Shown here piece after piece: positions 1 to 64,000 of a DNA stretch of 64,000 bases. The translations under genes were made by a program, and so were the position numbers. The notes below the pieces were generated by a model. The model had not been told where the DNA came from and searched no databases. It saw only the letters and a program-made list of their open reading frames with translations. Positions within the stretch are counted from its first letter, which is position 1. Each line of letters opens with the position of its first letter. This DNA comes from Saccharothrix algeriensis (GTDB lineage Bacteria; Actinomycetota; Actinomycetes; Mycobacteriales; Pseudonocardiaceae): assembly GCF_016907655.1 (NCBI RefSeq), contig NZ_JAFBCL010000001.1, forward strand, positions 2,886,001-2,950,000, given 5' to 3'.

Positions 1-268
1 CCGGCGGGCCACCGGTGCCGCGACTCCGGGCACCAGGGCTTTGGCCAGCGGGAATGTTGTATCGCCGAACAATCGGAGCGGCCCGGCGCGAGCGTCGGAG
101 CCGGGCGGGCGCGGCCCGTCCGAGGTCACCGGCGACACCCCCCGCGCCGGCCCGCGCACCCGCGCTGCGGGCCGGCGGCCCGGCGGGGCCGGCCGATCCA
201 GAGGTCCGACTACTGGCGCCGACCGCCGGTGACCGCCCCCTCGCCCGGGGCGCCGGGCTCGGCGCCGC
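1..268. other. No gene recognised at left edge
   Basis: This stretch lies downstream of the dasR stop codon and reaches the window edge. Open frames run through it on both strands, as expected for DNA this GC-rich, but none has a convincing ribosome binding site or a recognisable protein. I see no repeat or RNA gene in it. Confidence 0.5.
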
Positions 269-1027
269 TCAGTCGGAGGGGCGGTTCAGGGTCGCCACGA
301 ACTTGTACCGGTCGCCGCGGTAGACCGAGCGGACCCATTCGACCGGATTGCCCTCGGTGTCGAACGAGTGGCGGGACAGCAGCAGCATCGGCAGGCCGAT
401 GTCCGCGCCCAGCAGCTCGGCCTCCTCGGGCGAGGCCAGAGCGGTCTCAATAGTCTCCTCGGCGTGACCCATCTCGACCCCGAACCGCTCGCGCAGCACC
501 TGGTACAGCGAGGCGCCCGGCGCCAGGTAGCGGCGCAGGCCCCGGAACCTGCCCAGGGCCAGGTGCGTGGTCTCGATGGCCATCGGCTCGCCGTCGGCCA
601 GCCGCAGGCGGTGCAGGCGGAGCACCTTCGCCCCGGCGCGCACCCCCAGCAACCTGGCCAGTTCCGCTTCGGCGGGCATCTCCGACGCCTCGATCAGGCG
701 CGACGAGGGCTGCCTGCCCTGCGCCTTCATGTCCTCTGTGTACGACGACAGCTGGAGCCGTTGCGCCACCTTGGGTTCGGCCGCGAACGTGCCCTTGCCC
801 TGCACGCGCAGCAACCGACCCTCGACGGTCAGCTCCGCGAGCGCCTGCCGCACGGTGGTCCGCGACACGTCGAACTCCGCCGCCAGCGACCTCTCGGTCG
901 GGATCGGCGACCCCGGTGGCAGCGCGCGCAGCAGATCGAGCAGGTGCCGCTTGAGTCCCCAGTACTTCGGCTCGCGCTGCGCGCGAGACCTGGCGTCGAC
1001 ACCTGTTGCCGGGCTCGTCTCCAGCAT
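269..1027 (-). CDS. dasR: DasR-type GntR/HutC-family transcriptional regulator
   Basis: Predicted 252-residue repressor of amino-sugar uptake. The N-terminal winged helix (about residues 20-85) contains the GntR signature [12 protein letters not shown] and a wing KGTF. The rest is a UTRA ligand-binding domain (about 100-245), which in the DasR family senses glucosamine-6-phosphate and GlcNAc-6-phosphate. The ATG at 1027 follows a strong GAGGAGG site and gives a length matching Streptomyces DasR (about 254 aa); the frame stays open further upstream but without a site. It is divergent from the dasABC operon with a DasR-type operator between them, the arrangement of the Streptomyces das locus. 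Naming rests on synteny, length and operators; another HutC-family sugar regulator is the alternative. Confidence 0.85.
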
Positions 1028-1191
1028 TGCCTTCCTCCTCGACCTTGCCAGCGCTCCCAGCACAGGATGCCCTGTCCACGTCGGATCGTGGGCTCGAACC
1101 CCCGACAAGGGCCGGGAAAATGATCCGATGACTTTGCAACGTCTCGGCAACGTCCTTGACATGCCCTGTGGCGAGGCACACTCTAGGCCGC

Positions 1192-1207
1192 ATTGGTCTA
1201 CACCACT
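1192..1207. promoter_or_regulatory. DasR-responsive element (dre) upstream of dasA
   Basis: The 16-mer ATTGGTCTACACCACT matches the known DasR operator palindrome AGTGGTCTAGACCACT at most positions. It lies 47 nt before the dasA start in the dasR-dasA intergenic region, so it could control both genes. Confidence 0.8.
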
Positions 1208-1253
1208 TGAACGTTCCGGTCGCTGGGACCGGGCATTGGGAAAGGGCGCACAC

Positions 1254-2537
1254 GTGAAGGGCTGGAGAGGACTGGCCGTAGGTGCCGCCGCACTCGCGGT
1301 GGCCGTGGCCGGATGTGGCACGAGCACCAACGAGGGCAGCGGCAACTCCGGTGAACCGAAGACGCTGACGGTCTGGTTGATGGACGGCTCCGCGCCGACC
1401 ACCCTGACCGACGCGCTGCACAAGGAGTTCCAGGACTCGCACTCCGGCGTCACCGTCAAGTACGAAATCCAGAAGTGGCCCGGCATCCAGGAGAAGCTGA
1501 CCACCGCTCTGAGCAGCAACAACCCGCCGGACGTCATCGAGCTGGGCAACACCCAGACGGCGAAGTTCGCGGCCGAGGAGACCCTGCTCGACCTCAGCGG
1601 TGACGCGGCCGACCTCAACGGCGACCAGTGGCTCGGCGGTCTCAAGGACTCGCTGACCTGGGACGGCAAGCAGTACGGGATGCCCTTCTACGCCGCCAAC
1701 CGCACGGTGGTCTACCGCACCGACCTGTTCCAGGCCGCGGGCATCCAGGACACCCCGAAGTCGCGCGACGAGTGGATCGCCGCGATCGAGAAGCTCAAGA
1801 CCGCCAACGCGGCGGACCCGGAGTTCCAGTCGCTGTACCTGCCGGGCCAGTCCTGGTACAGCCTGCTCTCGTTCATCTGGGACGAGGGCGGCGACGTCGC
1901 CAAGGCGCAGGGCTCCGCGTGGGCGGGCGCGCTGAACACCCCCGAGGCGAAGGCCGGCCTGGACTTCTACAAGAAGCTCGTCGACACCTCCGCCACCAAG
2001 GCGCCCAAGGACACCGACGAGGCCACGCCGCAGCAGTACGAGATCTTCGCCAAGGGCAAGGTCGGCATGATGATCGCCCTGCCGTGGGAGCTGGCCAGCG
2101 CGATCAAGGCCGACCCGACGCTGGAGAGCAAGACCGCCGCGTTCCCCATCCCGTCCAAGACCGCGGGCAAGACCGCTCCGGTCTTCCTCGGCGGCTCGAA
2201 CGTCGCGGTGCCGGCCGGCAGCAAGAACCAGGACCTCGCCAAGGAGTACCTGAAGCTGCTCAGCTCGAAGAAGTACCAGGACCAGCTGGCCGAGGGCGGC
2301 GCCGTCCCGGGCACCTCCACCGACACCGCGAAGCTGGCCACCAGCCCGCTGGGCAAGGCCCTGGCCGAGTCCGCCCCGAACGGCAAGGTCACCCCGACCG
2401 TGCCCTCGTGGGCTGCCGTCGAGGCGGGTCAGAACCCGCTCAAGGACATGCTGACCGCGTACCTGACCGGTGCGAAGTCGCTGGACCAGGCCACGTCCGA
2501 CGCCAACTCCGCCCTGTCCGAGACCCTGGGCGGATGA
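1254..2537 (+). CDS. dasA: Sugar ABC transporter substrate-binding lipoprotein (DasA-like)
   Basis: Family-1 extracellular solute-binding protein, 427 aa, expected to capture chitobiose or related GlcNAc oligosaccharides outside the membrane. A short hydrophobic signal ends in the lipobox AVAGC with the lipidated Cys at residue 21. The mature part begins with a Ser/Gly/Asn-rich linker and then the typical LTVWLMDGS strand; [11 protein letters not shown] and an aromatic-rich binding region follow. The GTG at 1254 is preceded by a GGAAAGGG site and places the signal peptide correctly. It is first in an operon with two permeases 7 nt downstream and overlapping; no ATPase gene is present. Substrate is inferred from synteny with S. 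coelicolor dasABC and the dre site. Confidence 0.85.
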
Positions 2538-2544
2538 CGCGAGC

Positions 2545-3528
2545 ATGACGGCGGTTCACACCACCGACGCCGCGGTGCCGACGAACTCGTCGGCACCGCG
2601 GCGTGCCGCACGGGGCGGCGCACCGCGCCGCCGGGGCAGCTCCTTCGACCGCTTGCTGCCCTACCTGCTGCTGGCCCCCGCGCTGATCGGCATCCTGTGG
2701 CTGATCGGGTGGCCGGTGCTGTCCCTGCTGGTGACCAGCTTCCGCAGGCTGAACCTCAGAGAGCTGACCCGCGGCGAGGTCGTCTGGGTCGGCCTGGACA
2801 ACTACGCGGAGATCCTCGGCAACCCGGACTTCTGGACCATCACCGCGCGCACCATCGCGTTCACCGTGGCCGTCGTGGGTGTCTCGGTGCTGGCGGGGCT
2901 GCTGATCGCGCTGCTGATGCGGCAGGTCTCCCCGGTGGTGCGGATCCTGCTCCAGGTCGCCATGCTGCTGGCGTGGGCCATGCCGCTGCTCGCGGCGACC
3001 ACGGTCTACCAGTGGATCTTCGACCAGCAGTACGGCATCCTCAACAAGACCCTGGTCAAGCTGGGCTTCGAGTCGTTCGCCGGGTTCTCCTGGTTCACCA
3101 CCGGCACGTCCACGCTGTCCGTGATCGGGCTGCTGATCGTGTGGCAGGCCATCCCGTTCCTGGCGTTCTCGCTGTACGCGGGCGCCATCGGCATCCCGCG
3201 CGACCAGTACGAGGCGGCGTCGCTGGACGGCGCGACGTCGTGGCAGACGTTCCGCAACGTCACGTGGCCGGAACTGCGCCCGCTGCTGCTGATGGTGACG
3301 TTCCTGTCCCTGCTGTGGGACTTCAAGGTCTTCGCCCAGATCTGGGCGTTCAAGAAGGGCGGCCCGGACGGGGCCAGCACGACGCTGCCCGTCTACCAGT
3401 ACCTGGAAGGCATCTCCAAGAGCCACTTCGGCGTGGCCGCCGCCGTGTCCGTCGTGATGATGGTGCTGCTGGGCCTGCTGACCTTCCAGTACCTGCGCCG
3501 GCTGCTCCGACAGGAGGGCACGCTGTGA
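2545..3528 (+). CDS. dasB: Sugar ABC transporter permease (DasB-like)
   Basis: MalF-type inner-membrane permease, 327 aa, about six membrane helices after a basic Ala/Arg-rich cytoplasmic N-terminus of about 35 residues. The EAA loop that contacts the ATPase is visible as EAASLDGATSW. The ATG at 2545 is 7 nt after the dasA stop, and the end overlaps the next gene (GTGA). With DasC it would form the translocation channel fed by DasA. The ATPase must come from elsewhere, most simply the MsiK-type protein at 55 kb. Confidence 0.85.
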   Translation: MTAVHTTDAAVPTNSSAPRRAARGGAPRRRGSSFDRLLPYLLLAPALIGILWLIGWPVLSLLVTSFRRLNLRELTRGEVVWVGLDNYAEILGNPDFWTITARTIAFTVAVVGVSVLAGLLIALLMRQVSPVVRILLQVAMLLAWAMPLLAATTVYQWIFDQQYGILNKTLVKLGFESFAGFSWFTTGTSTLSVIGLLIVWQAIPFLAFSLYAGAIGIPRDQYEAASLDGATSWQTFRNVTWPELRPLLLMVTFLSLLWDFKVFAQIWAFKKGGPDGASTTLPVYQYLEGISKSHFGVAAAVSVVMMVLLGLLTFQYLRRLLRQEGTL

Positions 3529-4346
3529 CCGGCAAGAAGGTGGCGGGGAACGTCGTCGCGATCGCCATCGCGCTGTTCTTCGCCTTCCCGACCTACTGGA
3601 TGGTGACCTCGGCGTTCAAGCCGACCCTGGACCTGCGGTCCACCTCCTACGACCTCATCCCGCTCTCGGTGACCGCGACGAACTTCGCGACCGCGTGGAC
3701 CAAGCCCGGCTTCCTCGACTCGCTGGGCAACAGCCTGCTGGTCACGCTGTCCGCCGTGTTCGGGGCCATCGTCGTCGGCCTGCTGGCGGCGCTCGCCATG
3801 GCGCGCATGAGGTTCCGGGGGCGCAAGGGCTTCGTGCTGCTGATGCTGGTGGCGCAGATGGCGCCGTTCGAGGCGCTGCTGATCCCGATGTTCCTGATGA
3901 TGCGCGACCTGGACCTGCTGGACCGGCTGCCGTCGCTGGCGCTGATCTACTTCGCGGTCACGCTGCCGTTCTGCGCGTGGACGCTGCGCGGGTTCGTCAA
4001 CGGCATCCCGCTGGAGCTGGAGGAGGCCGCGATGGTGGACGGCTGCGGCCGGTGGGGCGCGTTCCGCCGCGTCACGCTGCCGCTGCTGGGCCCCGGCCTG
4101 GTGGCCACGTCGGTGTTCGCGTTCGTCACCGCCTGGAACGAGTTCCTGTTCGCGCTGTCGCTGATCAAGGACCAGGGCAAGGAGACGCTGCCGGTCTGGC
4201 TGGCCGGCTTCCAGTCCAACTTCGGCGTCGACTGGGGTGGCGCGATGGCCGCGTCGGTGCTGTTCACCCTGCCGGTGCTGGTGTTCTTCCTGGTCGTGCA
4301 GCGCAAGATGGTCACCGGCGTCACCGCCGGCGCCGTGAAGGGGTAG
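3525..4346 (+). CDS. dasC: Sugar ABC transporter permease (DasC-like)
   Basis: MalG-type permease, 273 aa, with a first membrane helix near residues 8-28, the usual TSAFKPT segment after it and the EAA loop EEAAMVDGCGRWGAF. The GTG start overlaps the dasB stop by 3 nt, implying translational coupling. The C-terminus (TAGAVKG) is characteristic of carbohydrate MalG-type permeases. Partner of DasB for import of GlcNAc oligosaccharides (inferred). Confidence 0.85.
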   Translation: MTGKKVAGNVVAIAIALFFAFPTYWMVTSAFKPTLDLRSTSYDLIPLSVTATNFATAWTKPGFLDSLGNSLLVTLSAVFGAIVVGLLAALAMARMRFRGRKGFVLLMLVAQMAPFEALLIPMFLMMRDLDLLDRLPSLALIYFAVTLPFCAWTLRGFVNGIPLELEEAAMVDGCGRWGAFRRVTLPLLGPGLVATSVFAFVTAWNEFLFALSLIKDQGKETLPVWLAGFQSNFGVDWGGAMAASVLFTLPVLVFFLVVQRKMVTGVTAGAVKG

Positions 4347-4352
4347 GCCCAG

Positions 4353-5768
4353 ATGTCCTTGCACCGGCTCGCCGCCGCCGTGCTGCTGCCCGGCTTCCAC
4401 GGGACCACGGCTCCGGACTGGTTGCTCCGGCTGTTGTCCGAGGGGCTCGGCGGTGTCGTGTACTTCGGCCGCAACGTCGTGGACGACGCCCAGGTCACCG
4501 AGCTGTCGGCCGCGCTGCGCGCGGCGCGGCCGGACGTCGTGATCGGCATCGACGAGGAGGGCGGCGACGTCACCCGCCTCGACTACGGGCGCGGGTCGGA
4601 GGTGCCGGGCAACCACGCCCTGGGCGCCGCCGACGACGTGGACCTGACCCGGGCCGTGGCCGCGTCGATGGCCGCGCGCCTCGCGGCCTGCGGCGTGAAC
4701 CTCGACCTCGCCCCCTCCGCGGACCTGGCGCTGACGCTGGACGACCCGGTGATCGGCGTGCGGGCCTTCGGGTCCGACCCGGTGGCCGCGGGTCGGCACG
4801 TGGCGGCGTACGTGGAGGGGATGCAGGCCGTGGGCGTCGCGGCGTGCGCCAAGCACTTCCCCGGCCACGGCGCGTCCACGGTGGACTCCCACGTGGCGCT
4901 GCCGGTCCTGCCCCGGACGGAGCAGGAGCTGCGCGACGTCGAGCTGGTGCCGTTCCGCTCGGCGGTGCGGGCCGGGGTGCGGTCGGTCATGACCGGGCAC
5001 CTGGTCGTCCCGGCGTGGGGCCCGCTGCCCGCGACGCTGAACCCCAGGGCCGTCGAGGTCCTGCGGGACGAGCTGGGCTTCACCGGCGCGATCATCACCG
5101 ACGCCCTGGACATGAAGGCCGTGGGCGGCGACCTCGCGCAGGGCTCCGTGCAGTCCCTCGCGGCCGGCGTCGACGCCCTGTGCCTGGGCGGCGAGCCGCT
5201 GGACGAGAAGACGCTGCGGGACCTGGTCGACCGGATCGTGGCGGCCGTGGAGCGGGGCGAGCTGTCCCGCGAGCGGCTGGAGGAGGCCGCCCGGCGCACC
5301 GCCGCCCTGGGCACGCCGCCCACCTCGGTCGACGGGCACGACCCGGAGATCGGGCTGCGGGCCGCCCGGCGGGCGCTGGAGGTCCGCGGGACGCTGGCGC
5401 TATCCGGCCCGCCGGTGGTGCTGGACCTGGCGGTCGAGCCGTCCATCGCCGTCGGCGAGGTCCCGTGGGGCCTCGGGCCGTACCTGGCGGAGCTGCTGCC
5501 CGGCACGACGGTGCTGGAGGCCCGCTCGGCCGACGAGGTCGAGGCGGCGGCCGGCGGGCGGACCGTCGTGGTCGTCACGAGAGAGGCACATCGCCACGCG
5601 TGGGCTCGCGAGCTGATCCGCGCGCTGGGTAGTATTGGTCTAGACCTTGTGCACGTCGAGACCGGCGTGCCGGGTCCGGACCTGGGCACCGCTGCCCGCG
5701 TGAACACCCATGGCGGTTCACGGGTGTGCCTGCGAGCCGCGGCAGAGCGCATCGCCGCCAGCACCTGA
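4353..5768 (+). CDS. GH3 beta-N-acetylhexosaminidase (NagZ/DasD-like)
   Basis: Glycoside hydrolase family 3 enzyme, 471 aa, lacking a signal peptide, so it probably hydrolyses imported chitobiose or GlcNAc-containing disaccharides in the cytoplasm. The NagZ-type loop KHFPGHG followed by DSH supplies the catalytic Asp-His pair, and TDALDMKAV carries the nucleophile Asp. The frame extends past the usual single-domain NagZ length (about 340 aa) with a C-terminal domain of about 100 residues. The ATG lies 6 nt after the dasC stop, so it is cotranscribed; the position is that of dasD in Streptomyces. Its 3' end contains a dre site for the next gene. Confidence 0.85.
   Translation: MSLHRLAAAVLLPGFHGTTAPDWLLRLLSEGLGGVVYFGRNVVDDAQVTELSAALRAARPDVVIGIDEEGGDVTRLDYGRGSEVPGNHALGAADDVDLTRAVAASMAARLAACGVNLDLAPSADLALTLDDPVIGVRAFGSDPVAAGRHVAAYVEGMQAVGVAACAKHFPGHGASTVDSHVALPVLPRTEQELRDVELVPFRSAVRAGVRSVMTGHLVVPAWGPLPATLNPRAVEVLRDELGFTGAIITDALDMKAVGGDLAQGSVQSLAAGVDALCLGGEPLDEKTLRDLVDRIVAAVERGELSRERLEEAARRTAALGTPPTSVDGHDPEIGLRAARRALEVRGTLALSGPPVVLDLAVEPSIAVGEVPWGLGPYLAELLPGTTVLEARSADEVEAAAGGRTVVVVTREAHRHAWARELIRALGSIGLDLVHVETGVPGPDLGTAARVNTHGGSRVCLRAAAERIAAST
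5634..5649. promoter_or_regulatory. dre inside the 3' end of the GH3 gene
   Basis: ATTGGTCTAGACCTTG contains the perfect palindromic core GGTCTAGACC. It lies within the coding sequence of the GH3 gene, 133 nt upstream of the SIS-domain gene, and probably marks an internal DasR-controlled promoter. Confidence 0.7.
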
Positions 5769-5781
5769 GAAGGGCACCTTG

Positions 5782-6825
5782 ATGACCGACCACCAGCCCG
5801 GCAGGCACATGGCGGCCGAGATCGACCAGCAACCCGCGATCTTCGCGGACCTGGTGTCCCGGCGCGCCGCGTTCGCCGAGGTCGCCGACGCGATCCGCGC
5901 CCGGCAGCCCCGCTTCGTCCTGCTGGCCGCGCGCGGGTCGTCCGACCACGCGGCGATCTACGCGAAGTACCTGACCGAGGTGCTGCTCCAGCTGCCCGCC
6001 GGTCTGGTGTCCCCGTCCACCACGACGCTCTACGGCGCGCGGCCCGACCTCCGGGACGTGCTCGTCGTGTCGGTCAGCCAGAGCGGCGGGTCGCCCGACC
6101 TGCTGGAGGTCACCGAGGCGGCCCGGGCGCGCGGCGCGCTCACCGTGGCCGTCACCAACACCTCCGGCTCGCCGCTCGACGGCGCGGCCGAGCTGTCGGT
6201 CGACGTCGGCGCGGGCGTCGAGCAGGCCGTCGCGGCGACCAAGACCTACTCCGCCACGCTGCTCGCGCTCTACCTGCTCGTCGACGCCATCCGGGGCGGC
6301 GACGGCGCGGCCGTCGAGGGGCTGGGCGACCTGGCCCGGTCCACCCTGGACGGATCGGCCGACGCCGTGGCGGAGGCCGTCCAGCGGTACCGGTTCGTGG
6401 ACCGGGTGCTCACCACCGCGCGCGGCTACTCGCTGCCCTCGGCGCTGGAGTCGGCCCTGAAGCTGGCCGAGACCAGCTACCTGGCGGCCCGCGCGTACTC
6501 CGGCGCGGACCTGCTGCACGGCCCGGTCGCGGCGGTCGACGGCGAGACGGCCGTGCTCGCCGTGACCAGCGCGGGCAGGGGCGGCGAGGCGATGCGCGAC
6601 GTGCTGGACGTGGTGCAGGGGCGCGGCGCGGACGTGCTGGCCGTGGGCTCGGCGGCGGACCGGGCGCCGGCGGCGCTGCGCATCCCGATCGCCGAGACGG
6701 CCGAGGAGGTCGCGCCGATCCTGGAGATCCTGCCCGTCCAGCGGCTGGCCCACGGGCTGGCGCTGGCCCGCGGCGGCGACCCGGACAGCCCGCGCGGGCT
6801 GAACAAGGTCACCCGCACGCGGTAG
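5782..6825 (+). CDS. SIS-domain protein, glucosamine-6-phosphate deaminase-like
   Basis: Two-SIS-domain protein, 347 aa, of the GlmS-isomerase/AgaS group; relatives act as deaminating glucosamine-6-phosphate isomerases (NagB-II), converting GlcN-6-P to fructose-6-P and ammonia. First SIS domain about residues 35-170 (AARGSSDHAAIYAKY, SQSGGSPDL), second about 200-330. The ATG at 5782 was chosen over in-frame upstream codons because it follows the GH3 stop; a second ATG at 5809 is possible. Together with NagA on the opposite strand it would complete GlcNAc-6-P breakdown. The exact reaction cannot be read from sequence. Confidence 0.75.
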   Translation: MTDHQPGRHMAAEIDQQPAIFADLVSRRAAFAEVADAIRARQPRFVLLAARGSSDHAAIYAKYLTEVLLQLPAGLVSPSTTTLYGARPDLRDVLVVSVSQSGGSPDLLEVTEAARARGALTVAVTNTSGSPLDGAAELSVDVGAGVEQAVAATKTYSATLLALYLLVDAIRGGDGAAVEGLGDLARSTLDGSADAVAEAVQRYRFVDRVLTTARGYSLPSALESALKLAETSYLAARAYSGADLLHGPVAAVDGETAVLAVTSAGRGGEAMRDVLDVVQGRGADVLAVGSAADRAPAALRIPIAETAEEVAPILEILPVQRLAHGLALARGGDPDSPRGLNKVTRTR

Positions 6826-6834
6826 CGGACCGCA

Positions 6835-6870
6835 CGGAGCCGGGGAGGGCGCACGCCTTCCCCGGCTCCG
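6835..6870 (+). terminator. Hairpin terminator after the das operon
   Basis: Arms CGGAGCCGGGGA and TCCCCGGCTCCG pair around a short loop, 10 nt after the SIS gene stop. It can serve the das operon and also lies downstream of nagA, which converges on it. Confidence 0.65.
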
Positions 6871-6980
6871 TCGTTCCCGGCTCCGTCGTTCGTTCCCGGG
6901 CGCCCGCCCGCGGCGAGCGGCCCGGCCCGCGCCGGACGGCCCGGCGCCCCCCTCGGGCGTCGGGCCGTCCGGGCGTCGGG

Positions 6981-8165
6981 CTAGAGCGCGGTCGCCAGCT
7001 CGGGGCTCAGCTCGACCTGCGCGTCGAAGACGACCTCGCCGTCCACCCACACCTTGCGCGGGCGCAGGTCGTCGTCCCACCAGACCAGGTCGGCCACCGC
7101 GCCGGGCGCGAGCCGGCCCAGGGTGGGCTCCCCGATGGCGTCGGCCGGGGTGATCGTGGCCGCCGCCAGGGCGTCCGCGACGTCCACGCCGACCGACACG
7201 ATGTTGCGCACGGCCCGGTCCAGGGTGAGCGCGCTGCCGGCGATGGTGCCCTCCGGGGAGCGCGGCACGCCGTCCTCGGCGAGCACCACGTCCGCGCCGC
7301 CGAGCTGGTAGCGGCCCGGCGGCATCCCGGCGGCGGCCACCGCGTCGGTGACCAGCGCCACCCGGTGGCCGGCGGCGTTGAACACCAGCCGGCACACGTC
7401 CGGGCCCACGTGGGCCAGGTCGGCGATCAGGCCGAGGGTGAACCGGTCGTCCACCAGGGCCACGCCGGGCACGCCGGGTTCGCGGTGGCCGAGCGGGCGC
7501 TGGGCGTTGAACAGGTGCGTCACCATCCGCGCGCCCGCCTCGGCGGCGGCCCTGGTCTGCTCGCCGGTCGCGTCGCTGTGGCCGACGGCGACCAGCACGC
7601 CCGCCGCGGACAGCCGCCGCACGGCCGCCAGGCCGCCGGGCCGCTCGGGGGCCAGCGTCACCAGGCGCAGCGCGGGCCGCAGGTCGTCGGCCAGCAGCAG
7701 GTCGATCTCGGCCGGTCCCGGTTCCACCATCAGCGCGGGGTCGTGCACGCCCGGGCGCTGCGGCGACAGGAACGGCCCCTCCAGGTGCACCCCGAGCGGC
7801 CGGGCGCCGGGGTTGTCGGGCAGCGCGGCCGACGCGGCCAGCACGGCGCGGGCCTGGCGCAGCGCGACCGGCACCGGCGCGGTGATCAGGGTCGGCAGGA
7901 AGCGGGTCACCCCGGTCTTCGGGAGGGACCTGGCGACGAAGCGCATCCCCTCGTCGTCCACCTCGGCGAAGTCGACCCCGACCGCCCCGTTGACCTGCAC
8001 GTCCACCAGGCCCGGGGTGAGCAGCCCGTCGGTCAGCACCTCGGCGTCCTCGGGCGGTGCGCCCGTGACGACCTCGACGATCCGGCCGGCCCGCACGCGC
8101 ACGCTCGCCGGACCGGTGATGGTGCGGCCGAGCAGCGCTCGTGGAGCCGCGACAACCGTGTCCAA
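6981..8165 (-). CDS. nagA: N-acetylglucosamine-6-phosphate deacetylase NagA
   Basis: Amidohydrolase of 394 aa that converts GlcNAc-6-phosphate to glucosamine-6-phosphate and acetate. Visible motifs are HLEGPF, VGHSDA, THLFNAQ and the catalytic-Asp segment LVTDAVAAAG. It faces the das operon and is preceded 13 nt upstream by a dre, so it belongs to the DasR regulon. It is divergent from the FadR-type gene at 8350. Confidence 0.92.
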   Translation of the reverse strand: MDTVVAAPRALLGRTITGPASVRVRAGRIVEVVTGAPPEDAEVLTDGLLTPGLVDVQVNGAVGVDFAEVDDEGMRFVARSLPKTGVTRFLPTLITAPVPVALRQARAVLAASAALPDNPGARPLGVHLEGPFLSPQRPGVHDPALMVEPGPAEIDLLLADDLRPALRLVTLAPERPGGLAAVRRLSAAGVLVAVGHSDATGEQTRAAAEAGARMVTHLFNAQRPLGHREPGVPGVALVDDRFTLGLIADLAHVGPDVCRLVFNAAGHRVALVTDAVAAAGMPPGRYQLGGADVVLAEDGVPRSPEGTIAGSALTLDRAVRNIVSVGVDVADALAAATITPADAIGEPTLGRLAPGAVADLVWWDDDLRPRKVWVDGEVVFDAQVELSPELATAL

Positions 8166-8177
8166 GGTCCCTCCTCA

Positions 8178-8193
8178 AATGGTCCAGACCATT
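8178..8193. promoter_or_regulatory. dre upstream of nagA
   Basis: AATGGTCCAGACCATT is a near-perfect palindrome of the DasR operator type, just before the nagA start; bound repressor would block initiation. Confidence 0.8.
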
Positions 8194-8300
8194 ATGGCGG
8201 TAAACAGTGGGTGTCGTCACGTTTGGTCGGGAGATCACCGAATCTATTTGCAAACAGCAAATGTCCTCCGGAACGGGCGTGAGCACCACCCGGACCGCGT

Positions 8301-8322
8301 TGGTGGCCCATACTTGCCACCA
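8301..8322. promoter_or_regulatory. Candidate operator of the FadR-type regulator
   Basis: Inverted repeat TGGTGGC-8 nt-GCCACCA, 28 nt before the GTG of the FadR-type gene. FadR-family operators commonly carry TGGT/ACCA half-sites, so autoregulation is plausible. A smaller inverted repeat ATTTGC-5-GCAAAT lies at 8246-8262. Confidence 0.45.
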
Positions 8323-8349
8323 GACATCCGAGGTCTGTGGAGGTTGGGC

Positions 8350-9024
8350 GTGGCGGTCACCGACGACGCGATCCTGCGCGTGAAGGAAATGATCACGTCC
8401 GGTGAGCTGAAGCCGGGCGACCGGCTGCCGCGCGAAGCCGACCTCGCCGACCGCCTCGGGTTGTCGCGCAACTCCCTGCGCGAGGCGGTCAAGGCGTTGT
8501 CCCTGGTCAGGGTGCTGGACGTGCGGCAGGGCGACGGCACCTACGTGTCCAGCCTGCGCGCCGACGACCTGCTGGGCGCGCTGTCGTTCGTGCTCGACCT
8601 GCACCGCGGCGAGGAGTCGGTGCTGGAGGTGCTGCAGGTGCGGCGCATCCTGGAGCCGGCCGCCGCGGCGATGGCCGCCCAGCGCGTCGAGCCGGACGAG
8701 GTGGCCGCGCTGCGGGCGCTGTGCGACGCGGGCGAGCGCGCGAAGTCGGTGGACGACCTGGTGGAGCACGACCTGGCGTTCCACCGCGCGATCGCGCGGT
8801 GCTCGGGCAACGCCTACCTGGCCCGGCTGCTCGACACCCTGGCCGGCCCGACGGCGCGGGGCCGCATCTGGCGCGGCATCACCGGGGGCGGGGCGGTGGA
8901 CCGGGCGGTCGCCGAGCACCGCGCGATCGTGGACGCCCTGGCCGCGCGCGAACCGGAGCTGGCCCGCTCGTGGTCGACGGTGCACGTGGCCGGCGTCGAG
9001 CGGTGGCTGTCCGACCCGGCCTGA
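8350..9024 (+). CDS. FadR-subfamily GntR transcriptional regulator (FCD domain)
   Basis: Regulator of 224 aa: GntR winged helix (about residues 1-68, SRNSLREAVKAL) followed by an all-helical FCD ligand-binding domain with the metal-site-like HDLAFHRAIA segment. The GTG at 8350 follows TGGAGG with 7-nt spacing. It converges on a fumarylacetoacetase-fold hydrolase gene and is divergent from nagA. FCD regulators usually sense small carboxylates, which would fit the hydrolase; control of nagA is also possible. Confidence 0.85.
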   Translation: MAVTDDAILRVKEMITSGELKPGDRLPREADLADRLGLSRNSLREAVKALSLVRVLDVRQGDGTYVSSLRADDLLGALSFVLDLHRGEESVLEVLQVRRILEPAAAAMAAQRVEPDEVAALRALCDAGERAKSVDDLVEHDLAFHRAIARCSGNAYLARLLDTLAGPTARGRIWRGITGGGAVDRAVAEHRAIVDALAAREPELARSWSTVHVAGVERWLSDPA

Positions 9025-9055
9025 GGCGCGGCGCCCCGGCCCGGCGGCCGACCGG

Positions 9056-9910
9056 TCAGGCTTGCCCGATCCGCTGCCGCTGGCGGCCCAGCCCGTCGAT
9101 CTCCAGCTCCACCACGTCGCCCGCCCGCAGGAACGGCTTCGGGTCGGGCCTGCCCTGGGCGACGCCGGCGGGCGTGCCGGTGTTGACGAGGTCGCCGGGC
9201 CGCAGGACGAGGAACCGGCTCAGGTAGCGGACCAGCCCGGCCACCGGGAAGATCATGTTCGCGGTGGAGGAGCGCTGGCGCTCCACCCCGTTGACCGACA
9301 GCCGCAGCTCCAGCGCCTGCGGGTCCGGCACGTCGGCGGCCGGCACGAAGAACGGCCCCAGCGGGTTGAACGTCTCGCAGTTCTTGCCCTTGTCCCACTG
9401 CCCGCCGCGGTCGAACTGGAACTCGCGCTCGCTCACGTCGTGGGACAGCACGTACCCGGCGACGCAGGCCAGCGCGTCGGCCTCGGTCTCCAGGTAGCGG
9501 GCGGTGCGCCCGATGACCACGCCCAGTTCCACCTCCCAGTCGGTCCTGGTCGACCCGCGCGGCACCAGCACCTCGTCGTCCGGCCCGACGACGGTGTCCG
9601 GGGCCTTGAGGAACACCACCGGCTCGGCGGGGACCGGGTGGCCGGTCTCCTCGGCGTGGTCGCGGTAGTTGAGGCCGATGCAGACGATCTTGCCGATGCC
9701 GGCCAGCGGCGGCCCGGTGCGCAGGCCCGCGGTGTCGACCGGGGCGAGGTCGCCCGCGGCGAGCGCGGCGCGGGTCCGGGCGACGCCGTCGGCGGCGAGG
9801 AACGCGCCGTCGATGTCGGCGGTCACCGGGCCCAGGTCGTACGTGGTCCCGTCGTCGGCGCGGACGGCGGGGCGTTCGGCACCCGGTGCCCCGAGGCGCA
9901 GGAACTGCAC
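9056..9910 (-). CDS. Fumarylacetoacetate hydrolase-family protein
   Basis: FAH-fold enzyme, 284 aa. After an N-terminal cap of about 70 residues comes GKIVCIGLNYRDHAEE, the metal site DWEVELGVVIG (E-x-E) and SHDVSEREFQ, all typical of acylpyruvate, 2-hydroxyhepta-2,4-dienedioate or oxaloacetate-type hydrolases/decarboxylases. GTG start with a strong GAGGAGG site. The substrate is unknown; the neighbouring FadR-type gene may regulate it. Confidence 0.85.
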   Translation of the reverse strand: MQFLRLGAPGAERPAVRADDGTTYDLGPVTADIDGAFLAADGVARTRAALAAGDLAPVDTAGLRTGPPLAGIGKIVCIGLNYRDHAEETGHPVPAEPVVFLKAPDTVVGPDDEVLVPRGSTRTDWEVELGVVIGRTARYLETEADALACVAGYVLSHDVSEREFQFDRGGQWDKGKNCETFNPLGPFFVPAADVPDPQALELRLSVNGVERQRSSTANMIFPVAGLVRYLSRFLVLRPGDLVNTGTPAGVAQGRPDPKPFLRAGDVVELEIDGLGRQRQRIGQA

Positions 9911-10111
9911 GGTGGTCCTCCTCGATCGCGGCTGGACGTCGTGGGTGACTATCGCGCACCGCGCCGGGCTCCGGGAGCGGGCCCGGTGATTCATCCGATG
10001 ACTCAGCGCGTCGCCACGTGCTGTGATCAACCAAGTGCTTAAAGTGGCAGTCCCGGCGTTGCGCCGAACGGACGCAGCGCGCGCACCGACCCCGGCCGAC
10101 GAGAGGTTCCG

Positions 10112-13100
10112 ATGACACGCCACCGCGCGGTGTGGGCGGCCACCACCGCCGCCGCCGCACTGATCGCCTCGCTCGCCACGGCCGTGGCCGACGAGCGGTT
10201 CGCCGAGCCGCCGGCGCCGGGGACCGCGTGGACCGCGCGCCCGCCCCTCGCGGGGGCGACCGGCGCGGTCACCGCGTTCGTGGAGCTGGCCGGGACCCCC
10301 GCCGCCGAGGCGTTCGACGGCGAGAAGGCGCGCGGCGCGGGCGACGACCAGGCCGCGCGGGCGGCGCGGGCCGCCCGGCAGCGCACCGACGGCACGGCCG
10401 CCCGCGTCCTGGGCGCGCTGCGCGGCAGGGACCCGGACAGCCGGGAGGTGGCCCGGACGACCAACGCCGTGCCCGGCGTGCTGGTCACCGCCGACGCGGC
10501 CGACGTGCGCGCGCTGGCCGCGCTGCCCGAGGTGCGCGCCGTGCGGCCGGCCGTGCCGAAGGTCGTGCAGAACGCCGGCGCGGTGCGGCTGACCGGGGCC
10601 GCGCGGGTGTGGCAGCGGGCCGGCCGCTACGGCGACGGGATGCGCGTCGGCATCATCGACACGGGGATCGACTACACGCACGCCGACTTCGGCGGCCCCG
10701 GCACGTCCGCCGCGTACGACGCGGTCGACCGCACCGCGCCCTGGACGCCGACCGCGAAGGTCGTCGGCGGCCACGACTTCGCGGGCGACGACTACGACGC
10801 CGACGACCCGGACCGGTCCACGCCCGCGCCCGACCCGAACCCGCTGGACTGCCAGGGCCACGGCACGCACGTCGCCGGCACCGCCGCCGGGTACGGCGTC
10901 GACCGCGACGGCGCCCCGTTCACCGGGGACTACCGGGAGCTGACCGACGCGCGGCTGGACGAGCTGCGGATCGGTCCCGGCGCCGCGCCGAAGGCGTCGC
11001 TGTACGCGTTGAAGGTGTTCGGCTGCGAGGGGTCGACCAGCCTCACCGCGCAGGCGCTGGACTGGGCGCTCGACCCGAACGGCGACGGCGACTTCGCCGA
11101 CCACCTCGACGTGGTCAACCTGTCCCTCGGCTCCGACTTCGCGGCCCAGGACGACCCGGACGCCCTGTTCGTGCGCAAGGCCGTGGAGCACGGCGTGCTG
11201 GTCGTGGCGTCGGCGGGCAACGGCGGCGACTTCTACGACGTGGGCGGCTCGCCCGCGAACACGCCGGAAGCGCTGGCGGTGGCCAACACGCGCGACGCGT
11301 TCGCGCTGCGCGACGGCGTCACCGTGCCCGGCGTGGGCGACCGGCCCGGCCAGTACAGCCGGGACTACACCGGGTACGGGTCGCTGGACCTCACCGCCCC
11401 GGTGGCGGCCGTCGCCGACCCGGCGAACGCGGACGGCTGCGACCCGATCGCCCAGGACCTCGCGGGCCGGGTCGTCTGGTTGGAGTGGGACGACGTCGAC
11501 GCGACCCGCCGGTGCGGCTCGGGCGCCCGGGCCGACCACGCGCAGGCCGCCGGCGCGGTCGCCGCGCTGCTGTCGTCCACCAGGGACCACTTCACGGCCG
11601 GCATCGCGGGCAACGCGGGCATCCCGGTCTTCCAGTTCACCGGCACGGCGACCCGCGAGGTCCGCCCGGCGCTGGCCGCGGGCTCCCTGCGGGTGCGGAT
11701 GACCGGCGCGCTGCGCGACGCGCTGCCCACCACGACACCGGGGCTGGCCGACACCGTCACGCCGTCCTCGTCGCGGGGCGCGCGCGGCCCGGTCGCGGCG
11801 AAACCGGACGTGGCGGCCCCCGGCGACACGATCACGTCGGCCGACGTGGGCACCGGCGACCGCGGCGTCGGCAAGGGCGGCACGTCGATGGCCGCGCCGC
11901 ACGTGGCCGGCATCGGCGCGCTGGTCCGCGAGGCGCACCCGGACTGGACGGTCGAGGAGGTCAAGGCGGCGGTGGTGAACACCGCGGGCGGCGAGGTGCG
12001 CTCCGGCGACGACCACGCGACCGGCCTGCCCGTGGCGCCCATGAGGGTCGGCGCGGGCCGGGTCGACGCCGCCTCCGCCGTCGGCGCGGACCTGCTGGCC
12101 ATGGTGGTGGAGCACCCCGGGTCGGTCGGCGTGTCCTTCGGGCCGGTCGCGGTCCCCGGCCCGGTGCGGGAGGTGCGGACGGTCCGGGTGGTCAACAAGA
12201 GCGCGGCCGTGCGGCGCGTCGACCTGTCCTACCGGGCCGCGACCGCGGTGCCCGGCACGCGGGTCGACGTGTGGCCCTCGACGCTGGTGATCGAGCCCGG
12301 CGGGACCGGGGAGGTGGACGTGGTGCTGCGCGCGTCGCCGTCGGAGCTGCGCAAGGTCGCCGACCCGACGGTGGTGAAGCGGCAGGCGGGCGCGGCCCGG
12401 CAGTTCCTCGCCGAGACCTCCGGCCGCGTGCTGCTGGAGTCGGGCGGGACGACGCTGCGGGTGCCGGTGTACGCGGCGCCGGAGCCGGTGGCCGACGTCC
12501 GGGCCGAACCGGTCCCGCCCGGCGGCGGCCCGGTGGCGGAGCTGCGCCTGCGCGGGCGCTTCCTGGACCAGGGCGACGGCGACGAGACCTACCGGTCGCG
12601 CGTCGGCGCGTTCCAGCTCCAGGGCACGTCCGACCCGCTGCCCGACTGCGGGGACGGGGTGCGGACCGGCTGCGCGGTGAACGACTCGGCCAAGGGCGGC
12701 GACCTGCGCTACGTGGGCGTGGCCTCCACCGCGCCGGTCGACCGGTCGGACGGCGCGCTGCTCGCGTTCGGCGTGGTCACCTGGCACGACTGGGTGACCC
12801 TCGGCGCCGGCAACACCCCGGAGGTCCGCCTGGACACCACCGGCGACGGCGAGGACGACTACCGCGTCCTGGTCGCCAAACCGCAGGACGCGACCGGCGC
12901 GGTGGTGGCCGACGTCTGGCTCGCGCGGACCGTGCGGCTGTCCGACGGCGAGGTGGTGGACGAGCAGCCGGTCAACGGCGCGCACGGCGACGTGGACACC
13001 AACGTCATGGACAGCGACGTGGTCGTCCTGCCGGTGCGGCTGAAGGCGCTCGGGATCGACCCGGCGGCGTCGTCGGCCCGCCTGGCGTACTCGGTGCGCA

Positions 13101-13366
13101 CGATCGGCACCTATCCCGCGCCGGGCGACGAGGACGGCGTCGTGGACCGGATCGGGACGCCGATGTCGTTCGACCCGCTCAGGCCGGGCTACTCGGTGCG
13201 CGTGGGCGGCGCGGTCGCGGTGACCCACGTGGCCGGGCCCGGCACCCGCCTGGAGGTGCACCGCGACCGGGCCTCCCTGGCCGCCGACGGGTCCGACCGC
13301 CTCCTGCTGCTGCACCACCACAACCGGTCCGGGGCGCGGGCCGAGGTGGTCGTGCCCGGCGGCTGA
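10112..13366 (+). CDS. Secreted subtilisin-family (S8) serine protease
   Basis: Protein of 1084 aa with a signal peptide (about residues 1-27), an inhibitor-I9-like propeptide (about 45-145) and an S8 catalytic domain. The triad is intact: Asp183 in GIIDTGID, His250 in GHGTHVAG and Ser592 in GTSMAAPH, with the oxyanion Asn in SAGNGGD. The long gap between His and Ser holds a PA-type insert, as in large actinobacterial and lactococcal subtilases. The C-terminal 400 residues are beta-rich, with no LPXTG or membrane anchor, so the enzyme is probably released. Start ATG with a GAGAGG site. It stands alone between convergent-free gaps. Confidence 0.92.
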   Translation: MTRHRAVWAATTAAAALIASLATAVADERFAEPPAPGTAWTARPPLAGATGAVTAFVELAGTPAAEAFDGEKARGAGDDQAARAARAARQRTDGTAARVLGALRGRDPDSREVARTTNAVPGVLVTADAADVRALAALPEVRAVRPAVPKVVQNAGAVRLTGAARVWQRAGRYGDGMRVGIIDTGIDYTHADFGGPGTSAAYDAVDRTAPWTPTAKVVGGHDFAGDDYDADDPDRSTPAPDPNPLDCQGHGTHVAGTAAGYGVDRDGAPFTGDYRELTDARLDELRIGPGAAPKASLYALKVFGCEGSTSLTAQALDWALDPNGDGDFADHLDVVNLSLGSDFAAQDDPDALFVRKAVEHGVLVVASAGNGGDFYDVGGSPANTPEALAVANTRDAFALRDGVTVPGVGDRPGQYSRDYTGYGSLDLTAPVAAVADPANADGCDPIAQDLAGRVVWLEWDDVDATRRCGSGARADHAQAAGAVAALLSSTRDHFTAGIAGNAGIPVFQFTGTATREVRPALAAGSLRVRMTGALRDALPTTTPGLADTVTPSSSRGARGPVAAKPDVAAPGDTITSADVGTGDRGVGKGGTSMAAPHVAGIGALVREAHPDWTVEEVKAAVVNTAGGEVRSGDDHATGLPVAPMRVGAGRVDAASAVGADLLAMVVEHPGSVGVSFGPVAVPGPVREVRTVRVVNKSAAVRRVDLSYRAATAVPGTRVDVWPSTLVIEPGGTGEVDVVLRASPSELRKVADPTVVKRQAGAARQFLAETSGRVLLESGGTTLRVPVYAAPEPVADVRAEPVPPGGGPVAELRLRGRFLDQGDGDETYRSRVGAFQLQGTSDPLPDCGDGVRTGCAVNDSAKGGDLRYVGVASTAPVDRSDGALLAFGVVTWHDWVTLGAGNTPEVRLDTTGDGEDDYRVLVAKPQDATGAVVADVWLARTVRLSDGEVVDEQPVNGAHGDVDTNVMDSDVVVLPVRLKALGIDPAASSARLAYSVRTIGTYPAPGDEDGVVDRIGTPMSFDPLRPGYSVRVGGAVAVTHVAGPGTRLEVHRDRASLAADGSDRLLLLHHHNRSGARAEVVVPGG

Positions 13367-13384
13367 TCACCGACCGCGAGGTCG

Positions 13385-13406
13385 GGCACACCCGTACGGG
13401 TGTGCC
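13385..13406. promoter_or_regulatory. Perfect 22-bp palindrome between protease and kinase genes
   Basis: A mismatch-free palindrome (half-site GGCACACCCGT) lies 18 nt after the protease stop and 32 nt before the kinase ATG. With no loop it resembles an operator more than a terminator hairpin. The binding protein is unknown. Confidence 0.55.
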
Positions 13407-13438
13407 GGGCCTCCGGCTTTGTGGGCATACTGCGTCGA

Positions 13439-14371
13439 ATGGGCTTCGTGGTGGGACTGGACGCGGGCGGCACCTCGACCCGGGCTCTGGTGCTGGACCT
13501 GGACGGCACCCGGCTGGGAGCGGGGGTGGCGGGCGGCGCGAACCCCAACTCCCACCCGCCGGAGGAAGCGGCGGCGCACATCTGCCAGGCGCTGGTGGTC
13601 GCGCTGGACGGGCTCGACGCGGGCAAGGTCGAGTCGGGCGTCCTGGGCATGGCCGGCTCCAGCAAGCTCACCGACCCGCGCGTGGCGGGCCTGTTCGAGG
13701 CGGCCTGGGCCGACGCGGGGCTGCGCTGCCCGCTGCGCGTGATCACCGACGCGGAGGCGGCCTTCGCCACCGGTTCGGCGTCCCCGGACGGGACGGTCGT
13801 GATCGCGGGGACGGGGTCCACCTCGGCCCGCATCGCCGACCACCGGCTGGTGTCGACGGCGGGCGGCTACGGCTGGCTGCTCGGCGACGAGGGCTCGGCG
13901 TTCTGGCTGGGCCGGGAGGCCGTGCGGGCGACCCTGCGCGCCCTGGAGGGCCGCACCCCGCAGGACGCCCTGACCGCGGCCGTGCTGGCGCAGGCCGGCG
14001 TCGACCCGGACCCGCCCCGCGCGGCGTGGCGCCACCTGATCACCGAGGCCAACCGGGCGCGCCCCGTCGACCTGGCCCGCTACGCCCCGCTGGTGACCGC
14101 CCACGCCGCCGCCCCGACCGCGCACCCGATCATCGGGGCCGCGGTCGCGCACCTGACCGACCTGGCGCTGGCCGACCGCGAGGACGGCGACGACACGCCG
14201 GTCGTCCTGATGGGCAGCCTGGTCCACGCCCACCCCCTCGGCGCCCGGCTGCGCGCCGAGCTCGCCGCCCGCACCCGCGCCCCGGTGCGCATCGCGACCG
14301 AGGGGGCGGCCGGCGCGGCCTGGTTGGCGGCCGTGGCCCTGCTGGGCGACACCGCCCCCCGGCCGTCCTGA
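13439..14371 (+). CDS. BadF/BadG-type sugar kinase (N-acetylglucosamine kinase-like)
   Basis: ASKHA-fold kinase, 310 aa. Phosphate-1 motif DAGGTSTRALVLDLDG at the N-terminus and adenosine/phosphate-2 segment VVIAGTGSTS near residue 120; relatives phosphorylate N-acetylglucosamine. ATG at 13439. It could supply GlcNAc-6-P to NagA from GlcNAc released by the GH3 enzyme, but the gene is 5 kb away without a dre, so this is inference. It is the second kinase of this family in the window (the other ends the csn operon). Confidence 0.75.
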   Translation: MGFVVGLDAGGTSTRALVLDLDGTRLGAGVAGGANPNSHPPEEAAAHICQALVVALDGLDAGKVESGVLGMAGSSKLTDPRVAGLFEAAWADAGLRCPLRVITDAEAAFATGSASPDGTVVIAGTGSTSARIADHRLVSTAGGYGWLLGDEGSAFWLGREAVRATLRALEGRTPQDALTAAVLAQAGVDPDPPRAAWRHLITEANRARPVDLARYAPLVTAHAAAPTAHPIIGAAVAHLTDLALADREDGDDTPVVLMGSLVHAHPLGARLRAELAARTRAPVRIATEGAAGAAWLAAVALLGDTAPRPS

Positions 14372-15041
14372 GGGCGCGGGCTTACTCGACGCGGGGCTTT
14401 CCGCGGCTTGCGGGGTTCTGCGCGGCTCTTCGCGGCTTGCGGGGCTTTCTGTGGTCTGCGGGGCTCTCCGCGGCCTGCCGCGCTCGCACAGGTGCGGCTG
14501 GGGTCGCGCGGCGCTTCCGCCCGCGCGGCGGAGCGGGGTGGCGCACTTCAGCCCCGGAGAGGGACCGGCTTCCGGGTGACGACGACCCGCCGCGGTTCCG
14601 CCGGGCTTCGGGGCGGCCGGGCCGAGCGCCGGTCAGGAGTCGCTGGGCAGGGGTCCGCCGGGCAGGGGTCACTGGGCGGAAGCCACGAGGCAGGAGTCCG
14701 CTCGGAAGCCGCGAGGCAGAAGCTCGCCGGGCAGAAGCCGCTGGGCAGAAGCCACGAGGCAAGAGCCGCGAGGCAAGAGCCGCGAAGCAGAAGCCGCGAA
14801 GCAGGGGCCGCGAGGTAGGAGTCGCAGGTCAGCGCCCGCCGCGCCGCACCGGGCGTGGCCTCCGGCCCCCGGCACCATCATCCCAGCCCACACCGACGTT
14901 CCCCGCCGCGAAAGCTGAGAACCGACTCCGCCACCGCCCCTCGGAGGCGCCGGGACGGCCGCTGCCGGAAGCCGGACCCGTCGAGGTCCGGGTGCCGACC
15001 GGTGATCGCGGGGTCGGGGTCGGGGTGATCGCGGGCCGGGG
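14372..15041. other. Gene-free 670-nt gap with degenerate repeats
   Basis: No convincing gene lies between the kinase and DUF3159 genes. The left part (about 14398-14485) is a degenerate repetition of a motif like CGCGGCTTGCGGGGCTTTC. The middle holds a 14-bp tandem array (see separate entry). The right end carries short direct copies of GTGATCGCGGG. The open frames here are low-complexity and change with the repeat. Confidence 0.6.
14715..14827. repeat. 14-bp tandem repeat array (about 8 units)
   Basis: Eight units of consensus GGCAGAAGCCGCGA follow head to tail; the first is 15 nt and the rest exactly 14 nt, with 0-5 substitutions each. Related broken copies extend left to about 14640. The period is not a multiple of three, so this is not a protein repeat. 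Confidence 0.8.
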
Positions 15042-15677
15042 TCAGGCGGGCACGCGCGGGTGTCGCAGGCCGGGGTGGTCGGCGGGCAGCGACCGGCGCA
15101 GCACCCACCAGCTCACCGCGATGCACACCGCCTGCAGCGGCCAGGTCAGCACCGCCCGCATGACGCCCAGCGCCAGGACCTGCCCGGTCGCCCACAGGGC
15201 GCCGAAGACCAGCACCCGCAGCACGTACTGCCCCACCCAGGGCCAGCTGGCCACCCGGTAGGCGCGCATCAGGTCCGGGTCCCGCCGCCACCGGAACCTC
15301 TGCCCGGTGACCAGCCCGACCACGACCCCCAGCAGCGGCCACCGCACGACGATGCTCGCCGCCCACACCAGCGCGCTGGCCGCGTTCAGGAACACCTGCA
15401 GCAGGAAGAAGTCCTCGGCCCGCCCGGTCTGCAGCGCGACGTACGCGGCGAGCACCACCAGCGCCACGCTGACCAGCACCGCCCGCGGCCGGCCCCCGCG
15501 CGCCACGCGCACGACGCCGATGACGACGCCGCACGCCACCGCGGCCACCGCCCCGACGGCGACCGACCGCCCCGCCAGCACCCACCCCAGGGCGAACGCC
15601 AGCGGCGGCAGGGAGGCGTCCAGCGCACCCCCTCGCCCACCGAGCAGCTGGGCCAGCGAGTCACGGGTGTCGGTCAT
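15042..15677 (-). CDS. DUF3159-family membrane protein
   Basis: Hydrophobic protein of 211 aa with about six membrane helices, matching the DUF3159 family of actinobacteria in length and in its QVFLNAASALVWAAS and WPLLG segments. Function unknown. ATG at 15677, divergent from csnR. The preceding gap to the repeat array contains no partner gene. Confidence 0.7.
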   Translation of the reverse strand: MTDTRDSLAQLLGGRGGALDASLPPLAFALGWVLAGRSVAVGAVAAVACGVVIGVVRVARGGRPRAVLVSVALVVLAAYVALQTGRAEDFFLLQVFLNAASALVWAASIVVRWPLLGVVVGLVTGQRFRWRRDPDLMRAYRVASWPWVGQYVLRVLVFGALWATGQVLALGVMRAVLTWPLQAVCIAVSWWVLRRSLPADHPGLRHPRVPA

Positions 15678-15772
15678 GACTCCAGATTGCCTCAGCCCTC
15701 ACCCACCCAGGTAACGGACCAGTCTCGGAGCATTGACCGGGAGTGAGCGCCGTCACTACGGTGGCCGAAATC

Positions 15773-15791
15773 GTCTGGAAACTTAACAGAC
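15773..15791. promoter_or_regulatory. Candidate CsnR (ROK) operator
   Basis: GTCTG-9 nt-CAGAC surrounds an AAACTTAA core, ending 10 nt before the csnR start. ROK repressors of actinobacteria bind AT-rich TTAAnTTT-type palindromes, so autoregulation of the csn operon is plausible. Confidence 0.5.
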
Positions 15792-15801
15792 AGGAGGACC
15801 G

Positions 15802-17028
15802 ATGCGCGCCGGGAGCCCGCGTCTGCTGCGCGAGATCAACGACCGCGCCGCGATCGAGGCGTTGCTGCGCAACGGCCCCCTGACCAGGTCCGAGCTGGAG
15901 GGGATCATCGGGCTGTCCAAGCCCGCGACCGCCCAGCTGCTCACCCGGCTGGAGACCGAGGGCACGGTCCTGCGCAACGGGTTGCGCGGCGGTGGCCGGG
16001 GCCCGCGGGCCCAGCTCTGGACGGTCAACGGCGCGCTCGCCCACGTGGCCGCCGTCGACCTGATGCCCGACACCGTCGACGTGGCCATCGCCGACATCTC
16101 CGGCGCGCTGCTCACCGAGCACAGCGCGCCCATGCCGCGCACCGGCGTGCTGGAGGCGTTCCACGGCGCGGTCGCCGAGGCCGCCGGGCAGGCCGGGCTC
16201 GCGCCGGGCGACCTGCGCCACGTCGTCGTCGGCTCCCCCGGCGCGGTCGACCCCGCCGACGGGAAGCTCAACTACGCGCCGCACATGCCCGGCTGGGCGG
16301 GCATCGACATCCCCGGCGAGCTGAACGCCCGGCTCGGCACCGCGGTCACCGTCGAGAACGACGTCAACCTCGTGGCGCTGGAGGAGATGGTCGCCGGCCG
16401 CGCCACCGGCGTGAAGGACTTCGTCCTGCTGTGGCCCGCCGACGCGGTGGGCGCCGCGGTCGTCGTCAACGGGGCCCTGCTCCGGGGCGCGACCGGCGGC
16501 GCGGGCGAGATCGACGCGATGCAGGTGCCCGACCACGCCCACGCCGACACCGGCACCGGGCGGACCGGCAGCCGCTACGGCGACCTGCTCGACAACGCCG
16601 CCATCCTCCGGCTCGCCCGCGCGCACGGCGTCCCCGCGCGCACCGGGCAGGCCGCCGTGCGCAAGGCGCTGGGCGAGGGCGCGCCCGGTCGGGCGTTCCT
16701 GGTCGACCTGGCCCGCCGGATCGCCACCGGGGTGGCCAACGTGGTCGCCGTCCTCGACCCGGAACTCGTCCTGCTCTCCGGCGGCATCGCGCAGGCGGGC
16801 GGCACGGCGCTCGCCGACCTGGTCGCCGCCGAGCTGCACGAGCTGGTGGTGCCCCGCACCCCCGTCCAACTCGCCCTGGTGACCGGGAAACCGGTGCGCT
16901 CCGGCGCGCTGCACTCCGCGCTGTCGGTCGTCAGGGAACAGGTGTTCGGCCTACCCGCCGCCACGACCGAACCCTTCCGCGGCCCCCGGGAGTCCCCGGA
17001 CCGCGCAACGTCCCCGTCCGCACGTTGA
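15802..17028 (+). CDS. csnR: ROK-family transcriptional regulator (CsnR-like)
   Basis: Regulator of 408 aa: winged helix at about residues 10-65 (TRSELEGIIGLSKPATAQLL) and a ROK sensor domain. The ROK zinc cluster CxCGxxGC is absent; the corresponding stretch (about residues 240-260) is Asp/Gly-rich without cysteine, and the ATP site DxGxT is degraded, so it is a regulator and not a kinase. Start ATG after ACAGGAGGACC. It leads a six-gene run (gap 14 nt to the next gene) whose order matches S. coelicolor csnR-csnEFGHK, the chitosan-oligosaccharide uptake operon; the name is based on that synteny. Confidence 0.75.
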   Translation: MRAGSPRLLREINDRAAIEALLRNGPLTRSELEGIIGLSKPATAQLLTRLETEGTVLRNGLRGGGRGPRAQLWTVNGALAHVAAVDLMPDTVDVAIADISGALLTEHSAPMPRTGVLEAFHGAVAEAAGQAGLAPGDLRHVVVGSPGAVDPADGKLNYAPHMPGWAGIDIPGELNARLGTAVTVENDVNLVALEEMVAGRATGVKDFVLLWPADAVGAAVVVNGALLRGATGGAGEIDAMQVPDHAHADTGTGRTGSRYGDLLDNAAILRLARAHGVPARTGQAAVRKALGEGAPGRAFLVDLARRIATGVANVVAVLDPELVLLSGGIAQAGGTALADLVAAELHELVVPRTPVQLALVTGKPVRSGALHSALSVVREQVFGLPAATTEPFRGPRESPDRATSPSAR

Positions 17029-17042
17029 GAGAAGGAGAGCAC

Positions 17043-18371
17043 ATGCGCAAGGTCCCCCGCGCAGCGCTGCTTTGCGTGGCCGCCGCGGTGTCCCTGTCCG
17101 CCTGCGCGGCAGGCGCGGGCAAATCCGACCAGTCCGGCGGCCCGGCCGCCGCGCCCGGCAAGGACGACCAGTTCTCGCTGACGGTGTGGAGCAACTTCTC
17201 CGGGCGCGAGCAGGCCGAGGTCACCAAGGCGCTGGAGAGCTTCAAGGAGAAGTACCCCAACGCCGAGATCAAGCACGAGGGCAGCCAGGACGACGACAAG
17301 ATCACCGCGGGCATCCGCAGCGGCAACCCGCCGGACGTCGCGCTGTCGTTCGCCACCGACAACATCGGCCAGTTCTGCTCGTCCGGCTCGTTCCAGGACC
17401 TCAAGCCCTACATCGAGCGCGACGGGGTCGACCTCTCGCAGATCACCGACGCGGTGCGGTCCTACACCGAGTACAAGGGCACCCGCTGCGCGATGCCGCT
17501 GCTCAGCGACGTGTACGGCCTGTACTACAACAAGGACATGCTCGCGGCGGCCGGCATCAGCGAGCCGCCGAAGACCACCGCCGAGCTGCTGGACTACGCC
17601 AAGCGCACCACCAAGAAGGCGCCGGACGGCTCGATCGAGGTCGCGGGCTTCCTGCCCACCATGCTGTTCTACGCCAACCGCCCGCCGATCTGGGCGCCGA
17701 ACTTCGGCGCGAAGTGGGAGGGCCCGGACGGCAAGTCGTCGCTGGCCACGCCCGAGTGGGCGGAGATGCTGAAGTTCCAGAAGGAGCTGGTGGACTTCTA
17801 CGGCTACGACAACCTGGAGCGGTTCCGCGCCGGGCTCGGCCAGGAGTACTCCACCGATCACGCCTTCCACCAGAAGAAGATCGCCATGATGATGGACGGC
17901 GAGTACCGGACGGCGTTCCTGAAGGACCAGGCGCCCGACGTCAGGTTCGGCACCGCGCCGTTCCCGACCATCAAGCCCGAGCTGTACGGGATCGGCTTCA
18001 CCACCGGCACCATCATGGGCGTGCCCAAGGGCGCGAAGAACGCCGGGGCGGCCTGGGAGCTGGTCAAGCACCTGTCGTTCGACACCGAGACGATCGTGGA
18101 CCTGGCCAACGGGATCAAGAACATCCCGAGCACCAAGGCCGCGCTGGCCGACCCGCGGCTGGAGGTCGACGAGAACTTCAAGACGTTCATCGACCTGGCG
18201 CAGAGCGGCAAGCTCCAGGGCAACCCGGTGACGCCGATCGGCGACGCGCACATCAAGGCGATCGGCGACTTCGCGACCTCCTGGCAGGCGGGCAAGGTGC
18301 CCGACCTGATGGCCGGGTTGGCGGAGGTCGACAAGCAGGTCGACGACCGGATCGCGAAGAGCGGCAAGTAG
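17043..18371 (+). CDS. csnE: Sugar ABC transporter substrate-binding lipoprotein (CsnE-like)
   Basis: Family-1 solute-binding lipoprotein, 442 aa. Signal peptide ends in LSAC with lipidated Cys21. Typical features are LTVWSNFSGREQ, SGNPPDVALSF and LYYNKDML. ATG after GAGAAGGAGAGC. First transporter gene of the csn-type operon; by synteny the ligands are glucosamine oligosaccharides from chitosan. Distinct from DasA and MalE in sequence. Confidence 0.78.
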   Translation: MRKVPRAALLCVAAAVSLSACAAGAGKSDQSGGPAAAPGKDDQFSLTVWSNFSGREQAEVTKALESFKEKYPNAEIKHEGSQDDDKITAGIRSGNPPDVALSFATDNIGQFCSSGSFQDLKPYIERDGVDLSQITDAVRSYTEYKGTRCAMPLLSDVYGLYYNKDMLAAAGISEPPKTTAELLDYAKRTTKKAPDGSIEVAGFLPTMLFYANRPPIWAPNFGAKWEGPDGKSSLATPEWAEMLKFQKELVDFYGYDNLERFRAGLGQEYSTDHAFHQKKIAMMMDGEYRTAFLKDQAPDVRFGTAPFPTIKPELYGIGFTTGTIMGVPKGAKNAGAAWELVKHLSFDTETIVDLANGIKNIPSTKAALADPRLEVDENFKTFIDLAQSGKLQGNPVTPIGDAHIKAIGDFATSWQAGKVPDLMAGLAEVDKQVDDRIAKSGK

Positions 18372-18373
18372 CC

Positions 18374-19366
18374 GTGACGGCCACGCTCGACCGCGTGGAC
18401 GCGGCGCGGACCGCCCCCGCCAGGGGGCGGTCCCGCGCCCGCGCCCGCCACCGGCTGACCGTGCTGGCGCTGATGGCGCCGGCGGCCGTCGGGTTCACCG
18501 CCTTCTTCGGCTACCCGCTGGTCGCGACGGTCGTGTTCTCGTTCACGGACTACGACCTGATCAACCCGCCGGAGTGGGTCGGGTTCGCGAACTACGCCTA
18601 CATGCTCCGGGACGAGCTGTTCCTCACGGCGGTCTACAACACGCTGTGGTTCGTGGTCGCCCTGACCGTCCTGCGGGTGGTGTTCGCGCTGGGCGTGGCG
18701 TCGGTGGTCGCGCGGCTGAAGTCGGGCGTCGGGCTGGTGCGGACGCTGTGCTACCTGCCCTCGCTCGCGCCGCCGGTGGCGGCGACCCTGGTGTTCTTCC
18801 TGGTGCTGCGGCCCAACGAGGGCCCGCTGGACAAGCTGCTGGGCTGGTTCGGCGTCGAGAGCCCGCTGTGGTTCGCCGACCCGGCGTGGTCCAAGCCCGG
18901 CATCGCCGCGGTGATGCTGTGGGTGTCCGGCGACCTGATGATCATCATCCTGGCGGCGATCCTGGACGTGCCGCAGGAGCAGTACGAGGCGGCCGAGCTG
19001 GACGGCGCGGGCGTCGTGCGGCGGTGGTGGCACATCACCCTGCCGACGATCTCGCCGGTGCTGCTGTTCGGCGTGGTCAACTCGATCATCGTCGCGCTGC
19101 AGCTGTTCACGCAGGCGGTGGTGGCGGGCTCGGCGGCCAGCGGCGCGGCCGACATCACGGGCAACACCCGGTACCTCGGGTTCCCGGAGAACTCGACGCT
19201 GACGTTCCCGGTGTGGCTGTACACGCAGGGCTTCCGGTACTTCGACATGGGTTACGCCTCGGCGATGGCGACCGTGCTGTTCGTGATCTCGTTCGCCGCC
19301 ACGGCGCTGCTCGTGCAGCGGATGCGCAAGGCCACGCACCAGGAGGAAGGGGGACCGGGCGCATGA
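18374..19366 (+). CDS. csnF: Sugar ABC transporter permease (CsnF-like)
   Basis: MalF-type permease, 330 aa, six predicted helices after an Arg-rich cytoplasmic tail. EAA loop is YEAAELDGAGVVRRW. GTG start 2 nt after the csnE stop; the end overlaps csnG (ATGA). Together with CsnG it forms the channel of a transporter without its own ATPase. Confidence 0.78.
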   Translation: MTATLDRVDAARTAPARGRSRARARHRLTVLALMAPAAVGFTAFFGYPLVATVVFSFTDYDLINPPEWVGFANYAYMLRDELFLTAVYNTLWFVVALTVLRVVFALGVASVVARLKSGVGLVRTLCYLPSLAPPVAATLVFFLVLRPNEGPLDKLLGWFGVESPLWFADPAWSKPGIAAVMLWVSGDLMIIILAAILDVPQEQYEAAELDGAGVVRRWWHITLPTISPVLLFGVVNSIIVALQLFTQAVVAGSAASGAADITGNTRYLGFPENSTLTFPVWLYTQGFRYFDMGYASAMATVLFVISFAATALLVQRMRKATHQEEGGPGA

Positions 19367-20247
19367 GCACGGCGACGTTGACCGACACCGGGCGCCGCCC
19401 GGAACCCGACCGCAGGCCCCGCAACCCGCGGGCGGTCCTGGACTGGGTCGCCGTGCACAGCATCGGCCTTGCGCTGGCGCTGATGTTCGCGCTGCCCATC
19501 GTGTTCGTGTTCCTCACCGCCGTGATGTCCGACGGCCAGGCGTTCACCCCGGACCTGTGGCCGCGCGAGTGGCACTGGGGCAACTTCCTGGAGGTCTTCG
19601 ACAAGGCCCCGCTGCTGAAGTACCTCGGCAACAGCCTGCTGTACTCGCTGCTGGCCACGGCCGGGATGCTGCTGTCCTCCATCCCGGCGGCGTACGCGCT
19701 GGCCAGGCTGAAGTGGCGGGGGCGCAACGCGGCCTTCCTGCTCGTGGTGGGCGCGATGATGCTGCCGCCGCAGGTGGTCGCCGTGCCGCTGTACGACATG
19801 TGGTCGAGCCTCGGCCTGACCGGCACCCTGTGGCCGCTGATCGCGCCCTACTTCCTGTTCGACGCGTTCAGCATCTTCCTGCTGCGCCAGTTCATCGTCA
19901 CCATCCCGCAGTCCTACGTGGACGCCGCCCGGGTGGACGGCTGCTCGGAGTTCCAGGCCCTGGTGCGGATCGTCGTGCCGATGGCCCGGCCGGGCATCGC
20001 GGCGACCGCGCTGTTCTGCTTCCTCTACACCTGGAACGACTACTTCGGGCCGCTGCTCTACACCGGCGAGAAGCCGGACCAGTGGACGCTGTCGCTGGCC
20101 CTGTCGTCGTTCAAGGGCCTGCACCACGTGCAGTGGAACCTCGCGATGGCCGTGACGCTGCTGACCATGGTCCCGGCCGTGGTGCTGTTCGCCTTCGCCC
20201 AGCGCTCGTTCGTCAAGGGCATCACATTCACTGGAGTCAAAGGATGA
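19363..20247 (+). CDS. csnG: Sugar ABC transporter permease (CsnG-like)
   Basis: MalG-type permease, 294 aa; first helix about residues 28-50, EAA loop DAARVDGCSEFQAL, C-terminus KGITFTGVKG. ATG overlaps the csnF stop, and its own stop overlaps csnH, so translation of the operon is tightly coupled. Confidence 0.78.
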   Translation: MSTATLTDTGRRPEPDRRPRNPRAVLDWVAVHSIGLALALMFALPIVFVFLTAVMSDGQAFTPDLWPREWHWGNFLEVFDKAPLLKYLGNSLLYSLLATAGMLLSSIPAAYALARLKWRGRNAAFLLVVGAMMLPPQVVAVPLYDMWSSLGLTGTLWPLIAPYFLFDAFSIFLLRQFIVTIPQSYVDAARVDGCSEFQALVRIVVPMARPGIAATALFCFLYTWNDYFGPLLYTGEKPDQWTLSLALSSFKGLHHVQWNLAMAVTLLTMVPAVVLFAFAQRSFVKGITFTGVKG

Positions 20248-21509
20248 AGCTGACCGTCGTCGGGGGCGGCTCGACCTACACGCCGGAGCTGGTGGACGGG
20301 ATCGCGGGGCGGCGGACCAGCCTCGCCGTGGACGAGATCGTCCTGGTGGACCCGGACCGGCAGCGGCTGGCGGTGGTCGGCGAGTTCTCCCAGCGGCTGC
20401 TGCGGCACGCCGGCCACCACGCCGCGGTCCGCACCACCACCGACCTGGCGGAGGGCGTCGACGGCGCGTCCGCCGTCCTGCTCCAGCTCCGCGTCGGCGG
20501 CCAGCGGGCCCGCGCCCAGGACGAGACGTTCCCGCTGGCCTGCGACTGCGTGGGGCAGGAGACCACGGGCGCGGGTGGCCTCGCGAAGGCGCTGCGGACC
20601 GTGCCGGTGGTGCTGGACATCGCCGAGCAGGTGCGGCGGATCGCGGGCGAGGACACCTGGATCGTCAACTTCACCAACCCCGTCGGCATCGTGACGCGCG
20701 CGCTGCTCGAAGCCGGGCACCGCGCGGTCGGCCTGTGCAACGTCGCCATCACGTTCCAGCGCTGGACCTCCGCGCTGCTGGGCGTCGAGCCGGAGACGGT
20801 GCGGCTGGGGCACGTCGGGCTCAACCACCTCACGTGGGAGCGCGGCGTCTTCGTCGACGGCGTCGACCGCCTGCCGGAACTGCTCGACCGCCACGGTGAC
20901 GCCCTCGCCGGGCACATCGGGCTGCCGGCGGACCTCATGCGCCGGCTCGGCATGGTCCCGTCGTACTACCTGAAGTACTTCTACGACCACGACGGCGTCG
21001 TCGCCGAGCAGAAGACCAGCCCGCCGCGCGCGGAAGTCGTCGCGGCGGTGGAGAAGGAGCTGCTGGACCTGTACCGCGACGTCGAGGTGGTCACCAAGCC
21101 CGAGCAGCTCGCCCAGCGCGGCGGCGCCTACTACTCCGAGGCGGCCGTGCAGCTGGTGCACGCGCTGACCGGCGGCGCGGGCGCGGAGCAGCACGTGGTG
21201 AACGTGCGCAACGGCCGCACGCTGCCGTTCCTGCCCGAGGACGCCGTCATCGAGGTGCCCGCGTCGGTCTCGCGCCAGGGCGCGAGCCCGCTGCCGGTCG
21301 AGCCGCTGCCGCCGTCGATCTCGGGGCTGATCTCGCACGTCACCGCCTACGAGCACCTGGCCCTGGACGCCGCCGTGCGCGGCGGGCGGGACCGGGTCGC
21401 GGACGCGCTGCTGGCGCACCCGCTGGTCGGGCAGCACGCGATCGCCGACCGGCTGGCCGACGAGCTGGTGGCGCGCAACCGCGACTTCCTGCCCTGGGCG
21501 GCCCGATGA
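20244..21509 (+). CDS. csnH: GH4 glycosidase, 6-phospho-beta-glucosidase type (CsnH-like)
   Basis: Family-4 glycoside hydrolase, 421 aa, using NAD+ and a divalent metal. N-terminal Rossmann motif VGGGSTYTPEL, then NFTNPVG, the metal-site Cys in GLCNVAI and His in GLNHLTW. GH4 enzymes cleave by oxidation-elimination and usually act on 6-phosphorylated disaccharides. In the csn context it would split imported (possibly phosphorylated) chitosan oligomers. ATGA overlap with csnG and csnK. Confidence 0.85.
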   Translation: MKLTVVGGGSTYTPELVDGIAGRRTSLAVDEIVLVDPDRQRLAVVGEFSQRLLRHAGHHAAVRTTTDLAEGVDGASAVLLQLRVGGQRARAQDETFPLACDCVGQETTGAGGLAKALRTVPVVLDIAEQVRRIAGEDTWIVNFTNPVGIVTRALLEAGHRAVGLCNVAITFQRWTSALLGVEPETVRLGHVGLNHLTWERGVFVDGVDRLPELLDRHGDALAGHIGLPADLMRRLGMVPSYYLKYFYDHDGVVAEQKTSPPRAEVVAAVEKELLDLYRDVEVVTKPEQLAQRGGAYYSEAAVQLVHALTGGAGAEQHVVNVRNGRTLPFLPEDAVIEVPASVSRQGASPLPVEPLPPSISGLISHVTAYEHLALDAAVRGGRDRVADALLAHPLVGQHAIADRLADELVARNRDFLPWAAR

Positions 21510-22510
21510 CCGACCGGGTGCTGGCCATCGACGGCGGCAACAGCAAGACGGCGGTGGCGCTGGTCGACGTGGCGGGGCGGGTCCTCGCCCAGGTCCGCGG
21601 CCCCGGCGCGTCGCCGCAGAACGTGGGGCTGGCGCGCAGCCTGGAGGTGTTCGAGGGGCTGGTCCGCGCGGCGGCCCGCCAGGCCGGGCTGCCCGACGAC
21701 GAGCGCGTCGCCGCGCACACCGCCGCCTACCTCGCGGGCGCCGACCTGCCGAAGGAGGAGCGGGACCTGCGCGCGGCCATCGAGCGGCGCGGCTGGTCGG
21801 GCAGCACCGTCGTCGGCAACGACACGTTCGCCCTGCTGCGCGCGGGCACGTCCGACGGCATCGGCGTGGCCGTGGTGTGCGGCGCGGGCATCAACTGCGT
21901 GGCCGTCGCGCGCGACGGCCGCACCCACCGCTTCCCCGCGCTGGGCCGGATCTCCGGCGACTGGGGCGGCGGCGGGCACATCGGCGGCGAGGCGCTGTGG
22001 CTGGCCGTGCGGGCGGAGGACGGGCGGGGCGAGCCGACCGCGCTGCTGCCCGCGCTCATCGACCACTACGGGACCCGGACCATGGCCGAGGCCGTGGAGC
22101 GGCTGCACTTCGAGCAGGTCGAGTTCGACCCGCACGCGCTGTGCCCGCTGCTGTTCCGGGTCGCCGCGGCCGGCGACCCGGTGGCGCGCGCGGTGGTCGA
22201 GCGGCTGGTCGAGGAGGTGGCGCTGCTCGCGTCGGTGTCGTTGCGGCGCCTGGCGCTGCTCGACGAGCAGGTGGACGTCGTGCTCGGCGGCGGCGTGCTG
22301 ACCGGCGCCCGCGACGCGGTGGTCGGCGCGGTGCGCGACCGGCTGCGGGACGCCGCCCCGCTGGCCCGGGTGCGCGTGGTCGACGTGCCGCCGGTGGTGG
22401 GCGCGGCCCTGCTGGGCCTGGACGCGCTCGGCGCGGAGCCCGGCGCGGAGCCGCGGCTGCGCGCCGCCTACGAGACCCCCGTGCCGCTGGACGTGGCGGC
22501 AGGCGGGTAG
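21506..22510 (+). CDS. csnK: BadF-type N-acetylglucosamine/glucosamine kinase (CsnK-like)
   Basis: ASKHA kinase of 334 aa, phosphate motif DGGNSKTAVALVD at residues about 7-19 and VVCGAGINCVAV as the second phosphate loop. Last gene of the csn-type operon, overlapping csnH. Expected to phosphorylate the imported amino sugar before or after GH4 cleavage; S. coelicolor CsnK is the positional counterpart. Followed by a cluster of hairpins. Confidence 0.78.
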   Translation: MTDRVLAIDGGNSKTAVALVDVAGRVLAQVRGPGASPQNVGLARSLEVFEGLVRAAARQAGLPDDERVAAHTAAYLAGADLPKEERDLRAAIERRGWSGSTVVGNDTFALLRAGTSDGIGVAVVCGAGINCVAVARDGRTHRFPALGRISGDWGGGGHIGGEALWLAVRAEDGRGEPTALLPALIDHYGTRTMAEAVERLHFEQVEFDPHALCPLLFRVAAAGDPVARAVVERLVEEVALLASVSLRRLALLDEQVDVVLGGGVLTGARDAVVGAVRDRLRDAAPLARVRVVDVPPVVGAALLGLDALGAEPGAEPRLRAAYETPVPLDVAAGG

Positions 22511-22514
22511 GACC

Positions 22515-22704
22515 CCGGTGCGGGGGAGGTCACGGCGGCGGCCCTCCCCCGCACCGGCCCAGGACACCGGTGCGCTGGAGGTTTCGGCGGCGGCCCTCCG
22601 CGCACCGGCCCGGATCCCGCTGTCCGGGGGGTGTTCGGCGGCGGCGCCACCGGACAGCGGGCCCGCCCCCGCGGCGACGTCAAGCGCCCGACGTCGCCGC
22701 GGGG
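22515..22704 (+). terminator. Four consecutive strong hairpins after csnK
   Basis: Hairpin 1: 22515-22557, 15-bp perfect stem (CCGGTGCGGGGGAGG). Hairpin 2: 22567-22608, related stem with one bulge. Hairpin 3: 22616-22661, 12-bp perfect stem (CCCGCTGTCCGG). Hairpin 4: 22667-22704, 14-bp perfect stem (CCCCGCGGCGACGT). The loops of 1-3 share CGGCGGCGGC. The first hairpin lies 4 nt after the csnK stop, so termination is the simplest role, but four in series is unusual. No gene is seen in the remaining 22705-22931. Confidence 0.75.
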
Positions 22705-22931
22705 CCGCCGCGCCCCTCGCGGCCGGCGTGATCTGCGCTGCAATCGCCCGCCTCCCCACCGTGGCCGCGACGGCCAACCCCGTAGACGAATCGCCCATTA
22801 CCGGCACTTGATCACACCGTCCGGTGTCGTTGCCGTAACACCGTTGCCAACCGACGGTGGCGCAGGGCCGACTTCGGGGGGCATGCTGTCCTGCGCGGTC
22901 ACGGGGGTGCCGCGCGAGGGGAGGGACGCGG

Positions 22932-23699
22932 ATGGACGCGTTGGACAGCTTCGTCGCCTTGGGGGACAGCTTCACCGAGGGCATGGACGACCCGGGGCCG
23001 AACGGCAGCTACCTCGGCTGGGCCGACCGGTTGGCGGGCATGATCTCGGCGCACCGGCCCGGCCTGCGCTACGCGAACTTGGCGGTGCGGGGCCGGATGC
23101 TCCAGGAGATCGTCGAGGAGCAGATCCCGCTGGCGGTGTCGCTCCGGCCGAGGCTGGCGACGTTCTGCGGCGGCGGCAACGACCTGCTGGTGCCCGGCTC
23201 GGACCCGGACGCCCTGGCCGAGGTCTACGAGATCGCGGTCGCCGACCTGCGGGCGGCCGGCAGCGAGGTGCTGATCTTCACCGGCTTCGACCCGAAGCAC
23301 ACGCCGCTCCTGCGCTCGCTGCGCGGGAAGATCGCGGTCTACAACAGCCACCTGTGGTCGGTCGCCGAGCGCTACCACTGCCGGGTGGTCGACCTGTGGT
23401 CGATGTCCGTGCTGCACGACCGCCGGGCTTGGAGCGAGGACCGCCTGCACCTGTCCCCCGAGGGCCACCGCCGGGTGGCGCTGCGGGCGGCGGAGGTCCT
23501 GGGCTTCCAGCCGGAGGACGACTGGAGCACCCCGTGGCCACCGCTGGACACCGAGGACTGGATGACCCAGCGCCGCCACGACCTGAAGTGGGCCCGCGAG
23601 CACGTGGTGCCGTGGATCGCGAGGCAGCTGCGCGGCGAGTCGATGGGCGACGGCGTGGCCCCGAAGCGCCCGGAACTCCTCCCCCTCCACTCCGACTGA
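22932..23699 (+). CDS. SGNH/GDSL hydrolase family protein
   Basis: Cytoplasmic SGNH-fold esterase or lipase-like protein, 255 aa. Block I ALGDSFTEG carries the nucleophile Ser near residue 14; GGGNDLL is block III and DRLHLSPEGH is block V with the catalytic Asp/His. No signal peptide. ATG preceded by GAGGGGAGGGA. Substrate unknown. It is followed after 18 nt by the first of two long repeat hairpins. Confidence 0.88.
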   Translation: MDALDSFVALGDSFTEGMDDPGPNGSYLGWADRLAGMISAHRPGLRYANLAVRGRMLQEIVEEQIPLAVSLRPRLATFCGGGNDLLVPGSDPDALAEVYEIAVADLRAAGSEVLIFTGFDPKHTPLLRSLRGKIAVYNSHLWSVAERYHCRVVDLWSMSVLHDRRAWSEDRLHLSPEGHRRVALRAAEVLGFQPEDDWSTPWPPLDTEDWMTQRRHDLKWAREHVVPWIARQLRGESMGDGVAPKRPELLPLHSD

Positions 23700-23717
23700 C
23701 CACACCCGCGAGGTCGC

Positions 23718-23790
23718 GTCGGTGCGTTGCGCCCGGGTTTACTGCGATCACGCTTTTCGATCGCAGTAAACCCGCGCGCAACGCACCGAC
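23718..23790 (+). repeat. Long-hairpin repeat, type 1, copy 1
   Basis: Two 32-nt arms (23718-23749 and 23759-23790) pair with a single C:C mismatch at arm position 16 around the 9-nt loop ACGCTTTTC. The lower stem uses GTCGGTGCGTT and the upper stem GGTTTACTGCGATC. It starts 18 nt after the SGNH stop. The flank to the right holds a GCCGCCGCCTGCGAAGCAGC segment shared with the 32.7-kb copies. Confidence 0.88.
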
Positions 23791-23864
23791 TACCAGGCGG
23801 CCTCGCCGCCGCCTGCGAAGCAGCGGCAATCCAACACAGCGGCAATCCAACACAGCGAGGTCGC

Positions 23865-23937
23865 GTCGGTGTGTTGCGCCCGGGTTTACTGCGATCACGC
23901 TTTTCGATCGCAGTAAACCCGCGCGCAACGCGCCGAC
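23865..23937 (+). repeat. Long-hairpin repeat, type 1, copy 2
   Basis: Arms 23865-23896 and 23906-23937, loop ACGCTTTTC, again with C:C at position 16; two other differences are G:U-compatible. Spacing to copy 1 is 147 nt, equal to the 131-nt period seen at 32.7 kb plus a 16-bp duplication of GGCAATCCAACACAGC. Confidence 0.88.
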
Positions 23938-23990
23938 TTCCAAGCGACCGAGCCGCCGCCTGCGAAGCAGCGGCAATCAGATAGAGCCAA

Positions 23991-24071
23991 CCGGCCGGCA
24001 CTCTCCCCCGAATGCCGGCCGGCCGGCGGTTGGGTGGCTTCCCCCCTGGCGTCCCCCTCCAAGAGCCACCC
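23991..24071 (-). terminator. Paired hairpins downstream of the AfsR-type gene
   Basis: Hairpin 23991-24022 has a 10-bp perfect stem CCGGCCGGCA; hairpin 24032-24071 pairs GGGTGGCT with AGCCACCC. They lie 80 nt beyond the stop of the regulator on the minus strand and could terminate it. The rest of 23700-24150 holds only the type 1 repeats. Confidence 0.55.
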
Positions 24072-24150
24072 GGCACGCCGGACCGCATCAGCGTTGATCG
24101 GCGTGCGCAACCAAGCTCCCACGATTCGCCGGTCATGTGCTAAACACCCG

Positions 24151-26964
24151 CTAAACCCCGGTGGTCAACACCTCCAGGGCCGTCCGGACCAGCAGCGCGC
24201 GCGGTGAGCCCAGCCGTTCGAACAGCCGCAGCGACTCGGCCAGTTCCGCCTGCGCCGCAACGGTTTCACCCCGGGCGGCGAGCACCGAGCCGAGCACCTG
24301 GCGGCCGAACGCCTCCTCGAACTGCATCGACCCGCCGCGCGCCAGCTCCACCGCCTGCCGGGCGTTGTCCTCGGCCTCGGCCGGCAGGCCGAGTTCGGCG
24401 TACAGCTCGGCCAGGTTGGCCACCGCCAGCACGTAGGACCGCTCGTGGCCGTGCCGCTGGTGCAGCTCCATCGCCTGGAACTGGTGCTCCACCGCCGTTT
24501 CCAGCCGGCCGAGGCGCTGCTCGACCTGCGCCAGGTTGTTCAGCACGGTCGCCTCGCCGAACGCGTCGCCGTCCCGCCGGGCCACCTCGACGGCCTCGCG
24601 GTAGTGGGCGAGCGCCTCCTCGTGGCGCCCCTCCGCCGACAGCGCGCACGCCAACTGGTCCAGCGCCAGCACCAGGTAGCGCGGCTCGCCCAGCTCCTCG
24701 GCGATGCGGTGCGCCCGCTCGGCTTCGGGCAGGGCGCCGTGCAGCACGCCGGTCCACACGTTGACGGCGTGCTTGGCGTGCAGCACCAGCAGCTCGCCGA
24801 GCGGGTCGCCGGCGGCCCGCGCGGACGCGAGGCCGAACTCGGCGATCGCCTGCCACTCGCGGCTGACCAGGCGCACCAGGCAGTACGGGTGGACCAGCCG
24901 CACCAGCTGCCAGACCTGCCGGTGCAGGCCCGCCTCCGAGCCGGCGTGGACGAGGGCGATGAGGTTGGGCCACTCCTTGTCGAACCAGGACAGCGCCTGG
25001 CCGGGGGTGGCCGGCCGGGGCGCCTTCGGCTCGCACGCCCCGAGGTCCACCCCGTCGGACGCCGGCCGGATGAGCCGGCGGGCGTGGTCGCACGCCGCCA
25101 GGTAGTGGTCCATCAGCCTGCGCAGCGCTTCCCTGCGCCGGTCGGGCCGCTCGCCGGCGAGCACCTCCCGCGCGTACAGGCGGACCAGGTCGTGCAGCAC
25201 GAACCCGCCGCGCCACAGCTCCACCAGCAGGTGGGCGTCGGCCAGGTCGGCCAACCGGCTCGCGGCGGTGCCCAGGTCGGTCCGGCACAGCGCGGCGACG
25301 GCGTGCGGGCTCACCCACCGCCCCGGCACCAGGCCCGCCGCCCGGAACGCCTCCGCCAGCTCCGGTGGCAGGTTGCGGTAGGACACCGCGAGGGCGCGCG
25401 CCACGCCGACGCCGGTGTCGGCGAGGTCCAGGGTGCGCAGCCGCGCGTCGTCGTCGGACAGCTGCGCCACCAGCGCCGCCACCGTCCACTCCGGACTGAA
25501 CACCAGCTTGGCCGCCGCGATCCGCAGCGCCAGCGGCAGGTTGCCGCACAGCTCCACCAGCGCGCGCATGGCGCCGGGCTCCTGCTCCGACAGCGGCTTG
25601 CCGACCACCTCGTCCACCAGCCGGACGGACTCGTCCTCGCGCAGCGCGTCCAGCGTCAGCATCCGCGCGCCGTTGGACACCACCAGCGGCTCCAGCCGCC
25701 GCCGCGAGGTCACCAGCACCACCGAGCCCGCGCCGGGCGGCAGCAGGGGGCGCACCTGCTCCGGGTCGCGCGCGTCGTCCAGCACCACCAGCACCCGCCG
25801 CTTGGCCAGCACCGACCGGTACAGGCCGACCCGGTCGTCCAGGTCGCGCGGCACGCCGTCGGACGGCACGCCCAGCGCCAGCAGGAACCGCCCCAGCACC
25901 TCGGCGGGCTCCAGCGGCTCGCGGTCGGGCGCGAACCCGTTGAGCGAGGCGAACAGCAGCCCGTCGGGGAACTGCTCGGCCCGGCGGCGCCCCCAGGTGA
26001 CCGCCAGCTCGCTCTTGCCGATCCCCGGCGCGCCGGTGACCACGGCCACCGTGGTCGCGTTCCGGTCGCGCCCGTCGCACAGCCGGTCCAGCCAGGCCAG
26101 CTCCTCGTCCCGGCCGATGAAGCCGCCGGCGGCGGCGGGCAGCTGCGCCGGCACGACCACCCCCGGCCGGGGCGGCGCCGGCGCCGCCGGCTCGGCCGGG
26201 CCCGGCGAGCTGAGCGCCGGGTCGTCGCGCAGCACCTGCTCGTGCAGCGCCCGCAGCTCCGGGCCGGGGTCGATGCCCAGCTCGTCCACCACCCGGCGGT
26301 GGAACCGCTGGTACGCCTCCAGCGCGTCGGCCCGCTGCCCCGACCGGTACAGCGCCCGCACCATGTGCCCGACCAGCCGCTCCCGGAACGGGAACTCGCC
26401 GACCAGCTGCCGCAGCTCCCCCACCAGCTCCAGGTGGCGGCCCAGCTCCAGCTCCGCCGCCACCCGCTCCTCCAGCGCGGCCAGCCGCAGCTCCTCCAGG
26501 TCCGTGGTGGCCGGCTCGCCCGGCACGTCGGCCAGCACCGGGCCCCGCCACAGGCCCAGCGACTCGCGCAGCAGCCGCGCCCGGATCGGCGCGGGCTTGC
26601 CGCGCGCGCCGGCCACCAGCTGCCGGGCGCGGTGGAAGTCCAGCCGCCACGGGTCGACCGCCAGCTGGTAGCCCGGCGGCGTGGTCAGGATCCGCGCCGA
26701 CCCGGTCGGGTCGGCCTGCTCCAGCATCCGCCGCAGCCGCGACACGTAGCCGTGCACGATGGTCCGGGCCGTGGCCGGCGGGTCGTCGGCCCACAGGCTG
26801 TCCACTATCTCGTCGATCGGGACCACCCGGTTCGCCTCCAGGACCAGCATCGCGAGCAGGCCGCGCATCCCCCGGCGGCCGATGACGAGCTGGCGGCCGT
26901 CGGCGAGCACCTGCAACGGCCCGAGGACGCCGAACTCCAGCCCGCTCCTGCTCCGGTCGACCAT
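24151..26964 (-). CDS. AfsR/SARP-family regulator with NB-ARC and TPR domains
   Basis: Large transcriptional activator, 937 aa. Residues about 10-100 form the OmpR-like DNA-binding domain (GRRGMRGLLAMLVLEANRVV), about 105-255 the bacterial transcriptional activation domain, about 285-560 an NB-ARC ATPase with Walker A GAPGIGKSELA and Walker B VLVVLDDARD, and about 690-930 TPR repeats. This is the AfsR architecture; such proteins switch on secondary metabolism. No biosynthetic cluster is in this window, so its target is unknown. ATG at 26964 with GGGGGAGGGGC. Divergent from the ADP-ribosylglycohydrolase gene. Confidence 0.9.
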   Translation of the reverse strand: MVDRSRSGLEFGVLGPLQVLADGRQLVIGRRGMRGLLAMLVLEANRVVPIDEIVDSLWADDPPATARTIVHGYVSRLRRMLEQADPTGSARILTTPPGYQLAVDPWRLDFHRARQLVAGARGKPAPIRARLLRESLGLWRGPVLADVPGEPATTDLEELRLAALEERVAAELELGRHLELVGELRQLVGEFPFRERLVGHMVRALYRSGQRADALEAYQRFHRRVVDELGIDPGPELRALHEQVLRDDPALSSPGPAEPAAPAPPRPGVVVPAQLPAAAGGFIGRDEELAWLDRLCDGRDRNATTVAVVTGAPGIGKSELAVTWGRRRAEQFPDGLLFASLNGFAPDREPLEPAEVLGRFLLALGVPSDGVPRDLDDRVGLYRSVLAKRRVLVVLDDARDPEQVRPLLPPGAGSVVLVTSRRRLEPLVVSNGARMLTLDALREDESVRLVDEVVGKPLSEQEPGAMRALVELCGNLPLALRIAAAKLVFSPEWTVAALVAQLSDDDARLRTLDLADTGVGVARALAVSYRNLPPELAEAFRAAGLVPGRWVSPHAVAALCRTDLGTAASRLADLADAHLLVELWRGGFVLHDLVRLYAREVLAGERPDRRREALRRLMDHYLAACDHARRLIRPASDGVDLGACEPKAPRPATPGQALSWFDKEWPNLIALVHAGSEAGLHRQVWQLVRLVHPYCLVRLVSREWQAIAEFGLASARAAGDPLGELLVLHAKHAVNVWTGVLHGALPEAERAHRIAEELGEPRYLVLALDQLACALSAEGRHEEALAHYREAVEVARRDGDAFGEATVLNNLAQVEQRLGRLETAVEHQFQAMELHQRHGHERSYVLAVANLAELYAELGLPAEAEDNARQAVELARGGSMQFEEAFGRQVLGSVLAARGETVAAQAELAESLRLFERLGSPRALLVRTALEVLTTGV

Positions 26965-27146
26965 GCCCCTCCCCCGCTTCGGTACGTGCTCGTTCGGTTC
27001 GGCTCGGTCACTGGATCAGGTGCGCCGCGTGGGCCGGTGGATACCTGTCGGTAGATGTTGTTTGCTCAACTAGCCGTGCTCCCATGACCGGACGACAGCG
27101 CGACGGCTAGGGTTTTGGCCCCGGACGACGCAGTGCAGGAGGGCAA

Positions 27147-28187
27147 GTGCCGCGCGAGCCGAAGAGCGTGGTCGACCGTGGCGCCGCCTGCCTGCTGGGC
27201 GGCGCCCTGGGTGATGCCCTGGGCGCGCCCGTCCAGTACTCGGGCTGGACGGACATCCAACGAGACCACGGCCCCGAGGGTGTTCTGGAACCGCCGCGTC
27301 CCGCTCTGGTGACCGACGACACCCAGCTCACCCTGTTCACCGCCGACGGCTACCTGCGCGCCTGGGTGCGCGGCCGGAACACCGGCGTGTGGGAGCCGGT
27401 GGAGACGGTGTGGCAGAGCTACCGGCACTGGCTGGTGACGCAGCAGGTGGCCGCGCCCGAGCCCGGGTGGACGGGGCTGGTCGCCGACGAGCGGCTGTAC
27501 TCCAGCCGGTCGCCGGGCCTGACGTGCCTGCGCGCGCTCGCGGCCGACAGCCCGCCGACCCCGGAGGACCCGCACAACGAGTCGTCCGGGTGCAACGGTG
27601 TGACCAGGACCGCGCCGGCGGGTTTCGCGCCGAGCGCGGACATCGCCTACGACCTGGGCTGCCGGTTCGCCGCGCTCACCCACGGCGGCACCGGCGGCTG
27701 GGTGGCCGGGGGCGCGTTCGCGCTGCTCATCCACCTGATCGCGGTGCGCGGGCGGCCGTTGCGGGAGGCGGTGGACCAGGTCATCGGGCGGGTGCTGCGC
27801 GACGACCCGTACACGGCGAACTCGCTCAACCGGGCCGTGGTGTTCGCCGAGGAGCACCGGGCGCTGGGCTTCGAGTCGGTGCGCGTCGACCGGCTGGGCA
27901 GCGGGTGGACCGGGCCGGAGGCGCTGGCCATCGCCGTGCACACCGCGCTGGTGTACCCGCGCCGGTCGGAGTTCGTGGACGCCCTGCGGGCGGCGGCGAA
28001 CCACTCCGGCGGCAGCGACGCGACGGCGGCGCTCACCGGCAACGTCCTGGGCGCGCTGCACGGGACGGCGGCGCTGCCCAGGGACTGGCTGGCGGGGCTG
28101 GAGCTGGTGGACCTGCTGACCCGGCTGGGCCACGACCTGGGGCACTCCGTGGTGGGCGAGGAGTTCGACCACCGGCGCTACGAGTGA
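27147..28187 (+). CDS. ADP-ribosylglycohydrolase (DraG-like) with altered metal motif
   Basis: All-helical ADP-ribosylglycohydrolase fold, 346 aa; GGALGDALGAP at the N-terminus and the metal-binding VTDDTQLTLF are intact. The second metal motif, usually DSDST, reads GSDAT (in NHSGGSDATAALTGN), so the first Asp ligand is Gly and the Ser is Ala. It may be catalytically weakened or have another substrate. GTG start after GCAGGAGGG. Divergent from the AfsR-type gene across 182 nt. Confidence 0.85.
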   Translation: MPREPKSVVDRGAACLLGGALGDALGAPVQYSGWTDIQRDHGPEGVLEPPRPALVTDDTQLTLFTADGYLRAWVRGRNTGVWEPVETVWQSYRHWLVTQQVAAPEPGWTGLVADERLYSSRSPGLTCLRALAADSPPTPEDPHNESSGCNGVTRTAPAGFAPSADIAYDLGCRFAALTHGGTGGWVAGGAFALLIHLIAVRGRPLREAVDQVIGRVLRDDPYTANSLNRAVVFAEEHRALGFESVRVDRLGSGWTGPEALAIAVHTALVYPRRSEFVDALRAAANHSGGSDATAALTGNVLGALHGTAALPRDWLAGLELVDLLTRLGHDLGHSVVGEEFDHRRYE

Positions 28188-28591
28188 CCGGGGCGCCGCC
28201 GGGACCCGATCACCGGGCGCGGCGCCCGGGCTTGGCAGACGGCCTCGGCCGCACGATCCCGAATTCGTGCGACCGAAGCCGGCTCTCCGCGCGGTCGGCG
28301 CCGGGGTGCGCCCCGAGCGCGGCACCCGGCTGACCTGCGCAGAGCGGGTAACCCGTACCAGTAACCGTAGCAGGACGCGTGCGGGTCATCACACCCGGCC
28401 CACGTCCACGGCGACGCGGAGCGCCGGAACCGGGCGGCGGCCCGGTTCCGCACCGGGGGCGCGGCGCCGCGGCGGCGGGCCGCCGACCCGCTGGGCGCCC
28501 GCTGTCGCCCACCTGTCGACTTCCTGTGGATCGCGGCGGCCGGGGCCGGCCGGGTTCGACCGCCGGCCGGCGGGTGGCGCACCATGGGCGG
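28188..28591. other. Gap without a recognised gene
   Basis: About 400 nt of GC-rich DNA upstream of the two-component operon. A near-loopless palindrome with arms CCGGGCGC/GCGCCCGG lies at 28213-28229, 26 nt after the ADP-ribosylglycohydrolase stop. No other structured element or gene is supported. Confidence 0.5.
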
Positions 28592-29290
28592 GTGGACAAG
28601 GCCAATGCGGTTCGACTGCTCGTCGTGGACGACGAGCCCCACATCGCGGACCTGGTCGCGACCGTCGCCCGGTACGAGGGCTGGCAGGCCGCCACGGCGG
28701 GCAGCGGCGAGGCCGCGCTGGAGGCCGCGGCCGAGTTCCACCCGGACATCGTGGTGCTCGACCTGATGCTGCCCGACCTCGACGGGTTCACCGTGCTGGA
28801 CCGGCTGCGGTCGACCGGCGCGATGGTGCCGGTGGTGTTCCTCACCGCCCGCGACGCCACGGCCGACCGCGTGGCGGGCCTCACCCGGGGCGGCGACGAC
28901 TACCTGGTCAAGCCGTTCTCGGTGGAGGAGCTGATGGCGCGGCTGCGGGCCGTGCTGCGGCGCAGCACCGGGCCGCAGTGGAAGCGGTCCGTTCTCAAGG
29001 TGTCGGACCTGGCCCTGGACGAGGACACCCGCGAGGTCCGGCGGGGCGGCAGGCTGGCCACCCTCACGCCCACCGAGTACGAGCTGCTGCGCTACCTGAT
29101 GCGCCGCTCGCCGGCGGTGCTGACCAAGGCCCAGATCCTCGACCACGTGTGGGAGTACGACTTCGGCGGCCGGTCCAACGTCGTGGAGCTGGTCATCTCG
29201 CACCTGCGGCGCAAGCTGGACGACGGCCACGAGCCGCTGATCCACACCGTGCGCGGCGTCGGGTACGCGCTGCGCAAGGCGCCCGACTGA
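28592..29290 (+). CDS. OmpR/PhoB-family response regulator
   Basis: Two-component response regulator, 232 aa. Receiver domain residues about 7-120 with acidic pair Asp13/Asp14, phospho-acceptor Asp57 in VVLDLMLPD and Lys in LVKPFSVEEL; winged-helix effector domain about 135-228 ending in HTVRGVGYALRK. GTG start at 28592; the site before it is weak. The stop overlaps the sensor kinase (TGATG), so both are cotranslated. Confidence 0.92.
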   Translation: MDKANAVRLLVVDDEPHIADLVATVARYEGWQAATAGSGEAALEAAAEFHPDIVVLDLMLPDLDGFTVLDRLRSTGAMVPVVFLTARDATADRVAGLTRGGDDYLVKPFSVEELMARLRAVLRRSTGPQWKRSVLKVSDLALDEDTREVRRGGRLATLTPTEYELLRYLMRRSPAVLTKAQILDHVWEYDFGGRSNVVELVISHLRRKLDDGHEPLIHTVRGVGYALRKAPD

Positions 29291-30789
29291 TGGCCGCACC
29301 GCCGATGGCGCCCGGGTCGCCGGCGCCGAGCCCGCCGGCGCCGCGGCCGGGCGCCCCCGCGCCGCGGTGGAGCGGGCTGCTCGGCCGCCGGTGGCTGCGG
29401 CTGCGGCTGGGCACGCGGCTCGCCCTGGGCCTGGGCGCGCTGGCGCTGGGCGTGTTCGCGGTGGTCGGCACGGTGATGGTGACCAACATGGAGGGTTACC
29501 TGGAGCGCAAGCTCGACGAGCAGATGAAGCTGACGCAGGTCGAGCTGGAGAAGGACATCGAGAAGTACGGCCGCCTGCACAAGGGGGTCTACGGCTGGTT
29601 CGCCGCCGTGTACGAGGTGCGGGACGGCCGGGCCACCCTCCGCCCGGCGGCCGACCTGCCGCCCGAGGGCGGCGGCCAGCTGGCCCGGGTCGCGGAGGCC
29701 GTGCGGGGCGACCAGCCGCAGTTCCGCACCGCGTACCTGGAGGGCAGCGGCACGTACCGGCTGCGCGGCTGCCCGGTCGGCGGCGGGGTGGTGCTGGTCA
29801 GCGCCGCCCCGATGGACGACATCACCACCACCGTGCGGCAGCTGGTGATGGTGGTGGTGGCGACGTTCGTGCTGGCGCTGGTCGCGTTCGTGGTGATCGG
29901 CCGGGCGGTGCTGCGGCGCGGGCTCCAGCCGCTGAGCGACATGGCGAAGACCGCGCACGACATCACCTCGCACGACCTCACCGACTCGGCCAGGCTGGCG
30001 GTGCGCGCGGAGGGCGGCAGCGGCGGCGTCGAGGTCGAGGAGCTGCGGACCGCGTTCAACACCATGCTGGAGCACATCGACTCGTCGCTGGCCGCGCGCA
30101 CGGCGGCCGAGCAGCGGCTGCGGCGGTTCATCGCCGACGCCTCGCACGAGCTGCGCACCCCGCTGACGTCGATCCGGGGCTACGCCGACCTGTTCCGCTA
30201 CGCGGCGGCGAACGCGCCGGAGGAGCGCGAGGCGCACCTGGAGAAGCTGCGCTCGGAGGCGGCGCGGATGAGCGTGCTGCTGGACGACCTGCTGCTGCTG
30301 GCGCGCCTGGACTCGGCCGAGACGGAGACGCCGCTGCGGCCGTCGCACGGCGACCTGGCGGAGCTGGTGCGCGAGTCGGCCGACGCGTTCCGGGCCGCCC
30401 GCCCGGACCACCCGCTGACCGTCGACACCGGCCCGGAGCCGGTGCGGCTGCGGTTCGACCCGATGCGGCTGCGGCAGGTGGTGGACAACCTGCTCGCCAA
30501 CGCGGCCATCCACACCCCGCCGGGCACGCCGGTGGCGCTGTCGGTGGCCGCCGAGGGGCGGCACGCCGTCATCCGGGTGAGCGATTCCGGTCCCGGCATC
30601 CCGGCGGCCGACCAGGCGCGCATCTTCGACCGCTTCTACCGGGTGGACAACTCCCGCACCCGCGACCGGGGCGGCAGCGGCCTCGGCCTGGCCGTCGCGC
30701 ACTCCCTGGTCGCCGCGCACGGCGGGACCATCGAGCTGGCCAGCCGGCCGGGTTCCACGGTGTTCACCACCCGCATCCCCAGGAGCTGA
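29290..30789 (+). CDS. Two-component sensor histidine kinase
   Basis: Membrane sensor kinase of 499 aa. After a Pro/Ala-rich cytoplasmic tail come two helices (about residues 45-70 and 190-215) flanking an extracellular sensor of about 120 residues, then a HAMP domain, the H-box DASHELRTPLTS with His286, the N-box VVDNLLANAAIH and G-boxes DSGPGIP and GGSGLGLAVAH. Signal unknown; resembles the TrcS/MprB-like actinobacterial kinases. Paired with the response regulator just upstream. Confidence 0.92.
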   Translation: MAAPPMAPGSPAPSPPAPRPGAPAPRWSGLLGRRWLRLRLGTRLALGLGALALGVFAVVGTVMVTNMEGYLERKLDEQMKLTQVELEKDIEKYGRLHKGVYGWFAAVYEVRDGRATLRPAADLPPEGGGQLARVAEAVRGDQPQFRTAYLEGSGTYRLRGCPVGGGVVLVSAAPMDDITTTVRQLVMVVVATFVLALVAFVVIGRAVLRRGLQPLSDMAKTAHDITSHDLTDSARLAVRAEGGSGGVEVEELRTAFNTMLEHIDSSLAARTAAEQRLRRFIADASHELRTPLTSIRGYADLFRYAAANAPEEREAHLEKLRSEAARMSVLLDDLLLLARLDSAETETPLRPSHGDLAELVRESADAFRAARPDHPLTVDTGPEPVRLRFDPMRLRQVVDNLLANAAIHTPPGTPVALSVAAEGRHAVIRVSDSGPGIPAADQARIFDRFYRVDNSRTRDRGGSGLGLAVAHSLVAAHGGTIELASRPGSTVFTTRIPRS

Positions 30790-30801
30790 CGCTTCGGCTT
30801 C

Positions 30802-30825
30802 CCGGCCGGCGCGATCGCCGGCCGG
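30802..30825 (+). terminator. Terminator hairpin after the two-component operon
   Basis: A 10-bp perfect stem CCGGCCGGCG with a CGAT tetraloop begins 13 nt after the kinase stop. No T-tract follows, as usual in actinomycetes. Confidence 0.65.
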
Positions 30826-31011
30826 CGGCTAGGCGGTTCCCCCGCGCGGGGCGCCGAGCCGCCATTCGACGCAGTGGAATTCCCTGCGAACCGAGCAGTA
30901 CTCGACGGGCACGTCCCGGATCCGCCACATGACCGGGCATCGGCGTCCGGTCACGCCCGGACCGCACGCCGACCCTGCGCCGGTGTGCCCGACCGAGAGA
31001 AGACACCGACG

Positions 31012-32649
31012 ATGCATCGCACACGCAGACCGGCGCTCGCGGCGCTCGCGCTCGCGCTCGCCGCGTCCGTCACCCAGGCGGTCTCCCCTGCCACCGCCGC
31101 CCCCGTTGCCCCCGCACCGTCCAAGTGCGGCCCGATGGACGTCTCCTTCGTGGTCGACGACACCGGCAGCATGGGCGGCGCGATCGCCAACCTGAAGACC
31201 GGCATCAACCAGATCGCCCAGGTGGTCGAGGACCTGTCCGGGTTCGACTACCGGCTGAGCCTGGTGCGGTTCAAGGACAACATCACGGTCGTCAACAACT
31301 TCGCGCCCGGCAACAAGAACGCCGTCGCCGCGAGCGTGAACGCCCTCGCCGCGGGCGGCGGCAACGGCGAGCCCGAGGCGTCCGACGAGGCGCTCAACAC
31401 GGTGGTCAACAACCTGCCCGCGGCGGGCCGCCCGCAGAACGCCGACTTCTCCGTCGGCTGGCGGTCGAACGCGACCAAGCTGGCGGTGCTGATCACCGAC
31501 GCCCGGCCGGGCGGGTTCGACGACGTCTACGACACCACGACCAACACCGACCTGAACAACGCGGCGCTGCGGGCCAACCAGGCGCTCGGCAACGGCATCA
31601 AGATCTCGTCGGTCTACGTGCCCACGTCGACCACCTTCAACAACCCGATCATCCCGATCATGCAGAACTACGCCACCACGACCGGCGGCCTGTTCACCCA
31701 GGCGCAGGCCAACGGCTCGGGCGTGAGCACGGCGATCGTGAACTTCCTGCGCGACTGCAAGCGCAGCGACGTGTTCATCCGCGACCAGGTGGCCGACACC
31801 GGTGTCGAGCCGAACGGCAACTCGCTGTTCTGGAACAGCCCGGACATCAAGGTCTGCCCGACCACCGCGGACTGCGGGCCGGGCGGCATCCAGCCGGTCG
31901 TGGGCGCGCTGAACTACATCCACGTGCGGCTCAACAACCCCGGCCCGTACGGCGGCGGGGACTCGTCGGGCACGCTGAAGGTCTACCGCACCACGCCGGG
32001 CGGTTCCACGAACTGGCACCCGGTGACCAACGGCGACTGGACGTTCATCGGCCAGAAGAGCCTCACCGTGCCCACCGGCGGCACGACGGTGGCGAAGATC
32101 CCGTGGAAGCCCGTCCCCGGTCCGGGCCACTTCTGCCTGCTGGCGCGCTGGGTGTCGGCGAGCGACCCGATGGGCTACCCGGAGGTCTCCGACACGGCGC
32201 TCAACACCAAGCGCAACAACAACGTGGCGTGGCGCAACTTCCAGACCATCCGCGTGAAGCCGCTGAGCCCCGGCAGGTCCTGGTTCGCCGTGGGCAACGC
32301 CACCGAGCGCGAGATCAAGACCGACCTGGTCATCACCAGCCCGGACCGCCCGCTGGTCGGCAGCGGCCGGGTGGTCATCGACCTGGGCCCGCGCCTGTTC
32401 GAGCTGTGGCGCCAGTCCGGCGGCCACGCCGAGGGCATCAAGCAGGTGGGTGAGACCAGCGTCGAGGTGGCGGACCCGAAGCGGGCGGCCCTCGTCGGCC
32501 TGCCCATCAGGCCGGGCGAGCGCTTCACCACCGAACTGACCTTCGTGGGCGGCGCCGAGCCCGGTGAGTTCGTCCAGCACATCGTGCAGCACGTGGACGG
32601 CGAGGACATCGGCGGCGTCGGCTACGGCATCACCGTCGACAAGGAGTAA
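31012..32649 (+). CDS. Secreted von Willebrand factor A domain protein
   Basis: Exported protein of 545 aa: basic N-terminus and hydrophobic segment with likely cleavage after TAAPVA (about residue 37). The VWA domain (about residues 43-250) keeps the metal-ion-dependent adhesion site DDTGSMGG. The second half is beta-rich, with Trp/Pro-rich stretches resembling a carbohydrate- or surface-binding region; no sorting signal or transmembrane anchor is seen. Function unknown; VWA proteins mediate metal-dependent protein contacts. It stands alone, followed 76 nt later by type 1 repeat hairpins. Confidence 0.85.
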   Translation: MHRTRRPALAALALALAASVTQAVSPATAAPVAPAPSKCGPMDVSFVVDDTGSMGGAIANLKTGINQIAQVVEDLSGFDYRLSLVRFKDNITVVNNFAPGNKNAVAASVNALAAGGGNGEPEASDEALNTVVNNLPAAGRPQNADFSVGWRSNATKLAVLITDARPGGFDDVYDTTTNTDLNNAALRANQALGNGIKISSVYVPTSTTFNNPIIPIMQNYATTTGGLFTQAQANGSGVSTAIVNFLRDCKRSDVFIRDQVADTGVEPNGNSLFWNSPDIKVCPTTADCGPGGIQPVVGALNYIHVRLNNPGPYGGGDSSGTLKVYRTTPGGSTNWHPVTNGDWTFIGQKSLTVPTGGTTVAKIPWKPVPGPGHFCLLARWVSASDPMGYPEVSDTALNTKRNNNVAWRNFQTIRVKPLSPGRSWFAVGNATEREIKTDLVITSPDRPLVGSGRVVIDLGPRLFELWRQSGGHAEGIKQVGETSVEVADPKRAALVGLPIRPGERFTTELTFVGGAEPGEFVQHIVQHVDGEDIGGVGYGITVDKE

Positions 32650-32724
32650 CCCCGCGAGCCGCCGACTCCCCAGCGGCCAAGCCGCCGCCTGCGAAGCAGC
32701 GGCCATCAGACACAGCGAGGCCGC

Positions 32725-32797
32725 GTCGGTGGTTCGTGGCGCGGGTCTTGCCGATCACGCCCTTCGATCGGCAAGACCCGCCCCGCGAGCCGCCGAC
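32725..32797 (+). repeat. Long-hairpin repeat, type 1, copy 3
   Basis: Arms 32725-32756 and 32766-32797, loop ACGCCCTTC. The upper stem is GGGTCTTGCCGATC, unrelated to the 23.7-kb stem but fully self-paired. C:C mismatch at position 16; three further differences are U:G wobbles when read as + strand RNA. Confidence 0.88.
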
Positions 32798-32855
32798 TTC
32801 CCAGCGGCCGAGCCGCCGCCTGCGAAGCAGCGGCCATCCAACACAGCGAGGCCGC

Positions 32856-32928
32856 GTCGGTGGTTCGTGGCGCGGTTGTCGTCGATCACGCTTTTCGATC
32901 GGCGACAACCGCCCCGCGAGCCGCCGAC
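32856..32928 (+). repeat. Long-hairpin repeat, type 1, copy 4
   Basis: Arms 32856-32887 and 32897-32928, loop ACGCTTTTC. The lower stem equals copy 3 but the upper stem is CGGTTGTCG with its own complement on the other arm. C:C mismatch at position 16 is again present; four other differences are U:G wobbles. Confidence 0.88.
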
Positions 32929-32975
32929 TCCCAGGCGGCCGAGCCGCCCGACGGAGTCGGGCCATTGAACACGAG

Positions 32976-33048
32976 AGCCGGTGAGGGGACTTGAACCCCT
33001 AACCTTTCGCTTACAAGGCGAGTGCTCTGCCAATTGAGCTACACCGGC
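32976..33048 (-). tRNA. tRNA-Thr (anticodon UGU)
   Basis: A complete 73-nt cloverleaf without encoded CCA: acceptor GCCGGTG/CACCGGC, D-arm GCTCAATTGGCAGAGC, anticodon loop CTTGTAA (TGT, Thr), T-arm AGGGG-TTCAAGT-CCCCT and discriminator T. The top pair of the anticodon stem (27-43) is C-A. Just downstream of it, on the far side, lie the 131-bp repeats. Confidence 0.93.
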
Positions 33049-33328
33049 GCGGCCGACGGCCGGGAACATCGTAAGCGCCCGCACCGGGTGTCACCTGCGG
33101 CGAACGGTCTGCTCACGGTGTGCCGCCACTGCTCCATCCGGAGGTGGCGAGCCCGTCCGAGTGGGCCCCGCAGAGCATAAAACCGCTGGCCAGCACTATC
33201 AACAGTGTTCAACGCAGGGTGATCGACTCATCCTTTCTAGGTACCTCCTCCAGGCGTGGCGCATGACACAGCGATGAATGTGACACCGTCGGGCGTGGCA
33301 CAGGCAGGAGGACGACCACGAGGAGGGG

Positions 33329-34747
33329 ATGCCCGTGCGGCTGGGGCGCAGGCGGTACCGAGACCCCGGGACCACACCCGGGTTCTGGCAACCGGTGGAG
33401 GGACCGTCCCTCCCGGACGACGCGACCGTCCACCTGGTACTGGACCTCGCGCTGCGGGTCGGCGAGGTCCAGCTCGCCAGCGGCGCGAGCGCGGCCGACG
33501 TCACGGCGACCGTGACCGCCGTCGCCGAGTCCTACGGGCTGCCCCGCACCGAGGTCGACGTGATCTACACGTCGATCACCGTCTCCTGCCACCGCGGCAC
33601 CGAGGCCGCCCCGATCACGTCGCTGCGCGTGGTCCGCTCGCGCGGCCTGGACTACACGCGCCTCGCGGCCGTCGAGGACCTCATCCGGCGGATCGCGGAC
33701 AACCGGGTCGAGGCGCCCGACGCGTACGCCGAGCTGGACCGGATCACCAAGCAGCCGCACCCGTACCCGCGCTGGGTCGCCACGGCGGCGCGGGCGGGCA
33801 TGGCGGGCGGGGTGGCGTTCCTGGTCGGCGGCGGTCTGCTGCTGGCCCTGTCGGCGGCCCTGGTGACCGCGGTGATCGACCGGGTGGGCCGGGTGCTCAA
33901 CCGGCGGTCGCTGCCGTTCTTCTTCCAGCAGGTGGTGGGCGGCGCGCTGGCCTCCTCCGCCGCCCTGGCCCTGTACGCGACGAACGCGCTGCCCGGCCTG
34001 CGCCCGTCGCTGCTGGTCGCCACCGGCATCGTGGTGCTGCTGTCCGGGCTGTCGCTGGTCGGCGCGGTGCAGGACGCGATCTCCGGCTACAACGTCACGG
34101 CCGCCGGCCGCACCATGGAGATCGCCCTGCTCACCGCCGGCCTGATCACCGGCATCGCGCTCACCCTGCGCGCCGGCGTGCAGTTCGGCGTGCGGACCTC
34201 CGCGGCGGACCCGCTGCCGCCGCTGATCTCCGCCGTGCCGATGCAGTTCGCGGCGGGCGCGGCGACCTCGGCGTTCTTCGCGCTGGCCGCCTACGCCCCG
34301 CTGCGCGCCCTGCCGATCGCGGCGGCGGCCGGCGCGGTCGGCACCGCCACCTTCGGCCTGCTGTCGCTCACCGGCACGAACGCCGTCGCCTGCGCCGCGG
34401 TCGCCGCCACGGTGGTCGGCTTCGGCGGCGCGGTCGTCTCCCGCCGGCTGCGCACGCCGCCGCTGGTGGTCGCCGTGGCCGGCATGGTGCCGCTGCTGCC
34501 CGGGTGGACCGCCTACCGCGGCCTCTACCAGCTCACCGTCGACGGCGACACGGCCGGCCTGTCGACCCTCGTGCTGGCCGCCGGCACCGCGCTGGCCCTG
34601 GCCAGCGGGGTGGTGCTGGGCGAGTTCCTCGGCCGGCCGGTGCGCACCGGGTTGGGCAGACTGGAGCGGAAGCTGTCGGGACCCCGGTCGTCCGGACCAC
34701 CGCGCCCGGCCGGGCGACGGGACGGCCGGTCGTCCACCCGGACGTGA
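33329..34747 (+). CDS. Threonine/serine exporter (ThrE) family membrane protein
   Basis: Protein of 472 aa: N-terminal soluble ThrE domain (about residues 30-145, with LASGASAADV and VSCHRGTEAAPITS) and about ten membrane helices from residue 150. The family exports threonine and serine in corynebacteria. Start is uncertain: the ATG at 33329 has only 2 nt to AGGAGG, whereas the in-frame GTG at 33335 has the usual 8-nt spacing. A tRNA-Thr lies immediately upstream on the other strand, which may be coincidence. Ends 118 nt before otsA. Confidence 0.85.
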   Translation: MPVRLGRRRYRDPGTTPGFWQPVEGPSLPDDATVHLVLDLALRVGEVQLASGASAADVTATVTAVAESYGLPRTEVDVIYTSITVSCHRGTEAAPITSLRVVRSRGLDYTRLAAVEDLIRRIADNRVEAPDAYAELDRITKQPHPYPRWVATAARAGMAGGVAFLVGGGLLLALSAALVTAVIDRVGRVLNRRSLPFFFQQVVGGALASSAALALYATNALPGLRPSLLVATGIVVLLSGLSLVGAVQDAISGYNVTAAGRTMEIALLTAGLITGIALTLRAGVQFGVRTSAADPLPPLISAVPMQFAAGAATSAFFALAAYAPLRALPIAAAAGAVGTATFGLLSLTGTNAVACAAVAATVVGFGGAVVSRRLRTPPLVVAVAGMVPLLPGWTAYRGLYQLTVDGDTAGLSTLVLAAGTALALASGVVLGEFLGRPVRTGLGRLERKLSGPRSSGPPRPAGRRDGRSSTRT

Positions 34748-34864
34748 GATACGTCCAACCTGGTTGAACTCCGTGTGACGGGGATGACGGTAGGGCACCC
34801 GGAACGGGCGCTCCCGTTAACCTCGGGTGCGGGCGAGACGGATCCCCCTAGGAGGCGTTACCCG

Positions 34865-36301
34865 GTGAGCAGCATCGGCGAGAACGGCGCGGACTTCCTG
34901 GTCGTGGCCAACCGCCTGCCGGTTGACCTGGAGCGCCTGGAGGACGGCACCCAGCGCTGGAAGCACAGCCCCGGCGGCCTGGTCAGCGCGCTGGAGCCGT
35001 TCCTGCGGACGCACAGCGGCGCCTGGGTCGGCTGGCCCGGCATCGCCGACGCCGAGGTGGACGCGTTCGAGGAGGACGGCCTCCAGCTGCACCCGGTGGC
35101 GCTGAGCGCGACCGAGGTCCGCGACTACTACGAGGGCTTCTCCAACGGCACCCTGTGGCCGCTCTACCACGACGTGGTGGCGCCGCCCGCCTTCCACCGC
35201 CGGTGGTGGAACACCTACGTGCGGGTGAACCAGCGGTTCGCCGACGTGACGGCGAAGGTCGCCGCGCAGGGCGCGACCGTGTGGGTGCAGGACTACCAGC
35301 TGCAGCTGGTGCCCGCCATGCTGCGCGAGCTGCGGCCGGACCTGCGCATCGGGTTCTTCCTGCACATCCCGTTCCCGCCGGTCGAGCTGTTCATGCAGCT
35401 GCCCTGGCGCACCGAGATCATCCGCGGGCTGCTCGGCGCGGACCTGGTGGGCTTCCACCGGCCCGGCGGCGCGCAGAACTTCCTGTGGCTGGCCCGCCGG
35501 CTGGTCGGCCTGGAGCCCAGCCGGGGCGCGGTCGGCGTGCGCACCCGGCCCGGCGTGGTGCAGGTCGGCGACCGCACGGTGCGGGTGGGCGCGTTCCCGA
35601 TCTCGATCGACTCGGCCGGGCTGGACGCGCTGGCCCGGACCAAGGACGTCCAGCAGCACGCGAAGCAGATCCGCGAGGACCTCGGCAACCCGAAGAAGAT
35701 CCTGCTCGGCGTCGACCGCCTCGACTACACCAAGGGCATCGACGTCCGGCTGCGGGCGCTCTACGAGCTGATCGCCGACGGCCGGGTGGACCCGACCGAG
35801 GTGACCATGATCCAGCTCGCGACGCCCAGCCGCGAGCGGGTCGACCACTACAAGCAGATGCGCGGCGAGATCGAGCAGGCCGTCGGCCGCATCAACGGCG
35901 AGTTCTCCACCGTCGGCCACCCGGTCGTGCACTACCTGCACCAGTCGGTGGACCGCCGAGAGCTGACCGCGTTCATGTCCGCCGCCGACGTCATGGTGGT
36001 GACCCCGGTCCGGGACGGCATGAACCTGGTCTGCAAGGAGTACGTGGCCAGCCGCTACGACCTCGGCGGGGCGCTGGTGCTGTCGGAGTTCGCCGGCGCC
36101 GCGGCCGAGCTGACGAGCGCCTTCCTGGTCAACCCGCACGACCTCGACGGCGTCAAGAACGCCCTGGAAGCGGCCCTCACGCTCGATCCGGCCGAGGGCC
36201 GCCGTAGGATGCGCGCGCTGCGCCGCCAAGTCCTCACGCACGACGTCGACCGCTGGGCTCGTTCGTTCCTTGACGCCTTGGGTACGCAGACTTCGGTCTG
36301 A
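34865..36301 (+). CDS. otsA: Trehalose-6-phosphate synthase OtsA
   Basis: GT20 glycosyltransferase, 478 aa, making trehalose-6-phosphate from UDP-glucose (or another NDP-glucose) and glucose-6-phosphate. Visible are [10 protein letters not shown] at the N-terminus, [35 protein letters not shown] and the sugar-nucleotide site [18 protein letters not shown] at 34865 follows TAGGAGGCG; the upstream extension of the frame lacks homology. First gene of a two-gene trehalose operon. Confidence 0.93.
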
Positions 36302-36314
36302 ATCAGTTCAGACC
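36295..36314 (+). promoter_or_regulatory. Hairpin at the otsA stop codon
   Basis: GGTCTGAA-TCAG-TTCAGACC is an 8-bp perfect inverted repeat spanning the otsA stop codon, 40 nt before the next start. Possible mRNA processing or attenuation structure; its half-site also resembles GGTC/GACC operators. Confidence 0.5.
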
Positions 36315-36353
36315 ACGCACCCGACCTGTCCCACCGAGTCTTGAGGAGGGGCG

Positions 36354-38882
36354 TTGACCGCCGAGGCCCTCCCCGCCGATCTTCGCCGTGCGATCGTCCA
36401 ACTGGCGCGCACACCGCGCCTGCTGGTCGCCTGCGACTACGACGGGACACTGGCTCCGATCGTGGCCAACCCTGAGGACGCCCGCCCGCTGCCCGAGTCG
36501 GTGGGCGCGCTGCGCTCCCTGGCCGGGCTGCACGAGACCACGACGGCGGTGATCTCCGGCCGCGCCCTGCGGGACCTGGCGACGCTGTCCCGACTGCCGT
36601 CCGAGGTGCACCTGGTCGGCTCGCACGGATCCGAGTTCGACGTCGGCTTCGTGCACGCGCTCGACGCCGACGCGCGCACCCTGCACCGCCGGCTGGAAGC
36701 CGAACTGGAGGTGATCGTCGAAGGCCACGAGGGCGTCGCCCTGGAGGTCAAGCCCGCGAGCATCGCGGTGCACGTGCGGCGCGCCGAACCCACCGTGGGG
36801 GAGCGGGTTCTCGACGCCGTGCGCGGTGGTCCGTGCACCTGGGACGGCGTGCAGGTGACCGAGGGCAAGGCCGTGGTGGAGCTGGCCGTGGTGCAGACGG
36901 ACAAGGGCCATGCCCTCGACGTCCTGCGCCACCGCGTGTCGGCCACGGCCGCCGTCTTCGTCGGCGACGACGTGACCGACGAGAAGGCGTTCGCCCGGCT
37001 GACCGGCCCCGACGTGGGCATCAAGGTCGGCGACGGCGAGTCGCTGGCCGGGTACCACATCGGCGACACCCTGGACGTGGCCACCGTGCTCGCGTTCCTG
37101 CTGGAGGAGCGCCGCGCGTGGCTGCACGGCGACCAGGCGGTGCCGATCGAGCGGCTGACCATGCTGGCCAACGAGCGGTCCGTCGCGCTGCTCACGCCCG
37201 ACGCGCGGGTGAACTGGCTGTGCCACCCCGAGCCGGACTCGGCGGCGGTGTTCGCCGACCTGCTCGGCGGCCCGGCGGCCGGCCACTTCTCCATCAAGCC
37301 CGAGCACGGCTCGCTGCCCCTGGGCCAGCGGTACGTGCCGGGCACGATGATCGTGGAGACCCGGTGGTCGCGCCTGCTGGTGACCGACTACCTGGACCAC
37401 GACCTGGCCTCGCACCGCACGGACCTGGTGCGGCGCATCTCCGGCTCGACCGACGCGGTGGTCACCTTCGCGCCGCGGCCCGAGTTCGGCCAGGTGCCGG
37501 TGCGGCTGCTGCGCGAGCGCGACGGGCTGCGGATCGTCGGCACCTCCGACCCGATGGTGCTGCGGTCGCCGGGCGTGGACTGGGAGATCACCTCCGACGG
37601 CGTCCAGGAGACCGCGACGGCCGTCGTGCGGCCCCGGGAGGGCGCGACGATCCTGCTGGAGCTGCGCTGCGGCACGGACGACCTGTCCGAGGCCACCCTC
37701 GGCGAGCCCGAGCGCCGGGCCCGCGCGGGCTCGTTCTGGTCGGACTGGGCGGCGACGCTCAAGGTCCCGCCGGTGGAGTCCGAGCTGGTGCTGCGCTCGG
37801 CGCTGACGCTCAAGGGCCTCGTGCACCACGAGACCGGCGCCATCATGGCGGCGGCCACCACCTCGCTGCCCGAGGAGCTGGGCGGCATCCGCAACTGGGA
37901 CTACCGGTACTGCTGGCTGCGCGACGCGGCGCTGACCGCGCAGGCGCTGGTGTCGGTGGGGTCGCTGGGCGAGGCGGAGTCGTTCCTGCGCTGGGTGCAC
38001 GGCGTGCTGGCCACGCTGCCCGGCCCGGAGCGGCTGCACCCGCTGTACACGCTGCAGGGCACCATGCTGGGCGCCGAGGCGGTCATCGACACCCTGCCGG
38101 GTTACGCGGGCTCACGGCCCGTGCGCGTCGGCAACCTCGCCAACCAGCAGGTTCAGCTGGACGTGTTCGGCCCGGTGGTGGACCTCGTCACGCAGCTCGC
38201 CGCGGCCCGCGGCACGCTGACCGACCAGGACTGGCTGATGGTGCAGGCGATGGCCGAGGCGGTCGCCCGCCGCTGGCACGAGCCCGACCACGGCATCTGG
38301 GAGGAGCGCCACGCGCCCCGGCACCACGTGTACTCCAAGGTCATGTGCTGGGTGACGCTGGACCGCGCGGTGTCGCTGGCCGAGACCTACGGCCGGGAGG
38401 TCGACCCGTCGTGGCCGGTGCTGCGCGACACGATCGCCAACGACGTGCTCAAGCACGGGTGGAGCGAGGAGGCGCAGTCGTTCACCACCGCGTACGACGG
38501 CGACGACCTGGACGCGGCCTCGCTGCACGTGGGGCTGTCCGGCCTGATCGACCCGGCCGACGACCGCTTCCAGGCCACCGTGACGGCGATCGAGGCGGAG
38601 CTGCGCTCCGGTTCGACCGTGTACCGGTACCGGCGCGACGACGGCCTGCCCGGTGACGAGGGCGGCTTCCACCTGTGCGCGGCGTGGATGATCGAGGCGT
38701 ACCTGCTCACCGGGCGGCGGACGGAGGCGGAGGAGCTGTTCGCGCAGATGGTCGACGCCGCCGGCCCGACCGGCCTGCTGCCCGAGGAGTACGACCCGAT
38801 CGCGGAGCGCTCCCTGGGCAACCACCCGCAGGCGTACAGCCACCTCGGCCTGATCCGCTGCGCGCAGCTGCTGGCGAGGTAG
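36354..38882 (+). CDS. otsB: Trehalose-6-phosphatase fused to GH15 glycoside hydrolase
   Basis: Bifunctional-looking protein of 842 aa. Residues about 20-250 are a HAD-type trehalose-6-phosphate phosphatase with DYDGT (Asp28/Asp30), VISGR, SHGSEFD and GDDVTDEKAF. Residues about 260-842 form a GH15 domain with RNWDYRYCWLRDA near residue 513 and the acidic pair Glu811/Glu812 in LLPEEYDP; some actinobacterial GH15 proteins are trehalases. All key residues look intact in both halves, so one chain could make trehalose and degrade it. TTG start after TTGAGGAGGGG. Second gene after otsA. Free-standing OtsB is about 260 aa. Confidence 0.9.
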   Translation: MTAEALPADLRRAIVQLARTPRLLVACDYDGTLAPIVANPEDARPLPESVGALRSLAGLHETTTAVISGRALRDLATLSRLPSEVHLVGSHGSEFDVGFVHALDADARTLHRRLEAELEVIVEGHEGVALEVKPASIAVHVRRAEPTVGERVLDAVRGGPCTWDGVQVTEGKAVVELAVVQTDKGHALDVLRHRVSATAAVFVGDDVTDEKAFARLTGPDVGIKVGDGESLAGYHIGDTLDVATVLAFLLEERRAWLHGDQAVPIERLTMLANERSVALLTPDARVNWLCHPEPDSAAVFADLLGGPAAGHFSIKPEHGSLPLGQRYVPGTMIVETRWSRLLVTDYLDHDLASHRTDLVRRISGSTDAVVTFAPRPEFGQVPVRLLRERDGLRIVGTSDPMVLRSPGVDWEITSDGVQETATAVVRPREGATILLELRCGTDDLSEATLGEPERRARAGSFWSDWAATLKVPPVESELVLRSALTLKGLVHHETGAIMAAATTSLPEELGGIRNWDYRYCWLRDAALTAQALVSVGSLGEAESFLRWVHGVLATLPGPERLHPLYTLQGTMLGAEAVIDTLPGYAGSRPVRVGNLANQQVQLDVFGPVVDLVTQLAAARGTLTDQDWLMVQAMAEAVARRWHEPDHGIWEERHAPRHHVYSKVMCWVTLDRAVSLAETYGREVDPSWPVLRDTIANDVLKHGWSEEAQSFTTAYDGDDLDAASLHVGLSGLIDPADDRFQATVTAIEAELRSGSTVYRYRRDDGLPGDEGGFHLCAAWMIEAYLLTGRRTEAEELFAQMVDAAGPTGLLPEEYDPIAERSLGNHPQAYSHLGLIRCAQLLAR

Positions 38883-38888
38883 CGCCGC

Positions 38889-38918
38889 GTGCGGCCCCGG
38901 CGCGCGTCGGGGCCGCAC
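38889..38918. terminator. Bidirectional terminator between otsB-GH15 and radA
   Basis: A 10-bp perfect stem GTGCGGCCCC/GGGGCCGCAC sits 6 nt after the otsB stop and 78 nt beyond the convergent radA stop. Confidence 0.7.
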
Positions 38919-38996
38919 GCAGCGGCGGGGGCGCCCGGCCCCCGTCCACACCGTTGTCCACACCCGTGGACAACTCGAACAAGCGTTCGATTCAGC

Positions 38997-40373
38997 TCAT
39001 TTCCGCAGCTTGAGCAGGTGCAGCGCCTCCACGAGGTCGTGCGCCACCAGCGCCCGCGTCTCCGGCGGCAGCGGCCCGGCGTCCGGCGGCACCAGCGCCT
39101 TGGTGTAGCCCAGCCGGGCCGCCTCGGTGAGCCTGCGCCCCACGCCGTTCACCCGCCGCAGCTCGCCCGACAGCCCGACCTCGCCGACCACCACCAGGTC
39201 GTGCGGCAGCGGCTGGTCGGTCGCCGCGGAGGCCACCGCCAGCGCCACCGCCAGGTCGACCGCGGGCTCCACCAGCCGCATCCCGCCGACCGTGGCGGTG
39301 AACACGTCCTTGTTGTGCAGCGACATCCGCCCGCGCTTCTCCAGCACGGCCAGCGCCATCGCGACCCGCGCCGAGTCCAGCCCGCTGACCGCGCGCCGCG
39401 GCGACGGCAGGTTGGTCGCCGTCACCAGGGCCTGCACCTCGCCCAGCATCGGCCGCTTGCCCTCCACGACCACCGTCACGGCCGTCCCGGTGACGTCCTG
39501 GTCCCGCCGGTTGAGGAACAGCCCGGACGGGTCCGGCACGCCCACGATCCCGTCGTCGCGCAGCTCGAAGCAGCCCACCTCGTCGGCCGGGCCGTACCGG
39601 TTCTTGACGCCCCGCACCAGCCGCAGGCTGGAGTGCCGGTCCCCCTCGAACTGGAGCACCACGTCGACCAGGTGCTCCAGCACCCGCGGCCCGGCCACCG
39701 AGCCGTCCTTGGTGACGTGCCCCACCAGCACGATGGGCAGCCCGCGCTCCTTGGCCAGCGCCACCAGGCCCGTCGTCACAGCGCGGACCTGCGTCACCCC
39801 GCCCGGCGTGCCGTCCACCTCGGGCGAGGACATGGTCTGCACCGAGTCGACGATCAGCACACCGGGCCGCACCGCCTCCACCTGCCCGAGCACCGCCCCC
39901 AGGTCGCTCTCGGCGGCCAGGTACATCTGCCCGTGGATGTTGCCGGTCCGCTCGGCCCGCAGGCGCACCTGGCCCGCCGACTCCTCACCGGTGATGTAGA
40001 GCGAGGGCACCGCGCCCTTCACCGCCCACTGGTAGGCGACCTCCAGCAGCAGCGTCGACTTGCCCACGCCCGGCTCGCCGGCCAGCAGCACGACCGCGCC
40101 GGGCACCAGCCCGCCGCCCAGCACCCGGTCCAGCTCGGCGACCCCGGTGCGCCGGGCCCGCGCGGACTCGACGTCGACCTCGCCGATCGGCCGCGCCGGC
40201 GAGCTGGGCGCGCCCGCCACCAGCCGCGTGGCCGCCGACCGGCTGACGCCGCGCTCCTCGACGGTGCCCCAAGCCTGGCACTCGGGGCAGCGCCCCACCC
40301 ACTTGGCCACCTCGTGCCCGCACTCGGCGCACCGGTAGCTCGTCGCCTTGGCCACCCGCCCGTTCTTCACCAC
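38997..40373 (-). CDS. radA: DNA repair protein RadA/Sms
   Basis: RecA-like branch-migration helicase for recombinational repair, 458 aa. N-terminal zinc finger CAEC...CPEC (about residues 15-35), Walker [10 protein letters not shown] near residue 100, the RadA-specific KNRYGP motif, and a C-terminal Lon-protease-like domain. Start at GTG 40373 or the in-frame GTG 40355, which gives the conserved MAK N-terminus; no clear ribosome binding site decides. First of the radA-lpqE-carD block known from mycobacteria. Confidence 0.93.
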
Positions 40374-40426
40374 CGACGCAGGCTAACCACCGCCACCGAC
40401 ACCGCCGCGCGGCGGTGGACGGCGAA

Positions 40427-40457
40427 GAACCCGCCACGCGCGGCGCGCGGCGGGTTC
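40427..40457 (-). terminator. Terminator of the lpqE-like gene
   Basis: Stem GAACCCGCC/GGCGGGTTC with a 13-nt GC loop, 26 nt beyond the stop codon at 40483 on the minus strand. Confidence 0.6.
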
Positions 40458-40482
40458 CCCGGTGCGGTGCGGGAGCGCGCGG

Positions 40483-41292
40483 TCAGTGCCCGGAGGACGG
40501 TTCCGAGCGCGGGTCGGGCGAGGCGCCGATCGGCAGCTCCAGCGTGAGCGGGCCGGCCTTCTCGAACAGGAACGTCACCCGGATGGTCTGCCCCGGCCGC
40601 AGGTCCCGGGTCAGGTCCTTGAGGACGATGGCGACCCGGCCGGGCTCGCCCGTGATGTCCGCCGAGGACGAGGGCTTGTTGCCCGGCGTCGTCGGGAACA
40701 CCGAGCTGACGCCGCCCTGGCCCGCCGTGGGCGTGGACCGCGACGACGACGCGGACCCGGACTGGGACCCGGTCGTGGTGGTGGGCGTGGTCGTCGTGGT
40801 CGGGGCGCCGGAGGTCGGCGACGAGGCCGACGACGTCGACGAGGCCGAGCCGGTCGGCGACGAGGCCGAGGACTTCGGGGTCGTGGTCGACCCCTGGCCC
40901 GACTCGTCGTCCTGGTCGGAGCCGGCGGCGATCGCCGTGCCGGGCTCGAGGTCCACGTCGCCGGTGATCTCGGCGTTCCCGCGGCTGCCGTCGCTGGTCA
41001 CCGACAGCAGCTTGTCGGCCTGCAGCGGGTCGTTGTTGGCGATCGCGACGATGACGGGCGCGTCGTCGCCCTCGCGGTAGTGGCCCTCGGCGACCGGGAA
41101 CCGGAACTGCGCGTCGCGGACGGCGATCGCGCCGACCCCGCCGCTCGCCCCGTTGACCGCGGCCACCTGGGTGTCGGTCTGGGTGACCTGGCCAGCGCTG
41201 CAACCGGCGACGGCCAGGGCGAGGCCCGTCGCCGCTGCGGCCACGACGACCAGGCGACGAGGCGCTGGGGACTTCTGCTCTGCGCGACCCAC
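40483..41292 (-). CDS. LpqE-like secreted lipoprotein with Ser/Thr-rich insert
   Basis: Lipoprotein of 269 aa; signal peptide ends in AVAGC with Cys31. An immunoglobulin-like domain is split by a low-complexity insert of about 85 residues rich in Ser, Thr, Pro and Asp (about 120-205). The domain arrangement and position between radA and carD match mycobacterial lpqE (PCuAC-like fold, role uncertain). The GTG at 41292 has a GGAAGGA site; the frame continues upstream without homology. The insert makes it longer than LpqE (about 180 aa). Confidence 0.65.
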   Translation of the reverse strand: MGRAEQKSPAPRRLVVVAAAATGLALAVAGCSAGQVTQTDTQVAAVNGASGGVGAIAVRDAQFRFPVAEGHYREGDDAPVIVAIANNDPLQADKLLSVTSDGSRGNAEITGDVDLEPGTAIAAGSDQDDESGQGSTTTPKSSASSPTGSASSTSSASSPTSGAPTTTTTPTTTTGSQSGSASSSRSTPTAGQGGVSSVFPTTPGNKPSSSADITGEPGRVAIVLKDLTRDLRPGQTIRVTFLFEKAGPLTLELPIGASPDPRSEPSSGH

Positions 41293-41591
41293 GGCTGCTC
41301 GGATCCTTCCGGTGTGCTGGCTGGGCGGGTCGTCACCGGCCGTAGCACCGGTCGACCACCAGTCCAGGAGCCTAACCGGATCGCCGATCACCCACCTCAC
41401 GTGGTGCCCCGCAGCCGATCCCGCCGCCCGGCGGCGTCCACAGTGGAGCAAGATCGACCTCGTCCGTTGCACGACGGCAGGGTGTTTGTCAACCCCCGCG
41501 CAGCCCTGACCTGCGCTAACCGATCTCCGGACGCCGAAGAGGGGATTGCTCGGCGTGTTAGGATGGGGTTAGCGAAAGGGGCAGAGGACAC

Positions 41592-42080
41592 ATGGTTTTC
41601 AAGGTCGGAGAGACCGTCGTCTACCCGCACCACGGTGCCGCTCTCATCGAAGCGATCGAGACTCGTGTGATCAGGGGCGAGGAGAAGAAGTACCTCGTCC
41701 TCAAGGTTGCCCAGGGTGACCTCACGGTCCGCGTCCCCGCCGACAACGCCGAGATCGTCGGCGTGCGCGACGTCGTCGGCCAGGAGGGTCTCGACCGGGT
41801 CTTCGAGGTCTTGCGCGCTCCTCACACCGAGGAGCCGACCAACTGGTCCCGGCGGTACAAGGCCAACCTGGAGAAGCTCGCGTCCGGTGACGTGAACAAG
41901 GTGGCCGAAGTGGTGCGCGACCTCTGGCGGCGCGAGAAGGATCGCGGTCTGTCCGCTGGTGAGAAGCGGATGCTGGCGAAGGCTCGGCAGATACTGGTCA
42001 GCGAACTGGCGCTCGCGGAGGGCACCGACGAGGACAAGGCGGAGGTCCTCCTCGACGAGGTCCTCGCCACCGCGTCCTGA
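41592..42080 (+). CDS. carD: CarD-family RNA polymerase-binding regulator
   Basis: Essential-type transcription factor, 162 aa: N-terminal RNA-polymerase-interaction domain ([15 protein letters not shown]) and helical DNA-binding C-terminus with [13 protein letters not shown]. It stabilises open complexes at rRNA promoters in mycobacteria. ATG with AGAGGA. Promoter likely with -10 TAGGAT at 41559-41564. Divergent from lpqE; next genes are ispD and ispF. Confidence 0.95.
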
Positions 42081-42115
42081 CCCTCGGCGCCCGTCCGAAG
42101 CAGAGATCCGCGAAC

Positions 42116-42808
42116 ATGGGTGTGGTCGCGCTCGTGCCCGCCGCGGGCCGGGGTGAGCGGCTGGGCTACGGCATGCCCAAGGCGCTCGTGCCGGTCGCCG
42201 GTGTTCCACTGCTGGTGCGCGCGGTGCGCGGCTTGTTCGAGTCGGGTTGCGTGCGGCACGTCGTGATCGCCGCGCCGCCCTCCGATGTGGACGTCGTGAA
42301 CACCGTCACCGCCCCGCTGGCCCCGGCCGGCGGGGCGGTGCACGTCGTGCCCGGCGGCGCGGAGCGCTCGGACTCGGTGCGGTCGGCGCTGGTCCACGCG
42401 CTGCGCGCGATCCCGGGCACCACGGTCGTGCTGGTGCACGACGCCGCCCGCGCGTTCACGCCGCCGGAGGTGGTCCGGGCCGTGGTCGAGGCGGTGCGGG
42501 CGGGCAACCCGGCGGTCGTCCCGGTGCTGCCGGTGGTGGACACGGTCAAGGAGGTCGACGCCGGTGGCCTGGTCGTCGCCACCCCGGACCGCTCCGCCCT
42601 GCGCGTCGTGCAGACGCCCCAGGGCTTCGACGCCCGGGTGCTGCTGCGCGCGCACGAAGCGGCCTCGTCCGCGACCGACGACGCGGGCCTGGTGGAGCGC
42701 CTGGGTGTGAAGGTCGCCACGGTGCCCGGCCACCAGGACGCCATGAAGATCACCACTCCGTTCGACCTGGCGGTCGCGGAGGCACTGCTCGCGGGAGGCG
42801 GGGCGTGA
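42116..42808 (+). CDS. ispD: 2-C-methyl-D-erythritol 4-phosphate cytidylyltransferase IspD
   Basis: MEP-pathway enzyme, 230 aa, forming CDP-methylerythritol for isoprenoid precursors. Nucleotide-binding loop [10 protein letters not shown] and MPKALVPV, then HDAARAF and [11 protein letters not shown] at 42116, 35 nt after carD. Its stop overlaps the ispF start (GTGA), so both are translationally coupled. Confidence 0.95.
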
Positions 42809-43272
42809 GGGTCGGCATCGGCTCCGACGTGCACCGGGTGGAACCCGGCCGGGACTGCTGGCTGGCGGGCCTGCGCTGGGAGGGCGCGGACGGCTGCGCG
42901 GGCCACTCCGACGGCGACGTCGCCGCGCACGCCCTGTGCGACGCGCTGCTGTCGGCCGCCGGGCTGGGCGACCTGGGCTCCGTCTTCGGCACCAGCGACC
43001 CGCGCTGGTCCGGCGAGCACGGCGTGGAGTTCCTGGCCGAGGTGCGCCGCCTGCTCGCCGGCGCGGGCCTGCGGGTGGGCAACGCGGCCGTGCAGGTGAT
43101 CGGCAACGCGCCGCGGATCGGCAAGCGCCGCGACGAGGCGCAGCGGGTGCTCTCGGCGGCCGTCGGCGGTCCCGTCTCGGTCAGCGGGACGACCACGGAC
43201 GGCCTCGGCCTCACCGGGCGCGGCGAGGGCATCGCCGCCATCGCCACCGCGCTGGTCGTGCCGCTAGCCTGA
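42805..43272 (+). CDS. ispF: 2-C-methyl-D-erythritol 2,4-cyclodiphosphate synthase IspF
   Basis: 155-residue trimeric MEP-pathway cyclase. Zinc ligands in SDVHR and the loop [19 protein letters not shown], followed by [14 protein letters not shown] near the C-terminus. GTG overlaps the ispD stop. In mycobacteria cysS follows directly; here two genes and a repeat intervene. Confidence 0.95.
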
Positions 43273-43277
43273 GGCGC

Positions 43278-43673
43278 ATGGCGATCACCCTCAACCCGGC
43301 CGTGCGCGCCCTGGTGGACGGCAGGAACTACGCCACCATCTCCACCCTGAACCCCGACGGCAGCCCGCAGAGCTCCGTCATGTGGATCACCAGGGACGGC
43401 GACGACCTGATCTTCTCCACGCTGCGCGACCGCCGGAAGGAGCGCAACCTGCGCCGCGACCCGCGGGCCAGCGTCAGCGTGTGGAGCAGCGAGAACCCCG
43501 AGGTCTACGCGGAGATCCGGGGCACCGTGACGATCACCGACGACACCGGCCACGCCGTGGTGGACGCCCTGTCGCACAAGTACCTCGGCAAGCCCTACCC
43601 GGAGGAGGACCCCGCCCTCGTGCGCGTGGTGCTCCGCCTGACCCCGACGAAGGTCACCGGCCACGCCGCCTAG
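43278..43673 (+). CDS. PPOX-class F420- or FMN-dependent split-barrel protein
   Basis: 131-residue split-beta-barrel protein resembling mycobacterial F420-binding PPOX reductases (YATISTLNPDGSPQSSVMW, RKERNLRRDPRASVSV). Likely binds F420 or a flavin; substrate unknown. ATG 6 nt after ispF, so probably in the same transcript. Followed by the 43.8-kb repeat hairpin. Confidence 0.8.
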   Translation: MAITLNPAVRALVDGRNYATISTLNPDGSPQSSVMWITRDGDDLIFSTLRDRRKERNLRRDPRASVSVWSSENPEVYAEIRGTVTITDDTGHAVVDALSHKYLGKPYPEEDPALVRVVLRLTPTKVTGHAA

Positions 43674-43732
43674 CAACCGCCCGCACGAGCCCACCTGCAC
43701 GAGCGGTGCGCCGCCGGCGCGGTCCGGTGCCC

Positions 43733-43902
43733 TCGTGTTCTCCCCGTATGGCCTGCCCGCAGGGCGACCGCGCTTGTCGTGGCAGGTCAAGCGCGCTTTT
43801 CGCTTGACCTGCCACGACCAGGGTGGTGGTCTTCGACAGGCCGTGCGGGGAGAACACGACCGCTCTTCCTCCTCCTTGGCGGCCTGCCCGTCCGGCGAGG
43901 AC
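43733..43902 (+). repeat. Long-hairpin repeat, type 2, copy 1
   Basis: Outer arms TCGTGTTCTCCCCG (43733) and CGGGGAGAACACGA (ending 43859) enclose an inner hairpin: arms 43776-43792 and 43802-43818 (17 bp perfect, TCGTGGCAGGTCAAGC) around the loop GCGCTTTTC. A 31-bp flank at 43872-43902 starting CTCCTTGGCGGCCTGCC is identical in the 63.3-kb copy. It fills most of the 343-nt gap between the PPOX and HAD genes. Confidence 0.88.
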
Positions 43903-43988
43903 GCTTTTCGCCCTTCAGCCGGTCGCGATCGGGCCCCCGCAACGGGGCGTGTGTTGTATGTCTTGATCCTGTTCCAGCCCTTCAGCCA

Positions 43989-44004
43989 AGAGGTCCAGAC
44001 CACG
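43989..44004. promoter_or_regulatory. dre-like site immediately before the HAD gene
   Basis: AGAGGTCCAGACCACG carries the DasR core GGTCCAGACC, identical to the nagA site core, and ends 12 nt before the GTG of the HAD gene. Its placement at the ribosome/promoter region would allow strong repression. Confidence 0.6.
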
Positions 44005-44016
44005 TAACGTGCCGGT

Positions 44017-44631
44017 GTGACGATCCGCGCCGTCCTCTTCGACTTCTCCGGGACGCTCTTCCGCCTCGAGCACGACTCGCTGGCCGAGCACGCCGACCTG
44101 ATGCGCGCGCTGACCGCGCCGGTCGGCGTCGCCGAGGGCCTCGACATCGACCCGGACGAGTGGGCCCGCCGCGACCTCGACGGCGACCTGCACCGGGACC
44201 TGCACATCAAGGCCCTCACCGCCGCCGGCGCGCAGGACCCCGCCGACTTCTACGGCCGGCTGTGCAGCCCGCCGTTCTGGCAGCCCTACCCGGACACCGC
44301 GGCGGCCCTGGGCAGCGGGCTGCCGACGGCCGTGGTGAGCAACATCGCGTGGGACATCCGGGCCGTCTTCGCGCGCCACGGCGTGGAGGACCTGGTCGAC
44401 GAGTTCGTCCTGTCCTACGAGGTGGGCTCGGTCAAACCGGACCCGAAGATCTTCCAGGTGGCCTGCGAGCGGCTCGGGGTTCACCCGTCCGAGGCATTGA
44501 TGGTCGGCGACAGCGAGGAGGCCGACGGCGGCGCGGCGGCGATCGGCTGCCGGGTCGAGATCGTGCCGCCGCTGGAGACCGGCCAACGGCCCGACGCGCT
44601 GCTCCGGGTGCTGCGCGAGCACGCGGCATAG
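44017..44631 (+). CDS. HAD-superfamily hydrolase with DFSGTL motif
   Basis: Haloacid-dehalogenase-fold hydrolase, 204 aa, beta-phosphoglucomutase-like cap. Motif I is DFSGTL: the nucleophile Asp is kept but the usual second Asp (acid/base) is Ser. Motif II VSN, motif III Lys in GSVKPDPKIF and motif IV GDSEEAD are present. Such variants may act as dehalogenases or altered phosphatases. GTG start; a dre-like site precedes it, suggesting a sugar-phosphate substrate (inference). Inserted between ispF and cysS relative to mycobacteria. Confidence 0.82.
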   Translation: MTIRAVLFDFSGTLFRLEHDSLAEHADLMRALTAPVGVAEGLDIDPDEWARRDLDGDLHRDLHIKALTAAGAQDPADFYGRLCSPPFWQPYPDTAAALGSGLPTAVVSNIAWDIRAVFARHGVEDLVDEFVLSYEVGSVKPDPKIFQVACERLGVHPSEALMVGDSEEADGGAAAIGCRVEIVPPLETGQRPDALLRVLREHAA

Positions 44632-44700
44632 CGAACCGGCGCGGGGGCGACCGGCCGGTCGGCTCAACCCCGGGTGGTCGACGCCCGTACCATCTCGGGG

Positions 44701-46089
<1,389 letters not shown>

Positions 46090-46093
46090 CCTC

Positions 46094-47065
46094 GTGGCAG
46101 GGAACTCCAAGCGCCGGGGCGCGATGCGCAACCCCGGCTCCAAGAAGGGCGCGGTCGTCGGTTCCGGCGGGCAGAAGTCCAAGGGCCTGCAGGGCAAGGG
46201 ACCGACGCCGAAGGCGGCGGACCGCCCCAACCACCCGGCGTACAAGCGGGCGCAGGCGGGCGCGAAGGCCGAGCAGGCCCGCGACCGGCGCCGCAAGGCC
46301 GCCGAGAACGCGCCGGAGACGGTCGCGGGCCGCAACCCGGTCGTGGAGTGCCTGCGCGCGGGCATCCCGGCGACCGCGCTGTACGTGGCGCTGGGCATCG
46401 ACGCGGACGACCGGGTCGCCGAGGCCGTGCAGCTGGCGGCCGACCGCGGCATCTCGGTGCTGGAGGTGCAGCGGGGCGAGCTGGACCGCATCACCGGCGG
46501 CGCGGTGCACCAGGGGCTGGGCCTGCAGGTGCCGCCGTACGAGTACGCGCAGCCGCGCGACCTGCTCCGGATCGCCCGCGAGTCGGGCCGCCCGCCGCTG
46601 CTGGTGGCGCTGGACGGCGTGACGGACCCGCGCAACCTCGGCGCCGTGGTGCGCTCGGCGGCGGCGTTCGGCGCGCAGGGCGTGGTGCTGCCGCAGCGCC
46701 GCTCGGCGGGCATCACGGCCGTGGCCTGGCGGACCAGCGCGGGCACGGCGGCGCGGATGCCGATCGCGGTGGCCACCAACCTGACCCGGCAGCTGCGCGA
46801 GTGGGCCGACGAGGGCCTGATGGTCGTGGGCCTGGACGCGGACGGCACGGTCGACGTGGACGGGCTGGAGCTGGCCACCGGGCCGCTGGTGGTGGTCGTC
46901 GGCTCGGAGGGCCGCGGCCTGTCCCGGCTGGTGCGGGAGACCTGCGACCAGACCGTGTCGATCCCGATGGCGGCGGGCGTGGAGTCGCTGAACGCGTCGG
47001 TCGCGGCCGGCGTGGTGCTGGCGGAGGTCGCGCGGCGGCGGCGGCTGGACGTGGCCAAGCCCTGA
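46094..47065 (+). CDS. rlmB: 23S rRNA 2'-O-methyltransferase, TrmH/RlmB family
   Basis: SpoU-type methyltransferase, 323 aa. A Lys/Arg/Gly-rich tail of about 75 residues precedes a substrate-binding domain ([12 protein letters not shown]) and the knotted SAM domain with [20 protein letters not shown] and [12 protein letters not shown]. It probably methylates G2251-equivalent of 23S rRNA. GTG start. Same neighbour of cysS as in mycobacteria (Rv3579c). Confidence 0.92.
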
Positions 47066-47066
47066 C

Positions 47067-47108
47067 GGTCGGTGCGGTGGGGCCGCCGGGCGGACCCCAC
47101 CGCCGACC
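47067..47108 (+). terminator. Terminator after rlmB
   Basis: Arms GGTCGGTGCGGTGGGG and CCCCACCGCCGACC pair with a 2-nt bulge directly after the rlmB stop, ending the cysS-rlmB transcript. Confidence 0.65.
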
Positions 47109-47261
47109 GGTGTGGTGACGGCTCCCGCCCGATGCGGTGATCCGGCCGGTCCGGGGCCGTCGGCGCGGTGACGGCCGGTGCGGTGCAGGCCGGTGTGACC
47201 CCGACCGGTTTGTCACCCGATCGGCCACTTCGGCGACGGCGGCCGGATAAAGTTCCCCGCG

Positions 47262-48683
47262 ATGTCCTTCGCCACCCCGCTGTTCCTGTGGTTCTTCCTG
47301 CCGGTCGTGCTCGCGGCCGTCCTCGTGGCACCCAGGAAGCGGCGCAACGTCGTGGTGGCGGTGGCCAGCCTCTTCTTCTACTTCACCGGCGCGGGCGGCA
47401 CGACGCTGCTGCTGCTCGGCGCGATGGTGGTGAACTACTTCGCGGGCCTGCGGCTGGAGCCGGGCAGGCCGGGCGACCGCCGGCTGGTGCTGGTCGGCGC
47501 GATCTGCGTCAACCTGGGCGTGCTGCTGGTCTGGAAGTACCTCGGCTTCGCCACCGAGCAGCTGCGCGCCATCGCGTCGCTGGTCGGCGCGGACCTGCCG
47601 GTGGTGCACCTGGCGCTGCCCATCGGCATCTCGTTCTACACGTTCCACCACATCTCCTACGTGGTGGACGTCCACCGGGGCGAGCGGCCCGCGCTGCGGG
47701 ACCCGGTCGCGTTCGTCACCTACATCGCGATGTTCCCGCAGCTCGTGGCGGGCCCCATCGTCCGGTTCCGGGAGATCGCCGACCAGCTGCCGCAGCCCCG
47801 GCTGCACCGCTGGGACGACATCGCGGCGGGCTTCCCGCGGTTCGCGCTGGGCCTGTGCAAGAAGGTGGTCATCGCCGACTCGCTGGCCCCGCTGGTGGAC
47901 GCCTGCTTCGCCACGCCCGACGACGAGATGACCTTCGCGATCGCCTGGCTGGGGGCCGTCGGCTACGCGCTCCAGCTGTACTTCGACTTCTCCGGGTACT
48001 CGGACATGGCGATCGGCCTGGGCCGGATGCTGGGCTTCCGGCTGCCGGAGAACTTCGCCCGCCCGTACTCGTCGGTGACGATCACCGAGTTCTGGCGGCG
48101 CTGGCACATGTCGCTGTCGCGCTGGTTCCGGGACTACGTCTACATCCCGCTCGGCGGGAACCGCACCGGCGTGCTGCGCACCTACCGGAACCTCGGGATC
48201 GTCTTCGTGCTCACCGGGTTCTGGCACGGCGCGAACTGGACGTTCCTGGTGTGGGGTTTGTTCCACGGCGCGCTGCTGATCGTCGAGCGCCGTTTCGGGT
48301 GGGATTCCGCACCGATCACCACGCGTGCGCGAATCGCCCGCCGAGCGCTCACGATGGTGTTAGTGGTGATCGGTTGGGTGTTTTTCCGGTCGGCCGACCT
48401 GGGTGCCGCGTTCACCATGATCGGGCACCTGCTGACCCCGGATTTCGGCGGTCTCGGCGAGGCCGTCGCGGCCGCCGCCACGAATCAGCGGATCGTGCTG
48501 CTGGTGATCGCGCTGGTCGTCGTCGCATTGCCCGACCACCCGGTGACGGGTCCGTACCTGGAGTCCTCGCGGGATCGGGTGGCGGTGGCCGCGCGGGCTT
48601 CGCTGATGACGGTGGGCGTGGCTTATGCGGCGCTGCTGGTCGCCGGCGGAACGTTCAGCCCGTTCCTGTACTACCAGTTCTGA
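47262..48683 (+). CDS. MBOAT-family O-acyltransferase (AlgI/DltB-like)
   Basis: Polytopic membrane acyltransferase, 473 aa, about 11 helices. The conserved core GFWHGANWTFLVWG contains the catalytic His, and LPIGISFYTFHHISY and FFDFSGYSDMAIG are typical of AlgI-like members that acetylate extracellular polysaccharides. The usual AlgJ/AlgX- or SGNH-type partner is not adjacent. Acceptor unknown. Confidence 0.88.
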   Translation: MSFATPLFLWFFLPVVLAAVLVAPRKRRNVVVAVASLFFYFTGAGGTTLLLLGAMVVNYFAGLRLEPGRPGDRRLVLVGAICVNLGVLLVWKYLGFATEQLRAIASLVGADLPVVHLALPIGISFYTFHHISYVVDVHRGERPALRDPVAFVTYIAMFPQLVAGPIVRFREIADQLPQPRLHRWDDIAAGFPRFALGLCKKVVIADSLAPLVDACFATPDDEMTFAIAWLGAVGYALQLYFDFSGYSDMAIGLGRMLGFRLPENFARPYSSVTITEFWRRWHMSLSRWFRDYVYIPLGGNRTGVLRTYRNLGIVFVLTGFWHGANWTFLVWGLFHGALLIVERRFGWDSAPITTRARIARRALTMVLVVIGWVFFRSADLGAAFTMIGHLLTPDFGGLGEAVAAAATNQRIVLLVIALVVVALPDHPVTGPYLESSRDRVAVAARASLMTVGVAYAALLVAGGTFSPFLYYQF

Positions 48684-49039
48684 AGATCCCCCGAGCGGGC
48701 AGCCGCACAATTGCCGAACAGCGGCGCGGCGCGGGCTCGCCGGGCCGCCGGAACGGGCTGCACCGGTCGGTCGAGCGGGTCGGCGACCAATGGGCGTCAC
48801 CTTGACGTAGGGTAGGCGCGCTTTGCCCGACCCTGGTCCGCTACGGTCAACTGTCAAGAATAGGTACGGGACTTTTCGCCATTGTAACTACTTTATGTAA
48901 CCGGCCTGGTCCGTTCGGGTACACACTGTGGTAGGACAGAGATTGCACAACCAGCAGCTTCTACCGTGCTGACCGAGATAATTGTTACTTCGGGTGGGGG
49001 TTACGTGACTCACTCAGTGGGGCCGACGAACCTGGAGGA
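48684..49039. other. Intergenic gap, relatively AT-rich
   Basis: No gene seen. The centre (48860-48900) is unusually AT-rich for this genome and contains a direct repeat TGTAAC-7 nt-TGTAAC at 48883-48901. It probably carries the promoter of the MFS gene; a regulator-binding role of the repeat is only a guess. Confidence 0.5.
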
Positions 49040-50269
49040 GTGGTGACTTCCGGGGGAACCCTGCGCGCGCTCGTGGGCAACCGCGAGTTCCGCGGCATGT
49101 GGGTCGGCTCCACGGTGTCCACCGTGGGCGACCAGCTCGCGGCCGTGGCGCTGTCGCTCCTGGTCTACGAGCGCACCGGTTCCCCCGCGTGGACCGCCCT
49201 CACCTGGTCGCTGACGCTGCTCCCGTCCCTGGTCTCCGGACCGCTGCTGGCCTGGGTCGCCGACCGCTTCCCGCGGCGCACGGTCATGATCTGCTGCGCC
49301 TGGCTCCAGGCGGCGCTGCTCGGGCTGATGGCGCTGCCCGGCGTGCCGTTGTGGATCATGGTAGTCCTGCTCGTCCTCGTGCTGATGATCGCCTCGCCGT
49401 TCCTGGCCGCCCAGGAGGCGAGCCTGCCCTCCGTGCTGCCCGACGAGCGCTACGACGACGGCGTGGCGCTGTTCGGGACGTCGGTGGACGTGGCCCAGAT
49501 GGCCGGCCTGGCGGCGGCGGGCTTCCTGGTGACCACCGCGGGCCCGAACGTGGCCCTGGCGATCGACGCGGTGACGTTCGTGCTGGTGGCGGTGCTGGTG
49601 CAGACGTCGGTGCGGTTCCGGCCGGCCGCCGACCCGCTCGGCGCGGCACATCGGGAAGCCGAAGGCGGCAAGGGAGCTTTCGCGCTGCTCGTCACTGAAC
49701 CGCGATTGCGCTCTCTTATGGGTATGCGCCTTCTGGCCGGCATCGCGATGGTGCCCGAGGGGCTCGCCGTGCCGCTGGCCGCGAGCCTGGACGCGGTGTG
49801 GGCCGTCGGCCTCATCCTGGCCGTCGAACCGGCCGCGAACGTGCTGGGGGTGGCCGTGCTGTTCCGCCTGGTGCGCGACCCGGCGAAGCGCGAGCGGCTC
49901 ATCGGCCCGCTGGCCATCCTGTCGCTGGCGCCGCTGGTGATGTTCGCGCTGAACCCCAACCTGACCTGGACCATCGCGCTGCTCGTGCTGGCCGGCATGG
50001 CCGGGGCCTACCACACGCCGGCCCGCTCGGCGTGGATGCGGATCCTGCCGGACGCCTACCGCGGGCGGGCCTACGGCATCGCGCGCACGGCGCTGAGGTC
50101 CAGCCAGGGCGGCGGGATGGCGTTGGCGGGGGTCGTCGCGCACGCGATCGGCTCGGTGACGGCGACGCTGGCGGGCGCCGGGGCCATCGGGCTGCTCCTC
50201 GCCGGGCAGGCGACCGTAGCCTGGAACCGCGCACGAGCCAGGACCGACCCGAACACGGTGGCCACATGA
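49040..50269 (+). CDS. MFS transporter
   Basis: Major facilitator permease, 409 aa, 12 predicted helices, of the enterobactin-exporter/multidrug-like class (FRGMWVGSTVSTVGDQLAAVALSL at the start; loop 2-3 motif ADRFPRRTVM). Probably exports a drug or natural product. Start GTG 49040 or 49043; GGAGG lies very close (1 or 4 nt), leaving the choice open. No regulator is adjacent. Confidence 0.88.
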   Translation: MVTSGGTLRALVGNREFRGMWVGSTVSTVGDQLAAVALSLLVYERTGSPAWTALTWSLTLLPSLVSGPLLAWVADRFPRRTVMICCAWLQAALLGLMALPGVPLWIMVVLLVLVLMIASPFLAAQEASLPSVLPDERYDDGVALFGTSVDVAQMAGLAAAGFLVTTAGPNVALAIDAVTFVLVAVLVQTSVRFRPAADPLGAAHREAEGGKGAFALLVTEPRLRSLMGMRLLAGIAMVPEGLAVPLAASLDAVWAVGLILAVEPAANVLGVAVLFRLVRDPAKRERLIGPLAILSLAPLVMFALNPNLTWTIALLVLAGMAGAYHTPARSAWMRILPDAYRGRAYGIARTALRSSQGGGMALAGVVAHAIGSVTATLAGAGAIGLLLAGQATVAWNRARARTDPNTVAT

Positions 50270-50511
50270 AACAGACTCACCACGAATGGCGATTCCCATG
50301 ACGAGGCGCGTTCGTGCGCGCACCGCGAGAACGCACGCACGTACGGTGAAGATTCCGGACCGGGGCTCAAGGAGAGCGATGGGGTCACCACTCGCGGTTA
50401 CGCATGGCGGACACTCCTCTACGCACGACTCGGGTACCGATGGGGGCCGTAAAGCCGCCGCTGCTCCGGCGAGTGGCCGCGCGGCGGCGGCATGAGTGTA
50501 GGGGGGACGTG

Positions 50512-51966
50512 GTGAAGAACAGTTTGCCTGACCACGCGCCGTCCGCGACAGCCAAGTGGCGCCCGAGTCGGAACTGGGACCTGTGGTCGCTGCGCCGCAC
50601 CGCGATCGCCTACGTGCTTTCCGTCGAAGTGGTGGTGGCATTCGCCGCCATTTGGCTGTTGACCACGCTCGGTTCCGCGGCGCCCGCGGATTGGCTGCGG
50701 TTCGGCGCACTGGTGCTGGCGGTCACCGTCCACCTGACGATCGTCCGACGGGCCGAGGAATCGCGCCGGGACGAATCCGCGGGCCCGTACTTCGACCTCA
50801 CTTCGGTGTGGACGTTCGCCGCGGCGATCGTGCTGCCCGCCGCCATGGGCGTCCTGGTGGTCGTGTGGCTGCGGGTGGTGCTGTGGCCGATCGCCCGGCG
50901 GCAGCCGTACCGGTTCGTGTTCACCTCCGCGCACATCGTGGCGAGCACCGCGCTCGCCGGCGCGGCCGTCCGGCTGTCGGGGTTCTCGCTGTCGTCCTCC
51001 GGCCGGGTCCTGACGGACCTCGCGCTGCTGGGCGTGCTGGTCCTCGTCGCCGCGCTGTACTGGTTCGTGCAGGTGCTGCTGATGACGGTGGCGCTCAAGA
51101 TCGTCAACCCGCAGACCCGGTTCGTGGACTCGCTGGGCACGCGCCACGACAACATGCTGGAGATGACCACGCTCGGCGTCGGCGCGGCGCTCGGGCTGCT
51201 GGTCGCCACCCACTGGGTCGCGCCGCTGCTGCTGGCCGTGCCGGTGATCCTGGTCAACGCCCTGCTGCACCGCGCGTCGGAGCGCCACGCGCACCTGGAG
51301 CGGCTGGTCGCCGAGCAGCACAAGGCGCACCTGCAGCTGACCAAGGACGCCCACACCGACTACCGCACGGGCCTGTTCAACACCAACGGCCTGAGCGAGC
51401 ACGCGGGCCGGCTCACTGAGCGCTGCCGGCACGCGGGCCAGCCGGTGACCGTGCTGGCGATCGACCTGGACCACTTCAAGCGCATCAACGACACGTGGGG
51501 CCACCCGGCGGGCAACGCCGTGCTGGCCGAGGTGGGCCGCATCCTGCGGGAGAAGCTGCGGCCGGGTGACGTGGCGGGCCGCGACGGCGGCGAGGAGTTC
51601 GTCGTCGTGCTGGCCGAGACGGGCCTGGTCCAGGGCACGGCGATCGCGGAGCGGGTGCGCGAGGCGATCGGCGAGATGACCGTCGTGACCACCGACAAGC
51701 ACCGCAACACGGTGACCCTGCGCGGGCGCAACCTGCCGCTGACCGAGGACGGCCCGGAGGTGCGGGCGATCTCGGCGTCCATCGGCGTGGCGGTGGTCCC
51801 GGACAACGGCGACTGCCTGATGTCGGCGCAGCACAGCGCCGACGCGGCGCTCTACGCGGCCAAGGAGAACGGCCGCAACCAGGTGCGCGTGGCCGGCATC
51901 GACATCCACGCCCGCCGGCTGCCCGCGCCGCGGGTCGACGAGCCCGAGATCACCCGGTCCGCCTGA
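50512..51966 (+). CDS. Membrane diguanylate cyclase (GGDEF domain)
   Basis: Protein of 484 aa: about seven membrane helices in residues 25-255 as sensor, a short coiled linker, then a GGDEF domain (about 285-460) with active motif GGEEF, LAIDLDHFKRINDTWGH and no RxxD-type inhibitory site obvious before it. It should make cyclic di-GMP from GTP. An insert of about 25 residues follows the GGEEF strand. GTG 50512 follows GGGGGG with better spacing than the adjacent GTG 50509; an upstream in-frame ATG at 50404 has no site. Confidence 0.85.
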   Translation: MKNSLPDHAPSATAKWRPSRNWDLWSLRRTAIAYVLSVEVVVAFAAIWLLTTLGSAAPADWLRFGALVLAVTVHLTIVRRAEESRRDESAGPYFDLTSVWTFAAAIVLPAAMGVLVVVWLRVVLWPIARRQPYRFVFTSAHIVASTALAGAAVRLSGFSLSSSGRVLTDLALLGVLVLVAALYWFVQVLLMTVALKIVNPQTRFVDSLGTRHDNMLEMTTLGVGAALGLLVATHWVAPLLLAVPVILVNALLHRASERHAHLERLVAEQHKAHLQLTKDAHTDYRTGLFNTNGLSEHAGRLTERCRHAGQPVTVLAIDLDHFKRINDTWGHPAGNAVLAEVGRILREKLRPGDVAGRDGGEEFVVVLAETGLVQGTAIAERVREAIGEMTVVTTDKHRNTVTLRGRNLPLTEDGPEVRAISASIGVAVVPDNGDCLMSAQHSADAALYAAKENGRNQVRVAGIDIHARRLPAPRVDEPEITRSA

Positions 51967-52022
51967 GCCGGCCGCGGGGCCGCCCGCGGCGCGCGGACCC
52001 CGGTGCGCACGACCTCGCCCCA

Positions 52023-52046
52023 CCCGTGCGGCGCGTCCCGCACGGG
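52023..52046. terminator. Terminator between the GGDEF gene and znuB
   Basis: A 9-bp perfect stem CCCGTGCGG/CCGCACGGG with a 6-nt loop in the convergent gap; can act on both transcripts. Confidence 0.65.
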
Positions 52047-52164
52047 CGAGCGCGTCAACCCGTGTCCGCATCACCCGGCGCCCGTCCCAGCGCTGCCGAT
52101 CAGCCCCACCCGGTGCGGTACCCGCGCCGGCCCCCGGCCAAACCACCCGTCGCGGGCGGTCCGG

Positions 52165-53004
52165 TCAGGCGTCCGCCCGGGACCGCGCGCCGCCCAGCAC
52201 CCGGCACACCAGGTAGATCAGGAACGACACCCCCGTGACGAACGCGCTCACCGGCACGCCGGGGGCGAGCGAGAGCAGGATGCCCAGCAGCACGGCCGCC
52301 TCGGCGAACACCACGGCCAGCGCGGTCGCCTTCACCGGTGACGCCGTGACCCGGCTCGCGGCGGCCGCGGGCGTGATCATCAGCGACAGCACGAGCAGCG
52401 CGCCGACGACCTGCACGCTCAGCGCGGTGGCCACGCCGACCAGCACCGCGAACACCACCGCCAGCGAGCGGACCGGGACGCCGCGCGCCGTGGCGACCGC
52501 CGGGTCGACCGAGGCGAAGTGCAGCGGCCGGTAGATGACCGCCAGCACCACCAGCACGGCGACCGACGAGCCGATCAGCAACCACAGGTCGGTCGAGCCG
52601 ACGCTGACGATCTGCCCGGTGAGCAGCCCGAACTTGTTCGCCGACCGGCCCTTGTAGAGGTAGAGGAACAGCACGCCCAGCCCGAGGCCGAACGCCAGGA
52701 TCGCGCCGATCACCGAGTCGCGGTCCGAGTCGCGCCGCGACAGCAGCCCGAGCAGCAGCGCCGCCACCACCGACCCGGCCAGCGCGCCGTAGCCGACGCC
52801 GACGCCGACCAGCAGGGCCGCCGCACCGCCGGTGAACGCCAGCTCGGAGGTGCCGTGGACGGCGAACGCCATCTTGCGGGTCACCACCAGCGGCCCGAGC
52901 AGGCCCGCCACCACGCCGAGCACCGCGCCCGCGATCAGCATCTGCCAGACGAAGTCGTAGCGCAGCAGGTCGAGCGTCAGCGACAGGTCGAAGAAGTTCT
53001 CCAT
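52165..53004 (-). CDS. znuB: Zinc/manganese ABC transporter permease (ZnuB-like)
   Basis: ABC-3 family metal permease, 279 aa, about eight helices, with KMAFAVHGTSELAFTGGAAA and the ATPase-contact region near VDPAVATARGV. Last gene of a three-gene minus-strand operon; its ATG overlaps the stop of znuC by one base. Zinc is favoured by the His-rich loop in the partner lipoprotein. Confidence 0.9.
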   Translation of the reverse strand: MENFFDLSLTLDLLRYDFVWQMLIAGAVLGVVAGLLGPLVVTRKMAFAVHGTSELAFTGGAAALLVGVGVGYGALAGSVVAALLLGLLSRRDSDRDSVIGAILAFGLGLGVLFLYLYKGRSANKFGLLTGQIVSVGSTDLWLLIGSSVAVLVVLAVIYRPLHFASVDPAVATARGVPVRSLAVVFAVLVGVATALSVQVVGALLVLSLMITPAAAASRVTASPVKATALAVVFAEAAVLLGILLSLAPGVPVSAFVTGVSFLIYLVCRVLGGARSRADA

Positions 53005-53822
53005 CAGTCCTCATCCGCCACGTGGTGCGGCGCGTCCTCGCACACGTGCTGCGCGCCGACCACGTGGATCTGGTCGCGCACGCGGACCACCTCGACGTTG
53101 GTGCGGTACAGCTGCGACAGCGTCGCCGAGGTCATCACCTCGGCCGGGGTGCCGACCCGGAACCGACCGTCCACCAGGTACAGCACCCGGTCGACCAGCG
53201 GCAGCACCGGGTTGATCTCGTGGGTCACGAACAGCACGGCGGTGCCGGCCGTGCGCCGCCGCCGGTCGATCAGGTCGCTGACCACCCGCTGGTGCGCGAG
53301 GTCCAGCGACAGCAGCGGCTCGTCGCACAGCAGCACCTCGGGGTCGCCGACCAGCGCCTGGGCCACCCGCAGCCGCTGCTGCTCGCCGCCGGAGAGCAGC
53401 CCCACCGGCTCGTCGGCGTACCGGGTCGCGCCCACGGCGGCCAGCGCAGCGTCCACCTTGGCCGCGCGCTCGCGGCGCCCGCGCAGCCCCAGGCCCCAGT
53501 GGTGGCCGTCCACACCGAACCCGACCAGGTCGCGACCGCGCAGCGCGAGCGACGGGTCCACCGCGCGCTGCTGCGGGACGTACCCGATCCGGCGGTTGCC
53601 GCCCGAGACGTGCACGGTGCCCGCCGTCAGCGGCTGCAGGCCGAGCAGCACGCGCATGAGGCTGGTCTTGCCCGACCCGTTGGGCCCCAGCACGGCCACG
53701 AACTCGCCGGGCGCCACGTCGAGGTCCAGCCCGTCCCACAGCACCCGGTCCCCGTAGGACAGCCGTGCGCCGCGCAGGGTCACGGCGCCGCGCACGGGGG
53801 TGTCGGTCACCTGTGCCGTCAT
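53004..53822 (-). CDS. znuC: Zinc/manganese ABC transporter ATPase (ZnuC-like)
   Basis: ABC ATPase, 272 aa: Walker A GPNGSGKTSLM, Q-loop YVPQQRAVD, signature LSGGEQQRLRVAQAL, Walker B VLLCDEPL, H-loop VTHE. ATG overlaps the znuA stop (ATGA). Energises ZnuB. Confidence 0.92.
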   Translation of the reverse strand: MTAQVTDTPVRGAVTLRGARLSYGDRVLWDGLDLDVAPGEFVAVLGPNGSGKTSLMRVLLGLQPLTAGTVHVSGGNRRIGYVPQQRAVDPSLALRGRDLVGFGVDGHHWGLGLRGRRERAAKVDAALAAVGATRYADEPVGLLSGGEQQRLRVAQALVGDPEVLLCDEPLLSLDLAHQRVVSDLIDRRRRTAGTAVLFVTHEINPVLPLVDRVLYLVDGRFRVGTPAEVMTSATLSQLYRTNVEVVRVRDQIHVVGAQHVCEDAPHHVADED

Positions 53823-54766
53823 CCGCGCAGCGCCTCCGCCAGCGAGTCCACCTGCTTCGTCATCCAGTCAAGGTAGCCCGTGGCCCCCTCCGGCAGCGTC
53901 TCGGTGACCTGCACGACCGGGACGCCGGCCTGCCGGGCCCCGTCCACGACCTGCTTGACCGCCGCGTTCTCGGTCTGGACGTTGTCCACGACCGCGACGA
54001 CCTGCTTCCGCCCCACCAGCTCGGTGACCTCGGCGAGCGCGGCGGCCGGGATGTCCGTCTCGCCCTCCACGGCCTCGCTGAACGTCTCGGGCGTCGCGTC
54101 CACCACGCCGGCGGCGTCGAGCAGGTAGTGCGCGACCGGCTCGGTCTCCAGCACCTTGCGGCCCTCGCCCGCGCCCGCGATCCGCTGGGACAGCTCGTCG
54201 AGCCGGCGGCCGAAGTCGGCGGCGTTGCCCTCGAAGTCGGCCCTGCGGTCCGGCGCGATCTCCGACAGGTCGGCGGCGGCCTGGTCGGCGACCTTGCGCA
54301 CGCTGGCGAAGTCGTACCAGACGTGCTCGTTGACCTCGTGGTCGTGCGGCTCGGCCCCGGTCTCCGGCTCCGCGCCGGTCTCCGGCTCGGCGTGGTCGGA
54401 AGCCTTGCCCGACAGCGGGAACGCCTCGATCTTCTTCGCGCCCTCGGTCTCGGTGGTCAGCAGGGTGGCGAAGAAGTCGTCGTAGCCGCCGCCGTTGAAG
54501 ATCACCAGCTTGGCGTCGCGCACGGCGGCCACGTCCGAGGGCTTGCTCTCGTAGGAGTGCGGGTCGCCCGACGGGTCGCTGATGATGGCGGTGACCTCCA
54601 CCGCGTCGCCGCCGACGGCCTGCACGACGCTGCCCCACACGTTGGTGGACGCGACGACCTTGATCTTGCCGTTCGCCGCGGGCGGGGCCTGCTCACCGCC
54701 GCAGGCGGCGAGGACGGCGGCGGTCACGGCGGCCACCGCGCCGAGCATCGCGTTACGGACGGTCAT
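53819..54766 (-). CDS. znuA: Zinc ABC transporter substrate-binding lipoprotein (ZnuA-like)
   Basis: Cluster A-I metal-binding protein, 315 aa. Lipobox LAAC with Cys22; metal ligands are likely the His in DPHSYESKP, the His in NEHVWYD and an Asp near VVDNVQTE. An acidic/His loop (about residues 135-165) with a duplicated AEPETG segment and HDHE is typical of zinc-specific members. ATG at 54766 after GAGGAG; first gene of the operon. Confidence 0.9.
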   Translation of the reverse strand: MTVRNAMLGAVAAVTAAVLAACGGEQAPPAANGKIKVVASTNVWGSVVQAVGGDAVEVTAIISDPSGDPHSYESKPSDVAAVRDAKLVIFNGGGYDDFFATLLTTETEGAKKIEAFPLSGKASDHAEPETGAEPETGAEPHDHEVNEHVWYDFASVRKVADQAAADLSEIAPDRRADFEGNAADFGRRLDELSQRIAGAGEGRKVLETEPVAHYLLDAAGVVDATPETFSEAVEGETDIPAAALAEVTELVGRKQVVAVVDNVQTENAAVKQVVDGARQAGVPVVQVTETLPEGATGYLDWMTKQVDSLAEALRG

Positions 54767-54801
54767 GGGCTGGCTCCTCGACGGGCTGGATTTATGTGCA
54801 A

Positions 54802-54817
54802 TGGAAACCGTTGTCGA
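54802..54817. promoter_or_regulatory. Candidate Zur box upstream of znuA
   Basis: TGGAAACCGTTGTCGA resembles the actinobacterial Zur palindrome TGAAAATGATTTTCA at about ten positions and lies 36 nt before the znuA start. Repression by zinc-loaded Zur is inferred. Confidence 0.4.
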
Positions 54818-54896
54818 GTTCAGTTTAGAACGCTCCGCCACCGGTGTGTCCACTGACCGGGTGTTCTGTGACTTTGCGCGCGGTCGCGGAACGCGA

Positions 54897-54930
54897 CGAG
54901 GGCCACCTCCGCGTCGGGAGGTGGCCCTCG
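54897..54930 (-). terminator. Terminator of the msiK gene
   Basis: A 14-bp perfect stem CGAGGGCCACCTCC with a 6-nt loop lies 53 nt beyond the msiK stop on the minus strand. Confidence 0.75.
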
Positions 54931-54982
54931 CAGCGCCGGGCGGGCGCGCAGCCGGTGCGGCGCGCCCGTCCCCGGTCCGGCC

Positions 54983-56083
54983 TCAGTCGCTCAGGCGCGC
55001 GCCCGTCTCCGGGTGGAACAGGTGGATCTCGGAGGCGTCGCGCACCGCGACCTTGACGACCTGGCCCAGGGCGGGCGGCGTGCGGCCGTCCACGCGGACC
55101 ACGAACCGCTCCGAGCCGGAGCCGATCCGCACCGCGCCGTGCACCAGCGCGTCCGCGCCCAGCTCCTCGACCAGCTCGACGGTCATCTCCATGCCGGGGC
55201 CCTGCGAGCCGACCAGCGCCAGCGACTCCGGTCGGATGCCGAAGGTGACCTCGTCCAGGCCGCTCGCGCCGGCGCCGTCGAGCGCGCGGCGCTCCAGCGG
55301 CACCACGATGCCGTCCAGCTTCGCGCCCTCGGCGGTCAGCGGCACCGTCTTGAGGTTCATGGCGGGCGAGCCCATGAAGCCGGCGACGAACGCGTTGGCC
55401 GGCTTGTCGTACAGCGCGCGCGGGGTGTCGCACTGCTGGAGCAGGCCGTCCTTGAGCACGGCCACGCGGTGGCCCATGGTCATGGCCTCGACCTGGTCGT
55501 GCGTGACGTAGATCGTGGTGGTGCCCAGGCGCTGCTGGAGCGCGGCGATGTTCGCGCGGGTCTCCACGCGCAGCTTCGCGTCCAGGTTGGACAGCGGCTC
55601 GTCCATCAGGAAGACGGAGGGCTCGCGCACGATCGCGCGGCCCATCGCGACGCGCTGCCGCTGACCGCCGGACAGCGCCTTGGGCTTGCGGTCCAGGTAC
55701 TTGGTCAGGTCCAGCATCCTGGCCGCCTCGGCGACCTTCTCCTTGATCCGAGCCTTGTCCACGCCGCGCAGCTTGAGCGCGAAACCCATGTTCTCGGCGA
55801 CGGTCATGTGCGGGTAGAGGGCGTAGGACTGGAACACCATGGCGATGTCCCGCCCCTTGGGCGGCACGTTGGTGACGTCCTTGCCGCCGATGGTGATGGC
55901 GCCCTCGTCCACGTCCTCCAGGCCCGCGAGCATCCGCAGGGCCGTCGACTTGCCCGAGCCCGACGGGCCGACCAGCACCAGGAACTCGCCGTCGGAGACG
56001 TCGAGCGACAACTCGTCGACGGCGCGGACCGGCGGGGTGCCGGAGAAGACCCGCGATGCCTTGACGTAGGCGACCTCAGCCAT
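54983..56083 (-). CDS. msiK: Multiple-sugar ABC transporter ATPase (MsiK/UgpC-like)
   Basis: Carbohydrate-type ABC ATPase, 366 aa: Walker A GPSGSGKST, Q-loop MVFQSYALYPHMTV, signature LSGGQRQRVAMGRAI, Walker B VFLMDEPLSNLDAK, and a C-terminal OB/TOBE domain that senses regulators. It is the only sugar-type ATPase here, while three sugar importers lack one; MsiK is shared between such importers in Streptomyces. A MalR-type operator precedes it, and it follows malG by about 100 nt on the same strand, so a maltose-dedicated MalK is the alternative. Confidence 0.85.
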   Translation of the reverse strand: MAEVAYVKASRVFSGTPPVRAVDELSLDVSDGEFLVLVGPSGSGKSTALRMLAGLEDVDEGAITIGGKDVTNVPPKGRDIAMVFQSYALYPHMTVAENMGFALKLRGVDKARIKEKVAEAARMLDLTKYLDRKPKALSGGQRQRVAMGRAIVREPSVFLMDEPLSNLDAKLRVETRANIAALQQRLGTTTIYVTHDQVEAMTMGHRVAVLKDGLLQQCDTPRALYDKPANAFVAGFMGSPAMNLKTVPLTAEGAKLDGIVVPLERRALDGAGASGLDEVTFGIRPESLALVGSQGPGMEMTVELVEELGADALVHGAVRIGSGSERFVVRVDGRTPPALGQVVKVAVRDASEIHLFHPETGARLSD

Positions 56084-56129
56084 GGGAACGCACCTTTCAC
56101 TACCGAGCTTTGCCGCAACGGTAGGGATT

Positions 56130-56141
56130 GCAAGCGCTTAC
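56130..56141. promoter_or_regulatory. MalR-type operator before msiK
   Basis: GCAAGCGCTTAC has the same GCAAG-N2-CTTGC architecture as the site before malE, with one mismatch, 47 nt upstream of the msiK start and in the 101-nt gap after malG. Confidence 0.55.
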
Positions 56142-56184
56142 GGGAACGGGTGGATTGGTCCAGTCCGCGCGGCGCCCGGCGGGC

Positions 56185-57072
56185 TCAGCCCTTCACCGCG
56201 CCCGCCGACAGCCCGGCCACCAGGAACCGCTGGACCAGGTAGAACACCAGCACCGCCGGGACGGCGACCAGGACCGACGCCGCCGCGAGGTGCCCCCACT
56301 CGGTCCGGTTCTGCTGCACGAACACCTGCAGGCCCACCGCCAGCGTCTTGGACCGGTCCGCCGCCGAGAGGAACGCCGACGCGAACGCCACCTCGCCCCA
56401 GGCGGTCAGGAACGCGTAGAAGGCCGTCACCGCCAGGCCGGGGCGCGCCAGCGGCAGCACCAGCCGCCAGAACACCCCGAACGGCGAGAGCCCGTCGACC
56501 CGGCCCGCCTCGTCGATGTCGGTGGGGATGGTGTCGAAGTAGCCCTTGAGCAGGTAGGTGCAGAACGGCACCGCGGTCGTGCAGTACACCAGCACCAGGC
56601 CGGTGCTCGTGCCCTGCAGCCCCAGCGCCAGCAGCGCGTTGTACAGCGGCACGATCAGCACCGCGAACGGGAACATCTGCACCACCAGGAACGACAGCAG
56701 CAGCCCGCGCCTGCCCGGGAACCGGAACCGCGACGCCGCGTAGCCCGCGGTCGCCGACAGGAACACCGCGACCAGGGTGGTCAGCAGCGCGATGAGGACC
56801 GAGTTGCCGAACCACGCCAGGAAGTCGCCCTTCTCACCGGACAGGACCCGCGCGTAGTTGTCCACAGTGGACTGGTTGACCAGCTTCGGCGTCGTCTCGA
56901 CGGCCCGCGCGTCCGGTTTGAACGACGTGACCAGGACCCAGAACACCGGGAACACCGCGATGGCCGACGCGACGAGCAGCGCGGCGTGCAGCCCGGCGCT
57001 CGCCAGCGGGGAGCGCTCGCGGCGCCTCCGCTTCGCCCGCGCCGCAACGGTTCCAGCGGTTCCGACCACCAT
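56185..57072 (-). CDS. malG: Maltose-type ABC transporter permease MalG
   Basis: Inner-membrane permease, 295 aa, Arg-rich N-terminus, six helices, EAA loop DEAGRVDGLSPFGVF and C-terminal SAGAVKG. ATG at 57072 overlaps the malF stop (TGATG). Partner of MalF for uptake of maltose or maltodextrins. Confidence 0.85.
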   Translation of the reverse strand: MVVGTAGTVAARAKRRRRERSPLASAGLHAALLVASAIAVFPVFWVLVTSFKPDARAVETTPKLVNQSTVDNYARVLSGEKGDFLAWFGNSVLIALLTTLVAVFLSATAGYAASRFRFPGRRGLLLSFLVVQMFPFAVLIVPLYNALLALGLQGTSTGLVLVYCTTAVPFCTYLLKGYFDTIPTDIDEAGRVDGLSPFGVFWRLVLPLARPGLAVTAFYAFLTAWGEVAFASAFLSAADRSKTLAVGLQVFVQQNRTEWGHLAAASVLVAVPAVLVFYLVQRFLVAGLSAGAVKG

Positions 57073-57989
57073 CACCACACCTCGCCTCGCGCGCGCAGCG
57101 CCCGCCGGTGGACCCCCGCGAACACCAGCAGGACGGACAGGATCAGCACGCCGTAGGTCGACGCGATCGCGTAGTCCCGCGAGGCGCCGGAGAAGAACCG
57201 CTCGAACGCGTAGGTCACCAGGATCCGGGTGTTCGGGTTCGGGCCGGTGATCAGGTAGATCACCGCGAACATGTTGAAGGTCCAGATGATCCCCAGCAGC
57301 ACCACGGTGCCGGACACCTCTCGCAGGCCCGGCAGCGTCACATGCCGGAACCGCTGCCACGGCGACGCGCCGTCCACCTCGGCGGCCTCGTACAGGTCGC
57401 CGGGGATGGCCTGGAGGCCGCCGAGCAGCGCCACCATCATGAACGGCACGCCCAGCCACACGTTGACGACGACGACCGCGACCAGCGCCCAGTCGGACTG
57501 GCCCAGCCACACCGGACCCGGCAGGCCGATCGCGCGCAGGGCCTGGTTGATGATCCCGTACTGGGCGTTGAACATGTACTTCCACGCGAACGCGCTGACG
57601 AACGCGGGCACGGCCCAGGGCAGGACCAGCAGCACCCGGTACGCGGCACGGCCGCGCAGCGGGCGGTTGAGCAGCACCGCCAGGCCGAGGCCGATGGCGT
57701 AGTGGCAGAACACGCAGCCGAACGTCCAGACCAGCGTGCGCGCCAGGGTCGTCCAGAACGAGCCGAAGCCCGGATCGCCGGAGAGCACGTTCAGGTAGTT
57801 GGTCAGGCCCACGCCGGTGTAGCCGGCGGCGCGGCCCAGGACCGGGTTGGCGATGTTGCCCTCGTTGATGTTCGTGAAGGTGAAGAACACGCCTTGGGCC
57901 AGCGGGTAGAGCACCAGCGCGGCGAGGACCACCACCACCGGCAGCACCATCGCGTACGCGTACCAGTGCCGGGTCAGGAACCTGCGCAC
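57072..57989 (-). CDS. malF: Maltose-type ABC transporter permease MalF
   Basis: Permease of 305 aa with six helices and EAA loop YEAAEVDGASPWQRF; VVYLITGPNP-like segment typical of MalF (here VIYLITGPNPNTR). GTG start after CAGGAGGCG. Separated from malE by 69 nt holding a hairpin. Confidence 0.87.
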   Translation of the reverse strand: MRRFLTRHWYAYAMVLPVVVVLAALVLYPLAQGVFFTFTNINEGNIANPVLGRAAGYTGVGLTNYLNVLSGDPGFGSFWTTLARTLVWTFGCVFCHYAIGLGLAVLLNRPLRGRAAYRVLLVLPWAVPAFVSAFAWKYMFNAQYGIINQALRAIGLPGPVWLGQSDWALVAVVVVNVWLGVPFMMVALLGGLQAIPGDLYEAAEVDGASPWQRFRHVTLPGLREVSGTVVLLGIIWTFNMFAVIYLITGPNPNTRILVTYAFERFFSGASRDYAIASTYGVLILSVLLVFAGVHRRALRARGEVW

Positions 57990-58010
57990 GGTCGCCTCCT
58001 GGGGTCGGCG

Positions 58011-58045
58011 GGCGGGCCGCGCGCCAAGGGGAGGCGCGGCCCGCC
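58011..58045 (-). promoter_or_regulatory. Intercistronic hairpin between malE and malF
   Basis: A 12-bp perfect stem GGCGGGCCGCGC with an 11-nt loop. Such structures commonly raise binding protein over permease expression by partial termination or mRNA protection. Confidence 0.65.
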
Positions 58046-58058
58046 GCGGGAAGGGGGG

Positions 58059-59306
58059 TCAGCCGATGGCGTAGTCCTCGACGACCCTGTTCCGGTAGAC
58101 CTCGGCCACCTCGTCCAGCGCCGCGCGGGCGTCCTTCTTCCCCGCGAGCACGTCGGCGTAGGCGATCTTCAGCGGCTCGAACAGCTCCGCGCCCTCCGGG
58201 ATCCACGGGCGGGCGTGGGCGGCGTCGACGACCTGGCGGAACGCGGAGACGACCGGGTTGCCCTTGACGCCGGCGACCTCGTAGGCGGACTTGCGGGTGG
58301 GCAGCAGGCCCAGCTCCTCGGCGATACGCGCCTGCGACTCGGCGCTGCTCATGCACGCGACGAGCTCGACCGCGGAGTCCCGGGCCGCGGTGCCCTGGCG
58401 GATGACGTAGTCGTGGCCGCCGACCGGCGCCGAGCCCTTGCCGGCCGTCTCGCCGGGCACGGGCGCGATGCCGAGGTCGGCCGCGTCCGCGAACGCCTCA
58501 CCCTTGAGGTAGTCGGTCACCGACCACGGGCCGTTGATCACCATCGCGACCTCGCCGGCGGAGAACGCGGCCTGCATGTTGCCGTAGGAGTTCACCGGGT
58601 CCAGGGCGGTGGTCGCGGCCTTGGCGTCGAGCAGGCCCTTGGCGGTCTCCAGCGCCGCCACGTTCTCGGCGGAGTTGACGACGATCTTCTTCGCGGGCGC
58701 GTCCACGAGGTCGCCGCCCGCGCCGTAGATGAACGGCAGCGCGTAGTAGGCGTCGTTGTTGAGGAACAGGGTCTTCTCGCCGCCGAGCTTCGCGGCGGCG
58801 GCCTTGACCTCGTCCCAGGTCTTCGGCGGCTCCACGCCGGCGTCGGCGAGCTTGCGCTTGTTGTAGAACAGCGCCAGCGAGTCGGTGACCTGGGGCACGC
58901 CGTAGGTCCGGTCCTGGAACCTGGTGGAACCCAGCGGGGTGGCGAGGAAGTCGTCGGTGTCCCTGCCCAGCTCGGTGTCGGTGAGGTCGACGACGTAGCC
59001 GAGCTGGGCCAGCTGCGGCACCCAGGCGACCTCGGCGCGGAACACGTCGGGGCCCTGGCCGCCCTGCGCGGCGGTCTTGAAGTTGTTGAGCGCGAGGTCG
59101 AAGGCCACCACCTCGGTCCGCACCCGGTAGCCGCCCTCGGCGGCGCACTCCTGCGCGATCCGGTCGAACACCGGGCTCTCGCCGGGGCCGCTGGTGTCCC
59201 AGAAGGTGACCACGCCGCTGTCGGCGGGCGCGCCGCCGCCGCACGAGGCGAGGACGAGCGCGCCGGCCAGACCCGCCGCGGCGGTGACGAAGGTGGTGCG
59301 TCGCAT
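58059..59306 (-). CDS. malE: Maltose/maltodextrin-binding lipoprotein MalE
   Basis: Family-1 solute-binding lipoprotein, 415 aa. Signal peptide ends in LASC with Cys22. TFWDTSGPGESPVF, GPDVFRAEVAWVPQLA and GHDYVIRQ segments are typical of Streptomyces MalE. ATG 59306 with GGAGGGA (spacing about 12 nt); an in-frame extension upstream is unlikely since the lipobox would be buried. Divergent from malR across 227 nt with several MalR-type sites. Confidence 0.87.
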   Translation of the reverse strand: MRRTTFVTAAAGLAGALVLASCGGGAPADSGVVTFWDTSGPGESPVFDRIAQECAAEGGYRVRTEVVAFDLALNNFKTAAQGGQGPDVFRAEVAWVPQLAQLGYVVDLTDTELGRDTDDFLATPLGSTRFQDRTYGVPQVTDSLALFYNKRKLADAGVEPPKTWDEVKAAAAKLGGEKTLFLNNDAYYALPFIYGAGGDLVDAPAKKIVVNSAENVAALETAKGLLDAKAATTALDPVNSYGNMQAAFSAGEVAMVINGPWSVTDYLKGEAFADAADLGIAPVPGETAGKGSAPVGGHDYVIRQGTAARDSAVELVACMSSAESQARIAEELGLLPTRKSAYEVAGVKGNPVVSAFRQVVDAAHARPWIPEGAELFEPLKIAYADVLAGKKDARAALDEVAEVYRNRVVEDYAIG

Positions 59307-59348
59307 CGTTGGTGCCGTCCCTCCGGTTGGCCTCATCGGGATGAGGTT

Positions 59349-59484
59349 CTGCAAGGACTTGCGAAATTCCTGACACAAGTTGCATAACCCCCTACCAGCG
59401 GAGGGTCAAGACACTTGCAGTAACCAAGCCGTAACGGAGGCGATCCACCGGACCGGCCGGGGACCGGCGTTGCAAAAACTTGCC
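59349..59484. promoter_or_regulatory. MalR operator cluster between malE and malR
   Basis: Four CTTGCA-type elements: GCAAGGACTTGC (perfect palindrome, 59351-59362), ACAAGTTGCA (59375-59384), CACTTGCAG (59412-59420) and GCAAAAACTTGC (59472-59483). Streptomyces MalR binds repeated CTTGCAG motifs before malE. Confidence 0.75.
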
Positions 59485-59533
59485 GGTCCCGGCAGGCTGC
59501 ACGTCACCCACGATCACCGAACGAGGAGGCGCG

Positions 59534-60583
59534 GTGTCCGGACTGTCCGAGATCGCGAGGGCAGCCGGGGTGAGCATGTCCACGGTCAGCCGGGTGCTCA
59601 ACCGCCGGGCGGGTGTCAACGAGGAGACCCGCCAGCGCGTGCTGGCCGTGCTCGCGGAGATGCCCTACACGCCGCGCGGCCTGGGCGCGCTCCAGCGGAC
59701 CGGGGTGATCGGGCTGCTCGTGCCGGAGCTGTCCAACCCGGTGTTCCCCGCGTTCGCCGAGGCGCTGGAGGTGCGCGCCGCGCGGCTGGGGTACTCGTCG
59801 CTGCTGTGCAACACGCGCGCGACCGGCAGCGCGGCCATGGGCGAGGAGGAGTACGTCCGGATGCTGCTCGCCCGCGGCGTCGAGGGCATGGTGTTCGTGT
59901 CGCCGGAGATCACCAACGCCGAGGTGCCGCTCGGCCAGGCGCCCCGGCCCAGCTACTACGCCAAGCTGCTGGCCGACGGCGTGCACATGGTGTTCCTCAA
60001 CGGGGCCACGCCGTCGCTGGACGTGCCGGACGTGACGGTGGACGAGCAGCACGCGGGGTACGCGGCGACCCGGCACCTGGTGGAGCTGGGGCACCGCCGC
60101 ATCGGCTTCGTGTCCGGTCCCGCGCGGTCGCTGACGTCCCGGCTGAAGCGGGCGGGCTGGTCGGCGGCGCTGGAGGAGGACGGGCTGCCCGCCGGCTCCG
60201 AGTACGTGGCGCACGCGCCGTTCGGGCCGGAGGGCGGCGCGGCGGCGACGGCCGCGCTGCTGGACGCGGTGCGGCCGACGGCGGTGATCTGCTCGTCCGA
60301 CCACATGGCGATCGGCGTGCTGCGGGAGGCGCACCGGCGCGGCCTGTCGGTGCCCCGCGACCTGTCGGTGGTGGGGTTCGACGACATCCCGCTCGCGTCG
60401 TACTGCTCGCCGTCGCTGACCACGCTGGCGCAGCCGATCGAGGAGATGGCGGCAGCGGCCGTGGACGAGTTGGCGCACCGGCTGGACCCCGACCGGCGCA
60501 GGCGGCCGGCGGGCAACTACACCCGCGTGTTCCGCCCGGAGCTGGTCGTGCGGGAGTCCACGGCGCCGCCACCCACCGCCTAA
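59534..60583 (+). CDS. malR: LacI-family maltose repressor MalR
   Basis: LacI/GalR repressor, 349 aa: helix-turn-helix at residues about 3-22 (LSEIARAAGVSMSTVSRVLN), hinge PRGLGALQ, then a periplasmic-binding-like core. GTG start after ACGAGGAGGCG. Divergent from malE, matching Streptomyces malR-malEFG. The stop codon overlaps a dre-like site. Confidence 0.87.
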   Translation: MSGLSEIARAAGVSMSTVSRVLNRRAGVNEETRQRVLAVLAEMPYTPRGLGALQRTGVIGLLVPELSNPVFPAFAEALEVRAARLGYSSLLCNTRATGSAAMGEEEYVRMLLARGVEGMVFVSPEITNAEVPLGQAPRPSYYAKLLADGVHMVFLNGATPSLDVPDVTVDEQHAGYAATRHLVELGHRRIGFVSGPARSLTSRLKRAGWSAALEEDGLPAGSEYVAHAPFGPEGGAAATAALLDAVRPTAVICSSDHMAIGVLREAHRRGLSVPRDLSVVGFDDIPLASYCSPSLTTLAQPIEEMAAAAVDELAHRLDPDRRRRPAGNYTRVFRPELVVRESTAPPPTA

Positions 60584-60598
60584 TTGGTCTGGACCATG
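60583..60598. promoter_or_regulatory. dre-like site between malR and the second lacI gene
   Basis: ATTGGTCTGGACCATG has the DasR core GGTCTGGACC. It overlaps the malR stop and lies 102 nt before the next gene, suggesting DasR control of that regulator. Confidence 0.6.
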
Positions 60599-60674
60599 TT
60601 CCACGCAGGTGACCCGGTCCCACCTGCGCGGATGCACCTTCTCAGGGATGCCCGTCACGCCTGCTTCTGTAATT

Positions 60675-60685
60675 GGTTCTGAACC
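60675..60685. promoter_or_regulatory. Candidate autoregulatory operator of second LacI protein
   Basis: GGTTCTGAACC is a perfect odd palindrome just before the presumed start at 60700. Confidence 0.45.
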
Positions 60686-60699
60686 GTTACGGTCACTTC

Positions 60700-61803
60700 A
60701 TGGCGCGGTCGATGCATGTGCGACGCCCCGCGACGCTGGCCTCACTGGCGGCGGAGCTGGGTGTTTCCCGGACAACGGTGTCCAACGCGTACAACCGTCC
60801 CGACCAGCTCTCGCCGGAGCTGCGACGCCGGGTGTTGGAGACAGCGAGGCGGCTCGGCTACCCGGGGCCCGACCCGGTGGCGCGGTCGCTGCGGACGCGG
60901 AAGGCCGGTGCGGTGGGGCTGCTGCTCACCGAGAACCTGTCCTACGCCTTCCGCGACCCGGCGGCGATCGGGTTCCTGGAGGGCCTGGCCCTGGCGTGCG
61001 AGGACGCCGGGACCGGGCTGCTGCTGGTGCCGGCGAACCCCGAGCGCGAGGACGTGGCGGCCGTGCACCGCGCCGGCGTCGACGGGTTCGTCGTGTACTC
61101 GGTGCCCGACGACGACCCGCACCTGGCGGCGGTGCTGGAGCGGCCGGTGCCGACGGTGGTGTGCGACCAGCCGGACCTGGGCAACGTCGACCGGGTCGGC
61201 ATCGACGACCGGGCCGCGATGAACTCGCTCGCCCGCCACCTCATCTCGCTCGGCCACCGGCGGGTCGGCGTGGTGTGCATGAGGCTCGCCCGCGACCGCA
61301 ACGACGGCTACGTCACCGCCGAGCGGCAGCGGTCCGCGCACTTCCACGTGCAGCGGTCCCGGCTGGCGGGGCTGGCCGAGGCGTTCACCGAGGCCGGCGT
61401 CGACTGGGCGGGTGTGCCGGTGGTGGAGCGGTTCGACCACAACACCGCCTCCGGCGCGTCGGCCGCCGCCCAGGTGCTCGACCGCGACCCGCAGATCACG
61501 GCGCTGATCTGCACGTCGGACATCCTCGCGCTGGGCGCGCTGGGCGAGGCGCGCAGGCGCGGCCTCGCCGTGCCGCACGACCTCACGGTCACCGGGTTCG
61601 ACGGCATCCGCGAGGCGGAGCAGGCCGGCCTCACGACCGTCCGCCAGCCCGTGCTGGAGAAGGGCCGGGCGGCGGGCAAGCTGCTGCTGGACTCGGCGGA
61701 GCGGACCAGGCCGCGCACGGTGACGCTGTCCACCGAGCTGGTCGTCGGCTCCACGGCGGCGTCGCCGCGCGGAGCGGTCGAGGAGCGCTGGTTCGGCCCG
61801 TGA
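60700..61803 (+). CDS. LacI-family regulator, target unknown
   Basis: Repressor of 367 aa: helix-turn-helix at about residues 12-31 (TLASLAAELGVSRTTVSNAYN) and a sugar-binding core. It is divergent from MalR in sequence and slightly longer. Start is uncertain: ATG 60700 has no clear site; ATG 60712 is an alternative. Located between malR and a convergent membrane-protein gene; a dre-like site lies upstream. No adjacent target operon, so it may act at a distance. Confidence 0.85.
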   Translation: MARSMHVRRPATLASLAAELGVSRTTVSNAYNRPDQLSPELRRRVLETARRLGYPGPDPVARSLRTRKAGAVGLLLTENLSYAFRDPAAIGFLEGLALACEDAGTGLLLVPANPEREDVAAVHRAGVDGFVVYSVPDDDPHLAAVLERPVPTVVCDQPDLGNVDRVGIDDRAAMNSLARHLISLGHRRVGVVCMRLARDRNDGYVTAERQRSAHFHVQRSRLAGLAEAFTEAGVDWAGVPVVERFDHNTASGASAAAQVLDRDPQITALICTSDILALGALGEARRRGLAVPHDLTVTGFDGIREAEQAGLTTVRQPVLEKGRAAGKLLLDSAERTRPRTVTLSTELVVGSTAASPRGAVEERWFGP

Positions 61804-61821
61804 CGCGCGGCGGGCCGGGCG

Positions 61822-62514
61822 TCAGGTCATCCGGAAGGCCACCGGGTCGCTCGACCTCCCGGCCACCCGAGCGGTGAGCAGGTAGTCCCCCGGGCCCAGC
61901 CGGGTGTGCTCCGCGCAGCCCGGCTCCGAGGCCGTCCCCCGCCACTCCAGGCCGTACTCGAACAGCTCGCCGGGGCGCAGGACCCGCACCTCGGACCCGA
62001 CGGTGTCGTAGCAGTCGTTGCTCGACCAGAGCCGGGCGCCCCCGTCGGCCGCGGTCACCACCAGCTCCCGCACCGCGCGGCCGATCTCCTCGGCGCACGG
62101 CTCCGGCCCGGTGTTCGACACCCGGATGCCCAGCTCCACCCGCTCCCCCGCCGGGTGGGAAGCCCTGTCCAGGGTCGCCACGACGCCCAGCTGCGCGGGC
62201 TCGCACCGCCGCGGCAGGCCCAGCGGCGACGGGGGCTGCCCCGGGAGGTGGCCGGGCGGGTGGGCGGCGGCCGGCCGGGTGGACGGGCCGGGCGGGGGCG
62301 AGGCCGACGAGGAGGCCGGCGAGGGCGGGTCGGCCTGCGGCGGCGGGTTGGAGACCACCGGGGCGACCGGGTCGGCCGGCGCGGACTCGCCGTGCCCGAT
62401 GAGCGCGCCCACCAGCCACACGGCCAGCACGGTCGCGACCGCGGTGCCGGCGGCGGCCAGCGCTCGACGACGCCGGTACACCTCCGGCGGCAGTGGACCT
62501 GTGGGCACGATCAC
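61822..62514 (-). CDS. Membrane-anchored Pro/Ser-rich protein
   Basis: 230-residue protein: basic N-terminus, one membrane helix (about residues 18-42), an extracellular Pro/Ala/Ser linker of about 60 residues and a beta-rich C-terminal domain with four Cys (RRCEPAQL, EPCAEE, NDCYDT, EPGCAEH) that could form two disulphides. Reads like a cell-envelope protein. Family not recognised. GTG start; its end converges on the second lacI gene. Confidence 0.65.
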   Translation of the reverse strand: MIVPTGPLPPEVYRRRRALAAAGTAVATVLAVWLVGALIGHGESAPADPVAPVVSNPPPQADPPSPASSSASPPPGPSTRPAAAHPPGHLPGQPPSPLGLPRRCEPAQLGVVATLDRASHPAGERVELGIRVSNTGPEPCAEEIGRAVRELVVTAADGGARLWSSNDCYDTVGSEVRVLRPGELFEYGLEWRGTASEPGCAEHTRLGPGDYLLTARVAGRSSDPVAFRMT

Positions 62515-62655
62515 TTGGCGAAGGTAACCAAGTGACGTGGAATGGCCACGTAACTGCTTGTCATCCGATGTGATGAACGTGATTCACACCCCGGATCGGT
62601 TGCCGGTCCGCTGGAGGCGGGTTCCAATCCGGGGAGGAACAGGGAGGTGTTGGGC

Positions 62656-63147
62656 ATGACGTCCATCGAAGAGCTGCTGCGCCGCAACGGGGAGCTGGGC
62701 AACGCCGTGCCCGGTGACCGCTCCTCGCCTCGGCCCTCCATGCAGGTTGCCATCCTGACCTGCATGGACTCCCGCATCCGGGTCTTCGAGATCTTCGGGC
62801 TCAAGCAGGGCGAGGCGCACGTGCTGCGCAACGCGGGCGGCGTGGTCACCGACGACATGATCCGGTCGCTCGCGCTGAGCCAGCGCAAGCTGGGCACCCG
62901 CGAGGTGCTGCTGGTGCACCACACCAACTGCGGGTTGCAGCTGGTCACCGAGGACGAGTTCAAGGACGAGCTGGAGTCCGACGCCGGGATGCGCCCCACC
63001 TGGGCCGTCGAAGCCTTCCGCGAGGTCAAGGACAGCGTCCGCAACTCCATGAACCGCCTCCGCCACAGCCCCTTCGTGCCGCACCGGGACAACATCCGCG
63101 GGTTCGTCTACGACGTGCACACCGGCGAGCTGACCGAGGTCGTCTAG
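62656..63147 (+). CDS. Beta-class carbonic anhydrase
   Basis: 163-residue zinc enzyme interconverting CO2 and bicarbonate. Zinc ligands are in CMDSR (Cys, and Asp of the Asp-Arg dyad) and HHTNCG (His, Cys), and the active-site RNAGG segment is present. Short relative to plant-type enzymes but normal for actinobacterial members. ATG with GGAGG at 8 nt. Followed after 122 nt by the repeat region. Confidence 0.92.
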   Translation: MTSIEELLRRNGELGNAVPGDRSSPRPSMQVAILTCMDSRIRVFEIFGLKQGEAHVLRNAGGVVTDDMIRSLALSQRKLGTREVLLVHHTNCGLQLVTEDEFKDELESDAGMRPTWAVEAFREVKDSVRNSMNRLRHSPFVPHRDNIRGFVYDVHTGELTEVV

Positions 63148-63268
63148 GGGCTCTCGCCTGCGCGCGTGGTGCCCGCACGACGCGCGCAGGCCGCACGGCT
63201 CACTTTTCGCCCTCGGCTCTTGGCCCTTGGCTCTTGGCTTTTGGCACGCCCCGTGCAGACCGGTGCCT

Positions 63269-63445
63269 TCGTGTTCTCCCCGTATGGCCTGCCCGGAGGG
63301 CTACCATGCTTTTCTGGGGGGTGCAAGCACGCTTTTCGCTTGCACCCCCCAGAAAAGCATGGTCGTCTTTAGACAGGCCATGCGGGGAGAACACGACCGC
63401 TGTTTCTTTTCATTCTCCTTGGCGGCCTGCCCGTCCGGCGAGGAC
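63269..63445 (+). repeat. Long-hairpin repeat, type 2, copy 2
   Basis: Outer arms TCGTGTTCTCCCCG (63269) and GGGGAGAACACGA (ending 63396). The inner hairpin has 26-bp perfect arms 63303-63328 and 63338-63363 (ACCATGCTTTTCTGG lower part) around ACGCTTTTC, the same loop as the type 1 repeats. The 31-bp flank 63415-63445 is identical to that of the 43.8-kb copy; the inner stem is unrelated to it. Confidence 0.9.
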
Positions 63446-63555
63446 TCTTTCAAGCTCTTCAGCTGAGATCCGTACTGCACCAAATCTAACCCGGATCGGT
63501 GCAGGTCAGAGGTATGAAGGGCGGCCAGGAGGCCCCCAAGGAGGAGGGAAGTGCG

Positions 63556-63682
63556 TCGTGTTCTCCCCGCACGGCCTGCCGGAGGCAATCATCTTTGTCG
63601 GGGGGTGTCAAGCGAAGGGCGTGCTTGACACCCCCCGACAAAGATGATCGGGCTGCGCCCAGGCCGTACGGGGAGAACACGA
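63556..63682 (-). repeat. Long-hairpin repeat, type 2, copy 3 (inverted)
   Basis: Inner arms 63588-63613 and 63623-63648 form a 26-bp perfect stem (ATCATCTTTGTCGG lower part). The + strand loop GAAGGGCGT is the reverse complement of ACGCCCTTC, and outer arms and the Lys-like CCTTGGGGG flank are reversed too, so the element lies on the minus strand, facing copy 2. Confidence 0.88.
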
Positions 63683-63697
63683 GGCACACGGCTGCGC

Positions 63698-64000
63698 TGA
63701 AGCGCCGCCGCGCGGAGCGCGGCCTGCTGGAGCTAAGCGCCGCCGCGCGGAACACGGCTAACAGTGAGAACTGAAGCGCCGCCGCGCGGAGCGCGGCCTG
63801 CTGGAGCTAAGCGCCGCCGCGCGGAACACGGCTAACAGTGAGAACTGAAGCGCCGCCGCGTGGAACGCGGCCTGCTGGAGCTAAGCGCCGCCGCGCGGAA
63901 CACGGCTAACAGTGAGAACTGAAGCGCCGCCGCGTGGAACGCGGCCTGCTGGAGCTAAGCGCCGCCGCGCGGAACACGGCTAACGCGGAACACGGCTAAC
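63698..64000. repeat. 74-bp tandem repeat array, truncated by window edge
   Basis: Units start at 63698, 63772, 63846 and 63920, exactly 74 bp apart. Each unit consists of two related halves beginning AAGCGCCGCCGCG, one ending in CTGCTGGAGCT and one in GGCTAACAGTGAGAACT. Units 3 and 4 share the change GCGGAGCG to GTGGAACG. The last copy is rearranged (a short repeat of GCGGAACACGGCTAAC) and meets the edge. Confidence 0.92.

What the first reader, a model, noticed from the sequence alone, without database searches (positions are those of the whole stretch)
23718..63682. Seven long hairpins share a 9-nt loop but have unrelated, self-paired stems
Seen directly: seven intergenic hairpins (23718, 23865, 32725, 32856, 43776, 63303, 63588) have loops ACGCTTTTC, ACGCCCTTC or GCGCTTTTC, with one element on the opposite strand (its loop reads as the reverse complement). 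The stems are long (17-32 bp), differ completely between loci, and still pair within each copy. Simple duplication would keep the stem sequence; random change would destroy pairing. So either structure is under selection, or some process rewrites whole stems as inverted repeats. Each copy lies 18-122 nt beyond the 3' end of a + strand gene (type 1 pairs follow the SGNH and VWA genes). This could be a family of structured RNAs or terminators, or a mobile-element remnant. I know of no described family with this signature.
Basis: seen in the sequence. Interest (0 to 1): 0.92.

Follow-up and report, generated by a model that had tools for sequence, protein, structure and literature searches.

The report
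REPIN-like hairpin repeats with drifting stems
The hairpins belong to two large families of repeated, folded DNA elements scattered near gene ends in Saccharothrix and related bacteria; their loop stays nearly the same while the middle of the stem keeps changing in both arms together, much like the known REPIN elements, although the usual transposase gene was not found in the window's own genome.

Summary
The seven hairpins are real and belong to two repeat families, T1 and T2. A 14-nt loop-plus-arm pattern occurs 179 times in the window's 6.88-Mb genome (reversed-pattern control 0) and up to 128 times in congeners. Stems are not unrelated: loop, loop-closing pairs, distal stem and outer stem are conserved within each family; mainly about 10 mid-stem pairs vary, in both arms together. 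Covariation is very strong (388 and 451 two-sided cells; slid controls 31-105). T2 is an inverted repeat that can fold into a four-way junction with two mini-hairpins. G-T beats A-C on the strand with loop ACGCYYTTC (57 against 14 distinct states), so a single strand folds. One site carries different cores in different species. Mutation plus compensation suffices; half-changed pairs occur. Closest known kind: REPINs (passages), but the GTAG tag is missing and the Y1/RAYT gene is absent from four of the five richest genomes (G012 has one). T1 is usually the first strong hairpin after a stop codon and, at one gene, stands where 18 of 19 orthologues have an ordinary one.

The parts
23708..23839 (+). 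T1 unit 1: outer stem 23708-23717/23797-23806, main stem 23718-23749/23759-23790, loop 23750-23758 ACGCTTTTC, mini-hairpin CTGC-GAA-GCAG 23813-23823, tail AATCCAACACAG
23855..23986 (+). T1 unit 2 (tandem, 147 nt on, same core): main stem 23865-23896/23906-23937, loop 23897-23905; 3' end approximate
32715..32845 (+). T1 unit 3: main stem 32725-32756/32766-32797, loop 32757-32765 ACGCCCTTC; after the VWA-domain gene ending at 32649
32846..32962 (+). T1 unit 4 (tandem, 131 nt on, different core): main stem 32856-32887/32897-32928, loop 32888-32896; 3' end approximate
43736..43858 (+). T2 unit, single: outer stem, inner stem around loop 43793-43801 GCGCTTTTC (17 bp perfect 43776-43792/43802-43818)
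63270..63395 (+). T2 unit A of an inverted doublet: inner stem 63303-63328/63338-63363, loop 63329-63337 ACGCTTTTC
63557..63681 (-). T2 unit B of the doublet: inner stem 63588-63613/63623-63648, loop 63614-63622 (ACGCCCTTC on the minus strand); minimum-energy RNA and DNA folds are a four-way junction

Best explanation
These are two families (T1 about 130 nt; T2 about 125 nt, often an inverted doublet of about 410 nt) of REPIN-like, non-autonomous dispersed repeats. Each unit is an inverted repeat that works as one folded single strand, the strand whose apical loop reads ACGCYYTTC: outer stem, junction with mini-hairpins (T2) or a separate mini-hairpin behind it (T1), long inner stem, conserved 9-nt loop. 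Loop, loop-closing pairs, junction and outer stem are the parts read in sequence; the mid-stem is only a spacer helix, so it drifts by mutation plus compensation. Shown: copy number, covariation, strand asymmetry, presence in several species with different cores at one site, absence beside orthologous genes of relatives, gene-end bias. Inferred: that a protein reads the fold (probably the enzyme that spreads the element; it was not found, and is not a Y1/RAYT protein in the window's genome), and that T1 copies also end or protect transcripts.
For: 179 pattern matches in G000 (control 0), 128, 54, 44 and 42 in four congeners. Covariation: T1 43 pairs, 30 with two-sided change, 92.3% of cells paired, score 0.384 (slid 0.044-0.076); T2 48 pairs, 28, 98.0%, 0.418 (slid 0.057-0.089); 0 of 500 shuffles as high for paired cells, two-sided pairs, two-sided cells and score. 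Mini-hairpins in 69 of 69 left and 67 of 69 right T2 linkers, with pair switches. T2 halves align as inverted copies in the 5 units compared. G-T against A-C 41:11 (T1) and 16:3 (T2) distinct states, 44:12 and 16:3 with a filter that treats both alike. Loop kept without selecting for it: of 25 T2 model matches in 464 kb of G000, 20 read RCGCYYTTC, 4 are near variants, 1 is unrelated. Same gene, different core: G000, G010, G015 after the VWA gene; G000, G015, G005 beside the 937-aa gene (14 genomes printed). Two G000 T2 sites empty beside the orthologous gene in the 9 relatives printed for each. Clusters: convergent 85, co-directional 65, divergent 18, unclassified 6, against 42/108/60 intergenic regions of G000, p 3e-10. 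REPIN passages.
Against: No mobilising enzyme was identified; PF01797 has no match in G000, G015, G010, G008, and the 7 Y1 loci of other congeners have no T1 or T2 model match within 1.5 kb. No target-site duplication or exact empty site was resolved. T1 clusters in G000 lie 10 on the leading and 11 on the lagging strand if the terminus is opposite dnaA, whereas IS200/IS605-type insertion prefers the lagging strand (recalled). GTAG is not a conserved tag. No match in the phage or plasmid records. The four-way junction is the best fold of only 1 of the 3 T2 units folded.
Confidence: 0.6

Rival explanations
1. A dispersed family of transcription terminators or 3'-end RNA elements: the hairpin acts in the transcript of the upstream gene and selection on RNA folding alone keeps it; doublets serve convergent genes.
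For: T1 is usually the first strong hairpin after the stop codon: 3 of 37 gaps hold another, length-matched control mean 9.6, range 4-16. At the VWA gene 3 of 22 orthologues listed have T1 and 18 of the other 19 an ordinary hairpin within 130 nt. Convergent bias. Compensatory evolution of terminators is published for Bacillus cereus (passages), and long stable hairpins with few U for Streptomyces (passages).
Against: Copies facing the other way or in divergent regions pair just as well: T1 1.45 unpaired per hairpin in 51 sense copies against 22 others, p 0.98; T2 73 against 27, p 0.61. Co-directional singles and tandems face with the gene 30 times, against it 19 times. T1 units start a median of 77 nt after the stop, so they end well beyond the 66-76 nt median transcript ends of Streptomyces. 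For T2 the gaps hold about as many other hairpins as controls (16 of 83 against 20.7), and the copy behind the carbonic anhydrase gene lies behind an ordinary hairpin.
Confidence: 0.22
2. Arm-to-arm rewriting: a template switch copies one arm onto the other, so changes appear in both arms at once.
For: On tree edges of at most 3 pairs, two-sided Watson-Crick changes outnumber one-sided ones (T2 84 against 30; T1 35 against 23), and transversion switches are about as common as transition switches (T2 41 and 43; T1 15 and 20). In T2 of G000 diversity peaks sharply at mid-stem in both arms.
Against: In neighbouring tandem copies one-sided changes, non-wobble ones among them, are as common as two-sided (10 against 8). 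G-T against A-C asymmetry is not expected of copying. Asymmetric junction linkers persist. Fast switching through unpaired states is also reported for ordinary terminators (passages).
Confidence: 0.08
3. Ordinary duplicated repeats whose pairing is a by-product of recent copying.
For: Tandem arrays and near-identical T2 doublets exist.
Against: Up to four Watson-Crick pair types at one mid-stem position with no unpaired cell (T2 columns 53/93) and different cores beside one gene in different species.
Confidence: 0.03

Closest known systems
REPINs (REP doublets forming hairpins; PMC3116915, passages seen)
   Same: Intergenic inverted doublets, conserved ends, spacer with common compensatory changes, hairpin or clover fold, high copy number, clusters.
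   Different: No GTAG tag; no Y1/RAYT gene in G000, G015, G010, G008 (one in G012); longer stems; a conserved 9-nt apical loop shared by two families; host is an actinomycete.
GTAG- and CGTC-tagged REPs (PMC3733652, abstract and passages seen)
   Same: High-copy extragenic palindromes; CGTC REPs also apparently lack a dedicated transposase.
   Different: REPs are 20-40 bp, CGTC stems 8-9 bp with 4-5 nt loops; these units are about 125-130 nt with inner stems of 26-32 bp and 9-nt loops.
Actinomycete terminator hairpins with few U (PMC12207403, passages seen)
   Same: Long stable hairpins downstream of genes, covariation.
   Different: A dispersed homologous family with conserved loop and junction, found also antisense and in divergent regions.

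Membership tests
REPIN | inverted doublet of a conserved module with pairing spacer | tested here: met
   T2: halves align as inverted copies in the 5 units compared; linkers form mini-hairpins
REPIN | compensatory changes in the spacer | tested here: met
REPIN | GTAG (or listed variant) tag beside the REP hairpin | tested here: not met
   T2 reads GTAT 53, GTAC 13, GTGT 2, GGAT 1 of 69; GTAG occurs anywhere in only 6 of 67 T1 rows, not as a conserved column
REPIN | RAYT (Y1 transposase) in the genome, with the repeats beside its gene | tested here: not met
   PF01797: no match in G000, G015, G010, G008; matches in 5 of 25 genomes, among them G012 (44 copies) and G023 (23 copies); 0 of those 7 Y1 loci has a T1 or T2 match within 1.5 kb
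REPIN | mobile within genomes | tested here: inconclusive
   copies present in one species and absent beside the orthologous gene in others; no exact empty site or excision seen
Intrinsic terminator | transcripts end at the hairpin | not testable with these tools
   no RNA data
Intrinsic terminator | placed 3' of a gene in the sense direction | tested here: inconclusive
   gene-end bias strong, orientation bias weak
Any Rfam family | score above the gathering cut-off | tested here: not met
   the window scan gives only the tRNA; relaxed scans of one T1 and one T2 stretch give only matches below the cut-offs, mostly microRNA precursors

The most novel reading that the evidence does not exclude
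A new class of structure-recognised mobile repeat in actinomycetes, spread as a folded single strand by an enzyme other than a RAYT that reads the 9-nt loop and the junction; T1 and T2 are two lineages kept alike at the loop by that shared enzyme, and T1 is now and then taken over as a gene's terminator. (Odds lowered from 0.30 to 0.25 on checking, because three of the copy-bearing congeners, G012, G019 and G023, do have Y1 genes.)
Probability: 0.25. Interest if true: 0.75.

Novelty: new variant of a known kind. Interest (0 to 1): 0.52.

Why it matters
If right, REPIN-like elements exist in genomes without a RAYT gene and in GC-rich Gram-positive bacteria, and this genus offers hundreds of natural compensatory variants of one fold inside single genomes, a ready data set for how paired positions evolve and for finding the protein that reads the loop. 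It may also be a source of terminators in genomes where U-tract terminators are rare.

Tried and rejected
Tried without result: Rfam at gathering (whole window) and relaxed thresholds (one T1 and one T2 stretch); blastn of one T2 doublet and one T1 pair against plasmid and phage records (no match); viral contigs by exact pattern (T2: 0, T1: 1 contig, not followed up). An autonomous T2 with a gene of its own: the 1.47-kb gap between an A and a B unit at G000 1413890-1415360 holds an insertion with a DDE_3 transposase (Pfam; IS630-type is recalled) at a TA inside the spacer, not a T2 gene. Literature searches: listings; 0 papers each; no listed title names these elements. Only passages were seen of PMC3733652, PMC12207403, PMC5381666, PMC10527192 and PMC3116915.

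Considered and dropped: 'nearer to the sense gene' for T2 in convergent regions (38 of 43), because the unit itself is lopsided and B units with 10-nt loops are missed by my loop pattern; for the same reason some T2 'singles' are in truth doublets. T1 gave no such bias (12 of 24). Context counts rest on my own codon-usage gene caller trained on the window, not on annotation; the background is G000 only, and includes regions that hold elements, while the clusters come from five genomes. GNA triloops as a hint for single-stranded DNA folding: the extra stability of short DNA hairpins of this kind is mostly recalled (passages of PMC10527192 speak of extraordinarily stable mini-hairpins but did not show the sequence), and descent alone could keep them.

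Limits of the counts: pattern-fetched copies have the loop and 3' closing bases by selection, so only speaks for their conservation, and even that with models trained on such copies. The structures were laid out from single rows of the alignments and the copies are related, both of which inflate such tests, as the tool warns. For T2, 1 of 500 shuffles reached the observed number of further pair types. Identical 99-nt contexts were counted once (180 hairpins); 5 of 184 pattern contexts had no or weak stems and stayed out. A1 has 67 of 68 listed T1 (L186 left out), A2 69 of 71 listed T2 (L206, L214 left out: right outer arm missing). One search kept 48 of 49 doublets (one at a locus edge). By my count about 100 of the 179 places were listed; G000 copies studied come from its first 3.95 Mb, the window and 20 stretches of 20 kb. 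score at most 25 and 21 candidates a genome, often count both strands of one site, and each model also finds the other family at 30-51 bits, so low-scoring matches there are not family-specific.

Full report
What is there. The seven hairpins were read directly and rank 1-4, 6, 7 and 10 in a scan for short-distance inverted repeats. They fall into two families. T1 (23718, 23865, 32725, 32856) closes its loop with CGATC/GATCG; T2 (43776, 63303, 63588) with CAAGC/GCTTG. Both carry the loop RCGCYYTTC. Neighbouring genes, by Pfam: a GDSL lipase (22932-23699), a BTAD/NB-ARC regulator of 937 aa (24151-26964, minus strand), a VWA-domain protein (30874-32649), a HAD hydrolase (44017-44631), a carbonic anhydrase (62647-63147) and, beyond the window, an HhH-GPD repair protein (MutY-like, recalled).

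Copy number. The pattern RCGCYYTTCGMTYG (loop plus five 3'-arm bases) occurs 93 + 86 times in the 6,878,582-base genome of the window and the reversed pattern never. In 24 other genomes of the genus it ranges from 0 to 128; in the 35 genomes outside the genus it stays at 0-4, as does the control. Covariance models from 67 T1 and 69 T2 sequences find matches in 16 and 23 of 150 genomes drawn from the family, in 4 and 7 of 46 genera; the two models also cross-match at 30-51 bits, so only the stronger matches outside the genus (T1 up to 84 bits, T2 up to 87.5 bits) count. In three T2-like loci of genus g8 the loop is kept (ACGCTTTTC, ACGCTCTTC, ACGCTTCTC) on quite different stems; in the g39 and g49 loci printed a GTNTGGCCTG-like outer module (GTACGGCCTG in one) is kept but the apical part is different and longer.

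Is the loop conserved, or selected by my search? Of 25 T2 model matches in 464 kb of G000 not chosen by the pattern, 20 read RCGCYYTTC, one ACGCTCCTC, three ACGCTTCACC, and one weak match has another loop.

Anatomy. T2: outer stem of about 22 bp, then on each side a mini-hairpin (left CCC-GGA-GGG, CGC-GCA-GCG, GGC-GCA-GCC and kin; right GTC-TTT-GAC, GCC-TTC-GGC and kin), then the inner stem of 26 bp and the loop. Mini-hairpins are possible in 69 of 69 left and 67 of 69 right linkers (13 of 13 and 21 of 23 distinct linkers; shuffled means 5.3 and 3.3, maxima 12 and 9). The minimum-energy fold of 63555-63681, minus strand, is this four-way junction as RNA and as DNA; for the other two T2 units folded it is one long hairpin with internal loops. 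Of five units folded, energies are -92.8 to -107 kcal/mol, z -9.7 to -16.1. T2 halves are inverted copies of one module (five units aligned). T1: outer stem, main stem of 32 bp in the window copies, loop, then a separate mini-hairpin whose triloop reads GGA (39) or GAA (19) in 58 of 75 copies, 14 giving no clear stem and 3 a different split, and a tail AATCCAACACAG or kin. In most T1 copies two of nine outer-stem pairs are not formed (51 and 49 of 67).

Covariation. T1: 92.3% of 2743 cells paired, 30 of 43 pairs with change on both sides, 388 such cells (shuffled 116.7, slid 31-105). T2: 98.0% of 3311 cells, 28 of 48 pairs, 451 cells (shuffled 109.6, slid 41-69). In T2 the five loop-closing pairs never vary and in T1 they hardly do, but the 3' side of these was required by the search. 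Variation peaks at mid-stem. In 48 G000 T2 doublets the A stem has diversity above 0.1 at only four positions and the B stem at about eleven, alike in both arms, with 11 and 24 distinct stems, while the spacer between the two units differs by 14% on average.

Which strand folds. G-T pairs outnumber A-C on the strand with loop ACGCYYTTC: 134:17 and 52:3 cells in 69 T1 and 71 T2 distinct hairpins; counting each genome, position and pair once, 41:11 (p 4e-5) and 16:3 (p 0.004); with a filter that treats both mismatches alike, 44:12 and 16:3. Both C-to-T and A-to-G changes contribute, so a simple deamination bias does not explain it. This says a single strand folds; it does not say RNA or DNA.

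How the stems change. On tree edges of at most 3 pairs, T2 has 84 two-sided Watson-Crick changes against 30 one-sided, T1 35 against 23, with transversion and transition switches about equal. That could suggest copying of one arm from the other. But in 13 neighbouring tandem T1 pairs there are 8 two-sided and 10 one-sided core changes, and two doublets have an A stem with arms of two variants. Mutation, then purging or compensation, is enough; fast switching is also reported for B. cereus terminators (passages). Different cores beside one gene: after the VWA gene G000 has two T1 units, G010 one and G015 one, all with different mid-stems; in G000 and G010 the tRNA-Thr follows. Beside the 937-aa gene G000, G015 and G005 differ likewise and G010 has a disrupted one (14 of 25 genomes printed).

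Place. Of 174 clusters in five genomes 85 lie between convergent, 65 co-directional and 18 divergent predicted genes, 6 unclassified; the intergenic regions of 60 nt or more in 464 kb of G000 give 42, 108 and 60, p 3e-10. In co-directional regions singles and tandems face with the gene 30 times and against it 19 times. T1 is usually the first strong hairpin after the stop (3 of 37 gaps with another, control mean 9.6), T2 is not (16 of 83, control 20.7). Of 22 VWA orthologues, 3 have T1 and 18 of the other 19 have an ordinary hairpin with score 16 or more within 130 nt. But at the lipase gene and the carbonic anhydrase gene the element stands beside an ordinary hairpin, not in its place, and copies facing away from the gene are as well paired as the rest. 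Transcript ending cannot be the only thing that keeps the fold.

Mobility. The T2 copies at 43776 and 63303 are absent beside the orthologous HAD and carbonic anhydrase genes in the 9 relatives printed for each, though the neighbouring gene is not the same in all of them. Copy number varies widely in one genus. A Y1 (RAYT-type) protein has no match in G000, G015, G010 and G008, which have 179, 128, 54 and 42 pattern copies; G012 (44), G019 (24) and G023 (23) have one or two, and so have G014 (11) and G018 (0). None of the 7 Y1 loci has a T1 or T2 match within 1.5 kb. T1 clusters of G000 lie 10 on the leading and 11 on the lagging strand, with the terminus assumed opposite dnaA.

Comparison. 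REPINs share the inverted conserved ends, the spacer with compensatory changes and the clover fold (passages). Two defining features fail: the GTAG tag (T2 reads GTAT or GTAC in 66 of 69) and a RAYT with repeats beside it. So these work like REPINs but are not filed as REPINs. No Rfam family fits.

Noticed in passing
L037 1036-2210 (G000 1413000-1416300) and G000 sites 307773, 942650, 2859617: An insertion with a DDE_3 (IS630-type, recalled) transposase sits at a TA inside a T2 doublet spacer; three other T2 units end abruptly at the same end sequence, so copies of it seem to have entered their outer arms.
   Followed up: partly
window 63700 to about 64000 and on into L329: Behind the T2 doublet lies a tandem array with a period of about 74 nt (AAGCGCCGCCGCGCGGAGCGCGGCCTGCTGG...) up to the HhH-GPD gene; relatives have a short gap there.
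   Followed up: no
3' side of the 937-aa gene, window about 23990-24030: A hairpin with loop GGGGGA and a varying, still paired stem follows this gene in all 14 genomes printed, apparently a shared terminator of two convergent genes.
   Followed up: no
G010 C3:24 and C20:21, and the G010 and L094 loci: Draft contigs end, or show G or C runs, at or near such hairpins, so copy numbers in draft genomes may be too low.
   Followed up: no
L357 6089-6107: One IMG/VR contig of 226,773 bases holds an exact T1 loop pattern.
   Followed up: no
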